This document shows positions 1-59,146 of a stretch of DNA of 59,146 bases, in pieces. Origin of the DNA: Candidatus Gemmiger stercoripullorum. Its GTDB lineage: Bacteria > Bacillota > Clostridia > Oscillospirales > Ruminococcaceae. A model generated the notes under the pieces. It searched no databases. It saw only the letters and a list, made by a program, of their open reading frames with translations, and had not been told where the DNA came from. The position numbers and the translations under genes are program-made. The stretch spans positions 1 through 59,146 of the forward strand of contig DWXD01000024.1 of NCBI GenBank assembly GCA_019119365.1. The letters are read 5' to 3'. The stretch's first letter is position 1; every line of letters starts with the position of its first letter.

Positions 1-16
1 TCTCAAAACGCAGCCT

Positions 17-38
17 CCGGGCCGAGCCAATGGCCCGG
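17..38. terminator. Hairpin upstream of tRNA-Lys
   Basis: A 7-bp inverted repeat (CCGGGCC/GGCCCGG, loop of 8) lies just before the tRNA and is followed by a short T-containing stretch. It could end an upstream transcript outside the window. There is no clear T-run, so the call is weak. Confidence 0.35.
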
Positions 39-55
39 CCCGGGGTTGCTTATAT

Positions 56-131
56 GCACCATTAGCTCAGCTGGTAGAGCAACTGACTCTTAATCAGTGG
101 GTCCTGGGTTCGAGTCCCCGATGGTGCACCA
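56..131 (+). tRNA. tRNA-Lys (anticodon CTT)
   Basis: A 76-nt cloverleaf can be folded by eye. The acceptor stem is GCACCAT/ATGGTGC, followed by discriminator A and an encoded CCA. The D-arm begins GCTCAGCTGGTAGAGC. The anticodon stem ACTGA/TCAGT closes the loop CTCTTAA, giving anticodon CTT (Lys). The T-arm contains TTCGAGT. The T-stem pairs CTGGG with CCCCG, leaving one T-C mismatch at its second pair. That is odd for a functional tRNA, because the usual clostridial form has a G-T or Watson-Crick pair there. The 3' end is copied downstream (see the repeat at 113-735). Confidence 0.93.
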
Positions 132-176
132 AAAAGGTCCCCAGCCGAATGGCTGGGGACTTTTTGCTGCACCATC
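120..176 (+). terminator. Terminator overlapping the tRNA 3' end
   Basis: GTCCCCAGCC pairs with GGCTGGGGAC around a GAAT loop, followed by five T. The pairing extends outward into the tRNA acceptor strand (GATGGTGCA...TGCACCATC) with one mismatch and one bulge. The hairpin could therefore compete with tRNA folding in the primary transcript. Confidence 0.75.
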
Positions 177-453
177 CCCTTCGGGGCGGCTTCAGCGTTC
201 GCGCAGGCGCTCCGCTTCAGCTCGCGGGGACCGGTCGCTAAAAACGCTCCGCAGGAGCGTTTTCTTAACGCACCCGCTGATGGTGCACCAAGATAAGCCC
301 TACGGAAGCGTGGGGCTTATTTTTTTGCATCACGCCCCGGGAAAGCAGGCGTTCGTGCACCATCGGGGACGAGAACAGCTCGTGCCGGCCGTCCCACGTC
401 CCGGCTGGCAAAAACGCCCCTGCGGGGCGTTTTTAGAGCGCGGGAGAGTCCCC

Positions 454-509
454 GATGGTGCAGCAAAAGGTCCTCAGCCATTCGGCTGAGGACCTTTTGC
501 TGCACCATC
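454..509. terminator. 26-bp perfect inverted repeat after tRNA tail copy
   Basis: The left arm 454-479 is the exact reverse complement of the right arm 484-509, with loop ATTC. The outer part of each arm is the copied tRNA tail GATGGTGCA. The inner part is a terminator stem (GGTCCTCAGCC) that differs from the one after the real tRNA but keeps full pairing. Confidence 0.8.
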
Positions 510-768
510 CCCTTCGGGGCGGCTTCAGCGTTCGCGCAAGCGCTCCGCTTCAGCTCGCGGGGACCGGTCGCTAAAAACGCTCCGCAGGAGCGTTTTCTTA
601 ACGCGCCCGCTGATGGTGCACCAGAAACAGCCTTACGGAAGCGTAGGGCTGTTTTTGGTTGCGTCGTCCCGGGATATTGCGGACGGAAGGCGCACCATCC
701 CCTTCGGGGCGGCTTCAGCGTTCGCGCAGGCGCTTTGCTTCAGCGCGCGGGCAAGGCGCTGGAATCAC

Positions 769-805
769 CCAATAAAGCCCAGCTTTACAGCTGGGCTTTA
801 AATTT
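769..805. terminator. Terminator downstream of fructokinase
   Basis: AAAGCCCAGCT pairs with AGCTGGGCTTT around TTAC, with A/T-rich flanks on both sides, so it can act in both directions. It lies about 100 bp beyond the stop of the minus-strand fructokinase. The stretch 806-905 shows nothing further. Confidence 0.6.
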
Positions 806-905
806 TTCAATATTGCAATCACACAGAATTCCGTATTAACACCAAAGCACATGCAACGGACGTGGAGCGGTGCTGCGCCGGAATACACGCACAAAAAATC
901 CTGCG

Positions 906-1865
906 TTACAGAATGCCCCGCACGGCGGCTTCGTCGGGCACGCTGTTGATGCCGCCGTGGGTCTGGGTGGAAAGGCTGGCGGCGCAGCATGCAAAGCGGG
1001 TGATGGCGCGCAGTTCCCCGGCGGTCAGCTCCGCCGGGCTGCGCCCGGCTTTCAGGCAGGGCAGCAGCTGGCTCATCGCGCTGCCGCCAAAGATATCGCC
1101 CGCGCCGGTTGTGTCGACGACGCGGATGCCCGCCGGGCTTTCCACCGCGGCGCTGGCCCCGGCGTTGGCGGTAAAGCAGCCCTTGGGGCCCAGTGTCGCA
1201 TAGACCAGCTGCACGCCGTATTCGGCCAGCAGCTTCTGCGCGCCCGCTTCGGGCGCAAGGCCCCACAAAAAGTCGATCTCTTCGTCGCTGATCTTGACGA
1301 CGTCGGCCTGGCGCAGCCCCCATTCGATCTGCTGTTTGGCGTCGGCCTCGCTTTCCCACAGCGGTTTGCGCAGGTTGGGGTCAAAGCTGATGAGCTTGCC
1401 TTTTTCCTTTGCGTAGGCCACGGCCTGCTGCGTGGCCGCGCGGGCGGGCTCGCCGGTCAGGCTCAAGGTTCCGAAATGGAACACCCGCGCTTCGTCGATG
1501 AGGGCTTTGTCCACCTCCTCCGGCGTCAGGCAGGTGTCGGCGCCGGGCTTGCGCGCAAAGCTGAACTCCCGGTTGCCGGTGGCGTCCAGCGTTACAAAGG
1601 CCAGCGTTGTGAACACGGCCGGGTCGGCCACGACGCCGCGCGTCTCGATGCCTTTTTCGGCCGCCGTGCGCACCAGCAGCCGGCCGAAACTGTCCGCCCC
1701 CACTTTGCCGAGCAGCGCGGTCCGGCAGCCGTATTTCTGCAGCGCGGCCAAAAAGTTGCCCGGCGCGCCGCCCGGCTGGGCCTGCAGCGCGGGGTAGCCT
1801 GCGGCGTCGGTGGAGATGGGGGCAAAGTCGATGAGCAGTTCGCCTAAAGCGACAACATCCAACAT
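906..1865 (-). CDS. scrK: Fructokinase (PfkB family)
   Basis: A 319-residue PfkB-family sugar kinase, a normal length. The N-terminal GELLIDF and the GGAPGNF glycine patch (about residues 31-37) are the substrate side. DTTGAGDIFGGS (251-262) is PfkB signature 2 and contains the catalytic Asp. It likely phosphorylates the fructose released by the GH32 enzyme (4144-5631), sending it to glycolysis. It is 41 bp downstream of the LacI gene on the same strand, so the two are probably co-transcribed. Fructose as substrate is inferred from the neighbours; other PfkB substrates are possible. Confidence 0.88.
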   Translation of the reverse strand: MLDVVALGELLIDFAPISTDAAGYPALQAQPGGAPGNFLAALQKYGCRTALLGKVGADSFGRLLVRTAAEKGIETRGVVADPAVFTTLAFVTLDATGNREFSFARKPGADTCLTPEEVDKALIDEARVFHFGTLSLTGEPARAATQQAVAYAKEKGKLISFDPNLRKPLWESEADAKQQIEWGLRQADVVKISDEEIDFLWGLAPEAGAQKLLAEYGVQLVYATLGPKGCFTANAGASAAVESPAGIRVVDTTGAGDIFGGSAMSQLLPCLKAGRSPAELTAGELRAITRFACCAASLSTQTHGGINSVPDEAAVRGIL

Positions 1866-1906
1866 AAACGGGTCCCTCCTGTGGTTTGGTGGGGTGTGGG
1901 CGGCAA

Positions 1907-2914
1907 TCAGGCCTGCGGCTGCGGGGCGCTGTCCCGCGTGGTGCCGCCGGGCTGGTAGCGCACCGGCAGGCAGATGAGCGGCGGCAGGCCGGTGAAATCG
2001 TTCGAGAGCACCATGCTGACGGCGGTCTCGGCAATATCGGCGGTCGGCTGCACGATGGTGGAACAGATAAAGTCCTGGTCGCCAAACATGCGGATGCCGT
2101 CAAAGCCGATGACCTGTATATCCTCCGGCACGCGCAGGCCGAGCCGCCGCAGCAGCCTGACGACCTGCCAGGCCAGCAGGTCGTTGCCGCAGAACAGCCC
2201 GTCCAGCGGCTGGCCGGCGTACAGGATGTTCTTTTTTAAGAACACCTCAAACACCGACAGCGGCGAACCGTCCGGCAGGTTGCAGACCTCGAACGGCAGG
2301 CCCAGCTCCATGCAGCCGCTGACAAAGCCGTCCTTGCGCTTGCTCGGTTCGTTGATCAGCGAAGAGCCGATGCGCAGGCAGGCCAGCCGCTTGCAGCCCA
2401 GTTCGGCCAGCTTCTGCGCGGCCAGGCGGCCGCCGCCGAAGTTGTCCGACGCGATGCAGGGCACGTCGACGCTGAAAAAGCGGTCGATCGTGACAAACGG
2501 GATACCGGCCGGGATCTGAAGATCGGGCGTGTAGGTCAGGGCGATGATGCCGTCAGCCTGGTTGCGGCGCACCATGCGGATAAACTCCTGCTCGCGGTCG
2601 CTGTCGCGCCCGGTGAAGCAGAGCATCATTTTATAGCCGCGCTTTTCCAGCGCCAGGTTGATGTACTGGGTCAGCAGCGCGAAAAACGGGGTGGTGGTGT
2701 CGGGGATGATGAGCGCGATAAAGCCGCTGCGGCTGCTTTTGAGCGCCTTGGCGCTGGGGTTGACCTGGTAATCCAGCTTTTTGACGGCGGCTTCCACCTT
2801 TAAGCGGTACTGCTCGCCCACCGGCTGGCCGTTGATGACCTTGGACACGGTGCCCAGGGCCACCCCAGCCTCGCGGGCGACGTCGCTCATGGTGGCGGCC
2901 TGTTTGCTGCGCAT
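1907..2914 (-). CDS. LacI-family transcriptional regulator of the sucrose/fructan locus
   Basis: A 335-residue repressor. An N-terminal LacI helix-turn-helix (MSDVAREAGVALGTVSKVIN, about residues 9-28) is followed by a periplasmic-binding-protein-like effector domain containing the family motifs ALIIPDTTTPFFA and GFDGI. The ATG at 2914 is chosen because AAAGGAGG lies just upstream; the longer open frame to 3181 runs through the promoter. It is divergent from the ABC remnant and GH32 genes and probably represses them, and itself, through the TTCRTGAA and CGTGAA...TTCACG sites at 3025-3073 and 3243-3258. The effector is probably a fructose or sucrose derivative (inference). Confidence 0.9.
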   Translation of the reverse strand: MRSKQAATMSDVAREAGVALGTVSKVINGQPVGEQYRLKVEAAVKKLDYQVNPSAKALKSSRSGFIALIIPDTTTPFFALLTQYINLALEKRGYKMMLCFTGRDSDREQEFIRMVRRNQADGIIALTYTPDLQIPAGIPFVTIDRFFSVDVPCIASDNFGGGRLAAQKLAELGCKRLACLRIGSSLINEPSKRKDGFVSGCMELGLPFEVCNLPDGSPLSVFEVFLKKNILYAGQPLDGLFCGNDLLAWQVVRLLRRLGLRVPEDIQVIGFDGIRMFGDQDFICSTIVQPTADIAETAVSMVLSNDFTGLPPLICLPVRYQPGGTTRDSAPQPQA

Positions 2915-3010
2915 GGGGGACCTCCTTTGGAAAACGTGCGGCGCGGCCGCCGCGCCCTTATACGGGGCGCGGGATAACGGGCGGCGGCGCGCCTGGCTGG
3001 GTTTGCTGTT

Positions 3011-3039
3011 ATTGTAGCACGTTCTTCGTGAAATGTAAA
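3011..3039 (-). promoter_or_regulatory. Promoter of lacI-type regulator and fructokinase
   Basis: On the minus strand, TTTACA (3034-3039) and TACAAT (3011-3016) are separated by 17 bp, a good sigma-A match. The promoter is interleaved with the TTCRTGAA octamers, consistent with autorepression. Confidence 0.75.
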
Positions 3040-3073
3040 TAGAATTCATGAAAATGTTTTTGCTCTTCATGAA
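3025..3073. promoter_or_regulatory. Three phased TTCRTGAA octamers
   Basis: TTCGTGAA at 3025-3032, TTCATGAA at 3045-3052 and TTCATGAA at 3066-3073 are spaced 20 and 21 bp apart, close to two helical turns. A fourth copy in the opposite sense (TTCACGAA) sits at 3253-3260 inside the operator of the divergent operon. They are probable binding sites for the adjacent LacI-family protein. Confidence 0.6.
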
Positions 3074-3199
3074 ACGTGTTCGCGCGTTTTCGCGCCGGAA
3101 CCTCCGCCGCGCCCTTGTTGAAATTGCTGAATCAGACAAGGCTGCTTTGTGCAACCCGACAAAACCGCGGCGCAAACGCAAATTTTTGAAGTTTTTCTA

Positions 3200-3228
3200 T
3201 TGACGAACGGGGCGAGACGTGGTATTTT
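3200..3228 (+). promoter_or_regulatory. Promoter of the ABC-remnant/GH32 operon
   Basis: TTGACG (3200-3205) and TATTTT (3223-3228) with exact 17-bp spacing give transcription starting near 3235. The leader to the ATG at 3377 is about 140 nt. Confidence 0.75.
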
Positions 3229-3242
3229 GATTTCACAGAAAG

Positions 3243-3258
3243 CGTGAAACGATTCACG
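3243..3258. promoter_or_regulatory. LacI-type operator
   Basis: CGTGAAACGATTCACG is a 16-bp near-perfect dyad with the central CG typical of LacI-family operators. It lies just downstream of the predicted transcription start, a position suited to repression by the divergent regulator. Confidence 0.7.
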
Positions 3259-3376
3259 AACACAACGAACCGCTTGCGCGCTTGTCCGTCCCTGGGGTGC
3301 TTCCCGAAAATCCCCGGCGCTTTTGATGGATCGGATGCACCCTGACCCCGCACTGCTTTATAAAGGAGGAGATCGC

Positions 3377-4054
3377 ATGAGCAACGCTCCGGCGGCCGCC
3401 AAGGCAAAACCGGGCAAAGACCCGGCCCTCGTGCACCGCAAGCCGCTGAAAACGCGGCTGAAAGAAAACTGGCAGCTGTATCTTCTGCTGCTGATCCCGG
3501 TCATCATCACCATTGTGTACAAGTACGGCCCCATGTACGGCATCCAGATCGCCTTCCGCGATTTCAAGGCCAGCCGCGGCATCTGGGGCAGCGAGTGGGT
3601 CGGTCTCGAATGGTTCGAGCGGTTCTTCTCCTCGCCCAACTGCGGCCGCATGATCGTCAACACGGTGCTCATCAGCCTGTACAGCCTGCTGTGGAGCTTC
3701 CCGGTGCCGATCATCCTGGCGCTGGCGCTCAACCAGCTGCGCTACTGGATGCAGTTTGTGGACGATACCACCTGCTACCCCATCGACTGCGTGTTCACCG
3801 CCGAGGAACTCGATGCCATCGACCGCTACCGTGTCGACTTTGAGGGCTTTGTGGCCGAGCAGGAGGCTGCCTGGCTGCGCGACGGCGGCATCACCGACGA
3901 GACCTGGGCCGCCTATAAGGAAAACCTCAACAGCTACGGCATGGACAAGCTGCTGGAAGCCTACCAGAGCGCCTATGACCGCTATGCCGAGACCGCGGGC
4001 GCGCAGGAAAGCGCCGCCCCGGCCGCCCCCGCCACGGCCGAAACCGCCGAATAA
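3377..4054 (+). pseudogene. In-frame fusion: ABC permease N-terminus joined to solute-binding protein C-terminus
   Basis: The open frame encodes 225 residues from an ATG with AAGGAGGAG upstream. Residues 1-120 match the start of a LplB-type sugar permease: basic N-terminus, first membrane helix (LYLLLLIPVIITIVY), YGPMYGIQIAFRDF, then a second and third helix ending ILALALNQLRY. From about residue 135 the sequence changes to the C-terminal tail of a LplA-type solute-binding protein (FTAEELDAIDRYRVDFEGFV...), ending in an Ala/Pro-rich stretch. The permease EAA loop and all later helices are missing, as are the second permease and most of the binding protein. An ancestral permease-permease-binding-protein operon appears deleted between about 3745 and 3790, in frame. 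It cannot work as a transporter. An assembly collapse is the alternative. Confidence 0.82.
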
Positions 4055-4069
4055 CCCCCTTGCAGCCAT

Positions 4070-4095
4070 GGCCGGCGCCCTGCGGGGCGCTGGCC
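4070..4095 (+). terminator. Hairpin between the ABC remnant and GH32
   Basis: GGCCGGCGCCC pairs with GGGCGCTGGCC (one G-T pair) around a 4-nt loop, with no good T-run after it. It is probably the processing or attenuating hairpin that follows binding-protein genes in such operons. Confidence 0.45.
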
Positions 4096-4143
4096 TTTGG
4101 GGGATTAACCAAAAGAAAAAACCAAAAAAGCGAGGAATCCCTT

Positions 4144-5631
4144 ATGCCGCGCTATCTTTCCAAACTGGAGACCGCCCGCGAATTTGAGCGCAAGGAGGCC
4201 GCCCGCATCCCGGCGGCCAGCCGCCCGGCCTTTCACCTGTCGCCCGTTGTCGGGTGGATGAACGACCCCAACGGCTTTAGCTATTACGGCGGCCGCTACC
4301 ACCTGTTTTACCAGTACCACCCCTACAACACGGTCTGGGGCCCCATGCACTGGGGCCACGCCGCCAGCGCCGACCTGCTGCACTGGGACTATCTGCCCTG
4401 CGCCCTCGCGCCGGACACCGCCGCCGATGCGGCCGGGTGCTTTTCCGGCAGCGCCATCCCGCTGCCGGACGGCGAGCTGCTGCTGCTGTACACCGGCGTG
4501 CAGCCCGCCGCCACCGGCCACAAGGAGCTGCAGGCCCAGTGCGTGGCCGTGGGCGACGGCCGCGATTTCGCCAAGGACGCCGCCAACCCGGTCATCCCCG
4601 CCGGCATGCTGCCGGAGGGCTTCTGCGCCGCCGATTTCCGCGACCCGAAGATCTGGGCCGAAAACGGAACCTACTACTGCGTGGCGGCGTCCCGCCACAA
4701 AACCGAGCAGGGCAGCATCCTGCTGTTTGAAAGCCCGGACGGCCACAACTGGCAATATGTGACCGTGCTGGATGCCAGCCGCGGCGCGCTGGGCAAAATG
4801 TGGGAATGCCCGGATTTCTTCGCGCTGGACGGCGCGCAGGTGCTGCTCGTCAGCCCGCAGGAGATGCGCGCCACCGCCGACGGCGAGTTCCACGCCGGGG
4901 ACAACACGATGGCCCTGCTGGGCCGCTACGACCCCGCCACCCACGCCTTTGCCCGCCAGAGCGTGCAGGCGGTCGACTACGGGCTTGATTTTTACGCCCC
5001 GCAGACAACGCTTTCCCCCGACGGCCGCCGCATCCTGGTGGCCTGGATGCAGAGCTGGGCCACCGCGCCGGTCAACCCGGCCGCGTGCGAAAAACCGTGG
5101 TTCGGCCGCATGACGCTGCCGCGCGAGCTGCATGTGAAGGACGGCCGCCTGTACCAGAACCCCGTGCGGGAGATCGAAACGCTGTGGCGCGAAAAGACCG
5201 CGCTGACCGGCGTGACGGTGGAGGGCCGCGCCGCGCTGCCGGGCATCCACGGCCGCAGCCTGGACCTGACCGTGCGGGTGGACGCCGCCGCCAGCCCGGC
5301 CTGCCGCCGTTTCACGCTGCGCTTTGCCGAAGACGAAGCCCTGTACAACGAGATCCGCTGCGACCTCGACCGCGGCGAGCTGGCCTTCGACCGCAGCCAC
5401 GGCGGCAGCCGCCGCGACGCGCCCCACACCCGGCACATCAAGGCCGCGCCCAAAGACGGCGTGCTGACGCTGCGCCTGATCCTGGACAAAGACTGCGCCG
5501 AGCTCTTTGTCAACGACGGCGAGCGCGCGCTCTCCGCCGTGCTGGACACCCCGCCCGAAGCCGAGGCCCTCACCTTCACCGCCGAAGGCGGCCCGGTCCG
5601 CCTCGACGTGGTGCAGCACCGTCTGGCATAA
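4144..5631 (+). CDS. GH32 sucrose-6-phosphate hydrolase / beta-fructosidase
   Basis: 495 residues with no signal peptide, so cytoplasmic. The three GH32 catalytic motifs are present: WMNDPNG with nucleophile Asp41, RDPK with transition-state-stabilising Asp167, and WECPD with acid/base Glu221. A five-bladed propeller (about 30-340) is followed by a C-terminal beta-sandwich. It hydrolyses terminal beta-fructosyl bonds of sucrose, sucrose-6-phosphate or short fructans. The start at 4144 follows CGAGGAAT; the open frame extends further upstream without support. With fructokinase and LacI it makes a sucrose/fructan locus whose dedicated importer is lost, so the substrate must enter another way. 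Whether it prefers the phosphorylated substrate cannot be told. Confidence 0.93.
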   Translation: MPRYLSKLETAREFERKEAARIPAASRPAFHLSPVVGWMNDPNGFSYYGGRYHLFYQYHPYNTVWGPMHWGHAASADLLHWDYLPCALAPDTAADAAGCFSGSAIPLPDGELLLLYTGVQPAATGHKELQAQCVAVGDGRDFAKDAANPVIPAGMLPEGFCAADFRDPKIWAENGTYYCVAASRHKTEQGSILLFESPDGHNWQYVTVLDASRGALGKMWECPDFFALDGAQVLLVSPQEMRATADGEFHAGDNTMALLGRYDPATHAFARQSVQAVDYGLDFYAPQTTLSPDGRRILVAWMQSWATAPVNPAACEKPWFGRMTLPRELHVKDGRLYQNPVREIETLWREKTALTGVTVEGRAALPGIHGRSLDLTVRVDAAASPACRRFTLRFAEDEALYNEIRCDLDRGELAFDRSHGGSRRDAPHTRHIKAAPKDGVLTLRLILDKDCAELFVNDGERALSAVLDTPPEAEALTFTAEGGPVRLDVVQHRLA

Positions 5632-5647
5632 AACGCCCTGAACAGAT

Positions 5648-5689
5648 AAAATCCCCCGGCCGCGCAGCAGTGCGCGGCCGGGGGATTTT
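5648..5689. terminator. Bidirectional terminator, GH32 / epimerase
   Basis: A 19-bp perfect stem (5648-5666 with 5671-5689) with a GCAG loop and A- and T-runs at the two ends separates two convergent genes. Confidence 0.92.
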
Positions 5690-5719
5690 GCAAACGGGAA
5701 AAAGGGGGAACGCGGGTGG

Positions 5720-6472
5720 TCACTCCGCCGTCTGCGCGCGCAGCCAGGCGAAGGCCTGGCCCAGGCACCGGAAGGGGTCGCCGTCCCAGGTCTCCTGCTC
5801 CACAAAGCCGTAGGGGACCTGCGTTTCGCGGCAGGCGCGCAGCGCGGCGTCCCAGGGGATGACGCCGCTGCCTGCGGGCGTCAGCGTATCGCCTGCGGGG
5901 CCGGGGCGGTAATCCTTGAAATGTACCATACACACGCGGCCGGCCCAGCGGCGCAGGGCGGCCTCCGGCGCAAGGCCCGCGCGGTAAGCGTGGTACAGGT
6001 CCAGGCACAGCGCGCCGCCGTGCCAGCGCTGCATCAGAACATCCACCGGGCACACGCCGTCCGCCGCCGCAAAGTCCTCCGCCCGCGGGTGGAAGCAGAG
6101 CTTGAGCCCTTCGGGCGCAAGGCGCTGCTCGAGCCGTTCCAGCTGCCGCACGAATTCCGCCAGCCCGGCGGGGCCCGCGCATTCGGGCGGGATGCGGCTC
6201 ACGCACACCCACTCGCCGCCGCTCAGGCGGTTGAGCCGGATGAAATAGTCCAGCCGCGCCTGCACCACCTCGAAGAGGTCCTGCGTGGAGACCGAGCGGA
6301 TGCCCCGGCGCTCCATCTCCCGCACGATGACCTCGGGCGGGACGGAAAAATCGATCCACTGCAGCTGCACCGTCGTGCAGCCCATGCGGGCCGTCTCGGC
6401 CATCACCTGCGCCACGCCCTCCGGCGTGGAAAGCAGCGGACGGAAACTGGAAATCTGGATACCGGGGATCAT
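5720..6472 (-). CDS. Sugar phosphate isomerase/epimerase (xylose-isomerase-like TIM barrel)
   Basis: 250 residues forming an AP-endonuclease-2-type TIM barrel. Likely metal-binding positions are His/Glu in CFHPRAEDF, Asp in LCLDLYHAY, His in VHFKDYR and Glu in VEQETW, the usual order for the family. ATG 6472 is preferred over the longer frame because GGGAGGTG lies upstream. It is divergent from the oxidoreductase operon at 6740 and has its own promoter. It is a third epimerase-type enzyme in the locus and the most divergent of the three. The substrate is not predictable. Confidence 0.82.
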   Translation of the reverse strand: MIPGIQISSFRPLLSTPEGVAQVMAETARMGCTTVQLQWIDFSVPPEVIVREMERRGIRSVSTQDLFEVVQARLDYFIRLNRLSGGEWVCVSRIPPECAGPAGLAEFVRQLERLEQRLAPEGLKLCFHPRAEDFAAADGVCPVDVLMQRWHGGALCLDLYHAYRAGLAPEAALRRWAGRVCMVHFKDYRPGPAGDTLTPAGSGVIPWDAALRACRETQVPYGFVEQETWDGDPFRCLGQAFAWLRAQTAE

Positions 6473-6546
6473 GGAAACACACCTCCCGCCGCGGCGGCTG
6501 GGACACATGCGCGGCCGCTGTGACACAAAAATCGCACTTTGTACAA

Positions 6547-6575
6547 ATAATACAATGAAAATTTGTCGCCTGCAA
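6547..6575 (-). promoter_or_regulatory. Promoter of the minus-strand epimerase
   Basis: On the minus strand, TTGCAG (6570-6575) and TATTAT (6547-6552) are 17 bp apart, about 75 nt upstream of ATG 6472. Confidence 0.6.
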
Positions 6576-6618
6576 GAAAATTCAGAAAAATGTTACAAAA
6601 AGCGGCCGCAAACATCCG

Positions 6619-6647
6619 TTGTACGCCGCACAGCGCTGTGCTATAGT
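6619..6647 (+). promoter_or_regulatory. Promoter of the epimerase/oxidoreductase operon
   Basis: TTGTAC (6619-6624) and TATAGT (6642-6647) at exactly 17 bp lie about 85 nt upstream of ATG 6740. This is the only good promoter visible for the four genes to 10900. Confidence 0.75.
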
Positions 6648-6739
6648 TAAAGTAGCGACCCGGGCCCGGCCCCCGTGCGCCGCGCCGTTTCCGGCTTTTG
6701 CGCGCCCGGCCGCCCGACACGAAAAGGAGTTGACCGCCC

Positions 6740-7615
6740 ATGAAAGAAAACATCAAGATCTCCGGCTTTGCGGACGAGATCAGCCAGGACTTTGAGACCC
6801 AGCTGAAGACCGTCACCGAACTGGGGATGCACTACATTTCGCTGCGCTCGGCCGACGGCAAAAACGTGGCCGACTACACCGCCGCGGAAGCGGAAGAAAA
6901 GCTGCTGCCGCGCCTGAAAGCCTACGGCGTCGGCGTGTCCTCGCTGGGGTCGCCGATCGGCAAGATCCCGGTCAACGACGAGGAAGCCTTTGCGCAGGAC
7001 TGCCGGAAGCTCGAGGAGCTGTGCCGGATGTGCAAGGTGTTCGACTGCCGCTACATCCGCATCTTCAGCTTCTACATCCCCGAGGCCGAGGACCCCGAAA
7101 CCTACCACGACGCCGTTGTGGCCAAGCTGCGCCGCTATGACGAGATCGCGCAGAAATACGGCGTCGTGCTGCTGCACGAAAACGAAAAAGGCATTTACGG
7201 CGACGTTGGCAGCCGCTGCAAAAAGATCTTTGACGCGCTGGCCAGCCCGCATTTCCGCGCCGCGTTCGACTTTGCCAACTTTGTCCAGTGCGGCGAGGAT
7301 ACCGCCGCCTGCTGGGACCTGCTCGCCCCCTACATCGAGTACATTCACATCAAGGACGCCGTCACCACCGGCAAGGAGAACGTGCTGTGCGGCACCGGCG
7401 AAGGCAAGATCGCCCAGCTGCTGGCCCGCGCCATCCGCGACGAAGGCTACGAGGGCTTCCTGACGCTGGAACCCCACCTTGTTCTGTTTGAATCGCTCAG
7501 CGCGCTCGAAGTCGAAGAAGCGCACAACGTCATCCGCAAGAACAAGGCCCGCAATGGCGCCGAAGGCTACGCAATGCAGTACCACGCGCTGGTGGATATC
7601 CTCAACGCCATCTGA
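6740..7615 (+). CDS. Sugar phosphate isomerase/epimerase, first gene of the redox-sugar operon
   Basis: 291 residues with the xylose-isomerase-like TIM barrel. Predicted metal ligands are Glu in LLHENEKG, Asp in AFDFANF, His in YIHIKDA and Glu in LTLEPHL. AAGGAG precedes the ATG. It is followed by two Gfo/Idh/MocA oxidoreductases and another epimerase on the same strand. Such pairs act on sugars oxidised at C3 or on inositols, where the oxidoreductase makes a keto intermediate that the barrel enzyme isomerises or eliminates. The exact substrate is unknown. Confidence 0.86.
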   Translation: MKENIKISGFADEISQDFETQLKTVTELGMHYISLRSADGKNVADYTAAEAEEKLLPRLKAYGVGVSSLGSPIGKIPVNDEEAFAQDCRKLEELCRMCKVFDCRYIRIFSFYIPEAEDPETYHDAVVAKLRRYDEIAQKYGVVLLHENEKGIYGDVGSRCKKIFDALASPHFRAAFDFANFVQCGEDTAACWDLLAPYIEYIHIKDAVTTGKENVLCGTGEGKIAQLLARAIRDEGYEGFLTLEPHLVLFESLSALEVEEAHNVIRKNKARNGAEGYAMQYHALVDILNAI

Positions 7616-7711
7616 ACCGGTGCAGACCCAGGAACCCGGCGCCCCGGCGGGCCTGCCTGCCCGCGGCGCCGCACGATACAACACAAACACCCCAAAAGGA
7701 GAGAAAGCTTT

Positions 7712-8905
7712 ATGGAAAAGATCAAATTAGGCATCATCGGCGTCGGCGCCCAGGGCGGCGCGTATGCCGGCTTCCTCACCGGCCGCGGCGGCATGCCCGG
7801 CATGCCCCCGGCCCCGCAGCCGGAGCATATGGAGCTTGGCGCGCTGTGCGACATCGACCCCGAAAAGGAGAAGATGTGCAAGGAAAAATACCCCGAATTT
7901 CCGTTCTTCAAGGACTGGAAGGAAATGGTCGATTCCGGCAAGGTGGACGCCGTCGTCACGACGGTGCCGCACTATCTGCACCACGAGATCGCGATCTACT
8001 GCCTGGAGCACGGCATGAACGTCCTGGTCGAAAAGCCGGCCGGCGTGCGCGCCAAGGACGTCATGGCCATGAACAAGTGCGCGGCCGAACACCCGGACGT
8101 CGCGTTCGGCATCATGTTCAACCAGCGCACCAACAAGCTCTACCAGAAGATCAAGGAAATCGTCGCTTCCGGCGAGCTCGGCGAGATCCGCCGCTCCAAC
8201 TGGATCATCAACACCTGGTGGCGTCCCGACAGCTACTATCAGCAGAGCGAATGGCGCGCCACCTGGGGCGGCGAAGGCGGCGGCGTCCTGGTCAACCAGG
8301 CCCCGCATCAGCTCGACCTGTGGCAGTGGATCTGCGGCATCCCCAAGACCGTGTACGCCAAGTGCCTGTGCGGCTGCCACCGCAAGATCGACGTCGAGAA
8401 CGACGTCACCATCGTCACGACCTATGAAAACGGCGCGACCGGCAGCTTCATCACCTGCACCCACGACGCCATCGGCACCGACCGCCTCGAGATCGACCTC
8501 GACAAGGGCAAGATCGTGGTCGAAGATTCCAAGAAGGCCACGATCTACCGCATGAAGAAGAGCGAGGCCGAGATGAACGACACCATGAGCATGATGGAAG
8601 TCGCCATGCTCACGATGGGCAACTCTGCGGGCGGCGGCCTGTACGACATTGAGGAGTTCGAGAACACCGACGGCTGGGGCGTGCAGCATGTCACCGTCAT
8701 GGAAAACTTTGCCCAGCACATCCTGACCGGCAGCCCGCTGCTGGCCCCGGGTTCGGACGGCATCAACGGCGTCAACCTGGCCAACGCGACCCAGCTTTCC
8801 AGCTGGCTGGGCAAGGAAGTCGACAACCCTGTTGACCCCGAGCTCTATGCGGCGGAACTGAACAAGCGCATCGCGGCCGAGGGCAAGTTCCCCGTGCGCG
8901 AATAA
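7712..8905 (+). CDS. Gfo/Idh/MocA-family oxidoreductase
   Basis: 397 residues. An N-terminal Rossmann fold binds NAD(P) (GIIGVGAQGGAYAGF, residues 6-20), with the family EKPAG Lys motif near residue 107. The C-terminal domain contains the signature WGGEGGGVLVNQAPHQLDLW, whose His is a catalytic candidate. A Gly/Met/Pro-rich insertion (GGMPGMPPAPQPEH) early in the Rossmann fold is unusual. AAAGGAGAG lies upstream. It likely oxidises a sugar or inositol hydroxyl and is a paralogue of the next gene. The architecture resembles oxidoreductases that 3-oxidise glycosides in gut Clostridia, but that role is inference. Confidence 0.9.
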   Translation: MEKIKLGIIGVGAQGGAYAGFLTGRGGMPGMPPAPQPEHMELGALCDIDPEKEKMCKEKYPEFPFFKDWKEMVDSGKVDAVVTTVPHYLHHEIAIYCLEHGMNVLVEKPAGVRAKDVMAMNKCAAEHPDVAFGIMFNQRTNKLYQKIKEIVASGELGEIRRSNWIINTWWRPDSYYQQSEWRATWGGEGGGVLVNQAPHQLDLWQWICGIPKTVYAKCLCGCHRKIDVENDVTIVTTYENGATGSFITCTHDAIGTDRLEIDLDKGKIVVEDSKKATIYRMKKSEAEMNDTMSMMEVAMLTMGNSAGGGLYDIEEFENTDGWGVQHVTVMENFAQHILTGSPLLAPGSDGINGVNLANATQLSSWLGKEVDNPVDPELYAAELNKRIAAEGKFPVRE

Positions 8906-8930
8906 CGCGGACAAACTGTAACGGCGCCCC

Positions 8931-8959
8931 GGGGCGCGCCCTGCCATAAGGCGCGCCCC
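8931..8959 (+). terminator. Intercistronic hairpin between the oxidoreductases
   Basis: GGGGCGCGCC/GGCGCGCCCC, 10 perfect pairs with a 9-nt loop and no T-run. It is more likely an mRNA-stabilising or attenuating hairpin than a full stop. Confidence 0.5.
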
Positions 8960-8988
8960 GCCCTGCGCCGCCGGAGGCGAAACAAACC

Positions 8989-9999
8989 ATGAAAAAAGCA
9001 GCAGTGATCGGCCTGGGCGACATTGCCCCCATCCATCTGGCCGCCATCACGGCCAACCCGGAGATCACCCTGGGCGCGCTGTGTGACACGGACCCCGAAA
9101 AGCGGGCGATGTGCGAAGAAAAGTACCCCGGCGTCCCCTTTTATACCGACTATCAGGAGATGGTGCGGGCGGAAAGACCCGACTGCGTCCATGTCTGCCT
9201 GCCGCACTGGCTGCACTATCCGGTGTCGGCCTGGTGCGCCGGGCAGGGCGTCCACGTCTTCTGCGAAAAACCCGTCGCCCTCAACGAAGCGCAGGGCCGG
9301 GAGTTCGTGGCGCTTGAAGCCGCCCACCCGGAGCTGCACATTGGCATCTGCCTGCAGAACCGTCTCAATGAATCGGTCGAGATGCTCAAGGGCATCATCG
9401 ACAGCGGCGAGTACGGCGCGGTCACGGCCACCAAGGGCATCGTGCCCTGGTACCGCCCCAAATCCTACTACGACGTCAAACCCTGGCGCGGCCGGTGGGA
9501 GACGGCGGGCGGCGGCTGCATGATCAACCAGAGCGTGCACACGCTGGATCTTCTGTACTTCCTGGGCGGGGACATCGCTTCGCTCAAGGCCAGCGTCACC
9601 CAGCTGCTCGACTACGGCATCGAGGTGGAGGACACCGTCGCCGTGCGCCTGCACTATGCCGGCGGCGCGGCGGGGCTGTTCATGGCCACCAACGCCAACT
9701 ACCAGAACGAGAGCGTGCAGATCGGCGTGCAGCTGGAGAAGGCGAACTTCGCCATCATGGACAGCGTGCTGTACAAAGTCGCGCCGGACGGCGAGCGCAC
9801 CCGCCTGTGCGAGGATGCCAAAATGCCCGGCACCAAGTTCTACTACGGCGCGTCCCACGCCAAGCTGATTGCAAAATTCTACCGCGCCATCGAACAAAAC
9901 ACCGATGATTACATCCATGTGCGCGATGCGCTGATGAGCATCCGCCTGATCGACGCGGTCCAGAAAGCAGGCCGCACCGGCGAAACGGTGCGCCTGTGA
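8989..9999 (+). CDS. Gfo/Idh/MocA-family oxidoreductase, second copy
   Basis: 336 residues. Rossmann start AAVIGLGDIAPIHLAAI, then CEKPVALNE (family EKP lysine) and GGGCMINQSVHTLDLLYF, where the His is the expected catalytic residue. It lacks the N-terminal Gly/Pro insertion and the long C-terminal section of the upstream paralogue, so the two probably act on different substrates or in opposite directions. CGGAGG precedes the ATG and the gene lies 83 bp after its paralogue. Its substrate is unknown. Confidence 0.9.
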   Translation: MKKAAVIGLGDIAPIHLAAITANPEITLGALCDTDPEKRAMCEEKYPGVPFYTDYQEMVRAERPDCVHVCLPHWLHYPVSAWCAGQGVHVFCEKPVALNEAQGREFVALEAAHPELHIGICLQNRLNESVEMLKGIIDSGEYGAVTATKGIVPWYRPKSYYDVKPWRGRWETAGGGCMINQSVHTLDLLYFLGGDIASLKASVTQLLDYGIEVEDTVAVRLHYAGGAAGLFMATNANYQNESVQIGVQLEKANFAIMDSVLYKVAPDGERTRLCEDAKMPGTKFYYGASHAKLIAKFYRAIEQNTDDYIHVRDALMSIRLIDAVQKAGRTGETVRL

Positions 10000-10027
10000 A
10001 CCCCTGTTTTGAAAGGAGCATGATCGT

Positions 10028-10900
10028 ATGAAAAAAGGCCTGATCGGTGTCCAGATGAGCACCATCGCCCCCGCCAAAATGCCAAAATTCGACGCCTTCG
10101 AGTCGATGCAGAAGCTGACCGATATCGGCTTCCACTGCATCGAGATCTCCCAGGTGCCCATGACGGCCGAGAACGTTGCGGGCTTCCGCCGTTCCATCGA
10201 CGAGCTGGGCATGAAGGTCTCCTCCTGCACGGCGTCGGTGTCCCCCATGGTGCCCGGCATGCCCGGCGAGTACCTCTCCAACCCCGACGATTTCAAGAAG
10301 ATCGTGGAGGATTGCCGCAAGCTGGACTGCGATATGCTGCGCATCGGCATGCTGCCGATGACCTGCATGGGCAGCTACCAGAAGGCGATGGACTTCGCCA
10401 AGGAAGCGGACGAGATGGCCGCCAAGCTCAAAGAGGAAGGCATCGACCTGTACTACCACAACCATCATGTGGAGTTTGTCCGCTATGACGGCAAGTATCT
10501 GCTGGACATCATCAAGGACAACACCAAGAACATCGGCTTTGAGCTGGACACCCACTGGATTCACCGCGGCGGCGAGGAGCCGGTCTCCTTCATCAAGAAG
10601 TACGCCGGGCGCATCCGCCTGCTGCACCTCAAGGACTACCGCATCGGCGAAGTGCAGATGCCGCAGGGCGAGTTCAACGCCAAGACCTTTATGGATGCGT
10701 TCAACGGCATCGTGCAGTTTGCCGAAGTGGGCGAAGGCACGCTGCCGATCAAGGACTGCATCGAAGCCGGCCTTGCGGGCGGCAGCGAGTACTTCCTGAT
10801 CGAGCAGGACGACTGCTATGGCCGCGACCCGTTCGACAGCCTCAAGATCAGCCACGACAACCTCGTCAAGCTGGGCTTCGGCGACTGGTTCGAGGTCTAA
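10028..10900 (+). CDS. Sugar phosphate isomerase/epimerase, last gene of the operon
   Basis: 290 residues, TIM barrel. Metal-site candidates are Glu in YHNHHVEF, Asp in ELDTHWIH, His in LLHLKDYR and Glu in FAEVGEGT, giving the E-D-H-E set of the family. It starts 28 bp after the preceding oxidoreductase, with GAAAGGAG upstream, so the two are tightly coupled. DgpC-type C-deglycosylases and inosose isomerases share this fold. The small DgpB-like partner is not seen here, so an isomerase or hydrolytic role is equally possible. Confidence 0.86.
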   Translation: MKKGLIGVQMSTIAPAKMPKFDAFESMQKLTDIGFHCIEISQVPMTAENVAGFRRSIDELGMKVSSCTASVSPMVPGMPGEYLSNPDDFKKIVEDCRKLDCDMLRIGMLPMTCMGSYQKAMDFAKEADEMAAKLKEEGIDLYYHNHHVEFVRYDGKYLLDIIKDNTKNIGFELDTHWIHRGGEEPVSFIKKYAGRIRLLHLKDYRIGEVQMPQGEFNAKTFMDAFNGIVQFAEVGEGTLPIKDCIEAGLAGGSEYFLIEQDDCYGRDPFDSLKISHDNLVKLGFGDWFEV

Positions 10901-10929
10901 AGCCTTACCACCCCCAAAAAATTAAAACG

Positions 10930-10967
10930 GCCCCGGCCCGCAGAGCCAACGCTCTGCGGGCCGGGGC
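10930..10967. terminator. Terminator, epimerase operon / AraC
   Basis: A 17-bp perfect stem (10930-10946 with 10951-10967), loop CAAC, T-rich on the right and A-rich on the left. It separates two convergent genes. Confidence 0.9.
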
Positions 10968-10989
10968 GCTTTGTTTTGCCCGGTTCGCC

Positions 10990-11787
10990 TTATTTCAGCC
11001 CGCGTTCGCGGTATTCGCGCGGGGTCATGCCTTCAGCTTCGCGGAAGATGCGGTTAAAGCTGCTCTGGCTCTCAAAGCCGGACTCCGCCCAGATCTCGGT
11101 CAGGGGGCGGTCGGTGGTCGTGATAAGCTGCTCGGCATAGCTTAAGCGGATGCGGTTGAGATATTCGCGGAAGTTCATCTGCAGCTTGCGGGAGAAAATG
11201 TGCGAAAGATAATACTTGTTCACATGCAGCTCGGCGGCCAGGCGGTCCAGCGTCAGCGGCTGCTGGAAATGCTCCCGCACATATTCCAGCAGCCGCCGGG
11301 TCAGGTCCATGCTGTCGGCGCCGCGGTTTTCCTGCAGCGCCAGCTGCGGCAGCAGCGCCGCCAGCAGCACGCCCAGCCAGGCCGCGCACAGGTCGCGCTT
11401 TTCCCGCACGGCGGTCAGGCGCAGGCGTTCCAGCGCGATGCGCGCGTCCTCCGGCAGACGGTCGCTTTTCAAAAACGCCTGCTGCGGGCAGTATTTCTGC
11501 AGCAGCCCGCGCGGGGCCCCGGCCAGCACCGGCGAAAAAATCACGATCAGCAGCCGCCCGTGGCCAACCGGCCGGTAGCCGTGGATCTGCCCGGGAAAGA
11601 TCAGCGCGCAGTCCCCGGCCGTCACGGTGCGGCTCTCGTCCATCACGGTCGCGTGGAACGAGCCTTCCAGGCAGCACATGAACTCCGCTTCCTCGTGCAG
11701 GTGCAGCGGGGAAACGATATCATCGGCCGCAAACGCCCACAGATACCGCCCGCCTTTTTCGTAATAGGGGCTTTCGTTCTCGTCCAT
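10990..11787 (-). CDS. AraC-family regulator with cupin sensor domain
   Basis: 265 residues. The N-terminal cupin-type domain (HLHEEAEF... and FPGQIHGY) probably binds a sugar. The C-terminal double helix-turn-helix (about 165-260) ends with the AraC signature GFESQSSFNRIFREAEGMTPREYR. ATG 11787 is preserved by AAAGGAGG; the upstream frame runs into the divergent promoter. It faces the GH39 xylosidase gene across a short shared promoter region and probably activates it. Confidence 0.9.
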   Translation of the reverse strand: MDENESPYYEKGGRYLWAFAADDIVSPLHLHEEAEFMCCLEGSFHATVMDESRTVTAGDCALIFPGQIHGYRPVGHGRLLIVIFSPVLAGAPRGLLQKYCPQQAFLKSDRLPEDARIALERLRLTAVREKRDLCAAWLGVLLAALLPQLALQENRGADSMDLTRRLLEYVREHFQQPLTLDRLAAELHVNKYYLSHIFSRKLQMNFREYLNRIRLSYAEQLITTTDRPLTEIWAESGFESQSSFNRIFREAEGMTPREYRERGLK

Positions 11788-11850
11788 CGGCTGCGCCTCC
11801 TTTGCCCAAAAGGCCAATTTTTGACTGGTTTTGTTTGCGGAATGATACAC

Positions 11851-11879
11851 ATTATAGCCCTCATTCTGGTACAATACAA
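11851..11879 (-). promoter_or_regulatory. Promoter of the AraC gene
   Basis: TATAAT (11851-11856 on the minus strand) with TTGTAT 17 bp upstream (11874-11879). It overlaps the divergent GH39 promoter, so one bound regulator could control both. Confidence 0.6.
11867..11875 (+). promoter_or_regulatory. Extended -10 promoter of GH39
   Basis: TGGTACAAT fits an extended -10 (TGnTATAAT) with no good -35, as expected for an activator-dependent promoter. It lies 77 nt upstream of ATG 11952. Confidence 0.55.
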
Positions 11880-11951
11880 GGGTGTAATGCCCGGGCGGGC
11901 GCCGCCCGGGGCCGTTTTTGCGCAGCACAACAGGAAAGGAAGTACCCCATC

Positions 11952-13460
11952 ATGAAACAACTGCATTTTGACATTGCCGCCAACGCGCAGGTCCCGTTCA
12001 ACAACCGCGTGGATTTCTGCGTCGGCACCGGCCGCATGGGCCTGGCTTTGCAGAAAGAATATCAGGACGAGCTCGCGCTGGTCCAGCAGGAGATCGGCTT
12101 CAAGCACATCCGCGGCCATGGCCTGTTCCATGACGATATGGCCATCTACCAGGAATATGAGGACGAAACCGGCGCCAAACATGCCGAATACAACTTCACC
12201 TATCTGGACCGCGTCATGGACGCCTACCGGCGGCTGGGCCTGCGGCCGTTCCTGGAGCTCGGCTTCATGCCCAAAAAGCTCGCCAGCGGCACGCAGACCG
12301 TGTTCTACTGGGCCAGCAACGTCACGCCCCCGGCGGACTACGAAGCCTGGTGCGCGCTGGTGCAGGCCACGCTGCGCCACCTGATGGACCGCTACGGCGC
12401 GGACGACGTTGTGACCTGGCCGGTCGAGGTCTGGAACGAGCCCAACCTCGAAGTGTTCTGGGAACATGCCGATATGGACGAATATTTCCGCCTGTTTGCC
12501 CGCACGTTCCGCGCCGTCAAGGCGGTGGACGAGCGCTTCCAGGTGGGCGGCCCGGCCATCTGCGGTGTGGACGACAAGCGCTGGCTGCGCTGCTTCCTGG
12601 AGTTCTGCCGCGCCGAGGGCCTGCGCCCCGACCACATCACCCGCCACCACTATACCATCGAGCCGCCGGAGCGCGACGGCCACTATGGCTACCCCAAGCT
12701 GTCCGACCCGGAAACCTGCCTGGCGACGCTGCAGGCCAGCCGCGACATTGTCGACAGCTTTGCGGAGTTCCGCGGCCTGCCCATCCATGTGACCGAGTTC
12801 AACACCTCCTACAGCCCCACCACGCCGCTGCACGACACCAACCTCAACGCCGCCTACATCGCCCACCAGCTCTCCCGCCTGGGCGACTGCAACGAGTCTT
12901 ACTCCTACTGGACCTTCGGCGATGTGTTCGAGGAGAGCGGCGTGCCGTTCACGCCGTTTTACGGCGGCTTCGGCCTGGTGGCCGACCACTGCATCCCCAA
13001 GCCGACGTTCTGGACCTTTGCTTTCTTCAAAAAGCTGCAGGGGACCTGCGTGCACCGCTCGCAGCAGGCGGTCGTTGTGCGCGGGGCGGACGGACGCTAC
13101 CGCGGCGTGGCCTGGAACCCGGCGGAGGGCGGCGGCGAGGCGCTTTCGCTGACCTTTGCGCTGCCGTTTGCCCAGGCGGCCGAAGCCTGCGTGACGACCC
13201 AGACCGTCGACGAAGAGACCTGCAACCCGCTGAAAGTCTGGCATGACCTGGGCGAGCCTTCCAGCCTGAACCGGGCGCAGATCGACCTGCTGCGGCGCAG
13301 CGCCGTGCCTTTTGTGCAAACTGAACGCAAAACGGCCGAAGATAAAAAAGTTTCCGTACAGGTTGCCATCCGCCCGAACGGTGTGGTATATTTTGAAGTA
13401 GCCCCTGTGACCGGCGGCGGCGACCGCGGCTACGATTACCGCCGGGTCATGGGCCGGTAA
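11952..13460 (+). CDS. GH39 beta-xylosidase
   Basis: 502 residues without a signal peptide, so intracellular. The (beta/alpha)8 barrel carries WNEPN with acid/base Glu163 and HVTEFNTSY with nucleophile Glu282, the retaining GH39 pair. A C-terminal beta-sandwich follows from about residue 370. It releases xylose or related residues from imported xylo-oligosaccharides. AGGAAAGGAAG precedes the ATG. It is 33 bp upstream of the histidine kinase gene on the same strand, which links it to the YesMN-controlled uptake genes. Other GH39 activities (alpha-iduronidase, arabinosidase) are less likely for a Firmicute. Confidence 0.9.
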   Translation: MKQLHFDIAANAQVPFNNRVDFCVGTGRMGLALQKEYQDELALVQQEIGFKHIRGHGLFHDDMAIYQEYEDETGAKHAEYNFTYLDRVMDAYRRLGLRPFLELGFMPKKLASGTQTVFYWASNVTPPADYEAWCALVQATLRHLMDRYGADDVVTWPVEVWNEPNLEVFWEHADMDEYFRLFARTFRAVKAVDERFQVGGPAICGVDDKRWLRCFLEFCRAEGLRPDHITRHHYTIEPPERDGHYGYPKLSDPETCLATLQASRDIVDSFAEFRGLPIHVTEFNTSYSPTTPLHDTNLNAAYIAHQLSRLGDCNESYSYWTFGDVFEESGVPFTPFYGGFGLVADHCIPKPTFWTFAFFKKLQGTCVHRSQQAVVVRGADGRYRGVAWNPAEGGGEALSLTFALPFAQAAEACVTTQTVDEETCNPLKVWHDLGEPSSLNRAQIDLLRRSAVPFVQTERKTAEDKKVSVQVAIRPNGVVYFEVAPVTGGGDRGYDYRRVMGR

Positions 13461-13493
13461 AAACGCCCGCGGCGGGCGAGCGAGGTGAGGCGG

Positions 13494-15335
13494 ATGCGGG
13501 AAAAGATCGAACGGGCGCTGCAGCATTGGCTGGACGCAGTGCTCGCACGCATCGACGGCCGCCTGGACAACGTCAGCCTGCGCAGCAAGCTGTACAGCAT
13601 TTTTGTGTTCTGCGTGCTCTGCCCGCTGGTGCTCACCGACAGCATCGTGATGTGGATGCTCTATGACACCGAGCACAAATCCCGCCAGCAGACGATGGAA
13701 AACACCGCCGAGGCGGTCGCCTACGAGCTCAACACCACGATCGACGCCGCCGTGGACCTGGCGCAGATGATCTACCAGAACCGCTATATCAACGAATTTC
13801 TGCAGGGGAGCTACCCGACGCCGCTCGACTATTACATCGCCTACAACGACCTGATGGAAGAATCGCTCTATGAGGTCGTGATGGGCAGCAGCGCCTACCA
13901 GACCGTCATCTATGCCGACAACCCCGATTTCATCAACGGCGGCTACTTCGCCCGCCTGTCCAGCGTGCAGGGGGAAAGCTGGTACCAGGAATTCAACGAC
14001 AGCGGCCGCTCCTCGATGGTCACGACCTACTACTACAGCAAGGAGGCCATCGGCTACCGCACGCGCAAGACCATCTCGGTTATCCGCCGCATGGACTATC
14101 AACGCGCCGGCAGCCGGGATATCCTCAAGCTGGACCTTGATTATTCCGGCATGAGCCGCGCGCTGGACAACGCCCGCTATGCCAACACGGTCTATGTCTG
14201 TGTCGGCAACCGCATCCTGCTTTCCAACGACGGCCGCGGCGGCATCAACACCCCGTTCGAGGCGCTGACCTCCGAAATCCGCAAACAGGCGGGCGTGCGC
14301 CGCCCGCTGCCGCTCAACGGCACCAGCTGGGATGTCTATGTCATGCCGGAGCCGATTGAGCTGCTCGGCGTGATCCGCCGCAACCTGGCGCTGCTTGCGC
14401 TGCTGCTGGCGGCCAACATCTGGCTGCCGCTTCTGTTCATGCGGCTCATCAACCGCTCTTTCACCCAGCGGCTGCAGCTGCTCAGCGATGTATTCAAACA
14501 CCAGAACACCGACCGCCTCGAGCCCATCGCCCGGGTGCGCGGCTATGATGAGATCGGCGCGCTGATGCGCAGCTACAACCACATGGCCGAGCGCACCAAC
14601 GGCCTGATCCAGACCGTTTACAAGGACAAGCTCAAACAGCAGGAGATGGACATCGCCCGCCAGACAGCCGAGCTGCTGGCGCTGCACAGCCAGATCAACC
14701 CGCATTTCCTGTTCAACGCGCTCGAGAGCATCCGCATGCACAGCATCCTGAAAAAGGAGTACGAGACCGCCGACATGGTCGAAAAGCTGGCCCTGATGCA
14801 GCGCCAGAATGTGGAATGGAGCAGCGACGACGTCACGGTCGAAGGCGAGCTGCAGTTTGTGCGCGCGTATCTGGAGCTGCAGAAATACCGCTTCGGCGAC
14901 CGGCTCTCCTACGAGATCGAAGCCGAGGAGGACTGCCGCGGCCTGCACATCCCGCGCCTGAGCCTTGTCACTTTTGTCGAGAACGCCTGCGTGCACGGCA
15001 TCGAGAAAAAGTCTGCGCCGGGCTGGATCTTTGTACGGGTCTTCCTGCAGGGCGGCACGCTCTGCCTGGAGGTCGAGGACACCGGCATCGGCATGCCGGA
15101 GGAGGACGCGCAGGCCATGCGGCGGCGCATGAACGAAGCCGAGATCAGCCAGCTGCGCAAAAAGGGCCGCGTGGGCATCCTGAACGCCTGCATCCGCCTG
15201 AAGATGGCGACGGGCGACCGTGTCCGCTTTGAGCTGGAAAGCGAAGAAAATGTCGGCACGACCGTGACGGTCCTGCTGCCGGCCGAAGGTTTGGAAAAGG
15301 GGGATATACATGCTGAAAGTAATGCTCGTGGATGA
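13494..15335 (+). CDS. Sensor histidine kinase, YesM type
   Basis: 613 residues. A short cytoplasmic N-terminus is followed by membrane helix 1 (about 31-55), a large extracellular dCache-like sensor (about 60-290), membrane helix 2 (LALLALLLAANIWLPLLF), a HAMP segment, then the HisKA_7TM/YesM phosphoacceptor SQINPHFLFN with its His, and a HATPase_c domain (ENACVHG, DTGIGM, GRVGILN). ATG 13494 after GGTGAGG is preferred; a GTG nine bases upstream is possible. It overlaps the response regulator by 26 bp. It probably senses extracellular sugar, or the loaded binding protein, for the transporter at 17097-20837. Confidence 0.92.
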   Translation: MREKIERALQHWLDAVLARIDGRLDNVSLRSKLYSIFVFCVLCPLVLTDSIVMWMLYDTEHKSRQQTMENTAEAVAYELNTTIDAAVDLAQMIYQNRYINEFLQGSYPTPLDYYIAYNDLMEESLYEVVMGSSAYQTVIYADNPDFINGGYFARLSSVQGESWYQEFNDSGRSSMVTTYYYSKEAIGYRTRKTISVIRRMDYQRAGSRDILKLDLDYSGMSRALDNARYANTVYVCVGNRILLSNDGRGGINTPFEALTSEIRKQAGVRRPLPLNGTSWDVYVMPEPIELLGVIRRNLALLALLLAANIWLPLLFMRLINRSFTQRLQLLSDVFKHQNTDRLEPIARVRGYDEIGALMRSYNHMAERTNGLIQTVYKDKLKQQEMDIARQTAELLALHSQINPHFLFNALESIRMHSILKKEYETADMVEKLALMQRQNVEWSSDDVTVEGELQFVRAYLELQKYRFGDRLSYEIEAEEDCRGLHIPRLSLVTFVENACVHGIEKKSAPGWIFVRVFLQGGTLCLEVEDTGIGMPEEDAQAMRRRMNEAEISQLRKKGRVGILNACIRLKMATGDRVRFELESEENVGTTVTVLLPAEGLEKGDIHAESNARG

Positions 15336-16896
15336 CGAACCGTTTATCCTGCGGGGGCTTTCCCTCCTGATCGACTGGCGCGAGCAGGGGTTTGAGATCG
15401 TCAAGACCGCCTCGAACGGGCTGGACGCGCTGGAGTATCTGCGGCGCGAAAAAGTGCACCTGGTCCTGGCCGATATCCGCATGCCGGGCATGACCGGGCT
15501 GGAGCTGGTCGAAACGCTGCGCAAAGAGCAGGGCGCCAAACGCCCCTATTTTGCGATCATGAGCGGCTACAATGATTTTGAGTACGCCCGCCAGGCCATC
15601 TGCAACGCCTGCCTGGACTATATCCTCAAACCCGTTTCCCGCGCCGACCTGCTTGCGCTGCTCGAGCGCGTGCAAAAGCTCTACCGCGAAGCGGAGGAGA
15701 AAAAGGCCGAGGAGACCCGCAACGAGAAAGCCTTCTTTACCCGGCGGCTGACTTCGGTGCTGTATGGCAAGCACGACCCGCAGACCCTTGACTATGTGCG
15801 TGAGCGCCTGCACCTGCACGGCGGGCTGCGCTTTGTGCTGCTGCAGCCAGACGGGCGCGACGAAAAGGTCCGCGCCATGGACGACCAGGCGCTGCGCCGC
15901 TGCCAGGAGGAGCTGTACGCCGCCTGCCTGTCCTTTTTGGGGGCGGCCAACGCCTACCACTGCGTGTTTGACGCCACCCAGCAGCGCGGCGTCTACGATG
16001 TCTGCGTGCTGTACAGCGACGCGCTGGCCGAAGCGGACGGCTGCGACGAGCAAGCCTACTTTGACCGCCTGCGCGAGCGCGTCAACGCCCAGACCGGCGT
16101 GCCGGTGCTGATGTTCATCGGCGACCGCGTCGGCTCGCTCGAAACGCTGGATATCTCGGTGCGCAGCGCCATTGCGGCGCGCGTGGTCGAAAGTTTCCGC
16201 ATGGACGTCCTGCAGGCGGACAGCGAAAACGGCGGCAAGCTCTGCAAACAGACGCTGGACGCGCTGATCCAGGCGGTGGAGCAGGGCGACGCCGGCGCGA
16301 TCGCGCAGGGGGTCGACGGGCTGTGCAATGCGCTGGACAGCGGCGTGCTGGACGCCCAGATGATCACAGTCAATGTCAACTACCTGCTGTTCCGGCTCGT
16401 CTACCTGGCCGTGCAGCAGGATGAAAACGTCAACCAGGAGGAGATCCTGCGCTATATCACCGCCAACACCTACGCCGAAGGCGCGCTGCGCGGCGGGCGG
16501 GAATATCTGAACCGCTTCGCCAACGAGTACGCGGGCTACCTGGCCCAGCTGCGCAGCCGCAACGTGGGCGGCGTGCTGGCCAAGATCGAGCGCGAGGTGC
16601 GGGAAAACTACACCCAGAACCTGACCCTCAAGGAGCTCAGCCGCAAATATTACATCAACAGCGCCTACCTTGGCCAGATCTTCCGCAAAAAGTACGGCGT
16701 CTCCTTCAAGGAATATCTCAACGAATACCGCGTCGAGCGCGCGGCCGAACTCCTGCTGCACACCGACAAAAAGGTGATGGAGATCGCCGAGGCGGTCGGC
16801 TACCGCGACCCCGATTATTTCATCAACCGCTTCATTGCTTCGCGCGGGTGCACGCCCGCCCGCTTCCGCAAACAGGCGAGGGACCCCGGCGCGTGA
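15310..16896 (+). CDS. Response regulator, YesN type (receiver plus AraC output)
   Basis: 528 residues. Receiver domain (1-125) with acidic pair VDDE, phosphoacceptor Asp in LADIRMPGM and Lys in YILKPVS. A long middle region of about 270 residues, typical of YesN, is followed by the C-terminal AraC double helix-turn-helix (LTLKELSRKYYINSAYLGQI through DPDYFINRFIASRGCTPARF). The start overlaps the kinase gene, which makes the pair a coupled two-component system. The probable target is the promoter of the solute-binding protein gene that follows. Confidence 0.93.
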   Translation: MLKVMLVDDEPFILRGLSLLIDWREQGFEIVKTASNGLDALEYLRREKVHLVLADIRMPGMTGLELVETLRKEQGAKRPYFAIMSGYNDFEYARQAICNACLDYILKPVSRADLLALLERVQKLYREAEEKKAEETRNEKAFFTRRLTSVLYGKHDPQTLDYVRERLHLHGGLRFVLLQPDGRDEKVRAMDDQALRRCQEELYAACLSFLGAANAYHCVFDATQQRGVYDVCVLYSDALAEADGCDEQAYFDRLRERVNAQTGVPVLMFIGDRVGSLETLDISVRSAIAARVVESFRMDVLQADSENGGKLCKQTLDALIQAVEQGDAGAIAQGVDGLCNALDSGVLDAQMITVNVNYLLFRLVYLAVQQDENVNQEEILRYITANTYAEGALRGGREYLNRFANEYAGYLAQLRSRNVGGVLAKIEREVRENYTQNLTLKELSRKYYINSAYLGQIFRKKYGVSFKEYLNEYRVERAAELLLHTDKKVMEIAEAVGYRDPDYFINRFIASRGCTPARFRKQARDPGA

Positions 16897-16909
16897 GCCC
16901 AAAACGCAG

Positions 16910-16966
16910 GGACCGGGCAAATTATGGCATGCGTTCAAGCTGCCATAGTTTGTCCGGTCCTTTTCT
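16910..16966 (+). terminator. Terminator after response regulator
   Basis: GGACCGG...CCGGTCC closes an extended stem (GGCAAATTATGGCA with TGCCATAGTTTG) followed by TTTTCT. It ends the GH39/kinase/regulator transcript, so the binding-protein gene starts separately. Confidence 0.82.
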
Positions 16967-17096
16967 ATGGTTTTTCCAGTGAAAAAAGTGTGAATAACCT
17001 GTAAAATAAAAGTGTCAGAAATTTGCGCCGGTGTGGATGGATTGTGTACAACTTGCGCAATCCCGGGCGCAAAACAGAAAAAAGGAGGACCCACAC

Positions 17097-18803
17097 ATGA
17101 AAAAGAAGAGAATCGCAGCAGCTTTGCTGGCGGCAGCCCTGGCAGCGACCACGCTGGTCGGCTGCGGTGGCGGCGGCGATGCCGCGGGCGGCACCGGCGA
17201 GACCGCGGAAGGCGGCAGCGCGGCGGCGGCCGGCAGCGGCGAGATCAAGGAATTTGACGCCTTCTTCGCCGTTCCCGGCTCTGAGATCAACGACGACAAC
17301 GAGATCCAGCAGCTGATTGCCGAAAAGACCGGCGCCAAGGTCAAGGAGACCTGGCTGACCGGCCAGACCGCGGCGGAGGCTGTCGGCACCATGATCGCCG
17401 GCGGCGAATATCCCGACTTCATCGACGGCGGCGACGGCACCATGCAGTTGTACGAAGCCGGCGCGCTGATCCCGCTCGACGAATATTTTGACGATTATCC
17501 CAACATCAAGAACTACCTGACCGAGACCCAGTGGGAAAAACTGCGTCAGGATGACGGCCATATCTACTGGATCAACCAGTTCAGCTCCCGCAACGGCAAG
17601 GATATGACCACCACCCACAACGACGAAGCGTTCTGGATTCAGGTCCGCGTTCTGGAATGGGCGGGCTACCCCGAGATCCGCACGATGGACCAGTACTTCG
17701 ACCTGCTCGAGAGCTACATCGCCGAGAACCCGACGATGGAGGACGGCACCGAGAACATCGCCTACACCATCCTGTGCGAAGACTGGCGTTACTTCTGCCT
17801 GGAGAACGCGCCCCAGTTCCTGGACGGCTACCCGAACGACGGTTCGGTCATCGTCAAGGACGGCACCACCATCGTTGACTACAACACCACCCCGACCGCC
17901 AAGGCATACTTCGGCAAGCTGAACGAAGAATTCCACAAGGGCATCGTCGACCCCGAATCCTTCACCCAGACCTATGACGAATACATCGCCAAGCTGTCCA
18001 CCGGCCGCGTGCTGGGCATGATCGACCAGTGGTGGAACTTCGCGTACTCCGTCAACGACTCCCTCAAGATGCAGGGCCTCGAGGAGCAGGGCTGCAACTA
18101 TGTGCCGCTGCCCATCACCATCTCCGAGGATGTCAAGAACCAGTGGCACACCACCGGCCTGAGCGGCGACAACATCAACGAAGCCAGCGGCATCGCCATC
18201 ACCACCAGCTGCGAAGACATCGAAGGCGCGCTGAGCTTCATCAACGGCCTGCTCGACCAGGAAGTTCTCGACCTGCGCAACTGGGGCGTTGAAGGCGTTG
18301 ACTACAACGTTGACGAAAACGGCGTCTACTACCGCACCGACGAGCAGCGCGCTCAGGTTGCCGACACCGCTTACAAGGCGTCCCACCTGTGCAACTACTC
18401 CTACTTCCCGAACTACGGCGGCGAGAGCTTTGACGGCATCAACGCGATGAAGCCCGAAGAGCAGCCGCAGGAATTCCTCGACAGCCTGCCGGATAAGGTC
18501 GCTGCCTGCCTCGAAGCCTATGGCTGCAGCAACTACGTCGATATGATCGGCAACAACGAGATCCCCGGCATCTGGTACCCGATGTACTCCTACTCCAACA
18601 ACATGACCACCGCCACCCCGGGCGGCATGGCCTGGACCAAGATGGGTGAGATCAAGCACCAGTGGCTGCCGCAGATCGTCATGGCCGAAGACTATGACGC
18701 TGCCTGGGACGAGTACATGGTCGCTTACTCCGAGTGCAAGCCCGAAGACTTCCTGTCCGAAATGCAGGAAGAGCTCGACCGCCGTCTCGCTCTGGCTGAA
18801 TAA
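17097..18803 (+). CDS. Extracellular solute-binding lipoprotein (LplA-like, carbohydrate ABC importer)
   Basis: 568 residues. A lipoprotein signal (KKKR, hydrophobic stretch, LVGC with lipidated Cys23) is followed by a Gly/Ala/Glu-rich linker (24-55) and a two-lobed family-1 binding protein of about 510 residues, long as in LplA types. Its C-terminal tail is the same type as the tail stranded in the fusion at 3377-4054. ATG 17097 has AAAGGAGG upstream. It precedes two permeases, giving binding protein-permease-permease order. No ATPase gene is nearby; a shared MsmK-type ATPase elsewhere is expected. The ligand is probably a plant oligosaccharide, from GH39 and the downstream glycosidase. Confidence 0.93.
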   Translation: MKKKRIAAALLAAALAATTLVGCGGGGDAAGGTGETAEGGSAAAAGSGEIKEFDAFFAVPGSEINDDNEIQQLIAEKTGAKVKETWLTGQTAAEAVGTMIAGGEYPDFIDGGDGTMQLYEAGALIPLDEYFDDYPNIKNYLTETQWEKLRQDDGHIYWINQFSSRNGKDMTTTHNDEAFWIQVRVLEWAGYPEIRTMDQYFDLLESYIAENPTMEDGTENIAYTILCEDWRYFCLENAPQFLDGYPNDGSVIVKDGTTIVDYNTTPTAKAYFGKLNEEFHKGIVDPESFTQTYDEYIAKLSTGRVLGMIDQWWNFAYSVNDSLKMQGLEEQGCNYVPLPITISEDVKNQWHTTGLSGDNINEASGIAITTSCEDIEGALSFINGLLDQEVLDLRNWGVEGVDYNVDENGVYYRTDEQRAQVADTAYKASHLCNYSYFPNYGGESFDGINAMKPEEQPQEFLDSLPDKVAACLEAYGCSNYVDMIGNNEIPGIWYPMYSYSNNMTTATPGGMAWTKMGEIKHQWLPQIVMAEDYDAAWDEYMVAYSECKPEDFLSEMQEELDRRLALAE

Positions 18804-18839
18804 GCAAAAACCACACAGGGGATAAACCTGTAGAAATTC

Positions 18840-18872
18840 GCCGGGGCGGCCCCCCGCCCCGGCTCCGTTTTA
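18840..18872 (+). terminator. Attenuating hairpin after the binding-protein gene
   Basis: GCCGGGGCGG pairs with CCGCCCCGGC around CCCC, then CTCCGTTTT. A second hairpin (CAGCCGC...GCGGCTG, about 18888-18912) follows before the permease. Such leaky terminators let the binding protein be made in excess of the permeases. Confidence 0.7.
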
Positions 18873-18943
18873 AAACCTGCGATCGGGCAGCCGCGGAACA
18901 CGCTGCGGCTGCCTGATTCTTATAAGTGTAACGGGAGGTACAT

Positions 18944-19894
18944 ATGGCTGTTCAAGTAAAAGATGCCGGCTCCCGGCAACTGGAAAAAAAGCGCTTCTGG
19001 AAAGAAGTCGGCCGCCAGAAGGTCCTGCTGATCTGGGCCGCCGTGTTTGTGGTCTACGGCTTCGTCTTCTGCTACCTGCCGCTGGCCGGCTGGCTTATGG
19101 CTTTCCAGAACTATAAGCCGAAGGACGGTCTGTTCGGCTCCCAGTTCGTCGGCCTGGCCAAGTTCCAGCAGCTGTTCTCGGACGACACCTTCCTCGGCGT
19201 CATCCGCAACACGCTGGCCATGGGCGTGCTCAACCTGGTCACGACCTTCGTCATGGCCATCCTGTTCGCCATCCTGCTCAACGAAGTGCGCACGGTCTGG
19301 TGGAAAAAGACCATCCAGACCATCTCCTACCTGCCGCACTTCCTGTCCTGGATCATCGTTACCGGCATCCTGCATGACGCGCTGTCCTCCACGGGCATCG
19401 TCAACGAGCTGCTGGTCAACCTCGGTATTTTCGAGACCGAGCTCAACTTCTTCGCATATCCCAAGTACTTCTGGGGCATCGTCGCCTTCGCCAACGTCTG
19501 GAAGGAGACCGGCTGGAACGCCATCATCTATCTGGCCGCCATCACCTCTATCGACCCGTCTCTGTACGAGGCGGCTTCCATCGACGGCGCGGGCCGCTTT
19601 GCCAAGATCTGGAACATCACGCTGCCCGGCATCCGCTCCACCATCATGATCCTGCTGCTCATGAACGTCGGCAACGTGCTCAACGCCGGCTTCGAAGTGC
19701 AGTACCTGCTCGGCAACGGCCTGGTGCAGAACGTGTCCCAGACCATCGACATCTACGTCCTCAAGTGGGGCATCAGCCAGGGCGACTACGCCATCGGTAC
19801 CGCAGCCGGTATATTCAAGAGCGTGGTCAGTATCGTGCTGATCGTTGCAGCCAACATGTTCGCCAAGCGCACCGGCGACGACAGCCTGTTCTAA
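18944..19894 (+). CDS. ABC sugar importer permease, LplB type
   Basis: 316 residues with six predicted membrane helices. The EAA loop (EAASIDGAGRFAKIWNITLP, about 205-224) is intact, which marks it as a working permease and contrasts with the truncated copy at 3377. CGGGAGG precedes the ATG. It forms the heterodimeric channel with the next gene and takes substrate from the lipoprotein at 17097. Confidence 0.94.
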   Translation: MAVQVKDAGSRQLEKKRFWKEVGRQKVLLIWAAVFVVYGFVFCYLPLAGWLMAFQNYKPKDGLFGSQFVGLAKFQQLFSDDTFLGVIRNTLAMGVLNLVTTFVMAILFAILLNEVRTVWWKKTIQTISYLPHFLSWIIVTGILHDALSSTGIVNELLVNLGIFETELNFFAYPKYFWGIVAFANVWKETGWNAIIYLAAITSIDPSLYEAASIDGAGRFAKIWNITLPGIRSTIMILLLMNVGNVLNAGFEVQYLLGNGLVQNVSQTIDIYVLKWGISQGDYAIGTAAGIFKSVVSIVLIVAANMFAKRTGDDSLF

Positions 19895-19913
19895 GGAAGG
19901 AGGTCCGAACATT

Positions 19914-20837
19914 ATGGCAAAAGAAAAAGAGCTCAAAGCAAAACCCATCCATTACCGGGCCACTGTTTCCAACACGCTGTTTGTCGCGCTCAACACTTTG
20001 TTCATGGTCCTGTTCGTGATCATCACACTGTACCCGGTGCTCAACACGCTGGCGATCTCCTTCAACGACGGCACCGACGCGCTGCGCGGCGGCATCTACC
20101 TGCTGCCCCGCAAATGGTCGACCCAAAACTATGTGACCGTTCTGCAGAAGGATAACCTGATCACCGGCGCCTACATCTCGGTTTTGCGCACCGTCATCGG
20201 CACGCTGACCGCCCTGGCGGCCAACGCACTGCTGGCCTTCATCGTCAGCCGCAAGCGCTTCCTGTTCCGCCGCCAGCTCTCGCTGTTCTGGGTCATCACG
20301 ATGTACGTCAACGGCGGCATGATCCCGATCTTCCTGCTCTACAAGAACCTCGGGCTCACCAACAGCTTCTGGGTCTACATCATCCCCGGCATGGTCAGCG
20401 CCTTCAACATGCTGGTGCTGCGCACCTACATGGAAGGCATCCCCGAAAGCCTGGAAGAATCCGCCCAGCTGGACGGCGCGGGCTACATGACCATCTTTGT
20501 CAAGATCATCTCCCCGCTGTGCCTGCCGGTTTACGCCACGGTCGCCCTGTTCGCGGCGGTCGGGCAGTGGAACTCCTGGTTCGACGCCATGCTGTACAAC
20601 CGCATGAGCGAAGAATATACCACCCTGCAGTATGAGCTGATGAAGCTGTTGTCCTCGGTCACGAACCAGGGCGCCAGCGCCGAAGCGATGAAGACCGCCA
20701 CCGCTGCGGGCGCGGTCACGCCGGAAACGGTGCGCGCGGCGGCGACCATCGTCACCATCCTGCCCATCGTCTGCCTGTACCCGTTCCTGCAGCGCTACTT
20801 CGTCACCGGCCTGACCATCGGCGGCGTCAAGGAGTAA
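19914..20837 (+). CDS. ABC sugar importer permease, YtcP/LplC type
   Basis: 307 residues, six membrane helices, and the EAA-type loop EESAQLDGAGYMTIFVKII. It begins 19 bp after the previous stop with GGAAGGAGG upstream; the longer open frame overlaps that gene and is not used. It ends with the family C-terminus GLTIGGVKE. It is the second half of the membrane channel. Confidence 0.94.
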   Translation: MAKEKELKAKPIHYRATVSNTLFVALNTLFMVLFVIITLYPVLNTLAISFNDGTDALRGGIYLLPRKWSTQNYVTVLQKDNLITGAYISVLRTVIGTLTALAANALLAFIVSRKRFLFRRQLSLFWVITMYVNGGMIPIFLLYKNLGLTNSFWVYIIPGMVSAFNMLVLRTYMEGIPESLEESAQLDGAGYMTIFVKIISPLCLPVYATVALFAAVGQWNSWFDAMLYNRMSEEYTTLQYELMKLLSSVTNQGASAEAMKTATAAGAVTPETVRAAATIVTILPIVCLYPFLQRYFVTGLTIGGVKE

Positions 20838-20892
20838 GCAGGCGGCAACCAAACCATTCCCGTAGCTATAGCTCTCATAGCATATCTCCATT

Positions 20893-20976
20893 GGCTAAAA
20901 AGCAGCGTATGCACGAAAAGCCCCCGCGCAGTCCAGACCTGCGCGCCGGGCGGCGCAGCAGCGCTGCTTTTTAGCC
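20893..20976 (+). terminator. Long branched hairpin after the permease genes
   Basis: GGCTAAAAAGCAGCG (20893-20907) is the exact reverse complement of CGCTGCTTTTTAGCC (20962-20976). The enclosed 54 bp contain a smaller hairpin. Five T follow shortly after. It could be a terminator or a regulatory leader ahead of the next gene. Confidence 0.55.
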
Positions 20977-21082
20977 GTTTTTCTATACTTTGCCCCGTTG
21001 CCTTTCCCGCCATGAACCGGTACAATGCAAAAAAAGGCCCGCCCGGCGGGCCAAACGCCACAGGAAAGAAGGTCATACCCCG

Positions 21083-22018
21083 ATGAAACGCAGCGAAATT
21101 TTGCAGCGCCTGGGCTACACCGTGCCCGCGGGCGCGGTCCGGCGCGTGATCGTCGACACCGACGCCAAAAACGAAGCCGACGACCAGTACGCGATTTTGC
21201 ACCACCTGCTCACGCCGATGTTCGATGTGCGCGGCATCATCGCCACCCATTTTGAAAGCAAGGCGCAGACCCCCGGCGAAACGATGGAGATGAGCTACCG
21301 CGAAGCGCAAAAGCTGCTGGCGCTCGCCCAGATCGACGACGTGCCGCTGCTGCGCGGCTGCCCGCTGCCGCTGGCTTCGCCCGCCGACGCCCCCGACAGC
21401 GAGGGCGTGCGCTTTCTCATTGAGGAAGCGCGCAAACCGGACGACCGCCCGCTCTACATCGCCGTGCAGGGCGCCATGACCAACGTGGCCGCGGCGCTCA
21501 ACCGCGCGCCGGATATTGCGGATAAGATCGTCGTTTTGTGGAACGGCGGCGGCCCTTACCCCGAAGGCAGCGAAGGCGAGTTCAACCTGCTGCAGGACGC
21601 CGACGCCTGCCGCGCGCTGCTGGCCAGCCGCGCCGAAGTCTGGCAGATCCCCCAGAACGTCTACGGCATGCTGGAAGTCTCGCTCGCCGAGCTGGCCGCC
21701 CGCGTGCGCCCCTGCGGCGCGCTGGGCGAATATCTGTTCGCCCAGCTGCGGGAGGAGTACGACCGCGAATTCTACCCCGGTATCACCTTCCGCTCCGGCG
21801 AAAACTGGACCCTGGGCGACAACACGACCATCGCCGTGCTGCTCAGCACCGGGGCGCGCTGGCACATGCAGCGCGCGCCGCGCATCCTGCCCGACCGCCG
21901 CTATGCCGAAGACCCCGCCGGCCGCCCGATCCGCGTTTACGACTGGCTCAGCGCGCGCCTGACGCTGGAGGACCTGTTTGCCAAACTGAACCTTGCTTAC
22001 GGGGAGCAAGACGCATGA
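21083..22018 (+). CDS. Nucleoside-hydrolase-like protein
   Basis: 311 residues of the inosine-uridine nucleoside hydrolase fold. The N-terminal Asp cluster that binds calcium reads DTDAKNEADDQ rather than the canonical DTDPGxDD, and a downstream ...WTLGDNTT carries the late Asp. The altered cluster is typical of family members found in sugar-utilisation operons, whose real substrate is uncertain. ATG 21083 follows GGAAAGAAGG. Its stop overlaps the next start (ATGA), which shows translational coupling with the glycosidase. Confidence 0.85.
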   Translation: MKRSEILQRLGYTVPAGAVRRVIVDTDAKNEADDQYAILHHLLTPMFDVRGIIATHFESKAQTPGETMEMSYREAQKLLALAQIDDVPLLRGCPLPLASPADAPDSEGVRFLIEEARKPDDRPLYIAVQGAMTNVAAALNRAPDIADKIVVLWNGGGPYPEGSEGEFNLLQDADACRALLASRAEVWQIPQNVYGMLEVSLAELAARVRPCGALGEYLFAQLREEYDREFYPGITFRSGENWTLGDNTTIAVLLSTGARWHMQRAPRILPDRRYAEDPAGRPIRVYDWLSARLTLEDLFAKLNLAYGEQDA

Positions 22019-23724
22019 ATTTTGACATCACACAGGTGCCGTTCAGCTGCCGCGGCAGCTATCTGGCGCTGTCGCAGAACGAAGGCGAATTCGGCGGCCG
22101 CACGGCGGAACCCGGGCTCTACCTGCGCACGGTGCGCGGCGCGGCCAAAGACCCGTTCCTGGCCCGGCTGACGCCGCTGTGCGGCGGCCGGCCCGCCGCC
22201 TTTGCGCCGCAGGCGGACCCGGCCTGCCTGCACCTGGCCGCCGATGGGGCGGACATCGACATCGCCTTTGCCGACGCCGCCACGCTCCTGCTGCGCGGCC
22301 GCGGGGCCGCGGCGGGGCTCTGCCTCGACTTCCTCAGCGCGGGCCGCCCCTACACGATGCTCGAACCCCTGCCCGCGGCGGAAGGGGTGTACTATGCCAG
22401 CTGCTATGTCAGCCGCACCCGCCTTGTGCTGCGCGCGCAGCGCGGCCGGGTGTGCATCGACCAGGCCTGGAACGTCAGCAGCGCGGACCACGCCCGCCTG
22501 ACCGTCGAGGCGGACGGCGGGGAGTTCCTGCTCGCGGTCGGGGAGATCCGCGGCGACGGGGCCGGGCGCGGCCCCTGGGACTTTGACGCCGCCCGCGCCC
22601 GCATGCAGCGCTCGTTCGAGGATTTCTGCCGCGCCATGCCGCAGGTCCCCGCGCCGTTGGCCGCGCCCGCCCGCCTGGCCGCCTATGTCAACTGGAGCAG
22701 CCTGGTGGACGCGAGCGGCTTCCTCAAGCGGGAGACGATGTACATGTCCAAAAACTGGATGTGCAACGTCTACAGCTGGGACCACTGCTTCAACGCCATC
22801 GCGCTTGCGCAGCGGGACCCGGCCCTCGCCTGGGACCAGTTCATGGTGCTGTTCGACCACCAGAGCGCCGCGGGCCGCCTGCTGGACAGCGTCAACGATT
22901 CCGAAGTGGTGGACAATTTCTGCAAGCCGCCCATCCACGGCTGGGCGCTGCACAAGATGCGCGAGCGCATGACCCTGACCCGCCCCATGCAGGCCGAAGC
23001 CTATGACAAGCTGGCCCGCTGGACGCTGTGGTGGCTCAACTGCCGCGACCGGGACGGCGACGGTCTGTGCGAATACACGCACGGCAACGACTCCGGCTGG
23101 GACAATGCGACCGCCTTCGCGCCCGCGCCGCCGGTCACGCTGCCCGACCTGGCCGCCTTCCTGGTGGTGCAGATGGACGAGCTGGCCGACTTTGCCGGCG
23201 GCCTCGGCCGCTGCGCCGCCGCGGACTTCTGGCGGCAGCGCGCGCAGCAGATGCTGGAGGCGATGCTGGCCAAGCTGTTCGATGTCGGCGGGCGGCCCTT
23301 CGGCCTGCAGGCGGCCACCGGCGCGCGCATCGACTGCCAGAGCCTGATTCTCTGCCTGCCCATCGTGCTGGCGGACCGCCTGCCGGACCCCGCGCGCCGC
23401 ACGCTGATCCAAATGCTGGAAGGCGAGACCTTCCGCACGGCCCACGGCTTTGCGACCGAAGCCCCGGAAAGCCCGCTGTATGAAGACGACGGCTACTGGC
23501 GCGGCCCCATCTGGGCCCCCGCGACGATGCTGCTGCTCGACGGCCTCTGGCGCTGCGGCGAGCGCGATTTTGTGCGCGACATGGCGCGCCGTTTCGCGCA
23601 GCTGGTCGCGCAGAGCGGCTGCGCCGAAAACTTCGACGCCCGCACCGGCGCCGGCCTGCGCGACCGCGCCTACACCTGGACCGCCAGCGCCATGCTGACC
23701 ATGGCGGAAGAATACCTGCGCTGA
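22015..23724 (+). CDS. Glycoside hydrolase with (alpha/alpha)6 barrel (GH37/GH63-like)
   Basis: 569 residues, no signal peptide. An N-terminal beta-rich domain (1-200) is followed by a six-hairpin toroid with the trehalase/amylo-alpha-1,6-glucosidase motifs YSWDHCFNAIAL, RDGDGLCEYTHGNDSGWDN and YWRGPIWAP. The Asp and Glu in those segments are candidate catalytic residues. It probably cleaves an alpha-linked glycoside brought in by the transporter just upstream. Family assignment is by motif only, and the exact GH number is uncertain. Confidence 0.82.
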   Translation: MNFDITQVPFSCRGSYLALSQNEGEFGGRTAEPGLYLRTVRGAAKDPFLARLTPLCGGRPAAFAPQADPACLHLAADGADIDIAFADAATLLLRGRGAAAGLCLDFLSAGRPYTMLEPLPAAEGVYYASCYVSRTRLVLRAQRGRVCIDQAWNVSSADHARLTVEADGGEFLLAVGEIRGDGAGRGPWDFDAARARMQRSFEDFCRAMPQVPAPLAAPARLAAYVNWSSLVDASGFLKRETMYMSKNWMCNVYSWDHCFNAIALAQRDPALAWDQFMVLFDHQSAAGRLLDSVNDSEVVDNFCKPPIHGWALHKMRERMTLTRPMQAEAYDKLARWTLWWLNCRDRDGDGLCEYTHGNDSGWDNATAFAPAPPVTLPDLAAFLVVQMDELADFAGGLGRCAAADFWRQRAQQMLEAMLAKLFDVGGRPFGLQAATGARIDCQSLILCLPIVLADRLPDPARRTLIQMLEGETFRTAHGFATEAPESPLYEDDGYWRGPIWAPATMLLLDGLWRCGERDFVRDMARRFAQLVAQSGCAENFDARTGAGLRDRAYTWTASAMLTMAEEYLR

Positions 23725-23740
23725 GCAGGCATAAAAAAGG

Positions 23741-23785
23741 GAGCCCCCGCACCGCTGCACAGGCAGAGGCGCGGGGGCTTTTGGT
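23741..23785 (+). terminator. Terminator of the transporter/glycosidase operon
   Basis: AGCCCCCGC...GCGGGGGCT stem with a structured 20-nt loop followed by TTT. It also faces the minus-strand gene ending at 23821. Confidence 0.7.
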
Positions 23786-23820
23786 CTGTCTTTTGGTTTG
23801 TAAAGAAGGCGCGAAGAACG

Positions 23821-24567
23821 TCAGCCGCTGCCGCGGGCGGTGAGGGTGGACCAGAGGGCGAGGGTGTCGGGGTCGGTGTAGTCGAAGTCGTAGAGGTAGG
23901 AGAGCAGCACGCTGCAGCGGCCGTCGGCGGCCAGCGTGAGGGTCAGGCGGAACTCGGTGCAATCGCCCACGGGCCACAGGCCGATCCACTGGCCGGGCAT
24001 CCCGTGCTCGGCGGCATGGCGGATGGCGCTGAAGTTGCGCCTGCTTTTCAGCGTGCCGCCCGTGAGCCCGGGCGCCTGGCGGCCGTAGCAGGCGTGGGCT
24101 TCGTCCAGCAGGGCCCCGGCCAGCGCGAGCATCTCCTCCGCGTCGGCGCAGGCGTGCTCATACTGGCAGCCGGAATAGTAGGCGCGGGGGCCTTCGCCCG
24201 CGCGCGGGTCAAGGTAGTCAAACACCAGGTAGCGGCTGTATTCTTCGCCGCCCAGCGCCTGCGCGGGCGGCGCGCAGAAATACCCGGTGTAGCCGTCCGG
24301 GTGCGGGGCCAGGTCTTCTTCGGCAAGCCCCAGCGCGGCCAGCGCGCCGGGCTTCGGCAGGCCGTACAGCGCCTCGTTGGCGGCGATGGCGCCGGCGTTC
24401 AGCAGCGCCGCCGGTTCCGGCGCGGGCTCCGGCGTGGGCTGCGCCGGGGTGTGCCGCGGCAGCGCCTGCGCCAGCACCAGGCACAGCAGCAGCGCGAGCG
24501 CCAAGCACAGCGGCAGCGTCAGGCGGCTGGCCAGCGGGGTGGGCTCCACATACTCACGGGTCGTCAT
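23821..24567 (-). CDS. Membrane-anchored exported protein, paralogue of 24971-25681
   Basis: 248 residues. A cytoplasmic start is followed by one strong hydrophobic helix (about 14-37), a Pro/Thr/Glu-rich linker (APEPTPEP type), and an extracellular domain (about 55-248). That domain shares EALYGLPKPGALAALGL... and a DFDYTDPDTLALW tail with the lipoprotein at 24971. No lipobox Cys is seen, so it is anchored by the uncleaved helix. ATG 24567 has GGAGGCGC upstream and overlaps the LysR fragment by 14 bp. Its function is unknown. Confidence 0.75.
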   Translation of the reverse strand: MTTREYVEPTPLASRLTLPLCLALALLLCLVLAQALPRHTPAQPTPEPAPEPAALLNAGAIAANEALYGLPKPGALAALGLAEEDLAPHPDGYTGYFCAPPAQALGGEEYSRYLVFDYLDPRAGEGPRAYYSGCQYEHACADAEEMLALAGALLDEAHACYGRQAPGLTGGTLKSRRNFSAIRHAAEHGMPGQWIGLWPVGDCTEFRLTLTLAADGRCSVLLSYLYDFDYTDPDTLALWSTLTARGSG

Positions 24568-24820
24568 GGTTGAGCGCCTCCTTTTCGGGCAGGGGCGGGG
24601 CAAACGGGCAGGCGAGGAATTCTTTCAGCAGCGGCCGGTCCCGCAGGGTCTTGTAATACGCGCCGAAGGACAACGCCTGCACCCCGGCCAGCGGCACGCG
24701 CGCCAGCCCCGGCAGCGCCGCGCCCGGCAGCAGCGGCAGAACGGCCGTGCCGTACCCGGCCGCCGCCAGCGCGGTCAGCGCTTCGGTCGAATCACAGATA
24801 TGCAGCGCGTCGGGGGCGTG
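24554..24820 (-). pseudogene. LysR-type regulator, 3' fragment only
   Basis: About 85 residues match the end of a LysR effector domain: ICDSTEALTALAAAGYGTAVLP, then ...LSFGAYYKTLRDRPLLKEFLA. The helix-turn-helix and most of the effector domain are missing, because homology stops near 24820, where an unrelated gene tail begins on the other strand. It ends just inside the following gene, so it was once its operon partner. Confidence 0.75.
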
Positions 24821-24894
24821 GCACCCACGCCCAGCTGCTCGAAAAGAAAGGCCGCTACTATCAGCTGTACACCGGCCACGCCATCGGCGCATAA
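24820..24894 (+). pseudogene. ABC exporter ATP-binding subunit, 3' fragment only
   Basis: Reading the plus strand from 24820 gives GTHAQLLEKKGRYYQLYTGH, then AIGA and a stop at 24894. This is the canonical end of an MsbA/LmrA-type exporter ATPase (the ExGTHxELL motif after the D-loop region). Only about 25 codons remain. It abuts the truncated LysR gene head to tail, so one deletion removed the 5' parts of both. Confidence 0.72.
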
Positions 24895-24910
24895 GCGCAA
24901 GTAAAAACCA

Positions 24911-24946
24911 GACGGCCCGCGCAGGGGAACCCCCGGCGGGCCGCTT
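24911..24946. terminator. Terminator shared by the exporter remnant and lipoprotein
   Basis: CGGCCCGC...GCGGGCCG stem with a GGGGAACCCCC inner pairing. It sits between the exporter fragment and the stop of the convergent lipoprotein gene. Confidence 0.6.
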
Positions 24947-24970
24947 TGGCTGTTTGCCGCCTGCGGGTCC

Positions 24971-25681
24971 TTACTCTGCGGCCGCCGCGTCGACAAGTTC
25001 CTGCCAGCGCTCGAGCGTGGCGGGGTCGTTGCGGTCGGCGTTGAAGGTGTACAGCAGCTGCACGGATGCCGTGCCGTCGCCAAGGCCGTCCAGGTGCAGC
25101 TCGAACCGCGTCCATTCGCCTGCAAGCCAGGTGTCGAACAGCCGGGCCGCGCCGCCTTCGCGCACGCCGTCCAGCGCGCCTTCATAGGTCAGGCTGTAGC
25201 TGGCGCCGGGGTAGGTCGTCGGCTCGCCGTACAGTTCGGTCGCCTCCGGCATCAGCTGCTCGGCCAGCGCGGCGGCCTGGGCGGCTTCGCCCTGCCACCG
25301 GTACTGCCAGGCATAGAAGATGTTGGCCGTGAAGTCGAACTGCAGGTTGGCGGCCCACTCAACGCCGCCGCGCGTGACCGGCGCGTTGAGGTCGTAGGCG
25401 GACAACGCCTCGTTGTAGGTCACGTCCGCTTCGCTCAGGCCGAACGCCGCCAGCGTCTCGGCCAGCGGCTTGCCGTATACGGCCTCGCGCCCGGCCACCG
25501 TCTCGGTGTTCAGCAGCGTCGTTTCGGCGGCGGGGGTCTCGGCGGAGGAGGCGCTGCTTTCGCCGCCGTCCGGGGCGCTGGGGGCAGCGGCGCTGTCCCG
25601 GCAGCCGCCCAGCGTCAGAGCGGCCAGGGCGGCGCACAGCAGCAGGGCCAATGTGCGGATACCGTTGCGTGTCTTTTTCAT
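24971..25681 (-). CDS. Putative lipoprotein, paralogue of 23821-24567
   Basis: 236 residues. Signal peptide with lipobox LGGC (Cys27), then a Ser/Ala/Glu linker and a domain containing EAVYGKPLAETLAAFGLSEA. It ends in FNADRNDPATLERWQELV, which aligns with the neighbour's tail. ATG 25681 follows AGGAGG. It is exposed on the outer membrane-facing surface of the cell. No function is recognised; the two copies look like an old tandem duplication now separated by a deletion scar. Confidence 0.8.
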   Translation of the reverse strand: MKKTRNGIRTLALLLCAALAALTLGGCRDSAAAPSAPDGGESSASSAETPAAETTLLNTETVAGREAVYGKPLAETLAAFGLSEADVTYNEALSAYDLNAPVTRGGVEWAANLQFDFTANIFYAWQYRWQGEAAQAAALAEQLMPEATELYGEPTTYPGASYSLTYEGALDGVREGGAARLFDTWLAGEWTRFELHLDGLGDGTASVQLLYTFNADRNDPATLERWQELVDAAAAE

Positions 25682-25764
25682 CGTGCATACCTCCTGTACC
25701 AGTGTGCGCTGCGCCGCCGGGGCCGGCCGTGGGAAAAAAGCAAAACGGGCGGCGCCTTTTGTAC

Positions 25765-25773
25765 AGTATAGCA
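25765..25773 (-). promoter_or_regulatory. Extended -10 of the lipoprotein gene
   Basis: TGCTATACT on the minus strand fits an extended -10. The -35 region is poor. It lies about 85 nt upstream of ATG 25681. Confidence 0.55.
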
Positions 25774-25840
25774 TGCGCGCCCTTGGCCCGGAAAGAGAAA
25801 ACGGCGTTTCTTAGTCGAATCTTAGCCGCGCGGCCGCCCC

Positions 25841-25869
25841 TTGCGTTCCGGCGGGCAAGCTCTTATAAT
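25841..25869 (+). promoter_or_regulatory. Promoter of the aldo/keto reductase
   Basis: TTGCGT (25841-25846) and TATAAT (25864-25869) with 17-bp spacing, 50 nt upstream of ATG 25919. Confidence 0.8.
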
Positions 25870-25918
25870 GGAAGGCAGCGAAAGCACCACAGCCCGCACA
25901 GGGCCGAAGGAGGCAAAG

Positions 25919-27121
25919 ATGCAATACCGCAATGATAAGACCGGCCGCCCGCTGAGCGTGCTGGGCTACGGCTGCATGCGCTTTACGCGCAAGGGCGCGG
26001 GCATCGACCTGGACAAGGCCGAGCGCGAAGTGATGGCGGCCATAAACGCCGGGGTCAACTACTTTGACACCGCCTACATCTACCCGGGCAGCGAAGCCGC
26101 GCTGGGCGAGATCTTAGAGCGCAACCACTGCCGCGACCGCGTCTGCATCGCCAGCAAGCTGCCGCAGTACCTTGTGCGCGGCGCGGGGGACTTTGAGCGC
26201 TATTTTGCCGAGGAGCTGCGCCGCCTGCGCACTGACCATATCGACTATTATCTCATGCACATGCTGACCGATGTCGAAAGCTGGCGCAAGCTCGAAGCCG
26301 CGGGCGTGCGGCAGTGGCTGGCCGAAAAGAAAGCGGCCGGGCAGATCGGGCAGGCGGGGTTCAGCTTCCACGGCTCGACCGCGATGTTTGAGCGCCTGCT
26401 CGACTGCTATGACTGGGATTTCTGCCAGATCCAGTACAACTATATGGACGAAAACAGCCAGGCCGGGCGCGCCGGGCTGCAGGCGGCGGCCGCGCGCGGG
26501 CTGCCGGTCATCATCATGGAGCCGCTGCGCGGCGGCAAGCTGGTCACGCTGCTGCCGGAAGGCGCGCGCCGCCTGTTTGCCGCCAGCCCGCGCGGCTGGA
26601 CCCCGGCCGAATGGGCGCTGCGCTGGCTGTGGGACCAGCCGGAAGTGACCTGTGTTTTGTCCGGCATGAACAGCGTCGAGATGGTGGAGGAAAACTGCCG
26701 CATTGCGGACACTGTGCGCCCGCACACGATGCAGCAAAGCGACTTTGCGCTGCTGGAACAGGTGAAAACCGAGATCGCCCGCGGCGTCAAGGCCCCCTGC
26801 ACCGGCTGCGGCTACTGCATGCCCTGCCCCAAGGGCGTCGATATCCCCGCCGCGTTCCGCTGCTACAACGAGATGTACACCGAGAAAAAGGGCACCGGCC
26901 GCCGCGAGTACTGGCAGGTCGTCTCGCTGCGGCGGGAACCGGCCTTTGCGACCCAGTGCGTCGGCTGCGGCCGCTGCGAGCAGCACTGCCCGCAGCACCT
27001 GCCCATCCGCGCGCTGCTCAAACAGGCCGACAAAGCCCTGCGCCCCTGGCACTACCGCCTGGCCGGTTGGGTTTCCCGCAAGTACCTTTTCAGCGGGGTG
27101 AAGGGGAGAGGGGAAAATTAG
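25919..27121 (+). CDS. Aldo/keto reductase with C-terminal 4Fe-4S ferredoxin domain
   Basis: 400 residues. The barrel domain (1-275) keeps the catalytic tetrad in context: Asp and Tyr in NYFDTAYIYPG, Lys in IASKLP, His in YYLMHML. The C-terminal part has two cysteine clusters, CTGCGYCMPCPKGVDIP and CVGCGRCEQHCPQHLPI, fitting one or two [4Fe-4S] clusters. Anaerobes often carry this form, in which electrons may come from ferredoxin. AAGGAGG precedes the ATG. The stop codon TAG lies inside the first unit of a TTAGGAA repeat array, so the tail GRGEN is set by the repeat. Confidence 0.92.
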   Translation: MQYRNDKTGRPLSVLGYGCMRFTRKGAGIDLDKAEREVMAAINAGVNYFDTAYIYPGSEAALGEILERNHCRDRVCIASKLPQYLVRGAGDFERYFAEELRRLRTDHIDYYLMHMLTDVESWRKLEAAGVRQWLAEKKAAGQIGQAGFSFHGSTAMFERLLDCYDWDFCQIQYNYMDENSQAGRAGLQAAAARGLPVIIMEPLRGGKLVTLLPEGARRLFAASPRGWTPAEWALRWLWDQPEVTCVLSGMNSVEMVEENCRIADTVRPHTMQQSDFALLEQVKTEIARGVKAPCTGCGYCMPCPKGVDIPAAFRCYNEMYTEKKGTGRREYWQVVSLRREPAFATQCVGCGRCEQHCPQHLPIRALLKQADKALRPWHYRLAGWVSRKYLFSGVKGRGEN

Positions 27122-27600
27122 GAATGAGGAATGAGGAATTGAATGGGGGGAGAGGTGAGCGGCCAACCGGGAGGTGCGAAACGTAAAATTTGTTCGTAGG
27201 GGCGGGATTCATCCCGCCCGGGCAACCCCGCGGCGCCGCGAACCGGGCGGATATGGAATCCGCCCCTACAATGGGTTCTCCGCCGGGCGGGTATCCGGCC
27301 TTCCCATGTGGCCGGTCGTTGCCGGAAGGCATGTAGGGGAGGGGCATGCCCCTCCCGCAAACCCCGCGCCGCCGCGAACACCCACGGGAGGGATAAATCC
27401 CTCCCCTACGAACCACGGCAGGTCCGCGGCCAACCGGGAAACCGCGAACCCCGCGCCGGAAACACGCGGCTTTCCCGGTATATGCGGAACCTATAAAATG
27501 ACCGTAGGGCGGGATGCCCTCATCCCGCCGCACCCCGCCGCGCCGCAAACGCCCGCGGGAGGGATAAATCCCTCCCCTACGACCCACGGCAGGAAAGGGC
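27119..27600. repeat. Hairpin repeat cluster R1
   Basis: No gene lies in 27122-27721. A TTAGGAA/TGAGGAA heptamer array starts at the stop codon (27119-27140). Then come three units bounded by GTAGGG...CCCTAC: 27196-27269, 27333-27409 and 27504-27580. Each has two hairpins (GGCGGGAT..., GGGGCATGCCCC, GGGATAAATCCC and similar) joined by a GCGCCGCCGC core. Spacers such as CGGAAACACGCGG recur in the clusters at 31-33 kb. Confidence 0.88.
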
Positions 27601-27636
27601 GCTGCGGACAGCGGGCAGCCGCCTTTTTTGACAGCC

Positions 27637-27674
27637 AAAAACGCCCCGGCCAGGGGATGGCCGGGGCGTTTTTA
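27637..27674 (-). terminator. Terminator of KDG kinase
   Basis: AAAAACGCCCCGGCCA pairs with TGGCCGGGGCGTTTTT, loop GGGGA, ahead of the kinase stop on the minus strand. Confidence 0.88.
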
Positions 27675-27721
27675 TGGGAAGGTAAACCGTATAAGCGGGA
27701 AAAGCGGAAAAAGGGGCGCGA

Positions 27722-28747
27722 TCAGCGCTGGATGCGGCCGGAGCCGTCGCCGCCGGCGAGCTTCTCGACCTCGGAGACGGTGACCATGTTGTAGTCGCCC
27801 TCGATGGAATGCTTGAGCGCGGAGGCCGCCACGGCAAACTCCACGGCGTCCTGGGTGCTCTTGCCGGACAGCAGCGCATAGATCAGGCCGCCGCCGAAGC
27901 TGTCGCCGCCGCCGACGCGGTCGATGATGCGCAGCTCGTACTTTTTGCTGAAGGCGTACTCGCCGGAGGCAACGTCGTAGAGCATGGCGCTCCAGCCGTT
28001 GTCAGAGGCGGAATGGCTCTCGCGCAGGGTGATGGCGACCTTCTCAAAGCCGAACTTGTCGGCCAGCTGCTTGGCCACGCTCTTGTAGCCTTCGCGGTTG
28101 ATCTCACCGGCGTAGATGTCGGTGGCTTCGGCCTCGATGCCGAACACGTCCTTGGCGTCCTCCTCGTTGGAGATGCAGACGTCGACATACTGGCACAGGT
28201 CGGTCATGGCGGCGCGGGCTTCCTCACGGGTCCACAGCTTGCCGCGGTAGTTCAAATCGCAGCTGATCTTGACGCCATGGGCCTTGGCGGCCTTGCAGGC
28301 TTCGCGGCAGATGTCCACGACATTGGGGCCCAGCGCCGGCGTGATGCCGGTGAAATGGAACCAGTCCACGCCCTCAAAGATGGCGTCCCAGTCGAAATCG
28401 GCGGTGGAAGCCTCCTGGATGGCGGAGTGCGCGCGGTCATAGATGCACACCGAGCCGCGCTGCGAGGCGCCCTTCTCGTTGTAGTAGATGCCGACACGGT
28501 CGCCGCCGCGCACGATCTTGGTGGTGTCGACGCCGTAGCGGCGCAGGCTGTTGATGGCGCACTGGCCGATGGCATGGGCGGGCAGCTTGGTGACGAACAC
28601 GGCGTCCGCGCCATAGTTGGCCAGTGAGACCGCCACGTTGGCTTCGCCGCCGCCGAAGGTGAATTCGAGGGTGGAAGCCTGAACGAAACGCTCATAGTTG
28701 TACGGCTGCAGGCGAACCATCAGCTCGCCGAAGGTTACGACTTTCAT
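27722..28747 (-). CDS. kdgK: 2-dehydro-3-deoxygluconate kinase (PfkB family)
   Basis: 341 residues. KVVTFGELMVRL at the start, FGGGEANVAVSLA as substrate-side glycine patch (about 31-43) and DRVGGGDSFGGG as PfkB signature 2 with the catalytic Asp. It phosphorylates 2-keto-3-deoxygluconate to KDPG, which the upstream aldolase splits, completing hexuronate breakdown. ATG 28747 is spaced correctly from AAGGAG; a TTG nine bases upstream is too close. It is 213 bp downstream of eda on the same strand, with a repeat element between. Regulated by the IclR protein (inferred from the operators). Confidence 0.92.
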   Translation of the reverse strand: MKVVTFGELMVRLQPYNYERFVQASTLEFTFGGGEANVAVSLANYGADAVFVTKLPAHAIGQCAINSLRRYGVDTTKIVRGGDRVGIYYNEKGASQRGSVCIYDRAHSAIQEASTADFDWDAIFEGVDWFHFTGITPALGPNVVDICREACKAAKAHGVKISCDLNYRGKLWTREEARAAMTDLCQYVDVCISNEEDAKDVFGIEAEATDIYAGEINREGYKSVAKQLADKFGFEKVAITLRESHSASDNGWSAMLYDVASGEYAFSKKYELRIIDRVGGGDSFGGGLIYALLSGKSTQDAVEFAVAASALKHSIEGDYNMVTVSEVEKLAGGDGSGRIQR

Positions 28748-28784
28748 TGGAAACAAGCTCCTTTTATCAATAGTTTGTTAATTT

Positions 28785-28959
28785 TAGAGTTCAGAGGTTG
28801 CTTTTTTTAGAGTTCAGAGTTTAGAGTTAAGAGTTTAGATGCGGAACGCGGCTGCGCCGCGATCAAAATACGGCGCAAGGTTTCCGGCCGGTTTTTTGGA
28901 GCCGCCCGCAGGGCGGCGATCCACCAAATCTAAACTCTAAACTCTTCACTCTTAACTCT
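28785..28959. repeat. Element E1: heptamer arrays flanking a hairpin (AGAGTTT type)
   Basis: Left arrays of AGAGTTY/AGAGTTTA repeats (28785-28796 and 28805-28839) face an inverted array (28927-28959) that abuts the eda stop codon. Inside are GCGGCTGCGCCGC and GAGCCGCCCGCAGGGCGGC hairpins and the word TCCACCA. The same internal hairpin and word occur at 39303-39330 and in related form at 55080-55110. Confidence 0.8.
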
Positions 28960-29922
28960 TTATTTCTGAACCAGGTGGATCGCAAACCCGGCGATCTCAT
29001 CGGCCATATAGATGGCGGTGGTCTTGCCGTTCTTGACGACCTTCGAATCCATGTCAAACTTGACGCCGCGGCGGCCCAGGTGGTAGATGGCGCGGTCGAC
29101 GTTGTTGGTGCCGATGGCAATGTGGCCGTGGGTGCCGCGGCCCGGCTTCTTCATGATCTCGAATTCCTTCTTGCCCACAAAGATGCTGGAGTTGCCCGGC
29201 TTGACAGCCATGTTCAGCAGCAGGCCCAGCGTCTCGGCCGTCTTGGCGGCCTCGGCTTCATCCGCGCTGTTGATGCCGATGTGCGCGAGCTCCAGGCCCA
29301 GCATCGTATCCACGGCTTCGCGGCACATGGCGGTGATCTCATCCCACGCGCCGGCCTTGATCTTGTCGGACTTGCACATCCAGGTACCGCCCACGGCGAA
29401 GATCTGGTCATAGGCCAGGTAGTCGTTGACGTTCTTGGCGTTGACGCCGCCGGTGCACATCCACTTCGCGGTCTTCAGCGCGCCGCCGATGTTCTTGAGC
29501 ATCGCCACGCCGCCGTTGGCCTCGGCCGGGAAGAACTTGATGCCCTCGCAGCCCAGGTTCATCGCCTGCTGCATCTCACCGGCCGAGCAGGTGCCGGGCA
29601 TCATGATGCTGCCCTTTTCGATCACATGCTTGGTCACGTTGGGGTCAAAGCCCGGGCTGACGACGAAGGAAGCGCCCGCCGCAATGGCGCGGTCCGCCTG
29701 GTCGATGGTCAGCACGGTGCCGGCGCCCAACAGCATCTCGGGCATTTTTTCGTGGATCAGCTTGATGCAGTCCTCCGCGCAGGCAGTGCGGAAGGTGACT
29801 TCCGCCGCGGGCAGGCCGCCGTCCGCCAGCGCTTTGCACAGCGGCAGGGCTTCATCCACGCTGTTGAAAGCGATGACCGGGATGATGCCGATTTCGTAGA
29901 CACGCTCCATGATAGGGTTCAT
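28960..29922 (-). CDS. eda: KDPG/KHG aldolase with C-terminal VOC-like domain
   Basis: 320 residues, against about 210 for a plain aldolase. Residues 1-205 are the class I aldolase: Glu41 in AEVTFRT, Schiff-base Lys129 in GIKFFPAE, and GTCSAGE. Residues 211-320 add two beta-alpha-beta-like modules (LAHIGINSADEAEAAKTAET... and HIAIGTNNVDRAIYHLGRRG) that resemble a glyoxalase/VOC fold. It cleaves KDPG to pyruvate and glyceraldehyde-3-phosphate. First gene of the eda-kdgK unit, with a strong promoter and operator upstream. Confidence 0.92.
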   Translation of the reverse strand: MNPIMERVYEIGIIPVIAFNSVDEALPLCKALADGGLPAAEVTFRTACAEDCIKLIHEKMPEMLLGAGTVLTIDQADRAIAAGASFVVSPGFDPNVTKHVIEKGSIMMPGTCSAGEMQQAMNLGCEGIKFFPAEANGGVAMLKNIGGALKTAKWMCTGGVNAKNVNDYLAYDQIFAVGGTWMCKSDKIKAGAWDEITAMCREAVDTMLGLELAHIGINSADEAEAAKTAETLGLLLNMAVKPGNSSIFVGKKEFEIMKKPGRGTHGHIAIGTNNVDRAIYHLGRRGVKFDMDSKVVKNGKTTAIYMADEIAGFAIHLVQK

Positions 29923-30011
29923 AGCACATTCTCCTTTTACAACAGATTTCCTTTGTCATTGTGAACGTTGAGAAAGGACCGGACCAAATCTGCGGCGCGC
30001 GCCCCACAGTC

Positions 30012-30036
30012 GTTCCGCGCTATGGAACAGCGTTCC
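30012..30036. promoter_or_regulatory. IclR/KdgR-type operator A (eda side)
   Basis: GTTCC-N7-GGAAC-N3-GTTCC. The 17-bp core GTTCCGCGCTATGGAAC is a dyad. It lies just downstream of the predicted start of eda transcription. Operator B has the same half-site order and spacing. Confidence 0.75.
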
Positions 30037-30052
30037 GCAATTTGCTGGTTTT

Positions 30053-30081
30053 ATTATACAAAGCCAGCGCCGCCGCGTCAA
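30053..30081 (-). promoter_or_regulatory. Promoter of eda-kdgK
   Basis: TTGACG (30076-30081 on the minus strand) and TATAAT (30053-30058), 17 bp apart, near consensus. Transcription would start near 30046, leaving a leader of about 125 nt. Confidence 0.88.
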
Positions 30082-30153
30082 TCGGGCAAAATGCTGCCCC
30101 CGGGCGACCGCTTTTTGTGGGTTTTGCCCGCGTTCCGTCATCCGGCATGCCGC

Positions 30154-30182
30154 TTGCGAAAATGCCCGGTTCCTGCTATACT
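30154..30182 (+). promoter_or_regulatory. Promoter of the IclR gene
   Basis: TTGCGA (30154-30159) and TATACT (30177-30182), 17 bp apart. The start near 30189 falls within operator B, so the regulator probably controls itself. Confidence 0.78.
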
Positions 30183-30184
30183 TG

Positions 30185-30209
30185 GTTCCATAATGCGGAA
30201 CATGTTTCC
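30185..30209. promoter_or_regulatory. IclR/KdgR-type operator B (regulator side)
   Basis: GTTCC-N7-GGAAC-N3-TTTCC. Its core GTTCCATAATGCGGAAC, read on the other strand, is GTTCCGCATTATGGAAC, differing from operator A at only two central bases. Confidence 0.75.
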
Positions 30210-30305
30210 GCTCTGCGGGCTGAAAATAAAATGTGAATTTTTTGTAAACTTCACGTTCGTGTAATAAAAAGCAGGCAGAATAGAAAGCGAAAGGAGGCCC
30301 GCCCC

Positions 30306-31106
30306 ATGGCGAACGCGCCGACAGCGCCCGCCCCGCACGCCGACAGCGGCGGCGTGCAGAGCGTGGCGCGCATCTTCAAACTGATCGAGGTGCTGGCCGC
30401 CCACCCGGCCGGGGCCGGGCTGCAGGTGCTGGCCGCCGAGTGCGGCCTGGCCAAAAGCACGGCCCACCGCCTGCTGGGCAGCCTGGTGGCGCTGGGCTAT
30501 GCCGCGCAGGACCCGGCCGGCGGGCGCTACCGCCTGACCTTCAAAATGTTCGAGATCTCTTCCGGCATCGTCAACAACATGGACATCATGAGCGTGGCGC
30601 GCCTGCACCTGGAGCGCCTGAGCCAGCGCACGGCCGAAGCCGTGCACCTGGTCATCCGCGACGGCACCGACATCGTCTACATCTATAAGACGGAGTCCAG
30701 CCCCATGCGCATGTCCAGCCGCGTCGGGCTGCGCAGCCCGCTGTACTGCACCGGCGTGGGCAAGGCGATCCTGGCCACGCTGCCCGCCGCCGAAGTCGAG
30801 GACATCTGGCGGCACAGCCGCCCGCGCAAGCTGACCGGCCGCACCATCACCGACCTGGACCAGCTTAAAGCGCAGCTGGCCGAAGTGCGCCGCTGCGGCT
30901 ACGCCATCGACGACGAGGAGAACGAGCTCGGCATCCGCTGTGTGGCGCTGGCCATCCCCGGCCCGGGCGGCCGCGCCGAAAGCGCGTTTTCGATCAGCGG
31001 CCTGGCGCCCTACATGACCGACGAGCGCATCCGCCGCATCAGCGCCCTGGCCCTCGAGACCCGCGCCGACATCCTGCACGACCTGGGGCTCGAACCTGTC
31101 CGCTAG
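30306..31106 (+). CDS. IclR-family regulator of KDG metabolism
   Basis: 266 residues. The winged helix-turn-helix (about 17-75: VQSVARIFKLIEVLAAH ... GLAKSTAHRLLGSLVALGY) is followed by the IclR GAF-like effector domain with GLRSPLYCTGVGKAILA and GIRCVALAIPGPGG. It is divergent from eda-kdgK and matched to both operators. Family members such as KdgR bind KDG or its phosphate and release DNA; this is inferred. GAAAGGAGG precedes the ATG. Confidence 0.92.
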   Translation: MANAPTAPAPHADSGGVQSVARIFKLIEVLAAHPAGAGLQVLAAECGLAKSTAHRLLGSLVALGYAAQDPAGGRYRLTFKMFEISSGIVNNMDIMSVARLHLERLSQRTAEAVHLVIRDGTDIVYIYKTESSPMRMSSRVGLRSPLYCTGVGKAILATLPAAEVEDIWRHSRPRKLTGRTITDLDQLKAQLAEVRRCGYAIDDEENELGIRCVALAIPGPGGRAESAFSISGLAPYMTDERIRRISALALETRADILHDLGLEPVR

Positions 31107-31147
31107 ACTATGAACCATTAGACAAAGCGCGGCGGGGAAGATATAAT

Positions 31148-31815
31148 GGGAATGAGGAATGAGGAATTAGGAATTAAATTGGGGGCGGGCGCGCGGCCAA
31201 ACGGGAAACCGCGAACCCCGCGTTATCGCAAACCCCTGTAGGGGACGATGCTCGCATCGTCCCGCAACCCCCGCGCCGCCGCGAACGCCCGCGGGAGGGC
31301 CATGGCCCTCCCCTACAAACCGTGGAAAACGACGCGGCCGACCGGGAGGTGCGAAGCGTAAAATTTGTTCGTAGGGGCGGGATTCATCCCGCCCGGGCAA
31401 CCCTGTGCCGCCGCGAACGCCCGCGGGCGGATATAGAATCCGCCCCTACAATGGGTTTTCCGCCGGGCGGGTGTCCGCCTCCCCGTGTGGCCGGTCATTG
31501 CCGGAAGGCATGTAGGGGAGGGGCATGCCCCTCCCGCAAACCCCGCGCCGGAAACACGCGGACTTCCCGGTATATGCGGAACCCATAAAACGACCGTAGG
31601 GCGGGATGCCCTCATCCCGCCGCACTCTGCGCCGCCGCGAACACCCGCGGGAGGGATAAATCCCTCCCCTACGAACCACGGCAAGGCCCGCGGCCGACCG
31701 GGAAACCGCGAACCCCACGCCCGGATATCGCACCCGCCCCCACAAGGCTTTACCGCACGCCTTCCCCCGCCCTCAATTCCTCATTCCTCATTCCTCATTC
31801 CTAATTCCTAATTTC
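31148..31815. repeat. Hairpin repeat cluster R2, left of the glycosyltransferase
   Basis: No gene lies in 31107-31846. An AGGAAT-type heptamer array opens it (31148-31175) and an inverted array (ATTCCTCATTCCTAATTCC) closes it (31775-31815). Units include 31238-31316, 31371-31449 and one from about 31597 to 31675, plus an unclosed half unit at 31512. The blocks and spacers match those of R1 and R3 but in different order. Confidence 0.88.
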
Positions 31816-31846
31816 CCCCCCCCTTCCCCCCACAGGAGGCCCCCAC

Positions 31847-32794
31847 ATGAACTTGATTTTTTCGGCGTTTGCCGTGCTGGACGGCCACCGCGAGGGCGCC
31901 AACGCCAACCTGGGGCGCGCGGCGTATGACCGCGGCATCGTGGTGGCGCTGGCCAGCGCCCGGGCGCAAAACCCGGACTGCGCGGCGGCGCTTGTGACCA
32001 ACGCGCCGGTGCCGGAACCCTATGCCGCACAGCTGGCGGCTGCGGGCGTCGAGGTGCTGCTCTGCCCGTTCGATGCGTTCCGCTTCCCGCCCGACACGCC
32101 GTGGGCGCTGGCGTTCTACAAGCTCTGCGCGCTGCGGTGGGTGCTTGACCACACCGGCTACGAGCGTTACCTGCTGCTTGACGCCGATACCTACACCCAG
32201 CGCCCGTTTGCCGACCTCTGGCGCGAGGCGGACGAAGCCGTGCTGCTCTATCAGGTCGAGCACCCGGCCAGCCAGCCGATGGCCGCTGCCATCAGCCGCA
32301 ATTACGACCGGCTCGCGCCCGCGGGCGCGCCCCACTGCCTGACCCATTTCGGCGGCGAGCTGGTGGCGGGCAGCGCCGCGCGCCTGCGCGCGTTTGCCGC
32401 GCGCTGCGCCGCCGTCTATGACGAGATGCAGGCGGCGGGGCTCACCCCGCAGGAAGGCGACGAGGCAATTTTGGACATTGCCGCCTACCGCAGCCTGCAG
32501 GCGGGCGCGCCGGTGCGCGCGGCCAACGCCTATATCGGGCGGTTCTGGCTGGGGGCGCGGTTCTATTTCGTCTCCACCGGCTACTGCCTCACACCGCTGT
32601 GCATCCTGCACCTGCCGGGCCAGGCCAAGGCGCGGCAGCTCGTGCTGCTGTACCGGTACTATGCGCGGCGCGGGCATTTCCCGCCCGACGCCACGGTCTG
32701 GCGCTGGTGCGGCCTGCCCGCCGCCCGCCCGCCGCTGCTGCGCACCCTCTGGGTGCGGCTGCGGGCGAAACTTGCACTGAAAAGGATAAAATAA
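31847..32794 (+). CDS. Glycosyltransferase, nucleotide-diphospho-sugar type (GT8-like)
   Basis: 315 residues, no signal peptide or membrane helix. YLLLDADTYTQ (about 103-113) supplies the DxD metal/sugar-nucleotide motif of the GT-A fold, and FGGELVAGSAARL and QEGDEAIL fit the acceptor side of GT8-like enzymes. The basic C-terminus (RLRAKLALKRIK) may touch the membrane. GGAGG precedes the ATG. The gene stands alone between two long, same-oriented repeat clusters (R2, R3). The acceptor is unknown. Confidence 0.78.
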   Translation: MNLIFSAFAVLDGHREGANANLGRAAYDRGIVVALASARAQNPDCAAALVTNAPVPEPYAAQLAAAGVEVLLCPFDAFRFPPDTPWALAFYKLCALRWVLDHTGYERYLLLDADTYTQRPFADLWREADEAVLLYQVEHPASQPMAAAISRNYDRLAPAGAPHCLTHFGGELVAGSAARLRAFAARCAAVYDEMQAAGLTPQEGDEAILDIAAYRSLQAGAPVRAANAYIGRFWLGARFYFVSTGYCLTPLCILHLPGQAKARQLVLLYRYYARRGHFPPDATVWRWCGLPAARPPLLRTLWVRLRAKLALKRIK

Positions 32795-32796
32795 TA

Positions 32797-33520
32797 ATGA
32801 GGAATTAGGAATGAGGAATTAGGAATTAAATTGGGGGCGGGCGCGCGGCCAACCGGGAAACCGCGAACCCCGCGCCGGAAACATGCGGCTTTCCCGGTAT
32901 ATGCGGAACCTATAAAACGACCGTAGGGCGGGATGCCCTCATCCCGCCGCACCCTGCGCCGCCGCAAACGCCCACGGGAGGGCCATGGCCCTCCCCTACA
33001 AACCGTGGAAAACGACGCGGCGGACCGGGAGGTGCGAAGCGTAAAATTTGTTCGTAGGGGCGGGATTCATCCCGCCCGGGCAACCCCGCCGCACCGCAAA
33101 CGCCCCGGGCGGATATAGAATCCGCCCCTACAATGGGTTTTCCGCCGGGCGGGTGTCCGCCTTCCCGTGTGGCCGGTCGTTGCCGGAAGGCATGTAGGGG
33201 AGGGGCATGCCCCTCCCGCAAACCCCGCCGCACCGCAAACGCCCGCGGGAGGGATAAATCCCTCCCCTACGAACCACGGCAAGGCCCGCGGCGGACCGGG
33301 AAACCGCAACCTCCGCGATATAACAAACCCCTGTAGGGGACGATGCTCGCATCGTCCCGCAACCCCTGCGCCGCCGTAAACGCCCGCGGGAGGGCCATGG
33401 CCCTCCCCTACGAATCACGGCAAGGCCCGCGGCCGACCGGGAAACCGCGAACCCCGCCCCCACAAGGCTTTACCGCACGCCTTCCCCCGCCCTCAATTCC
33501 TAATTCCTAATTTCTCATTC
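32797..33520. repeat. Hairpin repeat cluster R3, right of the glycosyltransferase
   Basis: No gene lies in 32795-33560. A heptamer array (32797-32828) is followed by four complete units at 32923-32999, 33054-33131, 33194-33270 and 33333-33411, spaced 131-140 bp, and an inverted heptamer array (about 33493-33520). The left edge (AATTGGGGGCGGGCGCGCGG) and the right edge (CACAAGGCTTTACCGCACGC) are the same as in R2. Confidence 0.9.
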
Positions 33521-33560
33521 CCACCACCCCTCCCTCCCACCTCTACCAAAGGAGCCCACC

Positions 33561-34550
33561 ATGGAAAAGCAGTCCGCAAACCCGATGCCCAACCACCGCG
33601 ACCCCGCCCGCCTGCGGCGGATGCGCCACCTGGCCGGGCACGATGAACTGACCCCGATGATGAAAGCCATCAAGGCCGTGCACAGCGCCACGTCGTCGGC
33701 CTCGACCAGCCCCGACGACCTCGAGCGCCAGCGCGCCGGGCAGGAGCTGTTCGGCCGTCTGGTCACCCCGGCCGCCGGCCTGCGGTTCGACAGCCTCACC
33801 ATCCGCCACGGCGCGGTGCCGGTCCCGGCTGAATGGGTCAGCCAGGAGGACGGCCACGACCGCCGCCATGTCGTGCTGTACTGCCACGGCGGCGGCTACA
33901 CCTGCGGCCAGCTGGGCTATGCGCGCGTGCTGGCCAGCAAGCTGGCGCTGGCTTCGGGCTGCGATGTGCTGTCGTTTGAATACCGCCTTGCGCCCGAGCA
34001 CCCCTACCCGGCCGCCCAGCAGGACGCGCTGAGTGTGTGGGATTATATCGCCTATATGGGCTACGGCGCGCGGGACGTGCTGCTGGCCGGGGATTCGGCC
34101 GGCGGCAACCTGGCGCTGGAACTGGCGCTCAAGCTCAAGGAACAGGGCCGCCGCCAGCCGCGCGCGCTGATCCTGATGAGCCCCTGGACCAACATGACCG
34201 CCTCCGGCCCCAGCTACACCGAGCGCGCCGACATCGACCCGATGCTGACGATGGAATACATCGAATCGGTGCGCGCGGCCTACTGCGGCGAGCGCACCGA
34301 CTTCGACAACCCCTGCTTCTCGCCGCTGCTGGCCGACCTGCGCGGCCTGCCGCCCACGCTGATCCAGGTGGGCACCAACGAGATCCTGTACTCGGATTCC
34401 GAGCTTTTGTACGAGGCGATGCAGCGCCAGGGCGTGTTCTCCACGCTGGAGGTTTACGACGAATGCTGGCATGTGTTCCAGCAGATGCCCACCCGCCACG
34501 CCGCCCAGGCCATGGACAGCGTCGGCCGTTTCATCCAGCGCGTGCTGTGA
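33561..34550 (+). CDS. Alpha/beta hydrolase, hormone-sensitive-lipase family
   Basis: 329 residues. The HGGGY oxyanion motif (about 109-113), nucleophile Ser in GDSAGG (about 178-183), Asp in the DFDNP/GTNE region and late His in CWHVFQ complete the triad. It hydrolyses short acyl esters; no signal peptide, so cytoplasmic. AAAGGAG precedes the ATG. It is 57 bp upstream of an acyltransferase-like gene, and the trio with the DUF6320-like protein suggests it acts on esters or lipids made by the partner. Confidence 0.88.
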   Translation: MEKQSANPMPNHRDPARLRRMRHLAGHDELTPMMKAIKAVHSATSSASTSPDDLERQRAGQELFGRLVTPAAGLRFDSLTIRHGAVPVPAEWVSQEDGHDRRHVVLYCHGGGYTCGQLGYARVLASKLALASGCDVLSFEYRLAPEHPYPAAQQDALSVWDYIAYMGYGARDVLLAGDSAGGNLALELALKLKEQGRRQPRALILMSPWTNMTASGPSYTERADIDPMLTMEYIESVRAAYCGERTDFDNPCFSPLLADLRGLPPTLIQVGTNEILYSDSELLYEAMQRQGVFSTLEVYDECWHVFQQMPTRHAAQAMDSVGRFIQRVL

Positions 34551-34607
34551 TCCCCGCCGCTATGCCGCATTTCTGAACGCTTGACGCTCAAAAAAGGAGG
34601 TTCCGCC

Positions 34608-35873
34608 ATGCCGAATACCTGGTACAAGGTGGATAATGTGGCCAAGGTGTTCCTGGCCTCCGTTACCCGGCGGGACCCGCGCGTGTTCCGCATCAGCTGC
34701 ACGCTGACCGAGGACATCGACCCCGACGCGCTGGCCGCGGCGCTGCAGCGCACGGCGGGCGACCTGCCCAACTTCCAGGTCACGCTGCACCGCGGGCTGT
34801 TCTGGCATTATCTTGAAGCCAGCGGCAAATGCCCGCGCCCCGAACCCGAACACCGCCGCCCCTGCGCGGCCATCTATGGCCGGGACATCAAAAACGAGCT
34901 GCTCTACCGCGTCAGCTACTACGGCGCGCGCATCAATGTCGAGATGTTCCACGCCCTTTCGGACGGCAACGGCGGGCTGCTGTTTTTGAAGGTGCTTGTG
35001 CACAACTACCTTGCGCTGCGCCACCCGGACGAGCTCGAAGGCGTTGCGCGGGACGAGGGCGCTTCGGCCGCCGATATGGCCGAGGACAGCTTCCAGCAGT
35101 TCTACGCCCGCCGCAAGGCCGCTTTTGCCCCGGCCGACCCCGCCGCGCGCCGCCCGGTCTGCCGCCTGCACGGGCGGCGGCTGCCGCTGGACCAGACCCA
35201 GTTCTTTGAGGGCCACCTGCCGGTCAAAGATGTGCTGGCCAAAGCGCGCGCGCTCGGCGTCACGCTGACAAGCTACCTGGCCGCGGCTCAGATGCTCGCC
35301 GTCTGGCAGGAGACCCCCGCGCTCGAGCGCGGCCGCGCCATCGCCGTGGGCCTGCCGGTCAACCTGCGCAACTACTTCCCGTCCGACACGGCGCGCAACT
35401 TTTTCAACACGATCCGCGTCGCCCATGTCTTTACCGGCGACGAGACGCTCGACACCCTCGCGCCCGAGCTGGACGCCAAGCTGAAGGCCGAGCTCTCGCC
35501 CGAGCGCATCATGGCGCGCATGGACGGCTTCCAGCGGTTCGAGCGCATCCCCGGCGTGCGGCCGGTGCCGCTGCCGGTCAAAAATGCGGTCGTCGGCCTG
35601 TGCAACTGGGTCGAATCGCGCAAGGTCACGTTCACGCTGTCCAACATGGGGCGGGTGCAGACCGCGCCGGAGCTGGCCCCCTATATCAAGGGCTTTGCGG
35701 CCTACTGCAGCAGCGACGGCCTGTTCACCACGGTCTGCTCCTACGGCGGCGACCTTGTGCTCGGCAGCGTTTCGGCGCTGCGCAGCACGAACATTTTGCG
35801 CAACTTCTACCGCAGCCTGGCTGAATCCGGCCTGGCGGTCACACTGTACGCATCGGAGGTGGAGACCGAATGA
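34608..35873 (+). CDS. Condensation-type acyltransferase (alcohol acetyltransferase-like)
   Basis: 421 residues with the two-lobed chloramphenicol-acetyltransferase/condensation fold. The active-site motif HxxxDG appears as FHALSDGNGG (His about 114), and the second-lobe motif as GLPVNLRNYFPSDT. It would move an acyl group from a thioester to a hydroxyl or amine. ATG 34608 follows AAAGGAGG; the longer frame has no ribosome site. It overlaps the next gene by ATGA. The same hydrolase-acyltransferase-zinc-ribbon membrane protein order recurs in Clostridia (from memory). Substrates are unknown. Confidence 0.78.
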   Translation: MPNTWYKVDNVAKVFLASVTRRDPRVFRISCTLTEDIDPDALAAALQRTAGDLPNFQVTLHRGLFWHYLEASGKCPRPEPEHRRPCAAIYGRDIKNELLYRVSYYGARINVEMFHALSDGNGGLLFLKVLVHNYLALRHPDELEGVARDEGASAADMAEDSFQQFYARRKAAFAPADPAARRPVCRLHGRRLPLDQTQFFEGHLPVKDVLAKARALGVTLTSYLAAAQMLAVWQETPALERGRAIAVGLPVNLRNYFPSDTARNFFNTIRVAHVFTGDETLDTLAPELDAKLKAELSPERIMARMDGFQRFERIPGVRPVPLPVKNAVVGLCNWVESRKVTFTLSNMGRVQTAPELAPYIKGFAAYCSSDGLFTTVCSYGGDLVLGSVSALRSTNILRNFYRSLAESGLAVTLYASEVETE

Positions 35874-36553
35874 AGCACTGCCCGCACTGCCATATCGAAG
35901 TCGGCGGGCCGGGGCGTTACTGCCCGCTGTGCCACACGCCGCTGGCCGGGGGCGATGACGGCGAAGCGCCCTACTTCCCGCCCAGCCCGCCGCCCGGCCA
36001 GCGCATGCCGCTGGCAATGAAGCTCGTCCTGTTCGTGCTGCTGGCGGCGGTCGTCGTCTGCGTGGCGGTCGACTTCCTGATCCTGGAACCCGGCGAAACC
36101 GGCGGCCGCCTGCACTGGAGCCTGGCCGTGGCCGTCTGCGCGGCGGCGGCGCTGCTTTTGTGCCGCGCGCTGCTGCTGGGCAGCCGCAACGCGCCCAAGC
36201 TGCTGTTTCAAATTTTGATCGGCACGGCGCTGGTGGCCTATTTCCTTGACCGCTTCCTCGGCCTTGGGGGCGTCAGCTTTTTGTATGTGATCCCGATTTT
36301 GTGCAGCGTGACCTTGGCGCTCAACTTTATCTTTGCGTTCATCAACCGCCGCTTTACCGAAAACGGCCTTGTCTATCTGCTGCTCAACATCGCGGTCGGC
36401 GTCACGCCCTACATCGCCCTCACGGTCATGCGCGCGCGCACGCCGCTGACCTGGGTGATCTGCCTGATCGTCAGCGTCATCACGTTTCTGGGCCTCGTCA
36501 TCTTCAAAGGCCGTGCCCTGCGCGCCGAACTCGAAAAACGCCTGCACCTGTGA
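35870..36553 (+). CDS. Zinc-ribbon membrane protein (DUF6320-like)
   Basis: 227 residues. The N-terminal ribbon has CPHC and CPLC pairs (residues 4-21), then a Pro-rich stretch and about six membrane helices from residue 48, ending in a basic cytoplasmic tail. It is translationally coupled to the acyltransferase. It could be the membrane partner or transporter for the product. No enzymatic motif is seen. The family name is from memory of its typical neighbourhood. Confidence 0.72.
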   Translation: MKHCPHCHIEVGGPGRYCPLCHTPLAGGDDGEAPYFPPSPPPGQRMPLAMKLVLFVLLAAVVVCVAVDFLILEPGETGGRLHWSLAVAVCAAAALLLCRALLLGSRNAPKLLFQILIGTALVAYFLDRFLGLGGVSFLYVIPILCSVTLALNFIFAFINRRFTENGLVYLLLNIAVGVTPYIALTVMRARTPLTWVICLIVSVITFLGLVIFKGRALRAELEKRLHL

Positions 36554-36611
36554 AAGGGCCCCGGCCCGGCTCCCTCACACCGGCAGTACGCCGCCTTTTC
36601 CGGCAGGCTGT

Positions 36612-36638
36612 GCCCCGCGCTCCGGCGCGGGGCTTTTT
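36612..36638 (+). terminator. Terminator after the DUF6320-like gene
   Basis: GCCCCGCGC/GCGCGGGGC stem, loop TCCG, followed by five T. Confidence 0.9.
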
Positions 36639-36769
36639 GCTGCCGGTTTGCAAAAAAATATAAGCGCAGCAACGCCATAAAAACAAAAATTTTCCTTCCT
36701 TTGCCAAAACCGGCCCGGCTGCCGCGTTTTAATGGGCAGGAAACGAAACCGCAAGGGAAGGTGAACGCG

Positions 36770-37951
36770 ATGAAAATTTTGCTGACGACCGACTGGTATA
36801 CCCCTGCCGTCAACGGCGTGGTGACTTCGGTGCTGGCGCTGCGGCGGCAGCTTTTGGCCCATGGGCACGATGTGCGCGTGCTGACGCTGGCCGGGGGGCT
36901 GCGCGGCTGGCAGGCGGACGGCGTCTGGGCGGTCGGCTCGGTCGACGCCGGGGCGATCTACCCCGGCGCGCGGCTGCGCACGCCGGATGCGGCCGCCGCC
37001 GTGCGCGCGCTGGCGGCCTGGGGGCCGGATGTCGTGCATTCGCAGTGCGAGTTCAGCACCTTCCCGCTGGCAAAGCGCATCGCCCGGGCGTGCGGCGCGC
37101 CGCTTTTGCACACCTACCACACGGTATACGAGGACTACACCCACTACTTTTCGCCCAGCCGCCGCTGGGGCCGCGCCGCCGTGCGCGCCTTCACGCGGCA
37201 CATCGCCGCCGGGTGCGACGCCTTCATCGCCCCCACGGCCAAGGTCGCGCGCCTGCTGGAAAGCTACGGCGTCGCCTGCCCCGTGCACACGCTGCCCACC
37301 GGCATCGACACCGCCCGCTTTGCCCGCGTTGACCCGGCCGCCGCCGCGGCACTGCGCGCGCGCTGGGGCGTGCAGCCCGGCCAGGCCGTGCTTTTGTATG
37401 TGGGCCGCCTGGCGCAGGAGAAAAACATCGGCGAGCTGCTGGCGCTGGCGCAGCGGCTGGGGGCGCAGGGCGCCGCCGCCAAACTTGTCCTTGTCGGCGA
37501 CGGCCCCCAGCGCGCCCGCCTGCAGGCGCAGGCCGGGCCGCAGGTCGTGTTTGCGGGCATGGCCGCGCCGTCCTTTGTGCCGGTGTGCTATGCGGCCGGA
37601 GACATCTTCCTCAGCGCCTCGACCAGCGAGACGCAGGGGCTGACCTATCTCGAGGCGCTGGCGGCCGGCCGCCCCGCCGTCTGCCGCGCCGACCCGTGCC
37701 TGCAGGACGTCATTGTGGACGGCGTCAACGGCTGGCAGTACCGCACGCCGGAGGAGCTGGAACGCCATGTGCGCACGCTGCTGGCCGACGAGCCCGCCCG
37801 CCGCGCCATGGGCCGCTGCGCCGCCGCCACCGCCGCCCGCTTCAGCGAGCAGGCGTTCGCTTTGCAGGCTGCGGCGCTCTACCGCCGCGCAATCATACAA
37901 AAACAGGCGGCGCGCGCCGCCGGAAAGGGGCTGGCTGTATGGAGCGCATGA
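36770..37951 (+). CDS. GT4 glycosyltransferase, diacylglycerol glucosyltransferase-like
   Basis: 393 residues, GT-B fold. The start KILLTTDWYTPAVNGVVTSV is typical of 1,2-diacylglycerol 3-alpha-glucosyltransferases. GRLAQEKNIGELL is the nucleotide-binding entry, and SETQGLTYLEALAAG holds the ExxxxxxxE pair of retaining GT4 enzymes. It probably adds glucose from UDP-glucose to diacylglycerol at the inner membrane face. ATG 36770 follows AAGGGAAGG. It overlaps the downstream membrane-protein gene by 13 bp. Confidence 0.85.
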   Translation: MKILLTTDWYTPAVNGVVTSVLALRRQLLAHGHDVRVLTLAGGLRGWQADGVWAVGSVDAGAIYPGARLRTPDAAAAVRALAAWGPDVVHSQCEFSTFPLAKRIARACGAPLLHTYHTVYEDYTHYFSPSRRWGRAAVRAFTRHIAAGCDAFIAPTAKVARLLESYGVACPVHTLPTGIDTARFARVDPAAAAALRARWGVQPGQAVLLYVGRLAQEKNIGELLALAQRLGAQGAAAKLVLVGDGPQRARLQAQAGPQVVFAGMAAPSFVPVCYAAGDIFLSASTSETQGLTYLEALAAGRPAVCRADPCLQDVIVDGVNGWQYRTPEELERHVRTLLADEPARRAMGRCAAATAARFSEQAFALQAAALYRRAIIQKQAARAAGKGLAVWSA

Positions 37952-38586
37952 GGGGCGGCGGGATGAAGTGGATGCAAACCTTGCGCGCGCTGGCGGCGGG
38001 CCTGGCGCGCAACCCGGGGCAGCTGGTCTCGGCGCTGGGGTTCGGGCTGTGTGTGGCGGCCGGGGTGTGGATGTGGCGCGCCGGGCTGCTGTCCTCCCGC
38101 GCGGCGCTGCAGGAGTTTCTGGCCCCGTTCGGCCCGTGGGCGGCCGCGCTGTTCGTCGCCTTCCAGGCCGTGCAGGTCGTGGTGCCGGTGCTGCCCGGCG
38201 GGCTCGGGTGCCTGGCGGGGGTCGTGCTGTTCGGGCCGTTTTGGGGTTTCCTTTACAACTATATGGGCATTTGCCTGGGGTCTTTCGCGGCGTTCGGCAT
38301 TGCGCGCAGCTGCGGGCGGCCGCTTTTGTACAAAATGTTCCCGGCGGCGCTTGTGGAAAAATACGACCGCTGGAGCACCGCGCACGACCGCTTTGCGCGC
38401 TGGTTTGCGCTGCTGATCTTCCTGCCTGTCGCGCCGGACGATTACCTCTGCTTTTTGGCCGGGACCACCACCATGCGCTGGCGCACCTACATCGCCATCA
38501 TCCTGCTGTGCAAGCCGTTTGCCATCGCCCTGTACAGCCTGGGCCTGACCCTCGTCGCCCAGCGCCTGCTGGGGCTGTGGGCGTGA
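37939..38586 (+). CDS. TVP38/VTT-family membrane protein
   Basis: 215 residues with four to five membrane helices and the family core: FQAVQVVVPVLPGGLGCLAG, then FGPFWGFLYNYMGICLGSFAAF and LPVAPDDYLCFLAG. These re-entrant-helix features are shared with DedA/VTT proteins, some of which move lipids between leaflets. ATG 37939 overlaps the GT4 gene; a second ATG at 37963 follows GGCGGG and could be the real start. Coupling with a glycolipid synthase suggests flipping of the glycolipid or its carrier (inference). Confidence 0.82.
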   Translation: MERMRGGGMKWMQTLRALAAGLARNPGQLVSALGFGLCVAAGVWMWRAGLLSSRAALQEFLAPFGPWAAALFVAFQAVQVVVPVLPGGLGCLAGVVLFGPFWGFLYNYMGICLGSFAAFGIARSCGRPLLYKMFPAALVEKYDRWSTAHDRFARWFALLIFLPVAPDDYLCFLAGTTTMRWRTYIAIILLCKPFAIALYSLGLTLVAQRLLGLWA

Positions 38587-38639
38587 ACGCCCGCCCGGCG
38601 GGGCATGGTAAACGCGGCGGCCAACCGGGAAACCGTGCG

Positions 38640-39372
38640 CCCTGCGCAAACGCAACCCCTGTAGGGGCCGATTCCATATCGGCCCGGTTTGCGGCGGCGC
38701 GAACGCCCCGCGGGCGGATATGGAATCCGCCCCTACGAATGGTGGCAAGGCCTGCGGCCAACCGGAAAAATGCGAACCTCGCGATGCCACAAACCTCTGT
38801 AGGGGACGATGCTCGCATCGTCCCGGGGACCCTGCGCCGCCGCAAGGCCCGCGGGCGGGATCTCCGGCCTAAGAGCCGCCGCTGCGCGGCGGTTGGCCTC
38901 CGAAACGCGCCTGCGGGCGGGATAAATCCCGCCCCTACGAATAAATTTTGCGCTTTGGGCCAACCGGGACGGCCGCGGCCACGCGTCAGAACAAACCCCC
39001 TGTAGGGGCCGATTCCATATCGGCCCGGTTTGCGGCGGCGCGAACGCCCCGCGGGCGGATATGGAATCCGCCCCTACGAATGGTGGCAAGGCCCGCAGCC
39101 AACCGGGAAAATGCGAACCTCGCGATGCCACAAACCTCTGTAGGGGACGATGCTCGCATCGTCCCGAGGGACCCTGCGCCGCCGCAAGGTTTGCGGGAGG
39201 GCCATGGCCCTCCCCTACGACCGCGGCAAACGCCCGACCATCCGGCACCCTGCAATCTCCGCGGCACCCCGCATATACCCCCGCAACCCCTCAATATTTT
39301 CCGAGCCGCCCGCAGGGCGGCGGTCCACAACATCTAAACTCTTAACTCTGAACTCTTAACTCTGAATTCTAA
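38640..39372. repeat. Hairpin repeat cluster R4
   Basis: No gene lies in 38587-39420. Units at 38661-38736, 38799-38938 (carries nested insert J1), 39002-39077 and 39140-39218. About 170 bp from 38655 recur from 38996 (341-bp offset), but only the first copy has J1. The right end is GAGCCGCCCGCAGGGCGGC plus a heptamer array of the AGAGTTT type (39333-39372). Confidence 0.88.
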
Positions 39373-39420
39373 AAACTCCAACCTCTCAACTCCAAACAAC
39401 TCCACAAAGGGGGCCTCCTC

Positions 39421-40449
39421 ATGCGTGTCCATCTCTATACCGGTTCGCTGGCGCTGGTGCGGCGCAGCGGGGTGGGGCAGGCGGTCGAACACCAGCGCGC
39501 CATGCTGCAGAGCGCGGGCGTCGAGGTCGTGACCGACTGGTCCAAACCCGCCGACGCCGTGCACATCAATACCGTGCTGCCGGACGCGCCGCTTGCCGCG
39601 CTGCGCGCCCGCCTGCGCGGCGAGCGGGTCGTGTTCTACGGCCATTCGACCGAGCAGGACTTCCGCCATTCCTTTGTCGGGTCCGACCGGCTCGCGCCGC
39701 TGTTTAAGCGCTGGATCTGTTTCTGCTACAACTGCGGCGACGTCGTGCTCACGCCCACGCCCTACGCGCGCGGTATTTTGCAGGGCTACGGCCTCAAGCG
39801 GCCGGTCGTGGCGCTGTCCAACGGCGTCGACACCCGCTTTTTTGCGCCAAGCGCCGCCCGCGGCGCGGCGTTCCGGCAAAAATACGGCCTGCCGCCGCAG
39901 CGCAAGGCGGTGGTCAGCGCCGGGCATTTCATGCAGCGCAAAGGCATCTTTGACTTCATCGCCCTGGCCCGCGCGCTGCCGCAGGCGGAATTTTTCTGGT
40001 TCGGCTACACCGAACCTGCCCTTGTGCCCGCGCCGGTGCGCCGGGCCATGGCCGCCGCCCCGGCCAACCTGCATTTCCCCGGCTTTGTCAGCCAGGCCGA
40101 CCTGCGCGACGCCTACTGCGGGGCGGACCTGTTCTGCTTTTGCAGCGAGGAGGAGACCGAGGGCATCGTTGTGCTGGAAGCGCTGGCCTGCGGCGTGCCG
40201 GTGCTTGTGCGGGATATCCCGGTCTACGCGGGCTGGCTGCGCGACGGCGAAAACGTCTATAAGGCCGCCGCCCCGGCCGACTGGCCCCGCCTGGCCGGAG
40301 CCATCCTGAGCGGCGCGCTGCCCGATGTGACCGCCGCCGGCCGCCGCGTGGCCGAAGCCCGCGCCCTGCCGCGGCTCGGGCAGCAGCTGTGCGAAGTGTA
40401 CCGCACGCTGGGTCCGGCGCGGCCCGGCCGCCTGCCGCTGGCGGAATAA
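39421..40449 (+). CDS. GT4 glycosyltransferase, second glycolipid-type enzyme
   Basis: 342 residues, GT-B fold. The start RVHLYTGSLALVRRSGVGQA matches the glycolipid alpha-1,2-glucosyltransferase pattern. GVDTRFF, HFMQRKGIFDFI and EEETEGIVVLEALACG mark the donor site and the retaining Glu pair. It probably extends monoglucosyl-diacylglycerol to a diglucosyl lipid, pairing with 36770. AAAGGGGG precedes the ATG, which follows directly after a heptamer array. Confidence 0.83.
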   Translation: MRVHLYTGSLALVRRSGVGQAVEHQRAMLQSAGVEVVTDWSKPADAVHINTVLPDAPLAALRARLRGERVVFYGHSTEQDFRHSFVGSDRLAPLFKRWICFCYNCGDVVLTPTPYARGILQGYGLKRPVVALSNGVDTRFFAPSAARGAAFRQKYGLPPQRKAVVSAGHFMQRKGIFDFIALARALPQAEFFWFGYTEPALVPAPVRRAMAAAPANLHFPGFVSQADLRDAYCGADLFCFCSEEETEGIVVLEALACGVPVLVRDIPVYAGWLRDGENVYKAAAPADWPRLAGAILSGALPDVTAAGRRVAEARALPRLGQQLCEVYRTLGPARPGRLPLAE

Positions 40450-40474
40450 GGGCGGACAAGCCGGGGAAAGGGGC

Positions 40475-40503
40475 TTGCGGCCGGGCAGGGGAGCGCGTAT
40501 AAT
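40475..40503 (+). promoter_or_regulatory. Promoter of the MFS gene
   Basis: TTGCGG (40475-40480) and TATAAT (40498-40503), 17 bp apart, 33 nt before ATG 40536. Confidence 0.82.
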
Positions 40504-40535
40504 AAAACGGCATCACACGCGAAAGGATACGTTTT

Positions 40536-41696
40536 ATGGCAACCCTCCTGCTGGCGGTCATCTACATCGCCTTCATCGGCCTCGGCATCCCGGATTCGCT
40601 GTTCGGCGCGGCCTGGCCGGCCATTTATACCGAGCTCTCGCTGCCGCTCTCGGCGGCCAACTTTGTCACGGTGCTCACCTCCGCCGGGACCATCCTGTCC
40701 AGCCTGCTCTCGGCGCGCCTGATCCGCCGCCTTGGCACCGGCGGGGTCACGGCGCTCAGCACGGTGCTCACGGCAGTGGCGCTGTTTGCGTTCTCGTTTT
40801 CGCAGAACCTTGTCTGGCTGTGCGCCTGCGGCATCCCGCTCGGCCTGGGCGCGGGCTGTATCGACACGGCGCTCAACAACTATGTGGCGCTGCACTACCG
40901 CGCCACGCACATGAATTTCCTGCACTGCTTTTACGGTGTCGGCGTCTCGCTCAGCCCGTTTCTGATGTCGCTGGCGCTCTCGGCCGGGTCGTGGCGCAGC
41001 GGCTACCGCGGGGTGGGCTGGTTCCAGGCCGCCATCGCGGTGCTGACCGTCGTCACGCTGCCGGTCTGGTCGCGCGCGGGGCACACTTCGCCTGGCGAGG
41101 CCGTCAGCGACGGCGGGCAGACGGTCGGCTTCGGCGCGCTGCTGCGCGACGCGCGCGTGCGGGTGTCCTGCCTGGCGTTTTTCGGCTCCTGCAGCATGGA
41201 GTACGCCTGCGGCAGCTGGGGCAGCACCTACCTGGTGCAGCACCGCGGCCTGGGCGCCGATATGGCCGCCCGCACGATCACGCTGTATTACCTGGGCATC
41301 ACGGCGGGGCGGTTCGCGGCCGGGCTGCTGTCCGCCCGCTGGCCGGGCCGCCGCCTTGTGCGCGTGGGGCAGGGCATTGTGCTGGCGGCCATCGTGCTGC
41401 TGCTTGCGCCGCTGCCCACGGCGTGCGCCGGGCTGGGGCTGTTTCTGGTCGGTTTCGGCAACGGGCCGGTGTTCCCCAACCTGCTGCACCTGACCCCGCA
41501 GCTGTTCGGCAGCGAGCGCTCCCAGTCGGTCATGGGCCTGCAGATGGCGGCCTCCTACGCGGGCATCCTGCTTTCGCCCGCCCTGTTCGGCATTTTGGCG
41601 CAGAACTTCGGCACCGGCCTGTTCGGCCCGTACCTGCTTGTCTTCTACGCCCTGATGGTCGCCGGCACCGCCTGCACGCTGCGGCGGCGCAGATAG
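40536..41696 (+). CDS. Major facilitator superfamily transporter
   Basis: 386 residues with twelve predicted membrane helices in two halves. The loop after helix 2 holds SARLIRRLGTGG and the central loop is polar (SRAGHTSPGEAVSDGGQ). GLGAGCIDTALNNYVALHY resembles FucP/sugar-type MFS members. The substrate is unknown. GAAAGGA precedes the ATG. It is probably a single-gene unit with its own promoter and terminator. Confidence 0.88.
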   Translation: MATLLLAVIYIAFIGLGIPDSLFGAAWPAIYTELSLPLSAANFVTVLTSAGTILSSLLSARLIRRLGTGGVTALSTVLTAVALFAFSFSQNLVWLCACGIPLGLGAGCIDTALNNYVALHYRATHMNFLHCFYGVGVSLSPFLMSLALSAGSWRSGYRGVGWFQAAIAVLTVVTLPVWSRAGHTSPGEAVSDGGQTVGFGALLRDARVRVSCLAFFGSCSMEYACGSWGSTYLVQHRGLGADMAARTITLYYLGITAGRFAAGLLSARWPGRRLVRVGQGIVLAAIVLLLAPLPTACAGLGLFLVGFGNGPVFPNLLHLTPQLFGSERSQSVMGLQMAASYAGILLSPALFGILAQNFGTGLFGPYLLVFYALMVAGTACTLRRRR

Positions 41697-41720
41697 CGGA
41701 TAAAAAACAAAAAACAAAGC

Positions 41721-41760
41721 GATCCCGCCCGGGGCGTTCTACCGGGCGGGATCGCTTTCT
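41721..41760. terminator. Bidirectional terminator, MFS / Rrf2
   Basis: AGCGATCCCGCCCGG pairs with CCGGGCGGGATCGCT around a 9-nt loop, with a T-rich right flank, between two convergent genes. Confidence 0.88.
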
Positions 41761-41782
41761 ATTTGTGGTGACAGGCGGGCGC

Positions 41783-42214
41783 TCAGCCGCAGCCGCCGGT
41801 TTCCGGCAGGTGGAGCTGTTTTTCCAGCATCGCCAGCGTTGTGACGGCCAGGCGGGCGCGGCAGGCAGCGTCAAGGTCGGCCAGCAGCGCGTCCATCACC
41901 CCGGCCATGCCAGAGGCGATCATACAGGGCAGGTTGTCGCGGCCGCTGTGCCAGCGCGTGTCCACAAAGCGCACTTCCAGCGCGCCGGCCACGTCGGCCA
42001 GCGTCAGCGTATCCGGGTCGGCAACCAGGCGGTAGCCGCCCTCGCTGCCCTCGCGCGTCTGCACCCAGCCGGCCTTTTTCAGCTTGGCCAGCACGCGGCG
42101 CACCCGCACGGGGTTGGTGCAGATGTTCTGCGCCATCGCCTCGCTGGACTGCACGCCGCCCCGGCGGTGCAGCAGCACCAGCGCATGCAGCGCCAGGCTG
42201 AAATCGCTGTTCAT
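41783..42214 (-). CDS. Rrf2-family regulator, last gene of the thioredoxin operon
   Basis: 143 residues. The winged helix NSDFSLALHALVLLHRR... with SEAMAQNICTNPVRVRRVLAKL is the Rrf2 DNA-binding part. Three Cys are present (in NLPC, AAC and the final GGCG), enough for thiol or Fe-S sensing but not the clean IscR triad. The ATG overlaps the trxB stop (ATGA). It probably senses redox state and controls the operon through the dyad at 43690-43709. Confidence 0.87.
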   Translation of the reverse strand: MNSDFSLALHALVLLHRRGGVQSSEAMAQNICTNPVRVRRVLAKLKKAGWVQTREGSEGGYRLVADPDTLTLADVAGALEVRFVDTRWHSGRDNLPCMIASGMAGVMDALLADLDAACRARLAVTTLAMLEKQLHLPETGGCG

Positions 42215-43152
42215 GCCGGTCCCCCTCCCTGTTCGGTCAGGTATTCCTGTGCAAAGTGGACCGCCGCCGCGCCGTCGGCCGTTGCGGTCACGACCTGGCG
42301 CACGGCCTTGGCGCGCGCATCGCCCACGGCGAACACGCCGGGCACGCTCGTGCGGGTTGTTTCGTCGGCCAGCAGGTACCCGGCTGCGTCCAGCTCCACC
42401 TGGCCGCGGAACAGCGCGGTGTCCGGCACGCGGCCGATGGCCGCGAACACGCCGTCGCAGGCAATGTCGCGGGCTGCGCCGCTCGCGGTATCGGCCACGC
42501 GCAGGCCGGTCAGGCGGCCGTCTGCGCCGCGCAGCAGCGCCGCGGGCTTGGCGTTCCACACGATCTCTACCCCGGCCGCGTCCAGCGCCTGGCGGTAGAC
42601 GGGGGCGGCGCGCAGCGTGCCGCGGCGGTGCACCAGGTAAACTTTGGCCGCCAGCTTGGCCAGGTGCAGCGCATCGCCGACCGCCGTGTTGCCGCCGCCG
42701 ACGACCGCGACGGTCTTGCCGCGGTACAGCATGCCGTCGCAGGCGGCGCAGTAGCTCACGCCGCGCCCGCGCAGCGTGTCCTCGCCCGCAAGGCCCAGCG
42801 TACGCGGCCCGGCCCCGGTCGCAAGCACAACGGTGCGGGCCTCCAGCGGGCCGGAGTCGGTCTCGATGCGTTTGACCGGCCCGGCCAGCTGCACGCCGGT
42901 GACCTGCGCAAGGCGGAACTCCGCCCCCGCGCGCTCGGCCCCCTGCTGCATGAGCTGGCCCAGCTCAAAGCCGCCGACGCCTTCGGGGAAGCCGGGGTAG
43001 TTTTCGATCAGCGGCGCGTCGGCCATCTGGCCCCCGGCCGAAAGCTGCTCCAGCACAACGGCGCGCAGGCCCGCGCGGGCCGCATACAGCGCCGCCGTGC
43101 AGCCGCCCGGCCCGGCGCCCAGCACGGCCACATCATAAAGCTCTGCCATCAT
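42211..43152 (-). CDS. trxB: Thioredoxin reductase
   Basis: 313 residues. FAD motif GAGPGGCTAALYAARAG (12-28), redox CAAC with Cys135 and Cys138 followed by DG, NADPH motif GGGNTAVGDAL and C-terminal FAVGDARAK. It reduces the thioredoxin encoded 18 bp upstream using NADPH. A double ATG at 43152/43149 leaves a two-residue start uncertainty; GGAAAGGAG is upstream. Confidence 0.94.
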   Translation of the reverse strand: MMAELYDVAVLGAGPGGCTAALYAARAGLRAVVLEQLSAGGQMADAPLIENYPGFPEGVGGFELGQLMQQGAERAGAEFRLAQVTGVQLAGPVKRIETDSGPLEARTVVLATGAGPRTLGLAGEDTLRGRGVSYCAACDGMLYRGKTVAVVGGGNTAVGDALHLAKLAAKVYLVHRRGTLRAAPVYRQALDAAGVEIVWNAKPAALLRGADGRLTGLRVADTASGAARDIACDGVFAAIGRVPDTALFRGQVELDAAGYLLADETTRTSVPGVFAVGDARAKAVRQVVTATADGAAAVHFAQEYLTEQGGGPA

Positions 43153-43170
43153 GGGTCTCCTTTCCGGGGC

Positions 43171-43494
43171 TTACAGCCCCTGCTCGCTGAGATAGGCGCG
43201 GATGCCGCCTTTGCCGGAAGGCCCGACGACGGGCGGGCAGGCCTGCCCGTTTTTGAACAAAATCAGCGTCGGGATGCTGGAAATGCCGTAGCGGGCCGCC
43301 AGCTCGGGCGCGTCGTCAATGTTGAGCTTGCCGACGGCAAGCCGCCCGTCTTCTTCGGCCGCGACCTGCGCGACCGCAGGGCCGAGCCGCAGGCAGTAAC
43401 CGCACCACGGGGCCCAGAAGTCCACAAGAACGGGCACGGGGGACGCAAGGACCTTCTGCTCAAAATTTTCTTTGGTGATATCAAAAACAGCCAT
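43171..43494 (-). CDS. trxA: Thioredoxin with CGYC active site
   Basis: 107 residues, full-length thioredoxin fold. The active site reads FWAPWCGYC (Cys31, Cys34), with Tyr where thioredoxins normally have Pro, which is expected to shift the redox potential. The cis-Pro loop SIPTLILFKNG is intact. It is first in the trxA-trxB-rrf2 operon, behind a near-consensus promoter and a leader of about 200 nt. AAAGGAGG precedes the ATG. Confidence 0.93.
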   Translation of the reverse strand: MAVFDITKENFEQKVLASPVPVLVDFWAPWCGYCLRLGPAVAQVAAEEDGRLAVGKLNIDDAPELAARYGISSIPTLILFKNGQACPPVVGPSGKGGIRAYLSEQGL

Positions 43495-43689
43495 AACGGA
43501 CCTCCTTTGGTTTGGGGTGTATCGGACAAATCAAAAGCGCGGGGATTTAGCGCGGGGAATTTTTCGGATGCGCCCCATAGATGCGCCCCAGAGAAATCAT
43601 TGGCGGATCAGGGGCAGATCAAACGAATGATAAACGATAAACTGAAATGCAGGAAAGGCGGATAAATGGTTTGAACTGTAAATGATTTT

Positions 43690-43709
43690 GTTTCAGTTCA
43701 TACTGTAAC
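43690..43709. promoter_or_regulatory. Candidate Rrf2 operator
   Basis: GTTTCAGTTCATACTGTAAC is a 20-bp dyad of form GTTnCAGTnnnnACTGnAAC, overlapping the predicted transcription start. A direct repeat of ACTGTAA lies about 27 bp downstream in the transcript. Confidence 0.6.
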
Positions 43710-43736
43710 TATATCAGATACAATTAAAATTGTCAA
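43708..43736 (-). promoter_or_regulatory. Promoter of trxA-trxB-rrf2
   Basis: TTGACA (43731-43736) and TATAGT (43708-43713) on the minus strand, 17 bp apart. The leader (43495-43701) shows no riboswitch I recognise. The rest of the gap up to spoIIE holds two TATACT hexamers (43794-43799, 43948-43953) without matching -35 sites. Confidence 0.88.
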
Positions 43737-44022
43737 GCGCTCTCCAAAAATTCAACAACGCACCCACCGCAGGCGGCGAAATGTTTCAACTTTTATACTT
43801 TCCTTTGTGAGCGCGTCTTTCCGGGCGGGAAAACCGCACAGTGCGGGGAAACGCGGCCCGGCGTCCGTTTTTATGGATGTTCCGGTCTGCTTTTACGGGC
43901 TTTTGCACCTTCGCCGCTCTGCGGCAAAAGGCGCGGCGGCGCTCCGCTATACTGCGGGTACAGCGCCGGGGACAGGCCCCGGGCTGTTCTGGCAGATGCC
44001 GTATTCAGAGGAGGGGATCGAG

Positions 44023-46404
44023 ATGCCGTTGTTCACCCAGACCACACAGGAAAAAACAAGACTGTTCCACCGCGCCCGCGCCGTGCCGCCCGGCGCGCCC
44101 GCGCCCGCCGCGGCGGGGCCTGCCGCCGCGGCAGCCGCACCGGCTGCATCGTCCGCACCTGCCGCATCGCCGGCGCCGCTGGCCGCGCGCGGGGTGCTGC
44201 TGTGGCGGGCGGGGGCCGCGGCGGCCGGGTGCCTGCTGGGCGCGGGGCAGGTGTACGGCGGGGCCGCGCCGTTCGGTTTGGCGCTGGTGCTGGGCTGCAC
44301 GCCGTCGTTGGCGCTGCCCGCGGCGGTGGGCGTGCTGGCCGGGGCGTTTGCATTCCAGCCGCTTGTGCTGGCGCTCAAGCTGGCGGGGGCTGTTGTTGCG
44401 GCGCTGGCCGGGCGCATGGGCGCGGCGCAGCTGCCGGGCCGCCCATACATAGTCGGGGCCGGGGCGGCGGGGGCCGCGCTGCTGGCCGAGCAGGTCGCTG
44501 TCATGGCGGCCGGCCGCACAACGCCGGCTGAGACCGCCCTGGCCGCCGTCACCGGCCTGGGGGCGGCGGGGCTGGGCCTTGCGCTGCACAAACTGCCGCC
44601 GGGACGCCCCGGCGCGCTGTGCCTGTGGCTGGCGATGGCCGCCGCCTGCGCGCAGCGCTTCCCGCTGTTCGGTGGGCTGGGGGCCGGGCTGGCGCTGGCT
44701 GCGTGCGGCGGGCTGGCCACGGCGCTGGCCGGCAGCCTGGAACAGAGCGCCGTGCTGGCCCTGGCGCTGGCGGGGGCCGTCACGGCGGCCACGCCCGCTG
44801 CCAGTTATGCGGCGCTGGCCGTTGCGCTGGGCACGCTGGGCGCGGCCGTCCTGGCCCCGGGCGAGCGCCGCCGCGGCGCGGGCGTGTTCTTTTCCGGCTG
44901 CGCCGTCGGCGCGCTGGCGGCCCCGGGCTGGCCGCAGGCGCTGTGGCTGCTGGCGGCGGCCGGGGGCGGCGGGCTGGCCGCGCTGGCCTGCCCGGGTGCG
45001 TGGCTGCGCGCGGTGTTCCCGCCGCCTGCGCCCCCGGCGGTCAGCCAGAGCCTGAGCGGCGCGGCGCGCCGCCTGTCCGGCGTGGCGGATGCGCTTTCCG
45101 ACATTGCGGACACCGTCAACGAGGTCTGCGCACGCCAGCTGCCGCCCAAAGGGGAGAACTATGATTTTGTGGTGGAGTATGCGGCCCGCCATGTCTGCCA
45201 GACCTGCGAGCGCCGCAGCCTGTGCTGGGTGCGCGGTTACTCGACCGCCGTGGACGGGCTGTACCGCCTGCGCGCCGCGCTGGAGGCCCATGGCCGCGCC
45301 GAGCTGGAGGACCTGCCCGGCCAGCTCAGCGTCTGCACCCACCCCAGCGACCTGTGCGCCGCCGTCACGCACGGCTACCGGCTGTGGTGCAGCCGCCGCC
45401 AGACCCGCGCGCGGGCCGGGGCGCTGCGCAGCGCCCTGACCGAGCAGTACAGCGCGATGGCCGCCGCCCTGGCGCAGATGGCCGCCAAACTGGGGGCGGC
45501 AGGCCTGCCGGACGCGCGCCGCCAGACCCGGGTCGCGCAGCTGTTTGCGGCGCTGGGGCTGGACCCGCTCGAGTGTTCGGTCACGGCCGATGCGGCCGGG
45601 CGGCTGACCGCCAACGTCACGGTGCCGCGCGTCAGCTTCAGTACCGGCGAAGCCGCCGCCCTGACCAAGGAGGTGGGCGAAGCCTGCCGCCGCGACTTTG
45701 CGCTGCCCGACATCGCCCACTGCCGCACCGTGACCATGCTGCGCTTTTCGGAGCGGCCGCTGTTCGCCCCGGTCTTCGGCCTGGCCAGCCGCCCCGCGCC
45801 GGGGCAGAGCGTGAGCGGCGACGCCTGCGACCAGTTCTGCGACCGCGCCGGGCGCGCGCAGATGCTGCTGTGCGACGGCATGGGCACCGGCAAGAGCGCG
45901 GCTGTCGACGGCCGCATGGCCGCCCGGCTGACCGGCCAGCTGCTGCGCGCGGGCTTTGCCGCCGAGAGCGCGGCCCGCCTGGTCAACGTGGCGCTGGGGC
46001 TGAAAAACGCCGAGCAGGAGTCCGGCGCGACCATCGACCTTTTGACCGTCGACCTTTACACCGGCCGGGCCGGGCTGTTCAAGGCCGGGGCGGCGGCCAG
46101 CTTCCTGGTGCGCGGCGGCGTCGCCCAGGTGCTGGAAGCGCCGAGCCTGCCCATCGGCGTGACCGAGGGCGTTGTCGGCCGTTCGACGGCGTTCGGGCTG
46201 GCGGCCGGGGATATGGTCGTGCTTGTCTCGGACGGCGCGCTGTGCGACGGCTGCGACTGGGTGGCCGACCAGCTGCAGCTGTCCGCCCGGCTTGGCCAGA
46301 CCCCCGCCCAGACCGCCAACGCCGTCGCCGACAGCGCCCAGCGCCGCGCCGGAAACAAACAGGACGACATCACGGTGGCCGTGCTGCAGCTGGAAGGAGC
46401 GTGA
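44023..46404 (+). CDS. spoIIE: Stage II sporulation protein E, PP2C-type phosphatase
   Basis: 793 residues, close to the usual 800-830. A short cytoplasmic Ala/Pro-rich start is followed by about ten Ala/Leu/Gly-rich membrane helices (55-335) and a central FtsZ-interaction and linker region (about 345-560) with CQTCERRSLCW. The C-terminal PP2C phosphatase contains SGDACDQF, LLCDGMGTGKSA, VLVSDGA and KQDDITVAVLQL, holding the metal-binding Asp residues. It dephosphorylates SpoIIAA to activate sigma-F in the forespore. ATG 44023 has AGAGGAGGGG upstream; the frame to 43807 has no such support. Confidence 0.93.
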   Translation: MPLFTQTTQEKTRLFHRARAVPPGAPAPAAAGPAAAAAAPAASSAPAASPAPLAARGVLLWRAGAAAAGCLLGAGQVYGGAAPFGLALVLGCTPSLALPAAVGVLAGAFAFQPLVLALKLAGAVVAALAGRMGAAQLPGRPYIVGAGAAGAALLAEQVAVMAAGRTTPAETALAAVTGLGAAGLGLALHKLPPGRPGALCLWLAMAAACAQRFPLFGGLGAGLALAACGGLATALAGSLEQSAVLALALAGAVTAATPAASYAALAVALGTLGAAVLAPGERRRGAGVFFSGCAVGALAAPGWPQALWLLAAAGGGGLAALACPGAWLRAVFPPPAPPAVSQSLSGAARRLSGVADALSDIADTVNEVCARQLPPKGENYDFVVEYAARHVCQTCERRSLCWVRGYSTAVDGLYRLRAALEAHGRAELEDLPGQLSVCTHPSDLCAAVTHGYRLWCSRRQTRARAGALRSALTEQYSAMAAALAQMAAKLGAAGLPDARRQTRVAQLFAALGLDPLECSVTADAAGRLTANVTVPRVSFSTGEAAALTKEVGEACRRDFALPDIAHCRTVTMLRFSERPLFAPVFGLASRPAPGQSVSGDACDQFCDRAGRAQMLLCDGMGTGKSAAVDGRMAARLTGQLLRAGFAAESAARLVNVALGLKNAEQESGATIDLLTVDLYTGRAGLFKAGAAASFLVRGGVAQVLEAPSLPIGVTEGVVGRSTAFGLAAGDMVVLVSDGALCDGCDWVADQLQLSARLGQTPAQTANAVADSAQRRAGNKQDDITVAVLQLEGA

Positions 46405-46417
46405 AGGGGGAGAGAAA

Positions 46418-46985
46418 ATGAGGAATGAGGAATTAGGAATGAGGAATGGAGCGGCGGGGGAGGGCGGCCATAAACGGCCGGGCGTTTGCCGCAATGTCTC
46501 CGGGACGATCTCCGGCCTAAGAGCCGGACCTGCGGTCTTTGGCCTCCGAAACGCGCCTGCGGGCGCAGTGCGAGCATCGTCCCCTACAGAGGTTTGTTAT
46601 AACGCAGGGACGGCGGTTTCCCGGTTGGCCGCGGGCCCGCCGTTGGTCGTAGGGGAGGGATTTATCCCTCCCGCGGGTGTTTGCGGCAGCGCAAGGTCTT
46701 TGGTTGGCCGCGATGTTCCCCGCGTTCTGTAGGGCGGGCGTTCACGCCCGCCGCACCGCAGCGATTCAAAACCGGGATGTTCGCGCCGCCGTGGGGTCCG
46801 GCGGGATGAGGGCATCCCGCCCTACGGCCGCCCGGGTGGTGACGGCCAACCCTTTTGGCCGCAACGTTTGCCATGGTTTGTAGGGGAGGGCCATGGCCCT
46901 CCCGGGGACATTGCGGCGGCGCAAGGTCCCCTACAGGGGCTTGCAATGCCGCAGAGGTGCGGTTCCCCGGTTGGCCGCGGGCCTC
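46418..46985. repeat. Hairpin repeat cluster R5
   Basis: No gene lies in 46405-47409. A heptamer array (46418-46450) starts 14 bp after the spoIIE stop. Next is a GGGACGAT...GCGAGCATCGTCCC hairpin carrying nested insert J2 (46510-46569), then units with GGGATTTATCCC, GGGCGGGCGTTCACGCCCGCC, GGCGGGATGAGGGCATCCCGCC and GGGCCATGGCCC stems. Confidence 0.85.
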
Positions 46986-46997
46986 CGCCGCCATTTG

Positions 46998-47137
46998 CCT
47001 CCCTTGTCAAAGGGAGGTGGCCGCGCCGCCGGGCGCGGCCGGAGGGATTGCCCCGCCCCGAAATGCCGCCCCCGGAAGCGGCCGCCAACCGCAAGGCAAT
47101 CCCCCGATCTCCGCGCTCGTCCCCTTTGACAAGAGGG
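46998..47137. repeat. Second repeat type: MITE-like element
   Basis: CCTCCCTTGTCAAAGGGAGG (46998-47017) and CCCTTTGACAAGAGGG (47122-47137) form imperfect terminal inverted repeats around about 105 bp with a GGCCGCGCC hairpin. It has no coding capacity and differs from the GTAGGG units. It resembles an intergenic repeat common in gut Firmicutes (from memory). Confidence 0.6.
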
Positions 47138-47260
47138 CCTTTTGTGCGGCCGCGCGTTTTCATACATTTTCCCCAAAACCAAAACCGCGCAGCAACGCCA
47201 AACCGGTGCGGCGGGCTGGTACTGTCCACAATTTTTTTACAAAAACGGCGAAAAAAACTG

Positions 47261-47289
47261 TTTAATTTTTTCCAAATGTATGGTAAAGT
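47261..47289 (+). promoter_or_regulatory. Promoter of the EF-G-like gene
   Basis: An extended -10, TGGTAAAGT (47281-47289), with TTTAAT 17 bp upstream (47261-47266), in an A/T-rich patch unlike its surroundings. Confidence 0.6.
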
Positions 47290-47409
47290 AGAATCACTTG
47301 AACAAACAAACGGCCCGGGCCCGCCCGCCGTTTGGACTAAATAACGCCGAGCGGCCGGGATGTTTGCCAACAGGCCCGGGCCGGGCGCGGAAAGAGGTTT
47401 TGAATCACG

Positions 47410-49494
47410 ATGGAATACGCCAGCAAAGACATCCGCAACATCCTTGTGGCCGGGCACGCCGGCTGCGGCAAAACAACGCTGGTCGAAGCGCTTTTGTACC
47501 AGAGCGGCGCGACCGAGCGCATGGGCCGCGTGGAAGACGGCACCACCGCCAGCGACTTTGACCCCGAGGAGGTCAAGCGCAAGGCTTCGCTCAACAGCAG
47601 CGTCGTGCCGGTCGAGATCGGCGGCGCCAAGTTCAACCTGATCGACGCCCCCGGCCTGTTTGATTTCGAGACCGGCGCCTGCGAGGGCGTTGAAGCCGCC
47701 GAGAGCGTGCTCATCTGCGTGTCCGGGCGTTCGGGCGTCAGCGTCGGCGCCGAAAAGGCTTACAACCTCGCAGTCAAGCACAACAAGGCCCGCCTGGTAT
47801 TTGTCACCAAGACCGACCTTGAAAACGCCGATTACTTCAAGATCCTCGAGCAGATGAAGATCAAATTCGGTCCTTCGGTCTGCCCCTGCGTCGTGCCCGT
47901 GCGCCTGGACGACGGCACCGTCGCCTACATCAACCTGTTCAGCCAGAAGGCTTTTAAATATGAAAGCGGCAAGCAGGTCCAGATCGACCTGCCCGACATC
48001 GGCCACCGGTTCGAGGGCCTGATCCAGGCCATGAACGAGGCCATCGCCGAGACCGACGAAACCCTGATGGAAAAGTTCTTTGAGGGCGAGCCCTTCACGA
48101 CCGAGGAGATCGTGGCCGGGATGGCCGCCGGTGTGCGCGCCGGCCAGATCACGCCGGTGTTCTGCGGCAGCGCGGTCAACCAGCAGGCGCTGGATATGCT
48201 CGTGTACAACCTGCGCGAGCTGCTGCCCGCGCCCGACGCCGCCCCCGCCGTGGCCGAAACGGCCGACGGCGAGCCGGTCGAGATCACGGCCGACGCCGCC
48301 GCGCCCACCTGCGCCTATGTGTTCAAGACCGTTGCGGACCCGTTTGTCGGCAAGCTGAGCTTCATCAAGGTGCTGGCCGGTAAGCTGACGGCCGCCTCCA
48401 ACGTGGTCAACGCCCGCACCGGCCAGCCCGAGCGCATGGGCAAGACGCTGACTGTCTGCGGCAAGCGCCAGACCGACGCCGCCGCCATCCCGGCCGGCGA
48501 TATCGGCGCGGTGGCCAAGCTGTCCACCGCCAAAACCGGCGATACGCTGTGCGACCCCGCGCGCGTCGTCAGCCTGCCCGCGCCCGCCTACCCGGCCGCC
48601 TGCTACCGCATGGCGGTCAAGGTCGCCAAAAAAGGCGACGAGGGCAAGGTCTCCGGCGCGCTGGCCCGCCTGATGGAGGAGGACCCGGCCATCACCTTCA
48701 CGGTCGACCCCGAGACCAAACAGCAGGTCATTGCGGGCCTTGGCACCCAGCATCTCGAAGTCGCGGTCGCCAAGCTCAAGAGCAAGTTCGGCGTGGAGAT
48801 CACGCTCGAAGCGCCGCGCGTACCTTACCGCGAATCCATCCGCAAGAGCTGCAAGGCCCAGGGCCGCCACAAAAAGCAGACCGGCGGCCACGGCCAGTTC
48901 GGCGACGTCTGGATTCAGTTCGAGCCCTGCGAAGGCGACGAGATCCAGTTCGAGGAGAAGGTGTTCGGCGGCAGCGTGCCCAAGAACTTCTTCCCCGCGG
49001 TTGAAAAGGGCGTGCGCCAGGCGGCCGCCCACGGCGTGCTGGCCGGTTACCCGATGGTCGGCATGAAGGCGACGCTGCTGGACGGCAGCTACCACCCGGT
49101 CGACTCCAGCGAAATGGCGTTCATCATGGCCGCCAAGCTGGCCTACAAGGCCGCCATCCCCGAAGCGGGCCCCGTGCTGCTGGAGCCCATCGGCACGCTG
49201 CAGGCCCATGTCCCGGCCGACAACACCGGCGACATCATGGGCGAAGTGACCAAGCGCCGCGGCCGCGTGCTGGGCATGAACCCCGACCCCGAGGAAGCGG
49301 GCGGCCAGATCGTGGAGGCCGAGGTGCCGATGGCCGAAATGCAGGACTTCACGACCTACCTGCGCCAGCTCACCCAGGGCCGCGGGCACTTCACGTTTGA
49401 GTTCGTCCGCTACGAGACGCTGCCCCAGATGCTCGAAGCCAAAGTCATCGAGCAGGCCAAAGCGCTGGGCAACCTCAGTGAAGACGACGCCTGA
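47410..49494 (+). CDS. EF-G-like translational GTPase paralogue
   Basis: 694 residues with all five EF-G domains. G1 is GHAGCGKT (15-22), G3 DAPGLFDF (79-86) and G4 TKTD (133-136). In canonical EF-G these read DTPGHVDF and NKMD. Here Leu83 replaces the GTPase-activating His and Thr replaces the Asn of NKxD. Domain IV (RESIRKS... GGHGQFGDV) and V (GRVLGM) are normal. It groups with the non-essential EF-G paralogues of Clostridia. It is likely ribosome-associated but not the main elongation factor. AAAGAGG precedes the ATG. Confidence 0.86.
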   Translation: MEYASKDIRNILVAGHAGCGKTTLVEALLYQSGATERMGRVEDGTTASDFDPEEVKRKASLNSSVVPVEIGGAKFNLIDAPGLFDFETGACEGVEAAESVLICVSGRSGVSVGAEKAYNLAVKHNKARLVFVTKTDLENADYFKILEQMKIKFGPSVCPCVVPVRLDDGTVAYINLFSQKAFKYESGKQVQIDLPDIGHRFEGLIQAMNEAIAETDETLMEKFFEGEPFTTEEIVAGMAAGVRAGQITPVFCGSAVNQQALDMLVYNLRELLPAPDAAPAVAETADGEPVEITADAAAPTCAYVFKTVADPFVGKLSFIKVLAGKLTAASNVVNARTGQPERMGKTLTVCGKRQTDAAAIPAGDIGAVAKLSTAKTGDTLCDPARVVSLPAPAYPAACYRMAVKVAKKGDEGKVSGALARLMEEDPAITFTVDPETKQQVIAGLGTQHLEVAVAKLKSKFGVEITLEAPRVPYRESIRKSCKAQGRHKKQTGGHGQFGDVWIQFEPCEGDEIQFEEKVFGGSVPKNFFPAVEKGVRQAAAHGVLAGYPMVGMKATLLDGSYHPVDSSEMAFIMAAKLAYKAAIPEAGPVLLEPIGTLQAHVPADNTGDIMGEVTKRRGRVLGMNPDPEEAGGQIVEAEVPMAEMQDFTTYLRQLTQGRGHFTFEFVRYETLPQMLEAKVIEQAKALGNLSEDDA

Positions 49495-49518
49495 TATCCT
49501 ATAAACCAAACCAAACGG

Positions 49519-49542
49519 ACCCTGCCCTTGCCCGGGCAGGGT
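49519..49542 (+). terminator. Terminator-like hairpin after the EF-G paralogue
   Basis: ACCCTGCCC/GGGCAGGGT stem, loop TTGCCC. Nearly the same sequence recurs at 49780-49803 followed by TTTTT. Confidence 0.65.
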
Positions 49543-49565
49543 TCCAGACTGTCAAAAAAGTTAAA

Positions 49566-49777
49566 AACCGTCGCCGTCGGCGGACATGTGCCGACGACGG
49601 TGACACCGACAGGAAAATTTTACGGCAAATTGTGTGCGAGGAGCGTTAGCGACGAGTGCGCGATTTGCCGTGAAATTTTGTCGAAGGGGATTCCAAAGGG
49701 GGAAATAGACGCGTTAGGCAATTGCCGTGCGCGGCTGTTGCCCCCCTTTGCAGCGTGTCGAGTTTCTCGACACGCTG
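49566..49777. repeat. Structured non-coding insert between duplicated terminators
   Basis: Three nested features. A CCGTCG...CGACGG hairpin lies at 49568-49601. A 17-bp inverted repeat AAAATTTTACGGCAAAT (49614-49630)/ATTTGCCGTGAAATTTT (49673-49689) encloses GAGGAGCGTTAGCGACGAG. A 12-bp perfect hairpin CAGCGTGTCGAG/CTCGACACGCTG lies at 49751-49777. No open frame with a ribosome site is present. The copies of the ACCCTGCCC hairpin on each side suggest an insertion or duplication. Confidence 0.6.
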
Positions 49778-49779
49778 AA

Positions 49780-49812
49780 ACCCTGCCCTCGCCCGTGCAG
49801 GGTTCGTTTTTG
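49780..49812 (+). terminator. Second copy of the terminator
   Basis: ACCCTGC...GCAGGGT stem followed by TCGTTTTTG. The T-run makes this the working terminator of the duplicated pair. Confidence 0.7.
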
Positions 49813-49866
49813 TCCGGCCGCTGCGCCCGAACGCCGCCCCCCCGGGCGCTTGCCGCGGAAATAAAC

Positions 49867-49895
49867 TTGCGTCCGCCGCGCAAATGGGGTATGAT
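49867..49895 (+). promoter_or_regulatory. Promoter of the amidotransferase
   Basis: TTGCGT (49867-49872) and TATGAT (49890-49895), 17 bp apart, 41 nt before ATG 49937. Confidence 0.8.
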
Positions 49896-49936
49896 AGGCG
49901 TATAACCATCCCCCTCATATGACAAAGGAGAAGCCT

Positions 49937-51058
49937 ATGCGTTACTGCAAAAAATGCACGATGCCGGACACCCGCCCCGGCATCACCTTTGACGCCGAGG
50001 GCGTGTGCAGCGCCTGCCGCCATTACGAAAGCCGCAAAAACGTCGACTGGGACGCCCGCTTTCGGGAATTTGAAAAATTCTGCGACAAATACCGCGGCAT
50101 GAACGGCCCCGGCGGCTACGACTGTGCGGTGGCCGTGTCCGGCGGCAAGGACAGCCACTTCCAGGTCTGGATGCTCAAAGAGGTCATGCACATGAACCCG
50201 ATCCTCTTCAGTGTGGAGGATAACTTCCCGATGACCGCCGCAGGCGTCCACAACCTCAAAAACATCAGCGAGGAATTCGGCTGCACCATCATCAGCTGCA
50301 AGCCCAACATCCGGGCGCAGAAGATTTTGATGCGCAAATTCTTTGAAAAATACGGCAAGCCGACCTGGTATGTCGACCGGCTGATCTACACCTTCCCGCT
50401 GCATATGGCGGCCAAGTTCAACACCCCGATGCTGTGCTACGGCGAGAACGTCAGCTTCGAGTACGGCGGCAACGCCGACAAGGAGACCTACTCCGCCATG
50501 GACCAGATCGAGAACGGCGTGGCCGTCGGCTTCCCGATGGAGGAGCTTGTCGGCGACGGCGTCACCGAGAACGACCTGAGCCTGACCCTGGCCCCTTCGG
50601 CCGAAGAACGCGCCAAGCTCGACCCGTTCTACCTCAGCTACTTTGTGCCGTGGAACAGCTACAAGAACTATCAGATCGCCAAGGCCCACGGCTTCCACGA
50701 CCTGACCCACGAATGGGACCGCACCCACCACGCCGAGAACTTCGACCAGATCGACTCGCGCGCCTACCTGGTCCACTCCTGGCTGAAGTACCCCAAATTC
50801 GGCCACGCCGCCGCCACCGACTACACGGCCCGCTACATCCGCTACGGCATGATGACCCGCGAGGAAGCCATCCCCATCATCAAAGCCCGCGACGGCAAGC
50901 TCGACCCGCTGTGCGTGCGCGATTTCTGCGCCTTCTGCGGCTACACCGAAAGCGAATTCTGGGCCATCATGGACAAGTTCTACAACCGCGACCTGTTTGA
51001 GAAAAACGCCTGCGGCGAATGGGTCCTCAAGCACCCGATCTGGGAGGAAGAAAAATGA
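49937..51058 (+). CDS. N-acetyl sugar amidotransferase (WbuX/PseA-like, PP-loop)
   Basis: 373 residues. The N-terminal zinc site uses CKKC (4-7) and CSAC (24-27). The PP-loop SGGKDS (68-73) adenylates the substrate carbonyl. The family normally swaps a sugar N-acetyl group for an acetamidino group on surface glycans, working with HisH/HisF-like ammonia-supplying partners (WbuY/WbuZ). No such partners are in the window. ATG 49937 follows AAAGGAGAAG; an in-frame ATG 18 bp earlier is possible. The stop overlaps the next start (ATGA). Confidence 0.85.
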   Translation: MRYCKKCTMPDTRPGITFDAEGVCSACRHYESRKNVDWDARFREFEKFCDKYRGMNGPGGYDCAVAVSGGKDSHFQVWMLKEVMHMNPILFSVEDNFPMTAAGVHNLKNISEEFGCTIISCKPNIRAQKILMRKFFEKYGKPTWYVDRLIYTFPLHMAAKFNTPMLCYGENVSFEYGGNADKETYSAMDQIENGVAVGFPMEELVGDGVTENDLSLTLAPSAEERAKLDPFYLSYFVPWNSYKNYQIAKAHGFHDLTHEWDRTHHAENFDQIDSRAYLVHSWLKYPKFGHAAATDYTARYIRYGMMTREEAIPIIKARDGKLDPLCVRDFCAFCGYTESEFWAIMDKFYNRDLFEKNACGEWVLKHPIWEEEK

Positions 51059-51354
51059 CGCGCCACATCATCCTCTGGACCCTCAAGGAGATGCCGGAGG
51101 CGGAAAAGGCGCGTGTCAAGGCGGAGATCAAGGCCGGGCTGGAGGGCCTGGCCGGGCAGATCCCAGGGCTTGTGTCGATCCGCGTCGAGACGCGGCGGCT
51201 GCCGTCCTCGAACGCCGACCTCATGCTGGATTCCAGCTTCGAGAGCCCGGCCGCCCTTGCGGCTTACGCCACCCACCCGGCCCACGTCGCCGTTGCCGAC
51301 GGCAAGGTCCGCCCCTACACGGCCGTGCGCAGCTGTCTCGACTTTGAGGAATAA
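51055..51354 (+). CDS. Dabb-family stress-responsive A/B barrel protein
   Basis: 99 residues forming a ferredoxin-like A/B barrel: RHIILWTLKE at the start, IPGLVSIRVE, then DLMLDSSFESPAALAAYATH and a closing VRPYTAVRSCLDFEE. These proteins dimerise and some have cyclase, aldolase or lyase roles. Translational coupling to the amidotransferase is unusual and suggests a joint process; the activity is unknown. Confidence 0.85.
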   Translation: MTRHIILWTLKEMPEAEKARVKAEIKAGLEGLAGQIPGLVSIRVETRRLPSSNADLMLDSSFESPAALAAYATHPAHVAVADGKVRPYTAVRSCLDFEE

Positions 51355-51399
51355 GCGCCCGGAAAAGCGCGCAGAATGACCGGCGTTTCCAATTGTTGC

Positions 51400-51438
51400 A
51401 AAAAGACGGACCTCCCGCAAAGGGAGGTCCGTCTTTTT
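51400..51438 (+). terminator. Terminator of the amidotransferase/Dabb operon
   Basis: AAAAAGACGGACCTCCC pairs perfectly with GGGAGGTCCGTCTTTTT, loop GCAAA. It is symmetrical, so it works in both directions. Confidence 0.93.
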
Positions 51439-51499
51439 GCGTACCGGCAAACGCCCGGCCGGAACGAAAGGCCGCGGCCGGCCGGGGAACCGCAAACCT

Positions 51500-52560
51500 T
51501 CACGGTGCCGCAACCCCTGTAGGGGACGATGCTTGCATCGTCCCGGGAACCCTGCGGTGGCGCGGACGCCTGCGGGCGGGATGAATCCCGCCCCTACGAA
51601 CAATTTTTGTGCTTTAGGCCAACCGGAATGGCCACCGCCACCCGGGCGGCCGTAGGGCGGGATGCCTCATCCCGCCGGACCCTGCGGCGGCGCAAGGTCC
51701 CGATTTTTGAAATCGCCAAGGTGCGGCGGGCGTGAACGCCCGCCCTACGAGACGGGGAAAATGCGGCGGCGAACCGGGAAATTGCGGTGGCGCAGGGTTT
51801 TGCGGGAGGGCTATGCCCCTCCCCCCTACAAACCGCGGCAAACGTCGCGGCCAGACGGGATGACTGTGGCCCCACACGATTGCAACCTTTGTAGGGGACG
51901 ATGCTCGCATCGTCCCGGGAACCCTGCGGTGGCGCGGACGCCTGCGGGCGGGATGAATCCCGCCCCTACGAACAATTTTTGTGTTTTAGGCCAACCGGAA
52001 TGGCCACCGCCACCCGGGCGGCCGTAGGGCGGGATGCCCTCATCCCGCCGTACCCTGCGGTGGTGCAAGGTCCCGATTTTTGAAATCGCCAAGGTGCGGC
52101 GGGCGTGAACGCCCGCCCTACGGGACGGGGAAAACACGGCGACTACCCGGCAAGGCGTGCCGCCGCAAGGTCCGCGGGAGGGCCATGGCCCTCCCCTACA
52201 AACCGGGGGTAACGCCCGGCCACCTGGGAAACCGTAGCCCTGCGTTATAACAAACCTTTGTAGGGGCCGATTCCATATCGGCCCGGTTCGCGGCGGCGCA
52301 GGGCCCTGCGGGCGGGATCTCCGGCCTAAGAGCCGCCGCTGCGCGGCGGTTGGCCTCCGAAACGCGCCTGCGGGCGCAGTAAATCCCGCCCCTACGAACA
52401 ATTTTTATGTTTTGGACCAACCGGGACAGTTGTGGCCACCCGGGCGGCTGTAGGGCGGGATGCCCTCATCCCGCCGGACCCCGCGGCGGCGCAAGGTTCC
52501 CCGGGCGGATATGGAATACGCCCCTACGACCGGCGGCGGGTGCGCGGTCGGCCAGGAAAA
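51500..52560. repeat. Hairpin repeat cluster R6
   Basis: No gene lies in 51355-52864. Units include 51519-51597, one ending about 51747, and a near-copy of this block offset by about 372 bp (from about 51889). Another carries nested insert J3 (52319-52380). Stems seen: GGGACGATGC, GGGCGGGATGAATCCCGCCC, GGCGGGATG(CCCT)CATCCCGCC, GGCGGGCGTGAACGCCCGCC, GGGCCATGGCCC. From 52561 to 52700 nothing is recognised. Confidence 0.85.
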
Positions 52561-52711
52561 TGCCAACCTCACGCTGCCGCACCCCTGCGCCCGCCCTTGG
52601 CATCCTGCACGATTTTGGCGCGGCTGACAAGGGGCGGCGTCGTGGAGGGTGCCGAAACTGCATTGACGGCATCAATAGTCCATATTTACGCCAAATTCGG
52701 CGTTCTATCCA

Positions 52712-52740
52712 TTCCCAAACAGGCGGATTTGTTGTATAAT
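52712..52740 (+). promoter_or_regulatory. Promoter of the P-loop ATPase gene
   Basis: TTCCCA (52712-52717) and TATAAT (52735-52740), 17 bp apart. The leader to the TTG start is about 120 nt. Confidence 0.7.
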
Positions 52741-52864
52741 CTGGACAAAAGCAGTTAAAATTTTAACACTGCTTAGGATGCCTGCCGGGCTGGGGAATGT
52801 GCCGCGGTGGGGAAAGCGCCGGGGCGGCCCGCGCGGCCGCCGATGCAGAGAAGGGGTGTCCTGT

Positions 52865-53491
52865 TTGAAAAAGCTGATTTTGGTAACAAGCCCGCCCGCC
52901 TGCGGCAAAACGTTCATCTCCCGCCAGCTGGCGGGGGCGCTCCAGCATGTCGTGTATCTGGACAAGGACACGCTGATCCCGCTGTCCAAGCAGATCTTTG
53001 CGGTGGCGCACCAGCCGTATGACCGCAGCAGCATCTTTTTTGAAAAGTATATCCGCGACCTTGAATATCAGGTCATCCTGGACCTGGCGATGGAAGCGCT
53101 GCTGTACGACGATATCGTGCTGATCAACGCCCCCTTTACGCAGGAAATCCGCGACGACGCCTACATCGCCACCCTGCGCAAAGAGCTGGCCAAAAAGGAG
53201 GCCGAGCTCGTGGTTATCTGGGTCGATACCGACCCGGAGGTCTGCCACCAGCGCATGATCGACCGCGCCAGCGACCGCGATATCTGGAAGCTGACCCACT
53301 GGGACGAATACATCCTCGGCGTCAACTTTGAGCCGCCGATGAACCTCAAGCTCAAGAACCAGCCCGATTCGCTGCTGATCTTCCACAACTCTTCGGACGA
53401 GGAGTTCGCAAAGAGCATGCAGGAGATCGTGGCGCAGCTGGAGTCCACGGTCAAAAAAGGCCGCCGCCCCCGCACGCCGCGCCGGCTTTGA
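52865..53491 (+). CDS. P-loop ATPase/kinase-like protein
   Basis: 208 residues from a TTG start (LKKLILVTSPPACGKT), chosen because AGAAGGGG lies about 10 bases upstream and no ATG fits. Walker A is SPPACGKT (about 9-16). LVVIWVDTDPEVCHQRMIDR resembles the LID/R-finger region of small-molecule kinases and AAA-type ATP-binding proteins. The C-terminus is strongly basic (KKGRRPRTPRRL). Substrate unknown. Confidence 0.78.
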   Translation: MKKLILVTSPPACGKTFISRQLAGALQHVVYLDKDTLIPLSKQIFAVAHQPYDRSSIFFEKYIRDLEYQVILDLAMEALLYDDIVLINAPFTQEIRDDAYIATLRKELAKKEAELVVIWVDTDPEVCHQRMIDRASDRDIWKLTHWDEYILGVNFEPPMNLKLKNQPDSLLIFHNSSDEEFAKSMQEIVAQLESTVKKGRRPRTPRRL

Positions 53492-53524
53492 TGCGCCCTT
53501 CTTTCCCCATACAGTTTCATAACA

Positions 53525-53554
53525 CAGGCCCGCGGCCATATGGCCGCGGGCCTG
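53525..53554. terminator. Bidirectional terminator (palindrome)
   Basis: AGGCCCGCGGCCA and its complement meet at a central TATA, making a nearly loopless palindrome of about 28 bp between convergent genes. Confidence 0.75.
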
Positions 53555-53600
53555 TTGCGTTGTGTCTGGGGTGCGCCGGGGTGCGGGCGCGGCTTGCTTT

Positions 53601-54122
53601 TTATGGCTGCGGTTGCGCGGCGGCGTGGGCGGCGGCAAGGCGGCGGTATTCCTCCACGTTGGCGGCGAGGGCGGCGGTCTGGTCGGGGCGCACGGGGCCG
53701 CGCACGCGGCCCGGCACGCCGACGACCAGGCTGTACGGCGGGACCACCGTGCCTTCCGGCACCAGCGCCCCGGCGGCGACCAGGCAGCCCTCGCCCAGCA
53801 CGGCGCCGTCCAGCACGGTCGCGTGCATGCCGATGAGGCACCCGTCCCCGACCGTGCAGCCGTGCAGGATGGCCCCGTGCCCGACGCTGACGCCGCGGCC
53901 GAGCGTGATGTCAAGCTGCGGGCCGGTGTGCAGCACGGCGTTGTCCTGCACGTTGGTGTCGGGGGCGACCGTGATGCGGCCGGTGTCGGCGCGCAGCACC
54001 GCGCCGTACCACACGCTGGCGCCCGCGCCAAGGCGCACCGCCCCCGCCAGCACCGCGCCCGCCGCCACGAACGCCGCGGCGGCGGTGTCCGGCGTGTGGC
54101 CGCCGATGGTCAGGCAGGGCAT
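53601..54122 (-). CDS. Gamma-class carbonic anhydrase-like protein
   Basis: 173 residues of left-handed beta-helix hexapeptide repeats, forming a trimer. Zinc ligands fit His65 and the pair GHGAILHG (His82, His87), as in Cam/YrdA/PaaY proteins. The C-terminal helix (AALAANVEEYRRLAAAH) packs on the helix. ATG 54122 follows AAGGAG. It is 57 bp downstream of aroD on the same strand. Activity as carbonic anhydrase versus a non-hydratase role is open. Confidence 0.88.
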   Translation of the reverse strand: MPCLTIGGHTPDTAAAAFVAAGAVLAGAVRLGAGASVWYGAVLRADTGRITVAPDTNVQDNAVLHTGPQLDITLGRGVSVGHGAILHGCTVGDGCLIGMHATVLDGAVLGEGCLVAAGALVPEGTVVPPYSLVVGVPGRVRGPVRPDQTAALAANVEEYRRLAAAHAAAQPQP

Positions 54123-54179
54123 GGGAAAGTCTCCTTCCAAATCAAAATAGCCGGGTCAAAAATCCGGTTCGGCCGCGGC

Positions 54180-54965
54180 TCACCCCAGGCCGCAGGCGCT
54201 CTGGGCCTGCAGGGCGGCGCGCAGGGCGGCGGCGTCGGGCTGGCCGGGGGCGCTGGCGGCCCCGGCGGTGCCGAAGCTGGCGCAGACGCCGAACGCCGCG
54301 CCGCACACGCGGGTCACGGCGCCCAGCGGGCCCATCGCCATTGTGATGAGCGGCGTTTCGGGGCGGCGGGCGGCGGCCAGGGCCGTGGCTTCCAGCAGGC
54401 GGGCGGCGTCCGCCGGGGCGGCGGGCATCACGGCCAGCTTGGCAATGTCCGCCCCGGCGTTGGCCATGGCGGTCAGGGCGTTGGCCATGGCCTTGGTCGC
54501 GGGCGTGCCGTCGAAATGATGTTCGCTGAACACGGCCGCGGCCCCGGCCTTGTGGGCCGCGGCCAGCAGGCGTGCGCAGGGGCCCGGCCCGGCCGAAAAC
54601 TCCACATCCAGCAGATCGAACGCCCCGGCCGCTTTGGCGCACAGCGTTTCCAGCAAAGCGGCGTAGGCTTCGGGGTCAAGCGCGGCCTGCCCGCCCTCGC
54701 GCGCGGTGCGCAGCGTGACCAGCAGCGGCGTCTGCCCGGCGGCGCGGCGCACGGTCTGCACGGCCCAGACCAGCCCCAGGTGGCTCTGGTCGGCCAGCGC
54801 GTCCAGCCGCAGCTCAACGATATCCCCGGCGGCGGCCGCGGCCTGCGCCTGCAGCGCAGCGGGCTGGGGCAGCAGCGCCGTGACCGGCACAATGACGCGG
54901 CAGCGCCCCGCCCCGGCCCGGCAGGGCGCCGCAAGCGTGACGCCGCGCAAAGTCACATCAGGCAT
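54180..54965 (-). CDS. aroD: Type I 3-dehydroquinate dehydratase
   Basis: 261 residues. ELRLD (Glu51, Arg53) at the substrate site, catalytic His in SEHHFDGTP (149/150), and Schiff-base Lys176 in DIAKLAVMP. SFGTAGAASAPGQ is the closing loop with the conserved Ser and Gln. It converts 3-dehydroquinate to 3-dehydroshikimate in aromatic amino-acid synthesis. It is more Ala-rich than usual but of normal length. Confidence 0.93.
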   Translation of the reverse strand: MPDVTLRGVTLAAPCRAGAGRCRVIVPVTALLPQPAALQAQAAAAAGDIVELRLDALADQSHLGLVWAVQTVRRAAGQTPLLVTLRTAREGGQAALDPEAYAALLETLCAKAAGAFDLLDVEFSAGPGPCARLLAAAHKAGAAAVFSEHHFDGTPATKAMANALTAMANAGADIAKLAVMPAAPADAARLLEATALAAARRPETPLITMAMGPLGAVTRVCGAAFGVCASFGTAGAASAPGQPDAAALRAALQAQSACGLG

Positions 54966-55015
54966 GGTTTGACCTCCCAGAAAAAAGTTTGAAACAATGA
55001 TGAAGCGAAATATTA

Positions 55016-55143
55016 AATTAGGAATTAGGAATGAGGAATTAGGAATTGTTTTGCGGGTTGGCCTGCGGCTAACTTTTTTTGAGCGCGCCGCACGACGCGC
55101 GGTCCACCATCATTCCTCATTCCTAATTTCTAATTCCTCATTT
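55016..55143. repeat. Element E2: heptamer arrays flanking a hairpin (AGGAATT type)
   Basis: AATTAGGAATTAGGAATGAG (55016-55048 array) faces its inverse (55111-55143). The 60-bp interior ends with a GAGCGCGCCGCACGACGCGC hairpin and GGTCCACCA, the same layout as E1 although the heptamer sequence is different. Confidence 0.8.
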
Positions 55144-55178
55144 TTCCGTTCCCTGCTTTTGGCTCCGGGCTTCCCGTT

Positions 55179-56618
55179 TCAGTTGCCTCTGCGTCCCAGC
55201 CTGCCCGCAACCATGCCCAGCAGCTTCTGCGCCATGCTGAACACCTCGCGGAAATTCACGGCGCAGACGAGCGCCGTCAGCAGCGTGACCGGCAGCACCC
55301 AGGCTTCCACAAAGAACAGCACCGCGATCTCGGCCAGGATCAGCCCGAGATTGAGCAGCATGCGCCCGATGTGGAAGTCGATGACCAGCAGCCCGCGGGT
55401 GGAGTAGGCGCGCAGCGCAAACACCAGCAGCAGAGACAGGAAGCTGGCCGACGTGACGCCCACCGGCCCGAACCAGAGGATGAACGCAAAGTTGAGGATC
55501 AGGTTGAGCACCGCCCCCGCCAGCATCGTGACCAGCGAACCGGACGAGCGCTTGTAGACGACATAGACGCTGTTGAGGAAGTTGTTCAGGCAGGTGCACA
55601 TCGAGGCCAGCACCAAAAACGGCACAAACTGCCAGGCGTCGTAATAATCGGCGCGGAACAGGTACATGAGCGGGTGGCACAGCCAGATGATGCCCGCCGC
55701 GCAGCAGAACAGCACGCTGGCATACACGCGGAAGATCTTGCTGAAAAACGCCGCGCGGTCCTCCTCCTCGGTCACGGCCGAGAGCTGCCAGGCTTCGTAG
55801 AAAAACTGGCCGACAAACGTGATGATCTGCGGCAGGAAGTACCCTGTGCTGAGCAGACCGACCCAGGCTTCGCTGCTGCGGCCGCCGTAACCGGCGCACA
55901 TGGCCTGGACGTAGAACTGGTCCGAGGCGTTGATGACCCAGAAGCTGATCGAAGCCGGGATCATCGGCACGCAGTAGCGCAGCATCTCGCCCCAGAGGGT
56001 TTTGTCGAATTTGCGCGGGCGGAAATACTGCGCGCAGCCGCCCGCCAGGAACACGAACACGGCCGAGCACATGTCCGAACAGAACAGCGCCAGCAGGTAG
56101 CCGGTCGCGCCCATGTTCAGCACGGTCAAAAACAGTAGGTAGAAGCCGAGCAGCGAGGCTGTGGTCAGCACGCCGTCAATGGCGACCAGGCGGTTGCGCA
56201 TGCGCGCGCGGATGAACTGGGTGCACAGCGTGCGCAGGCAGCTGGCCAGCACGCAGAGATAAAGCAGCGCCAGATAATCGGCCGCATTGGGGATCATGCG
56301 CACAAGCGGCCAGAACAGCAGCATGCCCGCAAAGCCGGTCAAAATCGTGACAAAGCCGTTGAAAAAGACGCTTGCCTTATCCTTTGTCTTATCCAGCCCG
56401 AAGCGGATGACCGCAAAGCTGACGCCGAGGCTGACGACCGGGATTAGCAGGTTGGTGACGCTGTGCATCATCTTGGTCACGCCCAGCACGTCGGGGCTGT
56501 CCAGCGCATAGGTCAGGTACGGCTGGATGAACAGGCTGACCAGCTTGGAGCTGAAGTTGGAGATCGCAAACAGGATGGTGTTGCTGACAAGCGTCGCATA
56601 TTTTTTGTCTTCAGACAT
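55179..56618 (-). CDS. Polysaccharide/lipid-linked oligosaccharide flippase (Wzx/MATE-like)
   Basis: 479 residues with about 14 membrane helices, of the polysaccharide-biosynthesis/MurJ-MATE superfamily. It begins NTILFAISNFSSKLVSLFIQ and has the central MIPASISFWVINASDQFYV typical of Wzx proteins. It moves undecaprenyl-linked sugars across the membrane. ATG 56618 has GGGAGG nearby. It is 47 bp downstream of the YgjP-like gene on the same strand. With the amidotransferase and glycosyltransferases it supports a surface-glycan role for the region. Confidence 0.9.
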   Translation of the reverse strand: MSEDKKYATLVSNTILFAISNFSSKLVSLFIQPYLTYALDSPDVLGVTKMMHSVTNLLIPVVSLGVSFAVIRFGLDKTKDKASVFFNGFVTILTGFAGMLLFWPLVRMIPNAADYLALLYLCVLASCLRTLCTQFIRARMRNRLVAIDGVLTTASLLGFYLLFLTVLNMGATGYLLALFCSDMCSAVFVFLAGGCAQYFRPRKFDKTLWGEMLRYCVPMIPASISFWVINASDQFYVQAMCAGYGGRSSEAWVGLLSTGYFLPQIITFVGQFFYEAWQLSAVTEEEDRAAFFSKIFRVYASVLFCCAAGIIWLCHPLMYLFRADYYDAWQFVPFLVLASMCTCLNNFLNSVYVVYKRSSGSLVTMLAGAVLNLILNFAFILWFGPVGVTSASFLSLLLVFALRAYSTRGLLVIDFHIGRMLLNLGLILAEIAVLFFVEAWVLPVTLLTALVCAVNFREVFSMAQKLLGMVAGRLGRRGN

Positions 56619-56665
56619 CGGGGGCCTCCCTGGGACGGCATCTTGAAGATGGGGCAAGAGCGGGT

Positions 56666-57238
56666 TCACCGCCCGCTGCGCAGCAGCGCGCGGCGGGCGC
56701 GGTAGTCGGGCAGAACGGCGGCCACAGCCGCCCAGAAGGCGGGGCTGTGGTCGGGGTGGGCAAAGTGGCAGAATTCGTGCACGACGACATATTCCTGCGC
56801 GGGCGGCGGCATCGCGCACAGCCGCCGCGCAAAGGCCAGCGTGCCGGTGCGCAGGCTGCAGGACCCCCAGCGGGTGCTCATGTCCCGCACGGCGATGCGG
56901 GGCATGCGCCCGCCCGGGCAGCTGGCCGCAAACAGCGGGTAGTACGCCGCGCACAGCGCCTGCATGCGGGCGAGGGCTTCGGCTTTGGGCGGCAGGACCT
57001 CGGCGGCTTCGGCCGCCCGGCGGGCCTGCGCGCGGCCGACGGCCGAAGCCACCCACGCCGCATGCGCGGCCACAAAGGCGTCCACCGCCGCCAGCGGCAC
57101 CCGCGCCGGGGCGGACACGGCCACGCTGCCGTCCGCCCGCACGCGCAGGTTCAGGTTGCGCACACGCCGCCGCGTCAGCGTGTAATCGACGCCGCCCGCC
57201 GTGCGCGCCTGCGCCGCCGGGCAAACCCTGCCTGCCAT
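56666..57238 (-). CDS. YgjP-like (DUF45) metal-dependent hydrolase
   Basis: 190 residues. The zinc motif VVHEFCHFAHPDHSPAFW holds HExxH (with Cys at the fourth position) plus the downstream His. RWGSC is the second family motif. It belongs to the SprT/WLM-related metallopeptidase group; its substrate is unknown. It starts the unit with the flippase. Confidence 0.87.
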   Translation of the reverse strand: MAGRVCPAAQARTAGGVDYTLTRRRVRNLNLRVRADGSVAVSAPARVPLAAVDAFVAAHAAWVASAVGRAQARRAAEAAEVLPPKAEALARMQALCAAYYPLFAASCPGGRMPRIAVRDMSTRWGSCSLRTGTLAFARRLCAMPPPAQEYVVVHEFCHFAHPDHSPAFWAAVAAVLPDYRARRALLRSGR

Positions 57239-57364
57239 GGCCCCCGCCCCCTTTCCGTTAGTTCATAGTATGGCCGCGGCGCACCCGCCGCCATTACGCC
57301 TATTGTACACGCTTTTGCGCCGCTTGGCAAATAAAGCGCGAAAAAACCGCGGCCGGCCGGGCAC

Positions 57365-57402
57365 AAAAAAAGCGCCCCGCCGGTGCAGGCGGGGCGGCGG
57401 GG
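57365..57402. terminator. GC-rich hairpin upstream of the YgjP-like gene
   Basis: GCGCCCCGCC/GGCGGGGC stem next to an A-run (read on the minus strand, a T-run). It could terminate minus-strand transcription from beyond the window before the YgjP-like gene. Confidence 0.55.
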
Positions 57403-57457
57403 CGAAAATGCGGGGCGGGCAGGAAGGCGCAACCTTATGGTATGATTGTAAACCCCT

Positions 57458-59146
57458 GTAGGGGCCGATTCCATATCGGCCCGGGGACCCTGCGGCGGCG
57501 CGGACACCCGCGGGCGGATATGGAATCCGCCCCTACAAACCTTCCGAAACGACCGGTCAAACCGGACGGCCGCGGCCGCCCGGGTGGCCGTAGGGCGGGA
57601 TGCCCTCATCCCGCCGGACCCTGCGGCGGCGCAAGGTTCCGATTTTGGAATCGCCAAGGTGCGGCGGGCGTGAACGCCCGCCCTACAGGACGGGGAAAAC
57701 ATGGCGGCCAACCGGGAAAACGCGGCGGCGTGAGGTTCCGCGGGAGGGCCATGGCCCTCCCCTACAAACCGAGCGGGGGTGCAGCTACCCGGGAAACCGC
57801 AAACCGCACAACATCGTATCCCCCTTGTAGGGGCCGATTCCATATCGGCCCGGGGACCCTGCGGCGGCGCGGACACCCGCGGGCGGGATCTCCGGCCTAA
57901 GAGCCGCCGCTGCGCGGCGGTTGGCCTCCGAAACGCGCCTGCGGGCGCAGTAAATCCCGCCCCTACAAACCTTCCGAAACGACCGGCCAAACCGGACGGC
58001 CACGGCCACCCGGGCGGCCGTAGGGCGGGATGCCCTCATCCCGCCGGACCCTGCGGCGGCGCAAGGTTGCGATTTTGAAATCGCCAAGGTGCGGCGGGCG
58101 TGAACGCCCGCCCTACGGAGCGGGGGAAAACATGGCGGCCAACCGGCAAAGCGCGGCGGCGTGAGGTTCCGCGGGAGGGCCATACAAACCAGGCGGGGGG
58201 CGCAGCTACCCGGGAAACCGCAAACCGCACAACATCGTATCCCCCTTGTAGGGGCCGATTCCATATCGGCCCGGTCTGCGGCGGCGCGAACGCCTGCGGG
58301 CGGGATAAATCCCGCCCCTACGAATAAATTTTGCGTTTTGGGCCAACCGGGATGGCTGCGGCCCCGCGTTATTGCAACCTCTGTAGGGGACGATGCTCGC
58401 ATCGTCCCGGGAACCTCGCGGCGTCGCGGGGGCCCCCGGGCGGGATCTCCGGCCTAAGAGCCGCCGCTGCGCGGCGGTTGGCCTCCGAAACGCGCCTGCG
58501 GACGCAGTAAATCCCTCCCCTACGAACAGATTTTGCGTTTTGGCCAACCGGGACGGCCGCAACCGCCCGGGCGGCCGTAGGGCGGGATGCCCTCATCCCG
58601 CCGGACCCTGCGGCGGCGCAAGGTCCCGATTTTTGAAATCGCCAAGGTGCGGCGGGCGTGAACGCCCGCCCTACGGAACGGGGGAAAACATGGCGGCCAA
58701 CCGGCAAAGCGTGGCGGCGTAAGGCCCCGCGGGAGGGCCATACAAACCAGGCGGGGGGCGCAGCTACCCGGGAAACCGCAAACCGCACAACACCGCCCCC
58801 CCCTTGTAGGGGCCGATTCCATATCGGCCCGGGGACCCTGCGGCGGCGCGGGGTCCCGCGGGCGGGATCTCCGGCCTAAGAGCCGCCGCTGCGCGGCGGT
58901 TGGCCTCCGAAACGCGCCTGCGGGCGCAGTAAATCCCGCCCCTACGAACAAATTTTATGTTTTGGGCCAACCGGGATGGCCGCGGCCCCGCGTTGTTGCA
59001 ACCTCTGTAGGGGACGATGCTCGCATCGTCCCGGGAACCTCGCGGCGGCGCAAGGTCCCGCGGGCGGGATCTCCGGCCTAAGAGCCGCCGCTGCGCGGCG
59101 GTTGGCCACCGAAACGCGCCTGCGGGCGCAGTAAATCCCTCCCCTA
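57458..59146. repeat. Hairpin repeat cluster R7, running off the window
   Basis: No gene is visible from 57239 to the end. At least eight units occur: 57458-57536, 57590-57686, 57827-57966 (with J4), one about 58020-58115, one with J5 (58447-58508), one about 58577-58673, one with J6 (58869-58930) and one with J7 (59071-59132). Blocks are repeated in higher-order tandem, about 370-440 bp apart. Some hairpins have arms from two different stem types. Confidence 0.88.

Follow-up and report, generated by a model that had tools for sequence, protein, structure and literature searches.

A sequence of 60–62 bp, here called J, recurs seven times in the 59,146 nucleotides analysed from Candidatus Gemmiger stercoripullorum (the window, meaning this whole stretch of DNA), each time nested within another hairpin. 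This raises the question of how J came to sit there, whether as a small mobile sequence that targets hairpin tips, by an exchange of loops between hairpins, or in some other way.

J copies and their REPIN hosts

The seven copies lie where the preliminary description had placed them (Table 1). All start with CTCCGGCCTAAGAGCC, six of the seven contain GCCTCCGAAACGCGCCTGCG, and the left flank is, as claimed, GGGCGGGAT in six copies and GGGACGAT in the one at 46510. The empty form GGGCGGGATAAATCCC, reported from 33 and 58.3 kb, occurs exactly at 58298, whereas the empty arms at 33 kb are variants such as GGGAGGGATAAATCCC. A second exact match, at 38915, is no empty site and represents the right end of the J copy at 38862, whose final bases read GGGCGGGAT where the others have GGGCGCAGT. 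The compensated stem change described for the copy at 46510 holds for the inner stem, in which pairing is kept, but the AGCC/GGTT foot of this copy is broken (AGCC/CTTT). The copy at 59071 continues into the contig end.

Table 1. Positions of J copies and of the REP-type units that hold or lack J in the window
Feature	Position	Strand	Remarks
J copy 1	38862..38923	+	end variant GGGCGGGAT; covariance model 77.9 bits
J copy 2, 60 bp, within GGGACGAT hairpin, inner stem GGACC..GGTC	46510..46569	+	covariance model 60.6 bits
J copy 3	52319..52380	+	covariance model 84.3 bits
J copy 4	57890..57951	+	covariance model 84.3 bits
J copy 5	58447..58508	+	covariance model 80.4 bits
J copy 6	58869..58930	+	covariance model 84.3 bits
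J copy 7, CCACC variant, adjoins contig end	59071..59132	+	covariance model 80.1 bits
REPIN doublet with J, 140 bp	38799..38938		similar J-holding units at other loci of sister species G185
REPIN doublet with J, 136 bp	52260..52395		doublet rule, folding
REPIN doublet with J, 140 bp	57827..57966		doublet rule
REPIN doublet with J, 141 bp	58383..58523		doublet rule
REPIN doublet with J, 140 bp	58806..58945		doublet rule
REP arm GGGACGAT[J]..ATCGTCCCCTAC, without partner arm by doublet rule	46502..46587		
REPIN with J, truncated by contig end	59007..59146		
Empty REPIN, 74 bp	58248..58321		arm types as in the filled 52260-52395 (136 bp); 62 bp difference
Intergenic REPIN array with J	38587..39404		flanking genes near-adjacent in G185, G198, G175
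Intergenic REPIN array with J	46396..46986		interval compared in G185, G198, G175

The host hairpins carry GTAG at the foot and form inverted doublets, as REPs and REPINs do. By a GTAGGG/CCCTAC rule, 30 doublets were called in the window, of which 25 without J measure 55–98 bp (18 of them 74–79 bp) and the five complete ones with J 136–141 bp. Genome-wide, the first 16 bases of J were matched exactly 33 times and a reversed control not once; with up to one mismatch, the numbers were 41 and 0. Each of the 33 matches occupies the tip of a single arm in a GTAG-type REP hairpin. Two of them (L011 and L016) probably represent a single locus seen at two contig ends, because the 131 bases around J that both ends contain are identical. 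Among these 33 matches the type of the J inner stem tracks the type of the host arm, so that most copies would derive from REPINs already holding J. On this linkage, the seven nestings do not count as seven targeting events, and J in this genome appears, from these patterns, to multiply mainly as a passenger of REPINs.

Fold and covariation of J

Two of the seven copies were folded as single-stranded DNA with the host arm included, and the two hairpins of J sat atop the outer stem, as had been proposed. Folding energy by itself is weak evidence, as J alone folds little better than its shuffles: z was -1.42 for a 62-base copy (19 of 200 shuffles equally good) and -2.25 for the 60-base copy (4 of 200). 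A covariance model scored all seven window copies at 60.6–84.3 bits (E 8e-13 to 2e-18) with the next window match at E 0.11, a result that demonstrates the lack of a grey zone and nothing more, as the copies at 46510 and 52319 were training rows and the other five are near copies.

An alignment of 59 rows, picked by the author for spread and preceded by a set of 108 distinct elements, resolved J into two hairpins with covariation, P2 and P3. The former has a YAAG bulge and a foot, AGCC/GGTT, that includes a G.T wobble; the latter has a TGCGG loop. Copies were collected with fixed motifs, and the conservation of AAGAGCC, GGTTG and CTCCGA.AC is thus partly the result of selection. Changes on both sides were present in 11 of 18 pairs, against 3–7 when the pairing was slid and a mean of 8.6 after shuffling (11 attained by 1 of 500 shuffles). 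The covariation score of 0.277 was reached by none of 500 shuffles and compares with 0.028–0.071 for slid pairings; the count of further pair types (26 versus 23.2; 52 of 500) did not exceed the shuffles. The two ends of J (AT-CTCCG and CAG) lack the inverted-repeat relation typical of MITE termini, and the GTAG/GTGG hairpin foot of REPs is absent from the consensus of the 59 rows; the GCGTAG in which a few rows end is a 3' end, not a 5' foot.

In Rfam searches of the window and six J-bearing loci, matches at gathering score were to tRNA only. Two short J stretches gave weak matches far under the gathering score. The group II family was not among them, and the resemblance to group II intron domain V that had been considered for the AGCC/GGTT foot was set aside. 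For L182 and L187, a tRNA-like interpretation was likewise abandoned, the part in question being an extended P3. A tRNA gene at L187:5989-6072 adjoins the J of that locus and does not overlap it.

Insertion sites and flanks

J behaves as a small mobile sequence, as had been suggested, and empty sites exist, both paralogous and orthologous. Three J copies have orthologous empty sites (G157 versus G208), and exact paralogous pairs of filled and empty sites within one genome were found for L137 (CAGCTC^CCCATTAAAACGGGGAGC), L084 (GGGCCGCCGCC^CACGGCGGCCC) and L155. In these comparisons the insert is AT-CTCCG...CAG, with GT or AGT sometimes replacing AT at the left end, and its targets are other palindromic repeats as well as J itself. 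J copies nested in J define the element's ends with a precision of about one base. The target-site duplication that the preliminary description had proposed to look for, and that is typical of MITEs, was found in none of the filled/empty pairs. With REP hosts and the hosts in G357, exact insertion would leave a filled site one base longer than the one observed. Orthologous differences could also reflect losses of J rather than gains.

For the window arrays, the comparison concerned the three sister species G185, G198 and G175. GTAGGG, CCCTAC and J are all missing there, both between the gene pair of 38587..39404 and from the interval 46396..46986; shared sequence resumes past the latter array at 46987 (G185), 47180 (G198) and 47248 (G175). 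In L277-L279, where an empty counterpart of the 52319 copy was sought, the corresponding interval is rearranged and was left out of the comparison.

The compared sites do not call for loop exchange. Such exchange could explain the occurrence of one J type in several stems of the genus (GGGCGGGAT here, GGGCCGAT in L133 and GGGAGGGAT in L381) as well as the 38862 end variant, which equals its left flank. As the origin of all tip positions, with stems exchanged around J and no insertion, recombination is very improbable and already largely refuted, since insertion is needed to account for J nested in J and for the exact filled/empty pairs found in unrelated repeats.

Flank similarity grouped the 146 J copies with enough flank, among the matches listed, into 57 distinct contexts. 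Flank stems of at least 6 were present in 14 of these, compared with a mean of 2.1 after swapping flanks (reached in 0 of 500), an excess of J in hairpins over swapped flanks. In 34 of the 57 contexts the best flank stem is below 5, and J in other genomes also lies within stem arms, beside hairpins or without a simple flanking stem. Confinement to hairpin tips, as first suggested, is thus too strong a claim, though flank stems are enriched. The base before the left dinucleotide is C in 36 of 57 contexts (background 32%), and beyond this preference no fixed tetra- or pentanucleotide of the kind used by IS200/IS605 elements was found 5' of J in the 57 contexts.

The enriched flank stems would also suit a structured functional RNA, such as a regulator or ribozyme, in which the closing stem P1 varies by locus and the host hairpin serves as the P1 helix. 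Covariation combined with conserved single-stranded parts agrees with this, and so does the G.T wobble in the foot, better paired in RNA, although its conservation comes partly from the search pattern. We nevertheless consider an RNA function improbable, as a simple closing stem of at least 5 is missing in those 34 contexts, identical host hairpins occur without J, J is patchy, multi-copy and self-nested, and Rfam, for the window and six J-bearing loci, returned nothing but tRNA at gathering score.

J is best described as what is likely a family of non-autonomous mobile elements of about 60 bp in Oscillospirales, with two covarying hairpins, borne in this genome by a few REPIN types. On the evidence of the filled/empty pairs and the flank test, J inserts as AT-CTCCG...CAG without target duplication and with a preference for other hairpin repeats; copying of REPINs that bear J at one REP arm tip, probably by a RAYT transposase, would then give rise to most copies in this genome. 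The move of J itself is probably a strand transfer of the folded single strand, either ssDNA or RNA, by a trans-acting enzyme. More tentatively, and with rather less likelihood, J would spread as folded ssDNA or RNA that becomes linked to accessible hairpin loops or arms, its own included, without a dedicated transposase, and the nested repeats would then travel on REPINs.

Distribution, RAYT genes and known systems

J was found in 11 of 295 Oscillospirales genomes in a patchy pattern and, its own genome excepted, was absent from 291 genomes of the class. Under a strict pattern, J is missing from 18 of the 35 genomes in the genus and the others have 1–28 copies; one named carrier is Gemmiger formicilis ATCC 27749. 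With up to one mismatch, the 16-mer was matched in 9 of 148 genomes, with G029, G071, G088 and G121 having the 16-mer alone and the rest of J missing. The 127 distinct J matches include, among the matches listed, at least two that are due to chance (Halomonas L143 and Diapherotrites L151). A phage origin was considered, as J-like sequence also occurs in six unannotated phage-labelled records from human faeces and in a few viral contigs, but this may be host DNA.

A RAYT gene, the candidate enzyme named in the preliminary description, exists in this genome. It encodes a 181-aa protein (PF01797, E 1e-5) and, with a GTAG REP upstream and two in-frame REPs inside, appears to be a RAYT with its cognate REPs. 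Its link to J found less support: no J or J half was present in 31 Y1/RAYT loci (about 1.5 kb on each side), and in some genomes with J neither a RAYT nor a Y1 gene was detected. A PF01797 match was missing in 8 of 21 genomes; a protein query found RAYT in two of these eight (G150 and G162; G171 and G162 are the same genome) and in none of the other six, which include G149 with 14 copies of J. The loci examined further comprised 25 left-only and 9 right-only J halves, viewed as short stretches, and no enzyme or autonomous element was tied to J.

These data bear on whether J might be a minimal pair of ends derived from an IS200/IS605 or RAYT element and mobilised in trans by a Y1 (HUH) transposase. 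Like the IS200/IS605 group, J has two hairpins near its ends and leaves no target duplication, but the fixed tetranucleotide at the left flank, a J half at the 31 loci and, in the six J genomes including G149, a detectable transposase gene are missing. The host of J is a RAYT-type REP, and a RAYT relative is commoner in genomes of the genus with J (14 of 17) than in those without (4 of 18; Fisher p 6e-4, ignoring phylogeny and genome incompleteness), an association that may reflect only REPIN carriage. Such an origin is conceivable but on the whole unlikely.

As the REPIN-borne mobile family favoured above, J adds a gut-bacterial mobile element without a gene, inverted ends or target duplication, and its natural filled and empty sites are material for asking how such elements move. 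Very small dispersed repeats that are thought to be mobile also exist in cyanobacteria. REPINs and BIMEs with RAYTs (PMC3116915, PMC6006769) share several features with the host of J, namely a GTAG hairpin foot, inverted doublets and REPs beside or inside the RAYT gene; J, in contrast, has no GTAG in its consensus, forms no inverted REP doublet and lies inside one REP arm. A fixed insertion point inside REP hairpins is described (PMC1525189) for IS1397, IS621 and ISPsy8, complete IS elements that encode a transposase, a gene for which J is too small. Nesting of small repeats within other palindromes resembles the REP dimers described in PMC3733652, where the target palindrome in T. roseum also occurs many times; in that case, from other species, REPs are the guests, whereas here a non-REP double hairpin takes the place of guest and a REP that of host. 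Nesting at several levels (J in REP, REPIN in the genome, J in J) amounts to one mobile repeat hitchhiking on another. The double-hairpin elements of Allomyces mitochondria, as cited in PMC2800124, are mobile, lack flanking duplications and have been suggested to use an RNA intermediate. J shares with them two hairpins, mobility and the absence of flanking duplication, and the likeness, drawn to another domain of life by features and not by sequence, is one of analogy rather than descent.

Copies of J and their host hairpins

On re-reading of the window, the positions and sequences of the seven copies of J, the 60-62 bp two-hairpin element (hairpins P2 and P3) of the preliminary description, were borne out. 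In the whole assembly (2.2 Mb, 70 contigs), the first 16 bases of J have 33 exact matches and the reversed 16-mer, taken as control, has none; two of the 33, on contigs C4 and C11, probably represent a single locus at two contig ends. The left flank is GGGACGAT in 18 matches, GGGCGGGAT or its variant GGGCGGAAT in 14 and GGCCGGTAT in one, and the right flank completes the stem, with a mismatch in some copies. The right end of J is GGGCGGGAT, resembling the left flank, and not GGGCGCAGT, in the window copy at 38862 and in two copies of locus L028, where a conversion between the two sides of J is possible.

The host hairpins have GTAG at the foot and are arranged as inverted doublets; they are REPINs, inverted doublets of GTAG-type REP hairpins (arms). 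By a simple GTAGGG/CCCTAC rule, 30 doublets were found in the window, of which 25 without J measure 55-98 bp (74-79 bp in 18) and five with J measure 136-141 bp. The empty doublet at 58248-58321 (74 bp) and the filled one at 52260-52395 (136 bp) share their arm types, and the filled one is 62 bp longer. By the same rule, the copy at 46510 has no partner arm, and the copy at 59071 is truncated at the contig end. Arm types in the REPIN arrays of the window are interchangeable (GGGCCGAT, GGGACGAT, GGGCGGGAT, GGGAGGG, GGGCGGAT and GGCGGGCGT).

Dense REPIN arrays of the window and the RAYT (REP-associated tyrosine transposase) gene of the same genome
Feature	Location	Length	Family
Dense REPIN array	window 27196-27580		
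Dense REPIN array	window 31238-31672		
Dense REPIN array	window 32923-33411		
Dense REPIN array	window 38661-39218		
Dense REPIN array	window 51519-52527		
Dense REPIN array	window 57458-58945		
RAYT gene	L194:1411-1956 = contig C16:20170-20712	181 aa	PF01797

Most J copies in this genome are explained by REPIN movement. Across the 33 matches, the type of J tracks the host arm: CCGC/GCGG-type inner stems go with GGGCGGGAT arms, those of the GGGCC or GGACC type with GGGACGAT arms. Sixteen genomes were searched for the gene pairs around the copies at 38862 and 46510, and in six stretches from three of them, the sister species G185, G198 and G175, GTAGGG, CCCTAC and J were all absent. At other loci of G185 (L381 and L382), J-holding REPIN units with GGGAGGGAT or GGGAGGAAT arms show 84-85% identity to window 38798-38954 as a block.

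Filled and empty sites and target preference

Comparison of two genomes of one genus, G157 (locus L115) and G208 (L275), identified two intergenic regions that together hold three J copies with orthologous empty sites. Both regions adjoin, in both genomes, an ORF that we take to begin like MutL and another presumably resembling MiaA. The first site reads AAAAGTAGGC^[AT-CTCCG...CTCGGCG]^AAAGT when filled (^ marks the insertion point) and AAAAGTAGGC-AAAAGT when empty; the other two sites agree in position but not in the sequence of the hairpin beside J. Filled/empty pairs within genomes at L137 (CAGCTC^CCCATTAAAACGGGGAGC), L084 (GGGCCGCCGCC^CACGGCGGCCC) and L155 (GCCTC^TCTTGG) are exact with AT...CAG or AT...TAG, and a Gemmiger pair (GACAGCTTC^CCCCAAGGGGGAAGC) with AGT...CAG. 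In REP hosts and in G357, a J-rich genome elsewhere in the Oscillospirales, the filled site is one base short of an exact AT...CAG insertion. J is nested in J at L093, L123, L126 and L290/L291, all of one genome, and also at L095 and L177.

L115 additionally contains a hairpin-rich repeat, about 900 bp long and bounded by inverted ends (1140-2190 and 4258-5170), parts of which have many matches in G157, G207 and G208; one copy has J at a single end, the other at both.

The proposal that J targets hairpins was supported in part. Flank stems of at least 5, 6, 7 and 8 occur in 23, 14, 8 and 6 of 57 distinct contexts, compared with means of 5.9, 2.1, 0.8 and 0.25 for swapped right flanks (0 of 500 shuffles reach the observed counts), and this excess argues that J prefers hairpins. 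However, the best flank stem is below 5 in 34 of the 57 contexts, some of which have J inside the left stem arm, for example in GACAGCTC repeats, and others of which are REP stems with mismatches, both of which the measure scores poorly. The dinucleotide before CTCC is AT in 47 of the 57, and a C stands directly 5' of this dinucleotide in 36, compared with a background of 32%.

Structure and distribution of the J family

J also occurs apart from REPINs. A looser pattern recovered at least 116 stretches in named genomes, and the taxa in 80 titles among the matches listed are Oscillospiraceae, Ruminococcaceae, genera of that group, unplaced Clostridia and uncultured bacteria. Matches in Halomonas and a Diapherotrites archaeon, also among these titles, were rejected, the rest of J being missing.

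The fetched loci contain 127 distinct J-pattern matches, with the consensus (A/G)T-CTCC-GNNC-YAAG-AGCC(stem)GGTT-GNNC-TCCGAMAC-(P3 stem with TGCGG loop)-AG. In 59 chosen rows, pairing is kept in 89.2% of cells, both-side changes occur in 11 of 18 pairs (slid structures 3-7, shuffled mean 8.6) and the covariation score is 0.277, above the 0.028-0.071 of slid structures and the 0.104 of shuffles. No excess over shuffles was seen in further pair types. The middle positions of P2a, which were free in the search, change jointly, being CG/CG or GC/GC in 97 of 108 distinct elements. Conservation in the AGCC/GGTT foot and in part of the linker is not independent evidence, since the search pattern preset these positions; the folding energy of J by itself is weak evidence. 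From L159:7159 onward, a J carries about 40 extra bases inside the P3 hairpin.

A covariance model matched 11 of 295 sampled genomes of the order (E 1e-4 or better), these spanning five families if that of the source genome is counted, with at least 18 copies in G357, and in a class sample of 291 genomes, some of the same order, it matched the source genome alone; both searches used stricter filters, with which weak matches were lost. Within the genus, a strict pattern that undercounts (28 of 33 recovered in the source genome) found J in 17 of 35 genomes with 1-28 matches each, the match places of G171 and G174 being identical to those of G162 and G148, respectively.

RAYT genes and relation to known repeats

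A search for a RAYT in genomes carrying J had been suggested. The gene is present in the source genome, with one REP upstream and two in frame inside; however, neither half of J was found in 31 Y1/RAYT loci. As a mover of REPINs the RAYT is a good candidate; for J it is a weak one. With the RAYT protein as query, matches within the genus were found in 14 of the 17 genomes that carry J and in 4 of the 18 that lack it (Fisher p 6e-4, kinship uncorrected and draft genomes hiding genes). PF01797 was matched in 13 of 21 genomes; of the 21, 20 were chosen for a J-like locus and one, G140, came from the 16-mer search. G150 and G162 (the same genome as G171) matched by protein despite no PF01797 hit; G149 (14 J pattern matches), G154, G159, G163, G165 and G167 had neither, and G357 had no match by protein query.

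The in-frame REP (VGADSISAR) and inverse REP (RADMESAPT) flank the HUH core. Among L356-L367, most of the RAYT relatives examined carry a GTAGGG/CCCTAC pair inside the gene or close to it; in L361 and L367 the pair is in frame and encloses the same core. The hairpins vary from gene to gene. In-gene REPs are already known for RAYT subclass 2.4 (PMC6006769), and the paired arrangement around the core may deserve attention.

No published account of J or of nested repeats in Gemmiger or Oscillospiraceae was found among titles and opening lines of abstracts in the literature covered, which excludes most subscription journals. The main text of RepRanger (PMC12306157) does not mention Gemmiger, Faecalibacterium, Oscillospir- or Clostridi-, and PMC3733652 does not mention Subdoligranulum, Faecalibacterium or Firmicutes. 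PMC7771070 links palindromes to transfer sites in a set including Gemmiger and, in the passages covered, does not describe J. The observation is real, and the earlier suspicion that J is mobile was right. REP dimers inside palindromes are already known (PMC3733652). The best description of J is a new family of mobile elements, tiny, gene-less and built of two hairpins, which ride on REPINs in the source genome.
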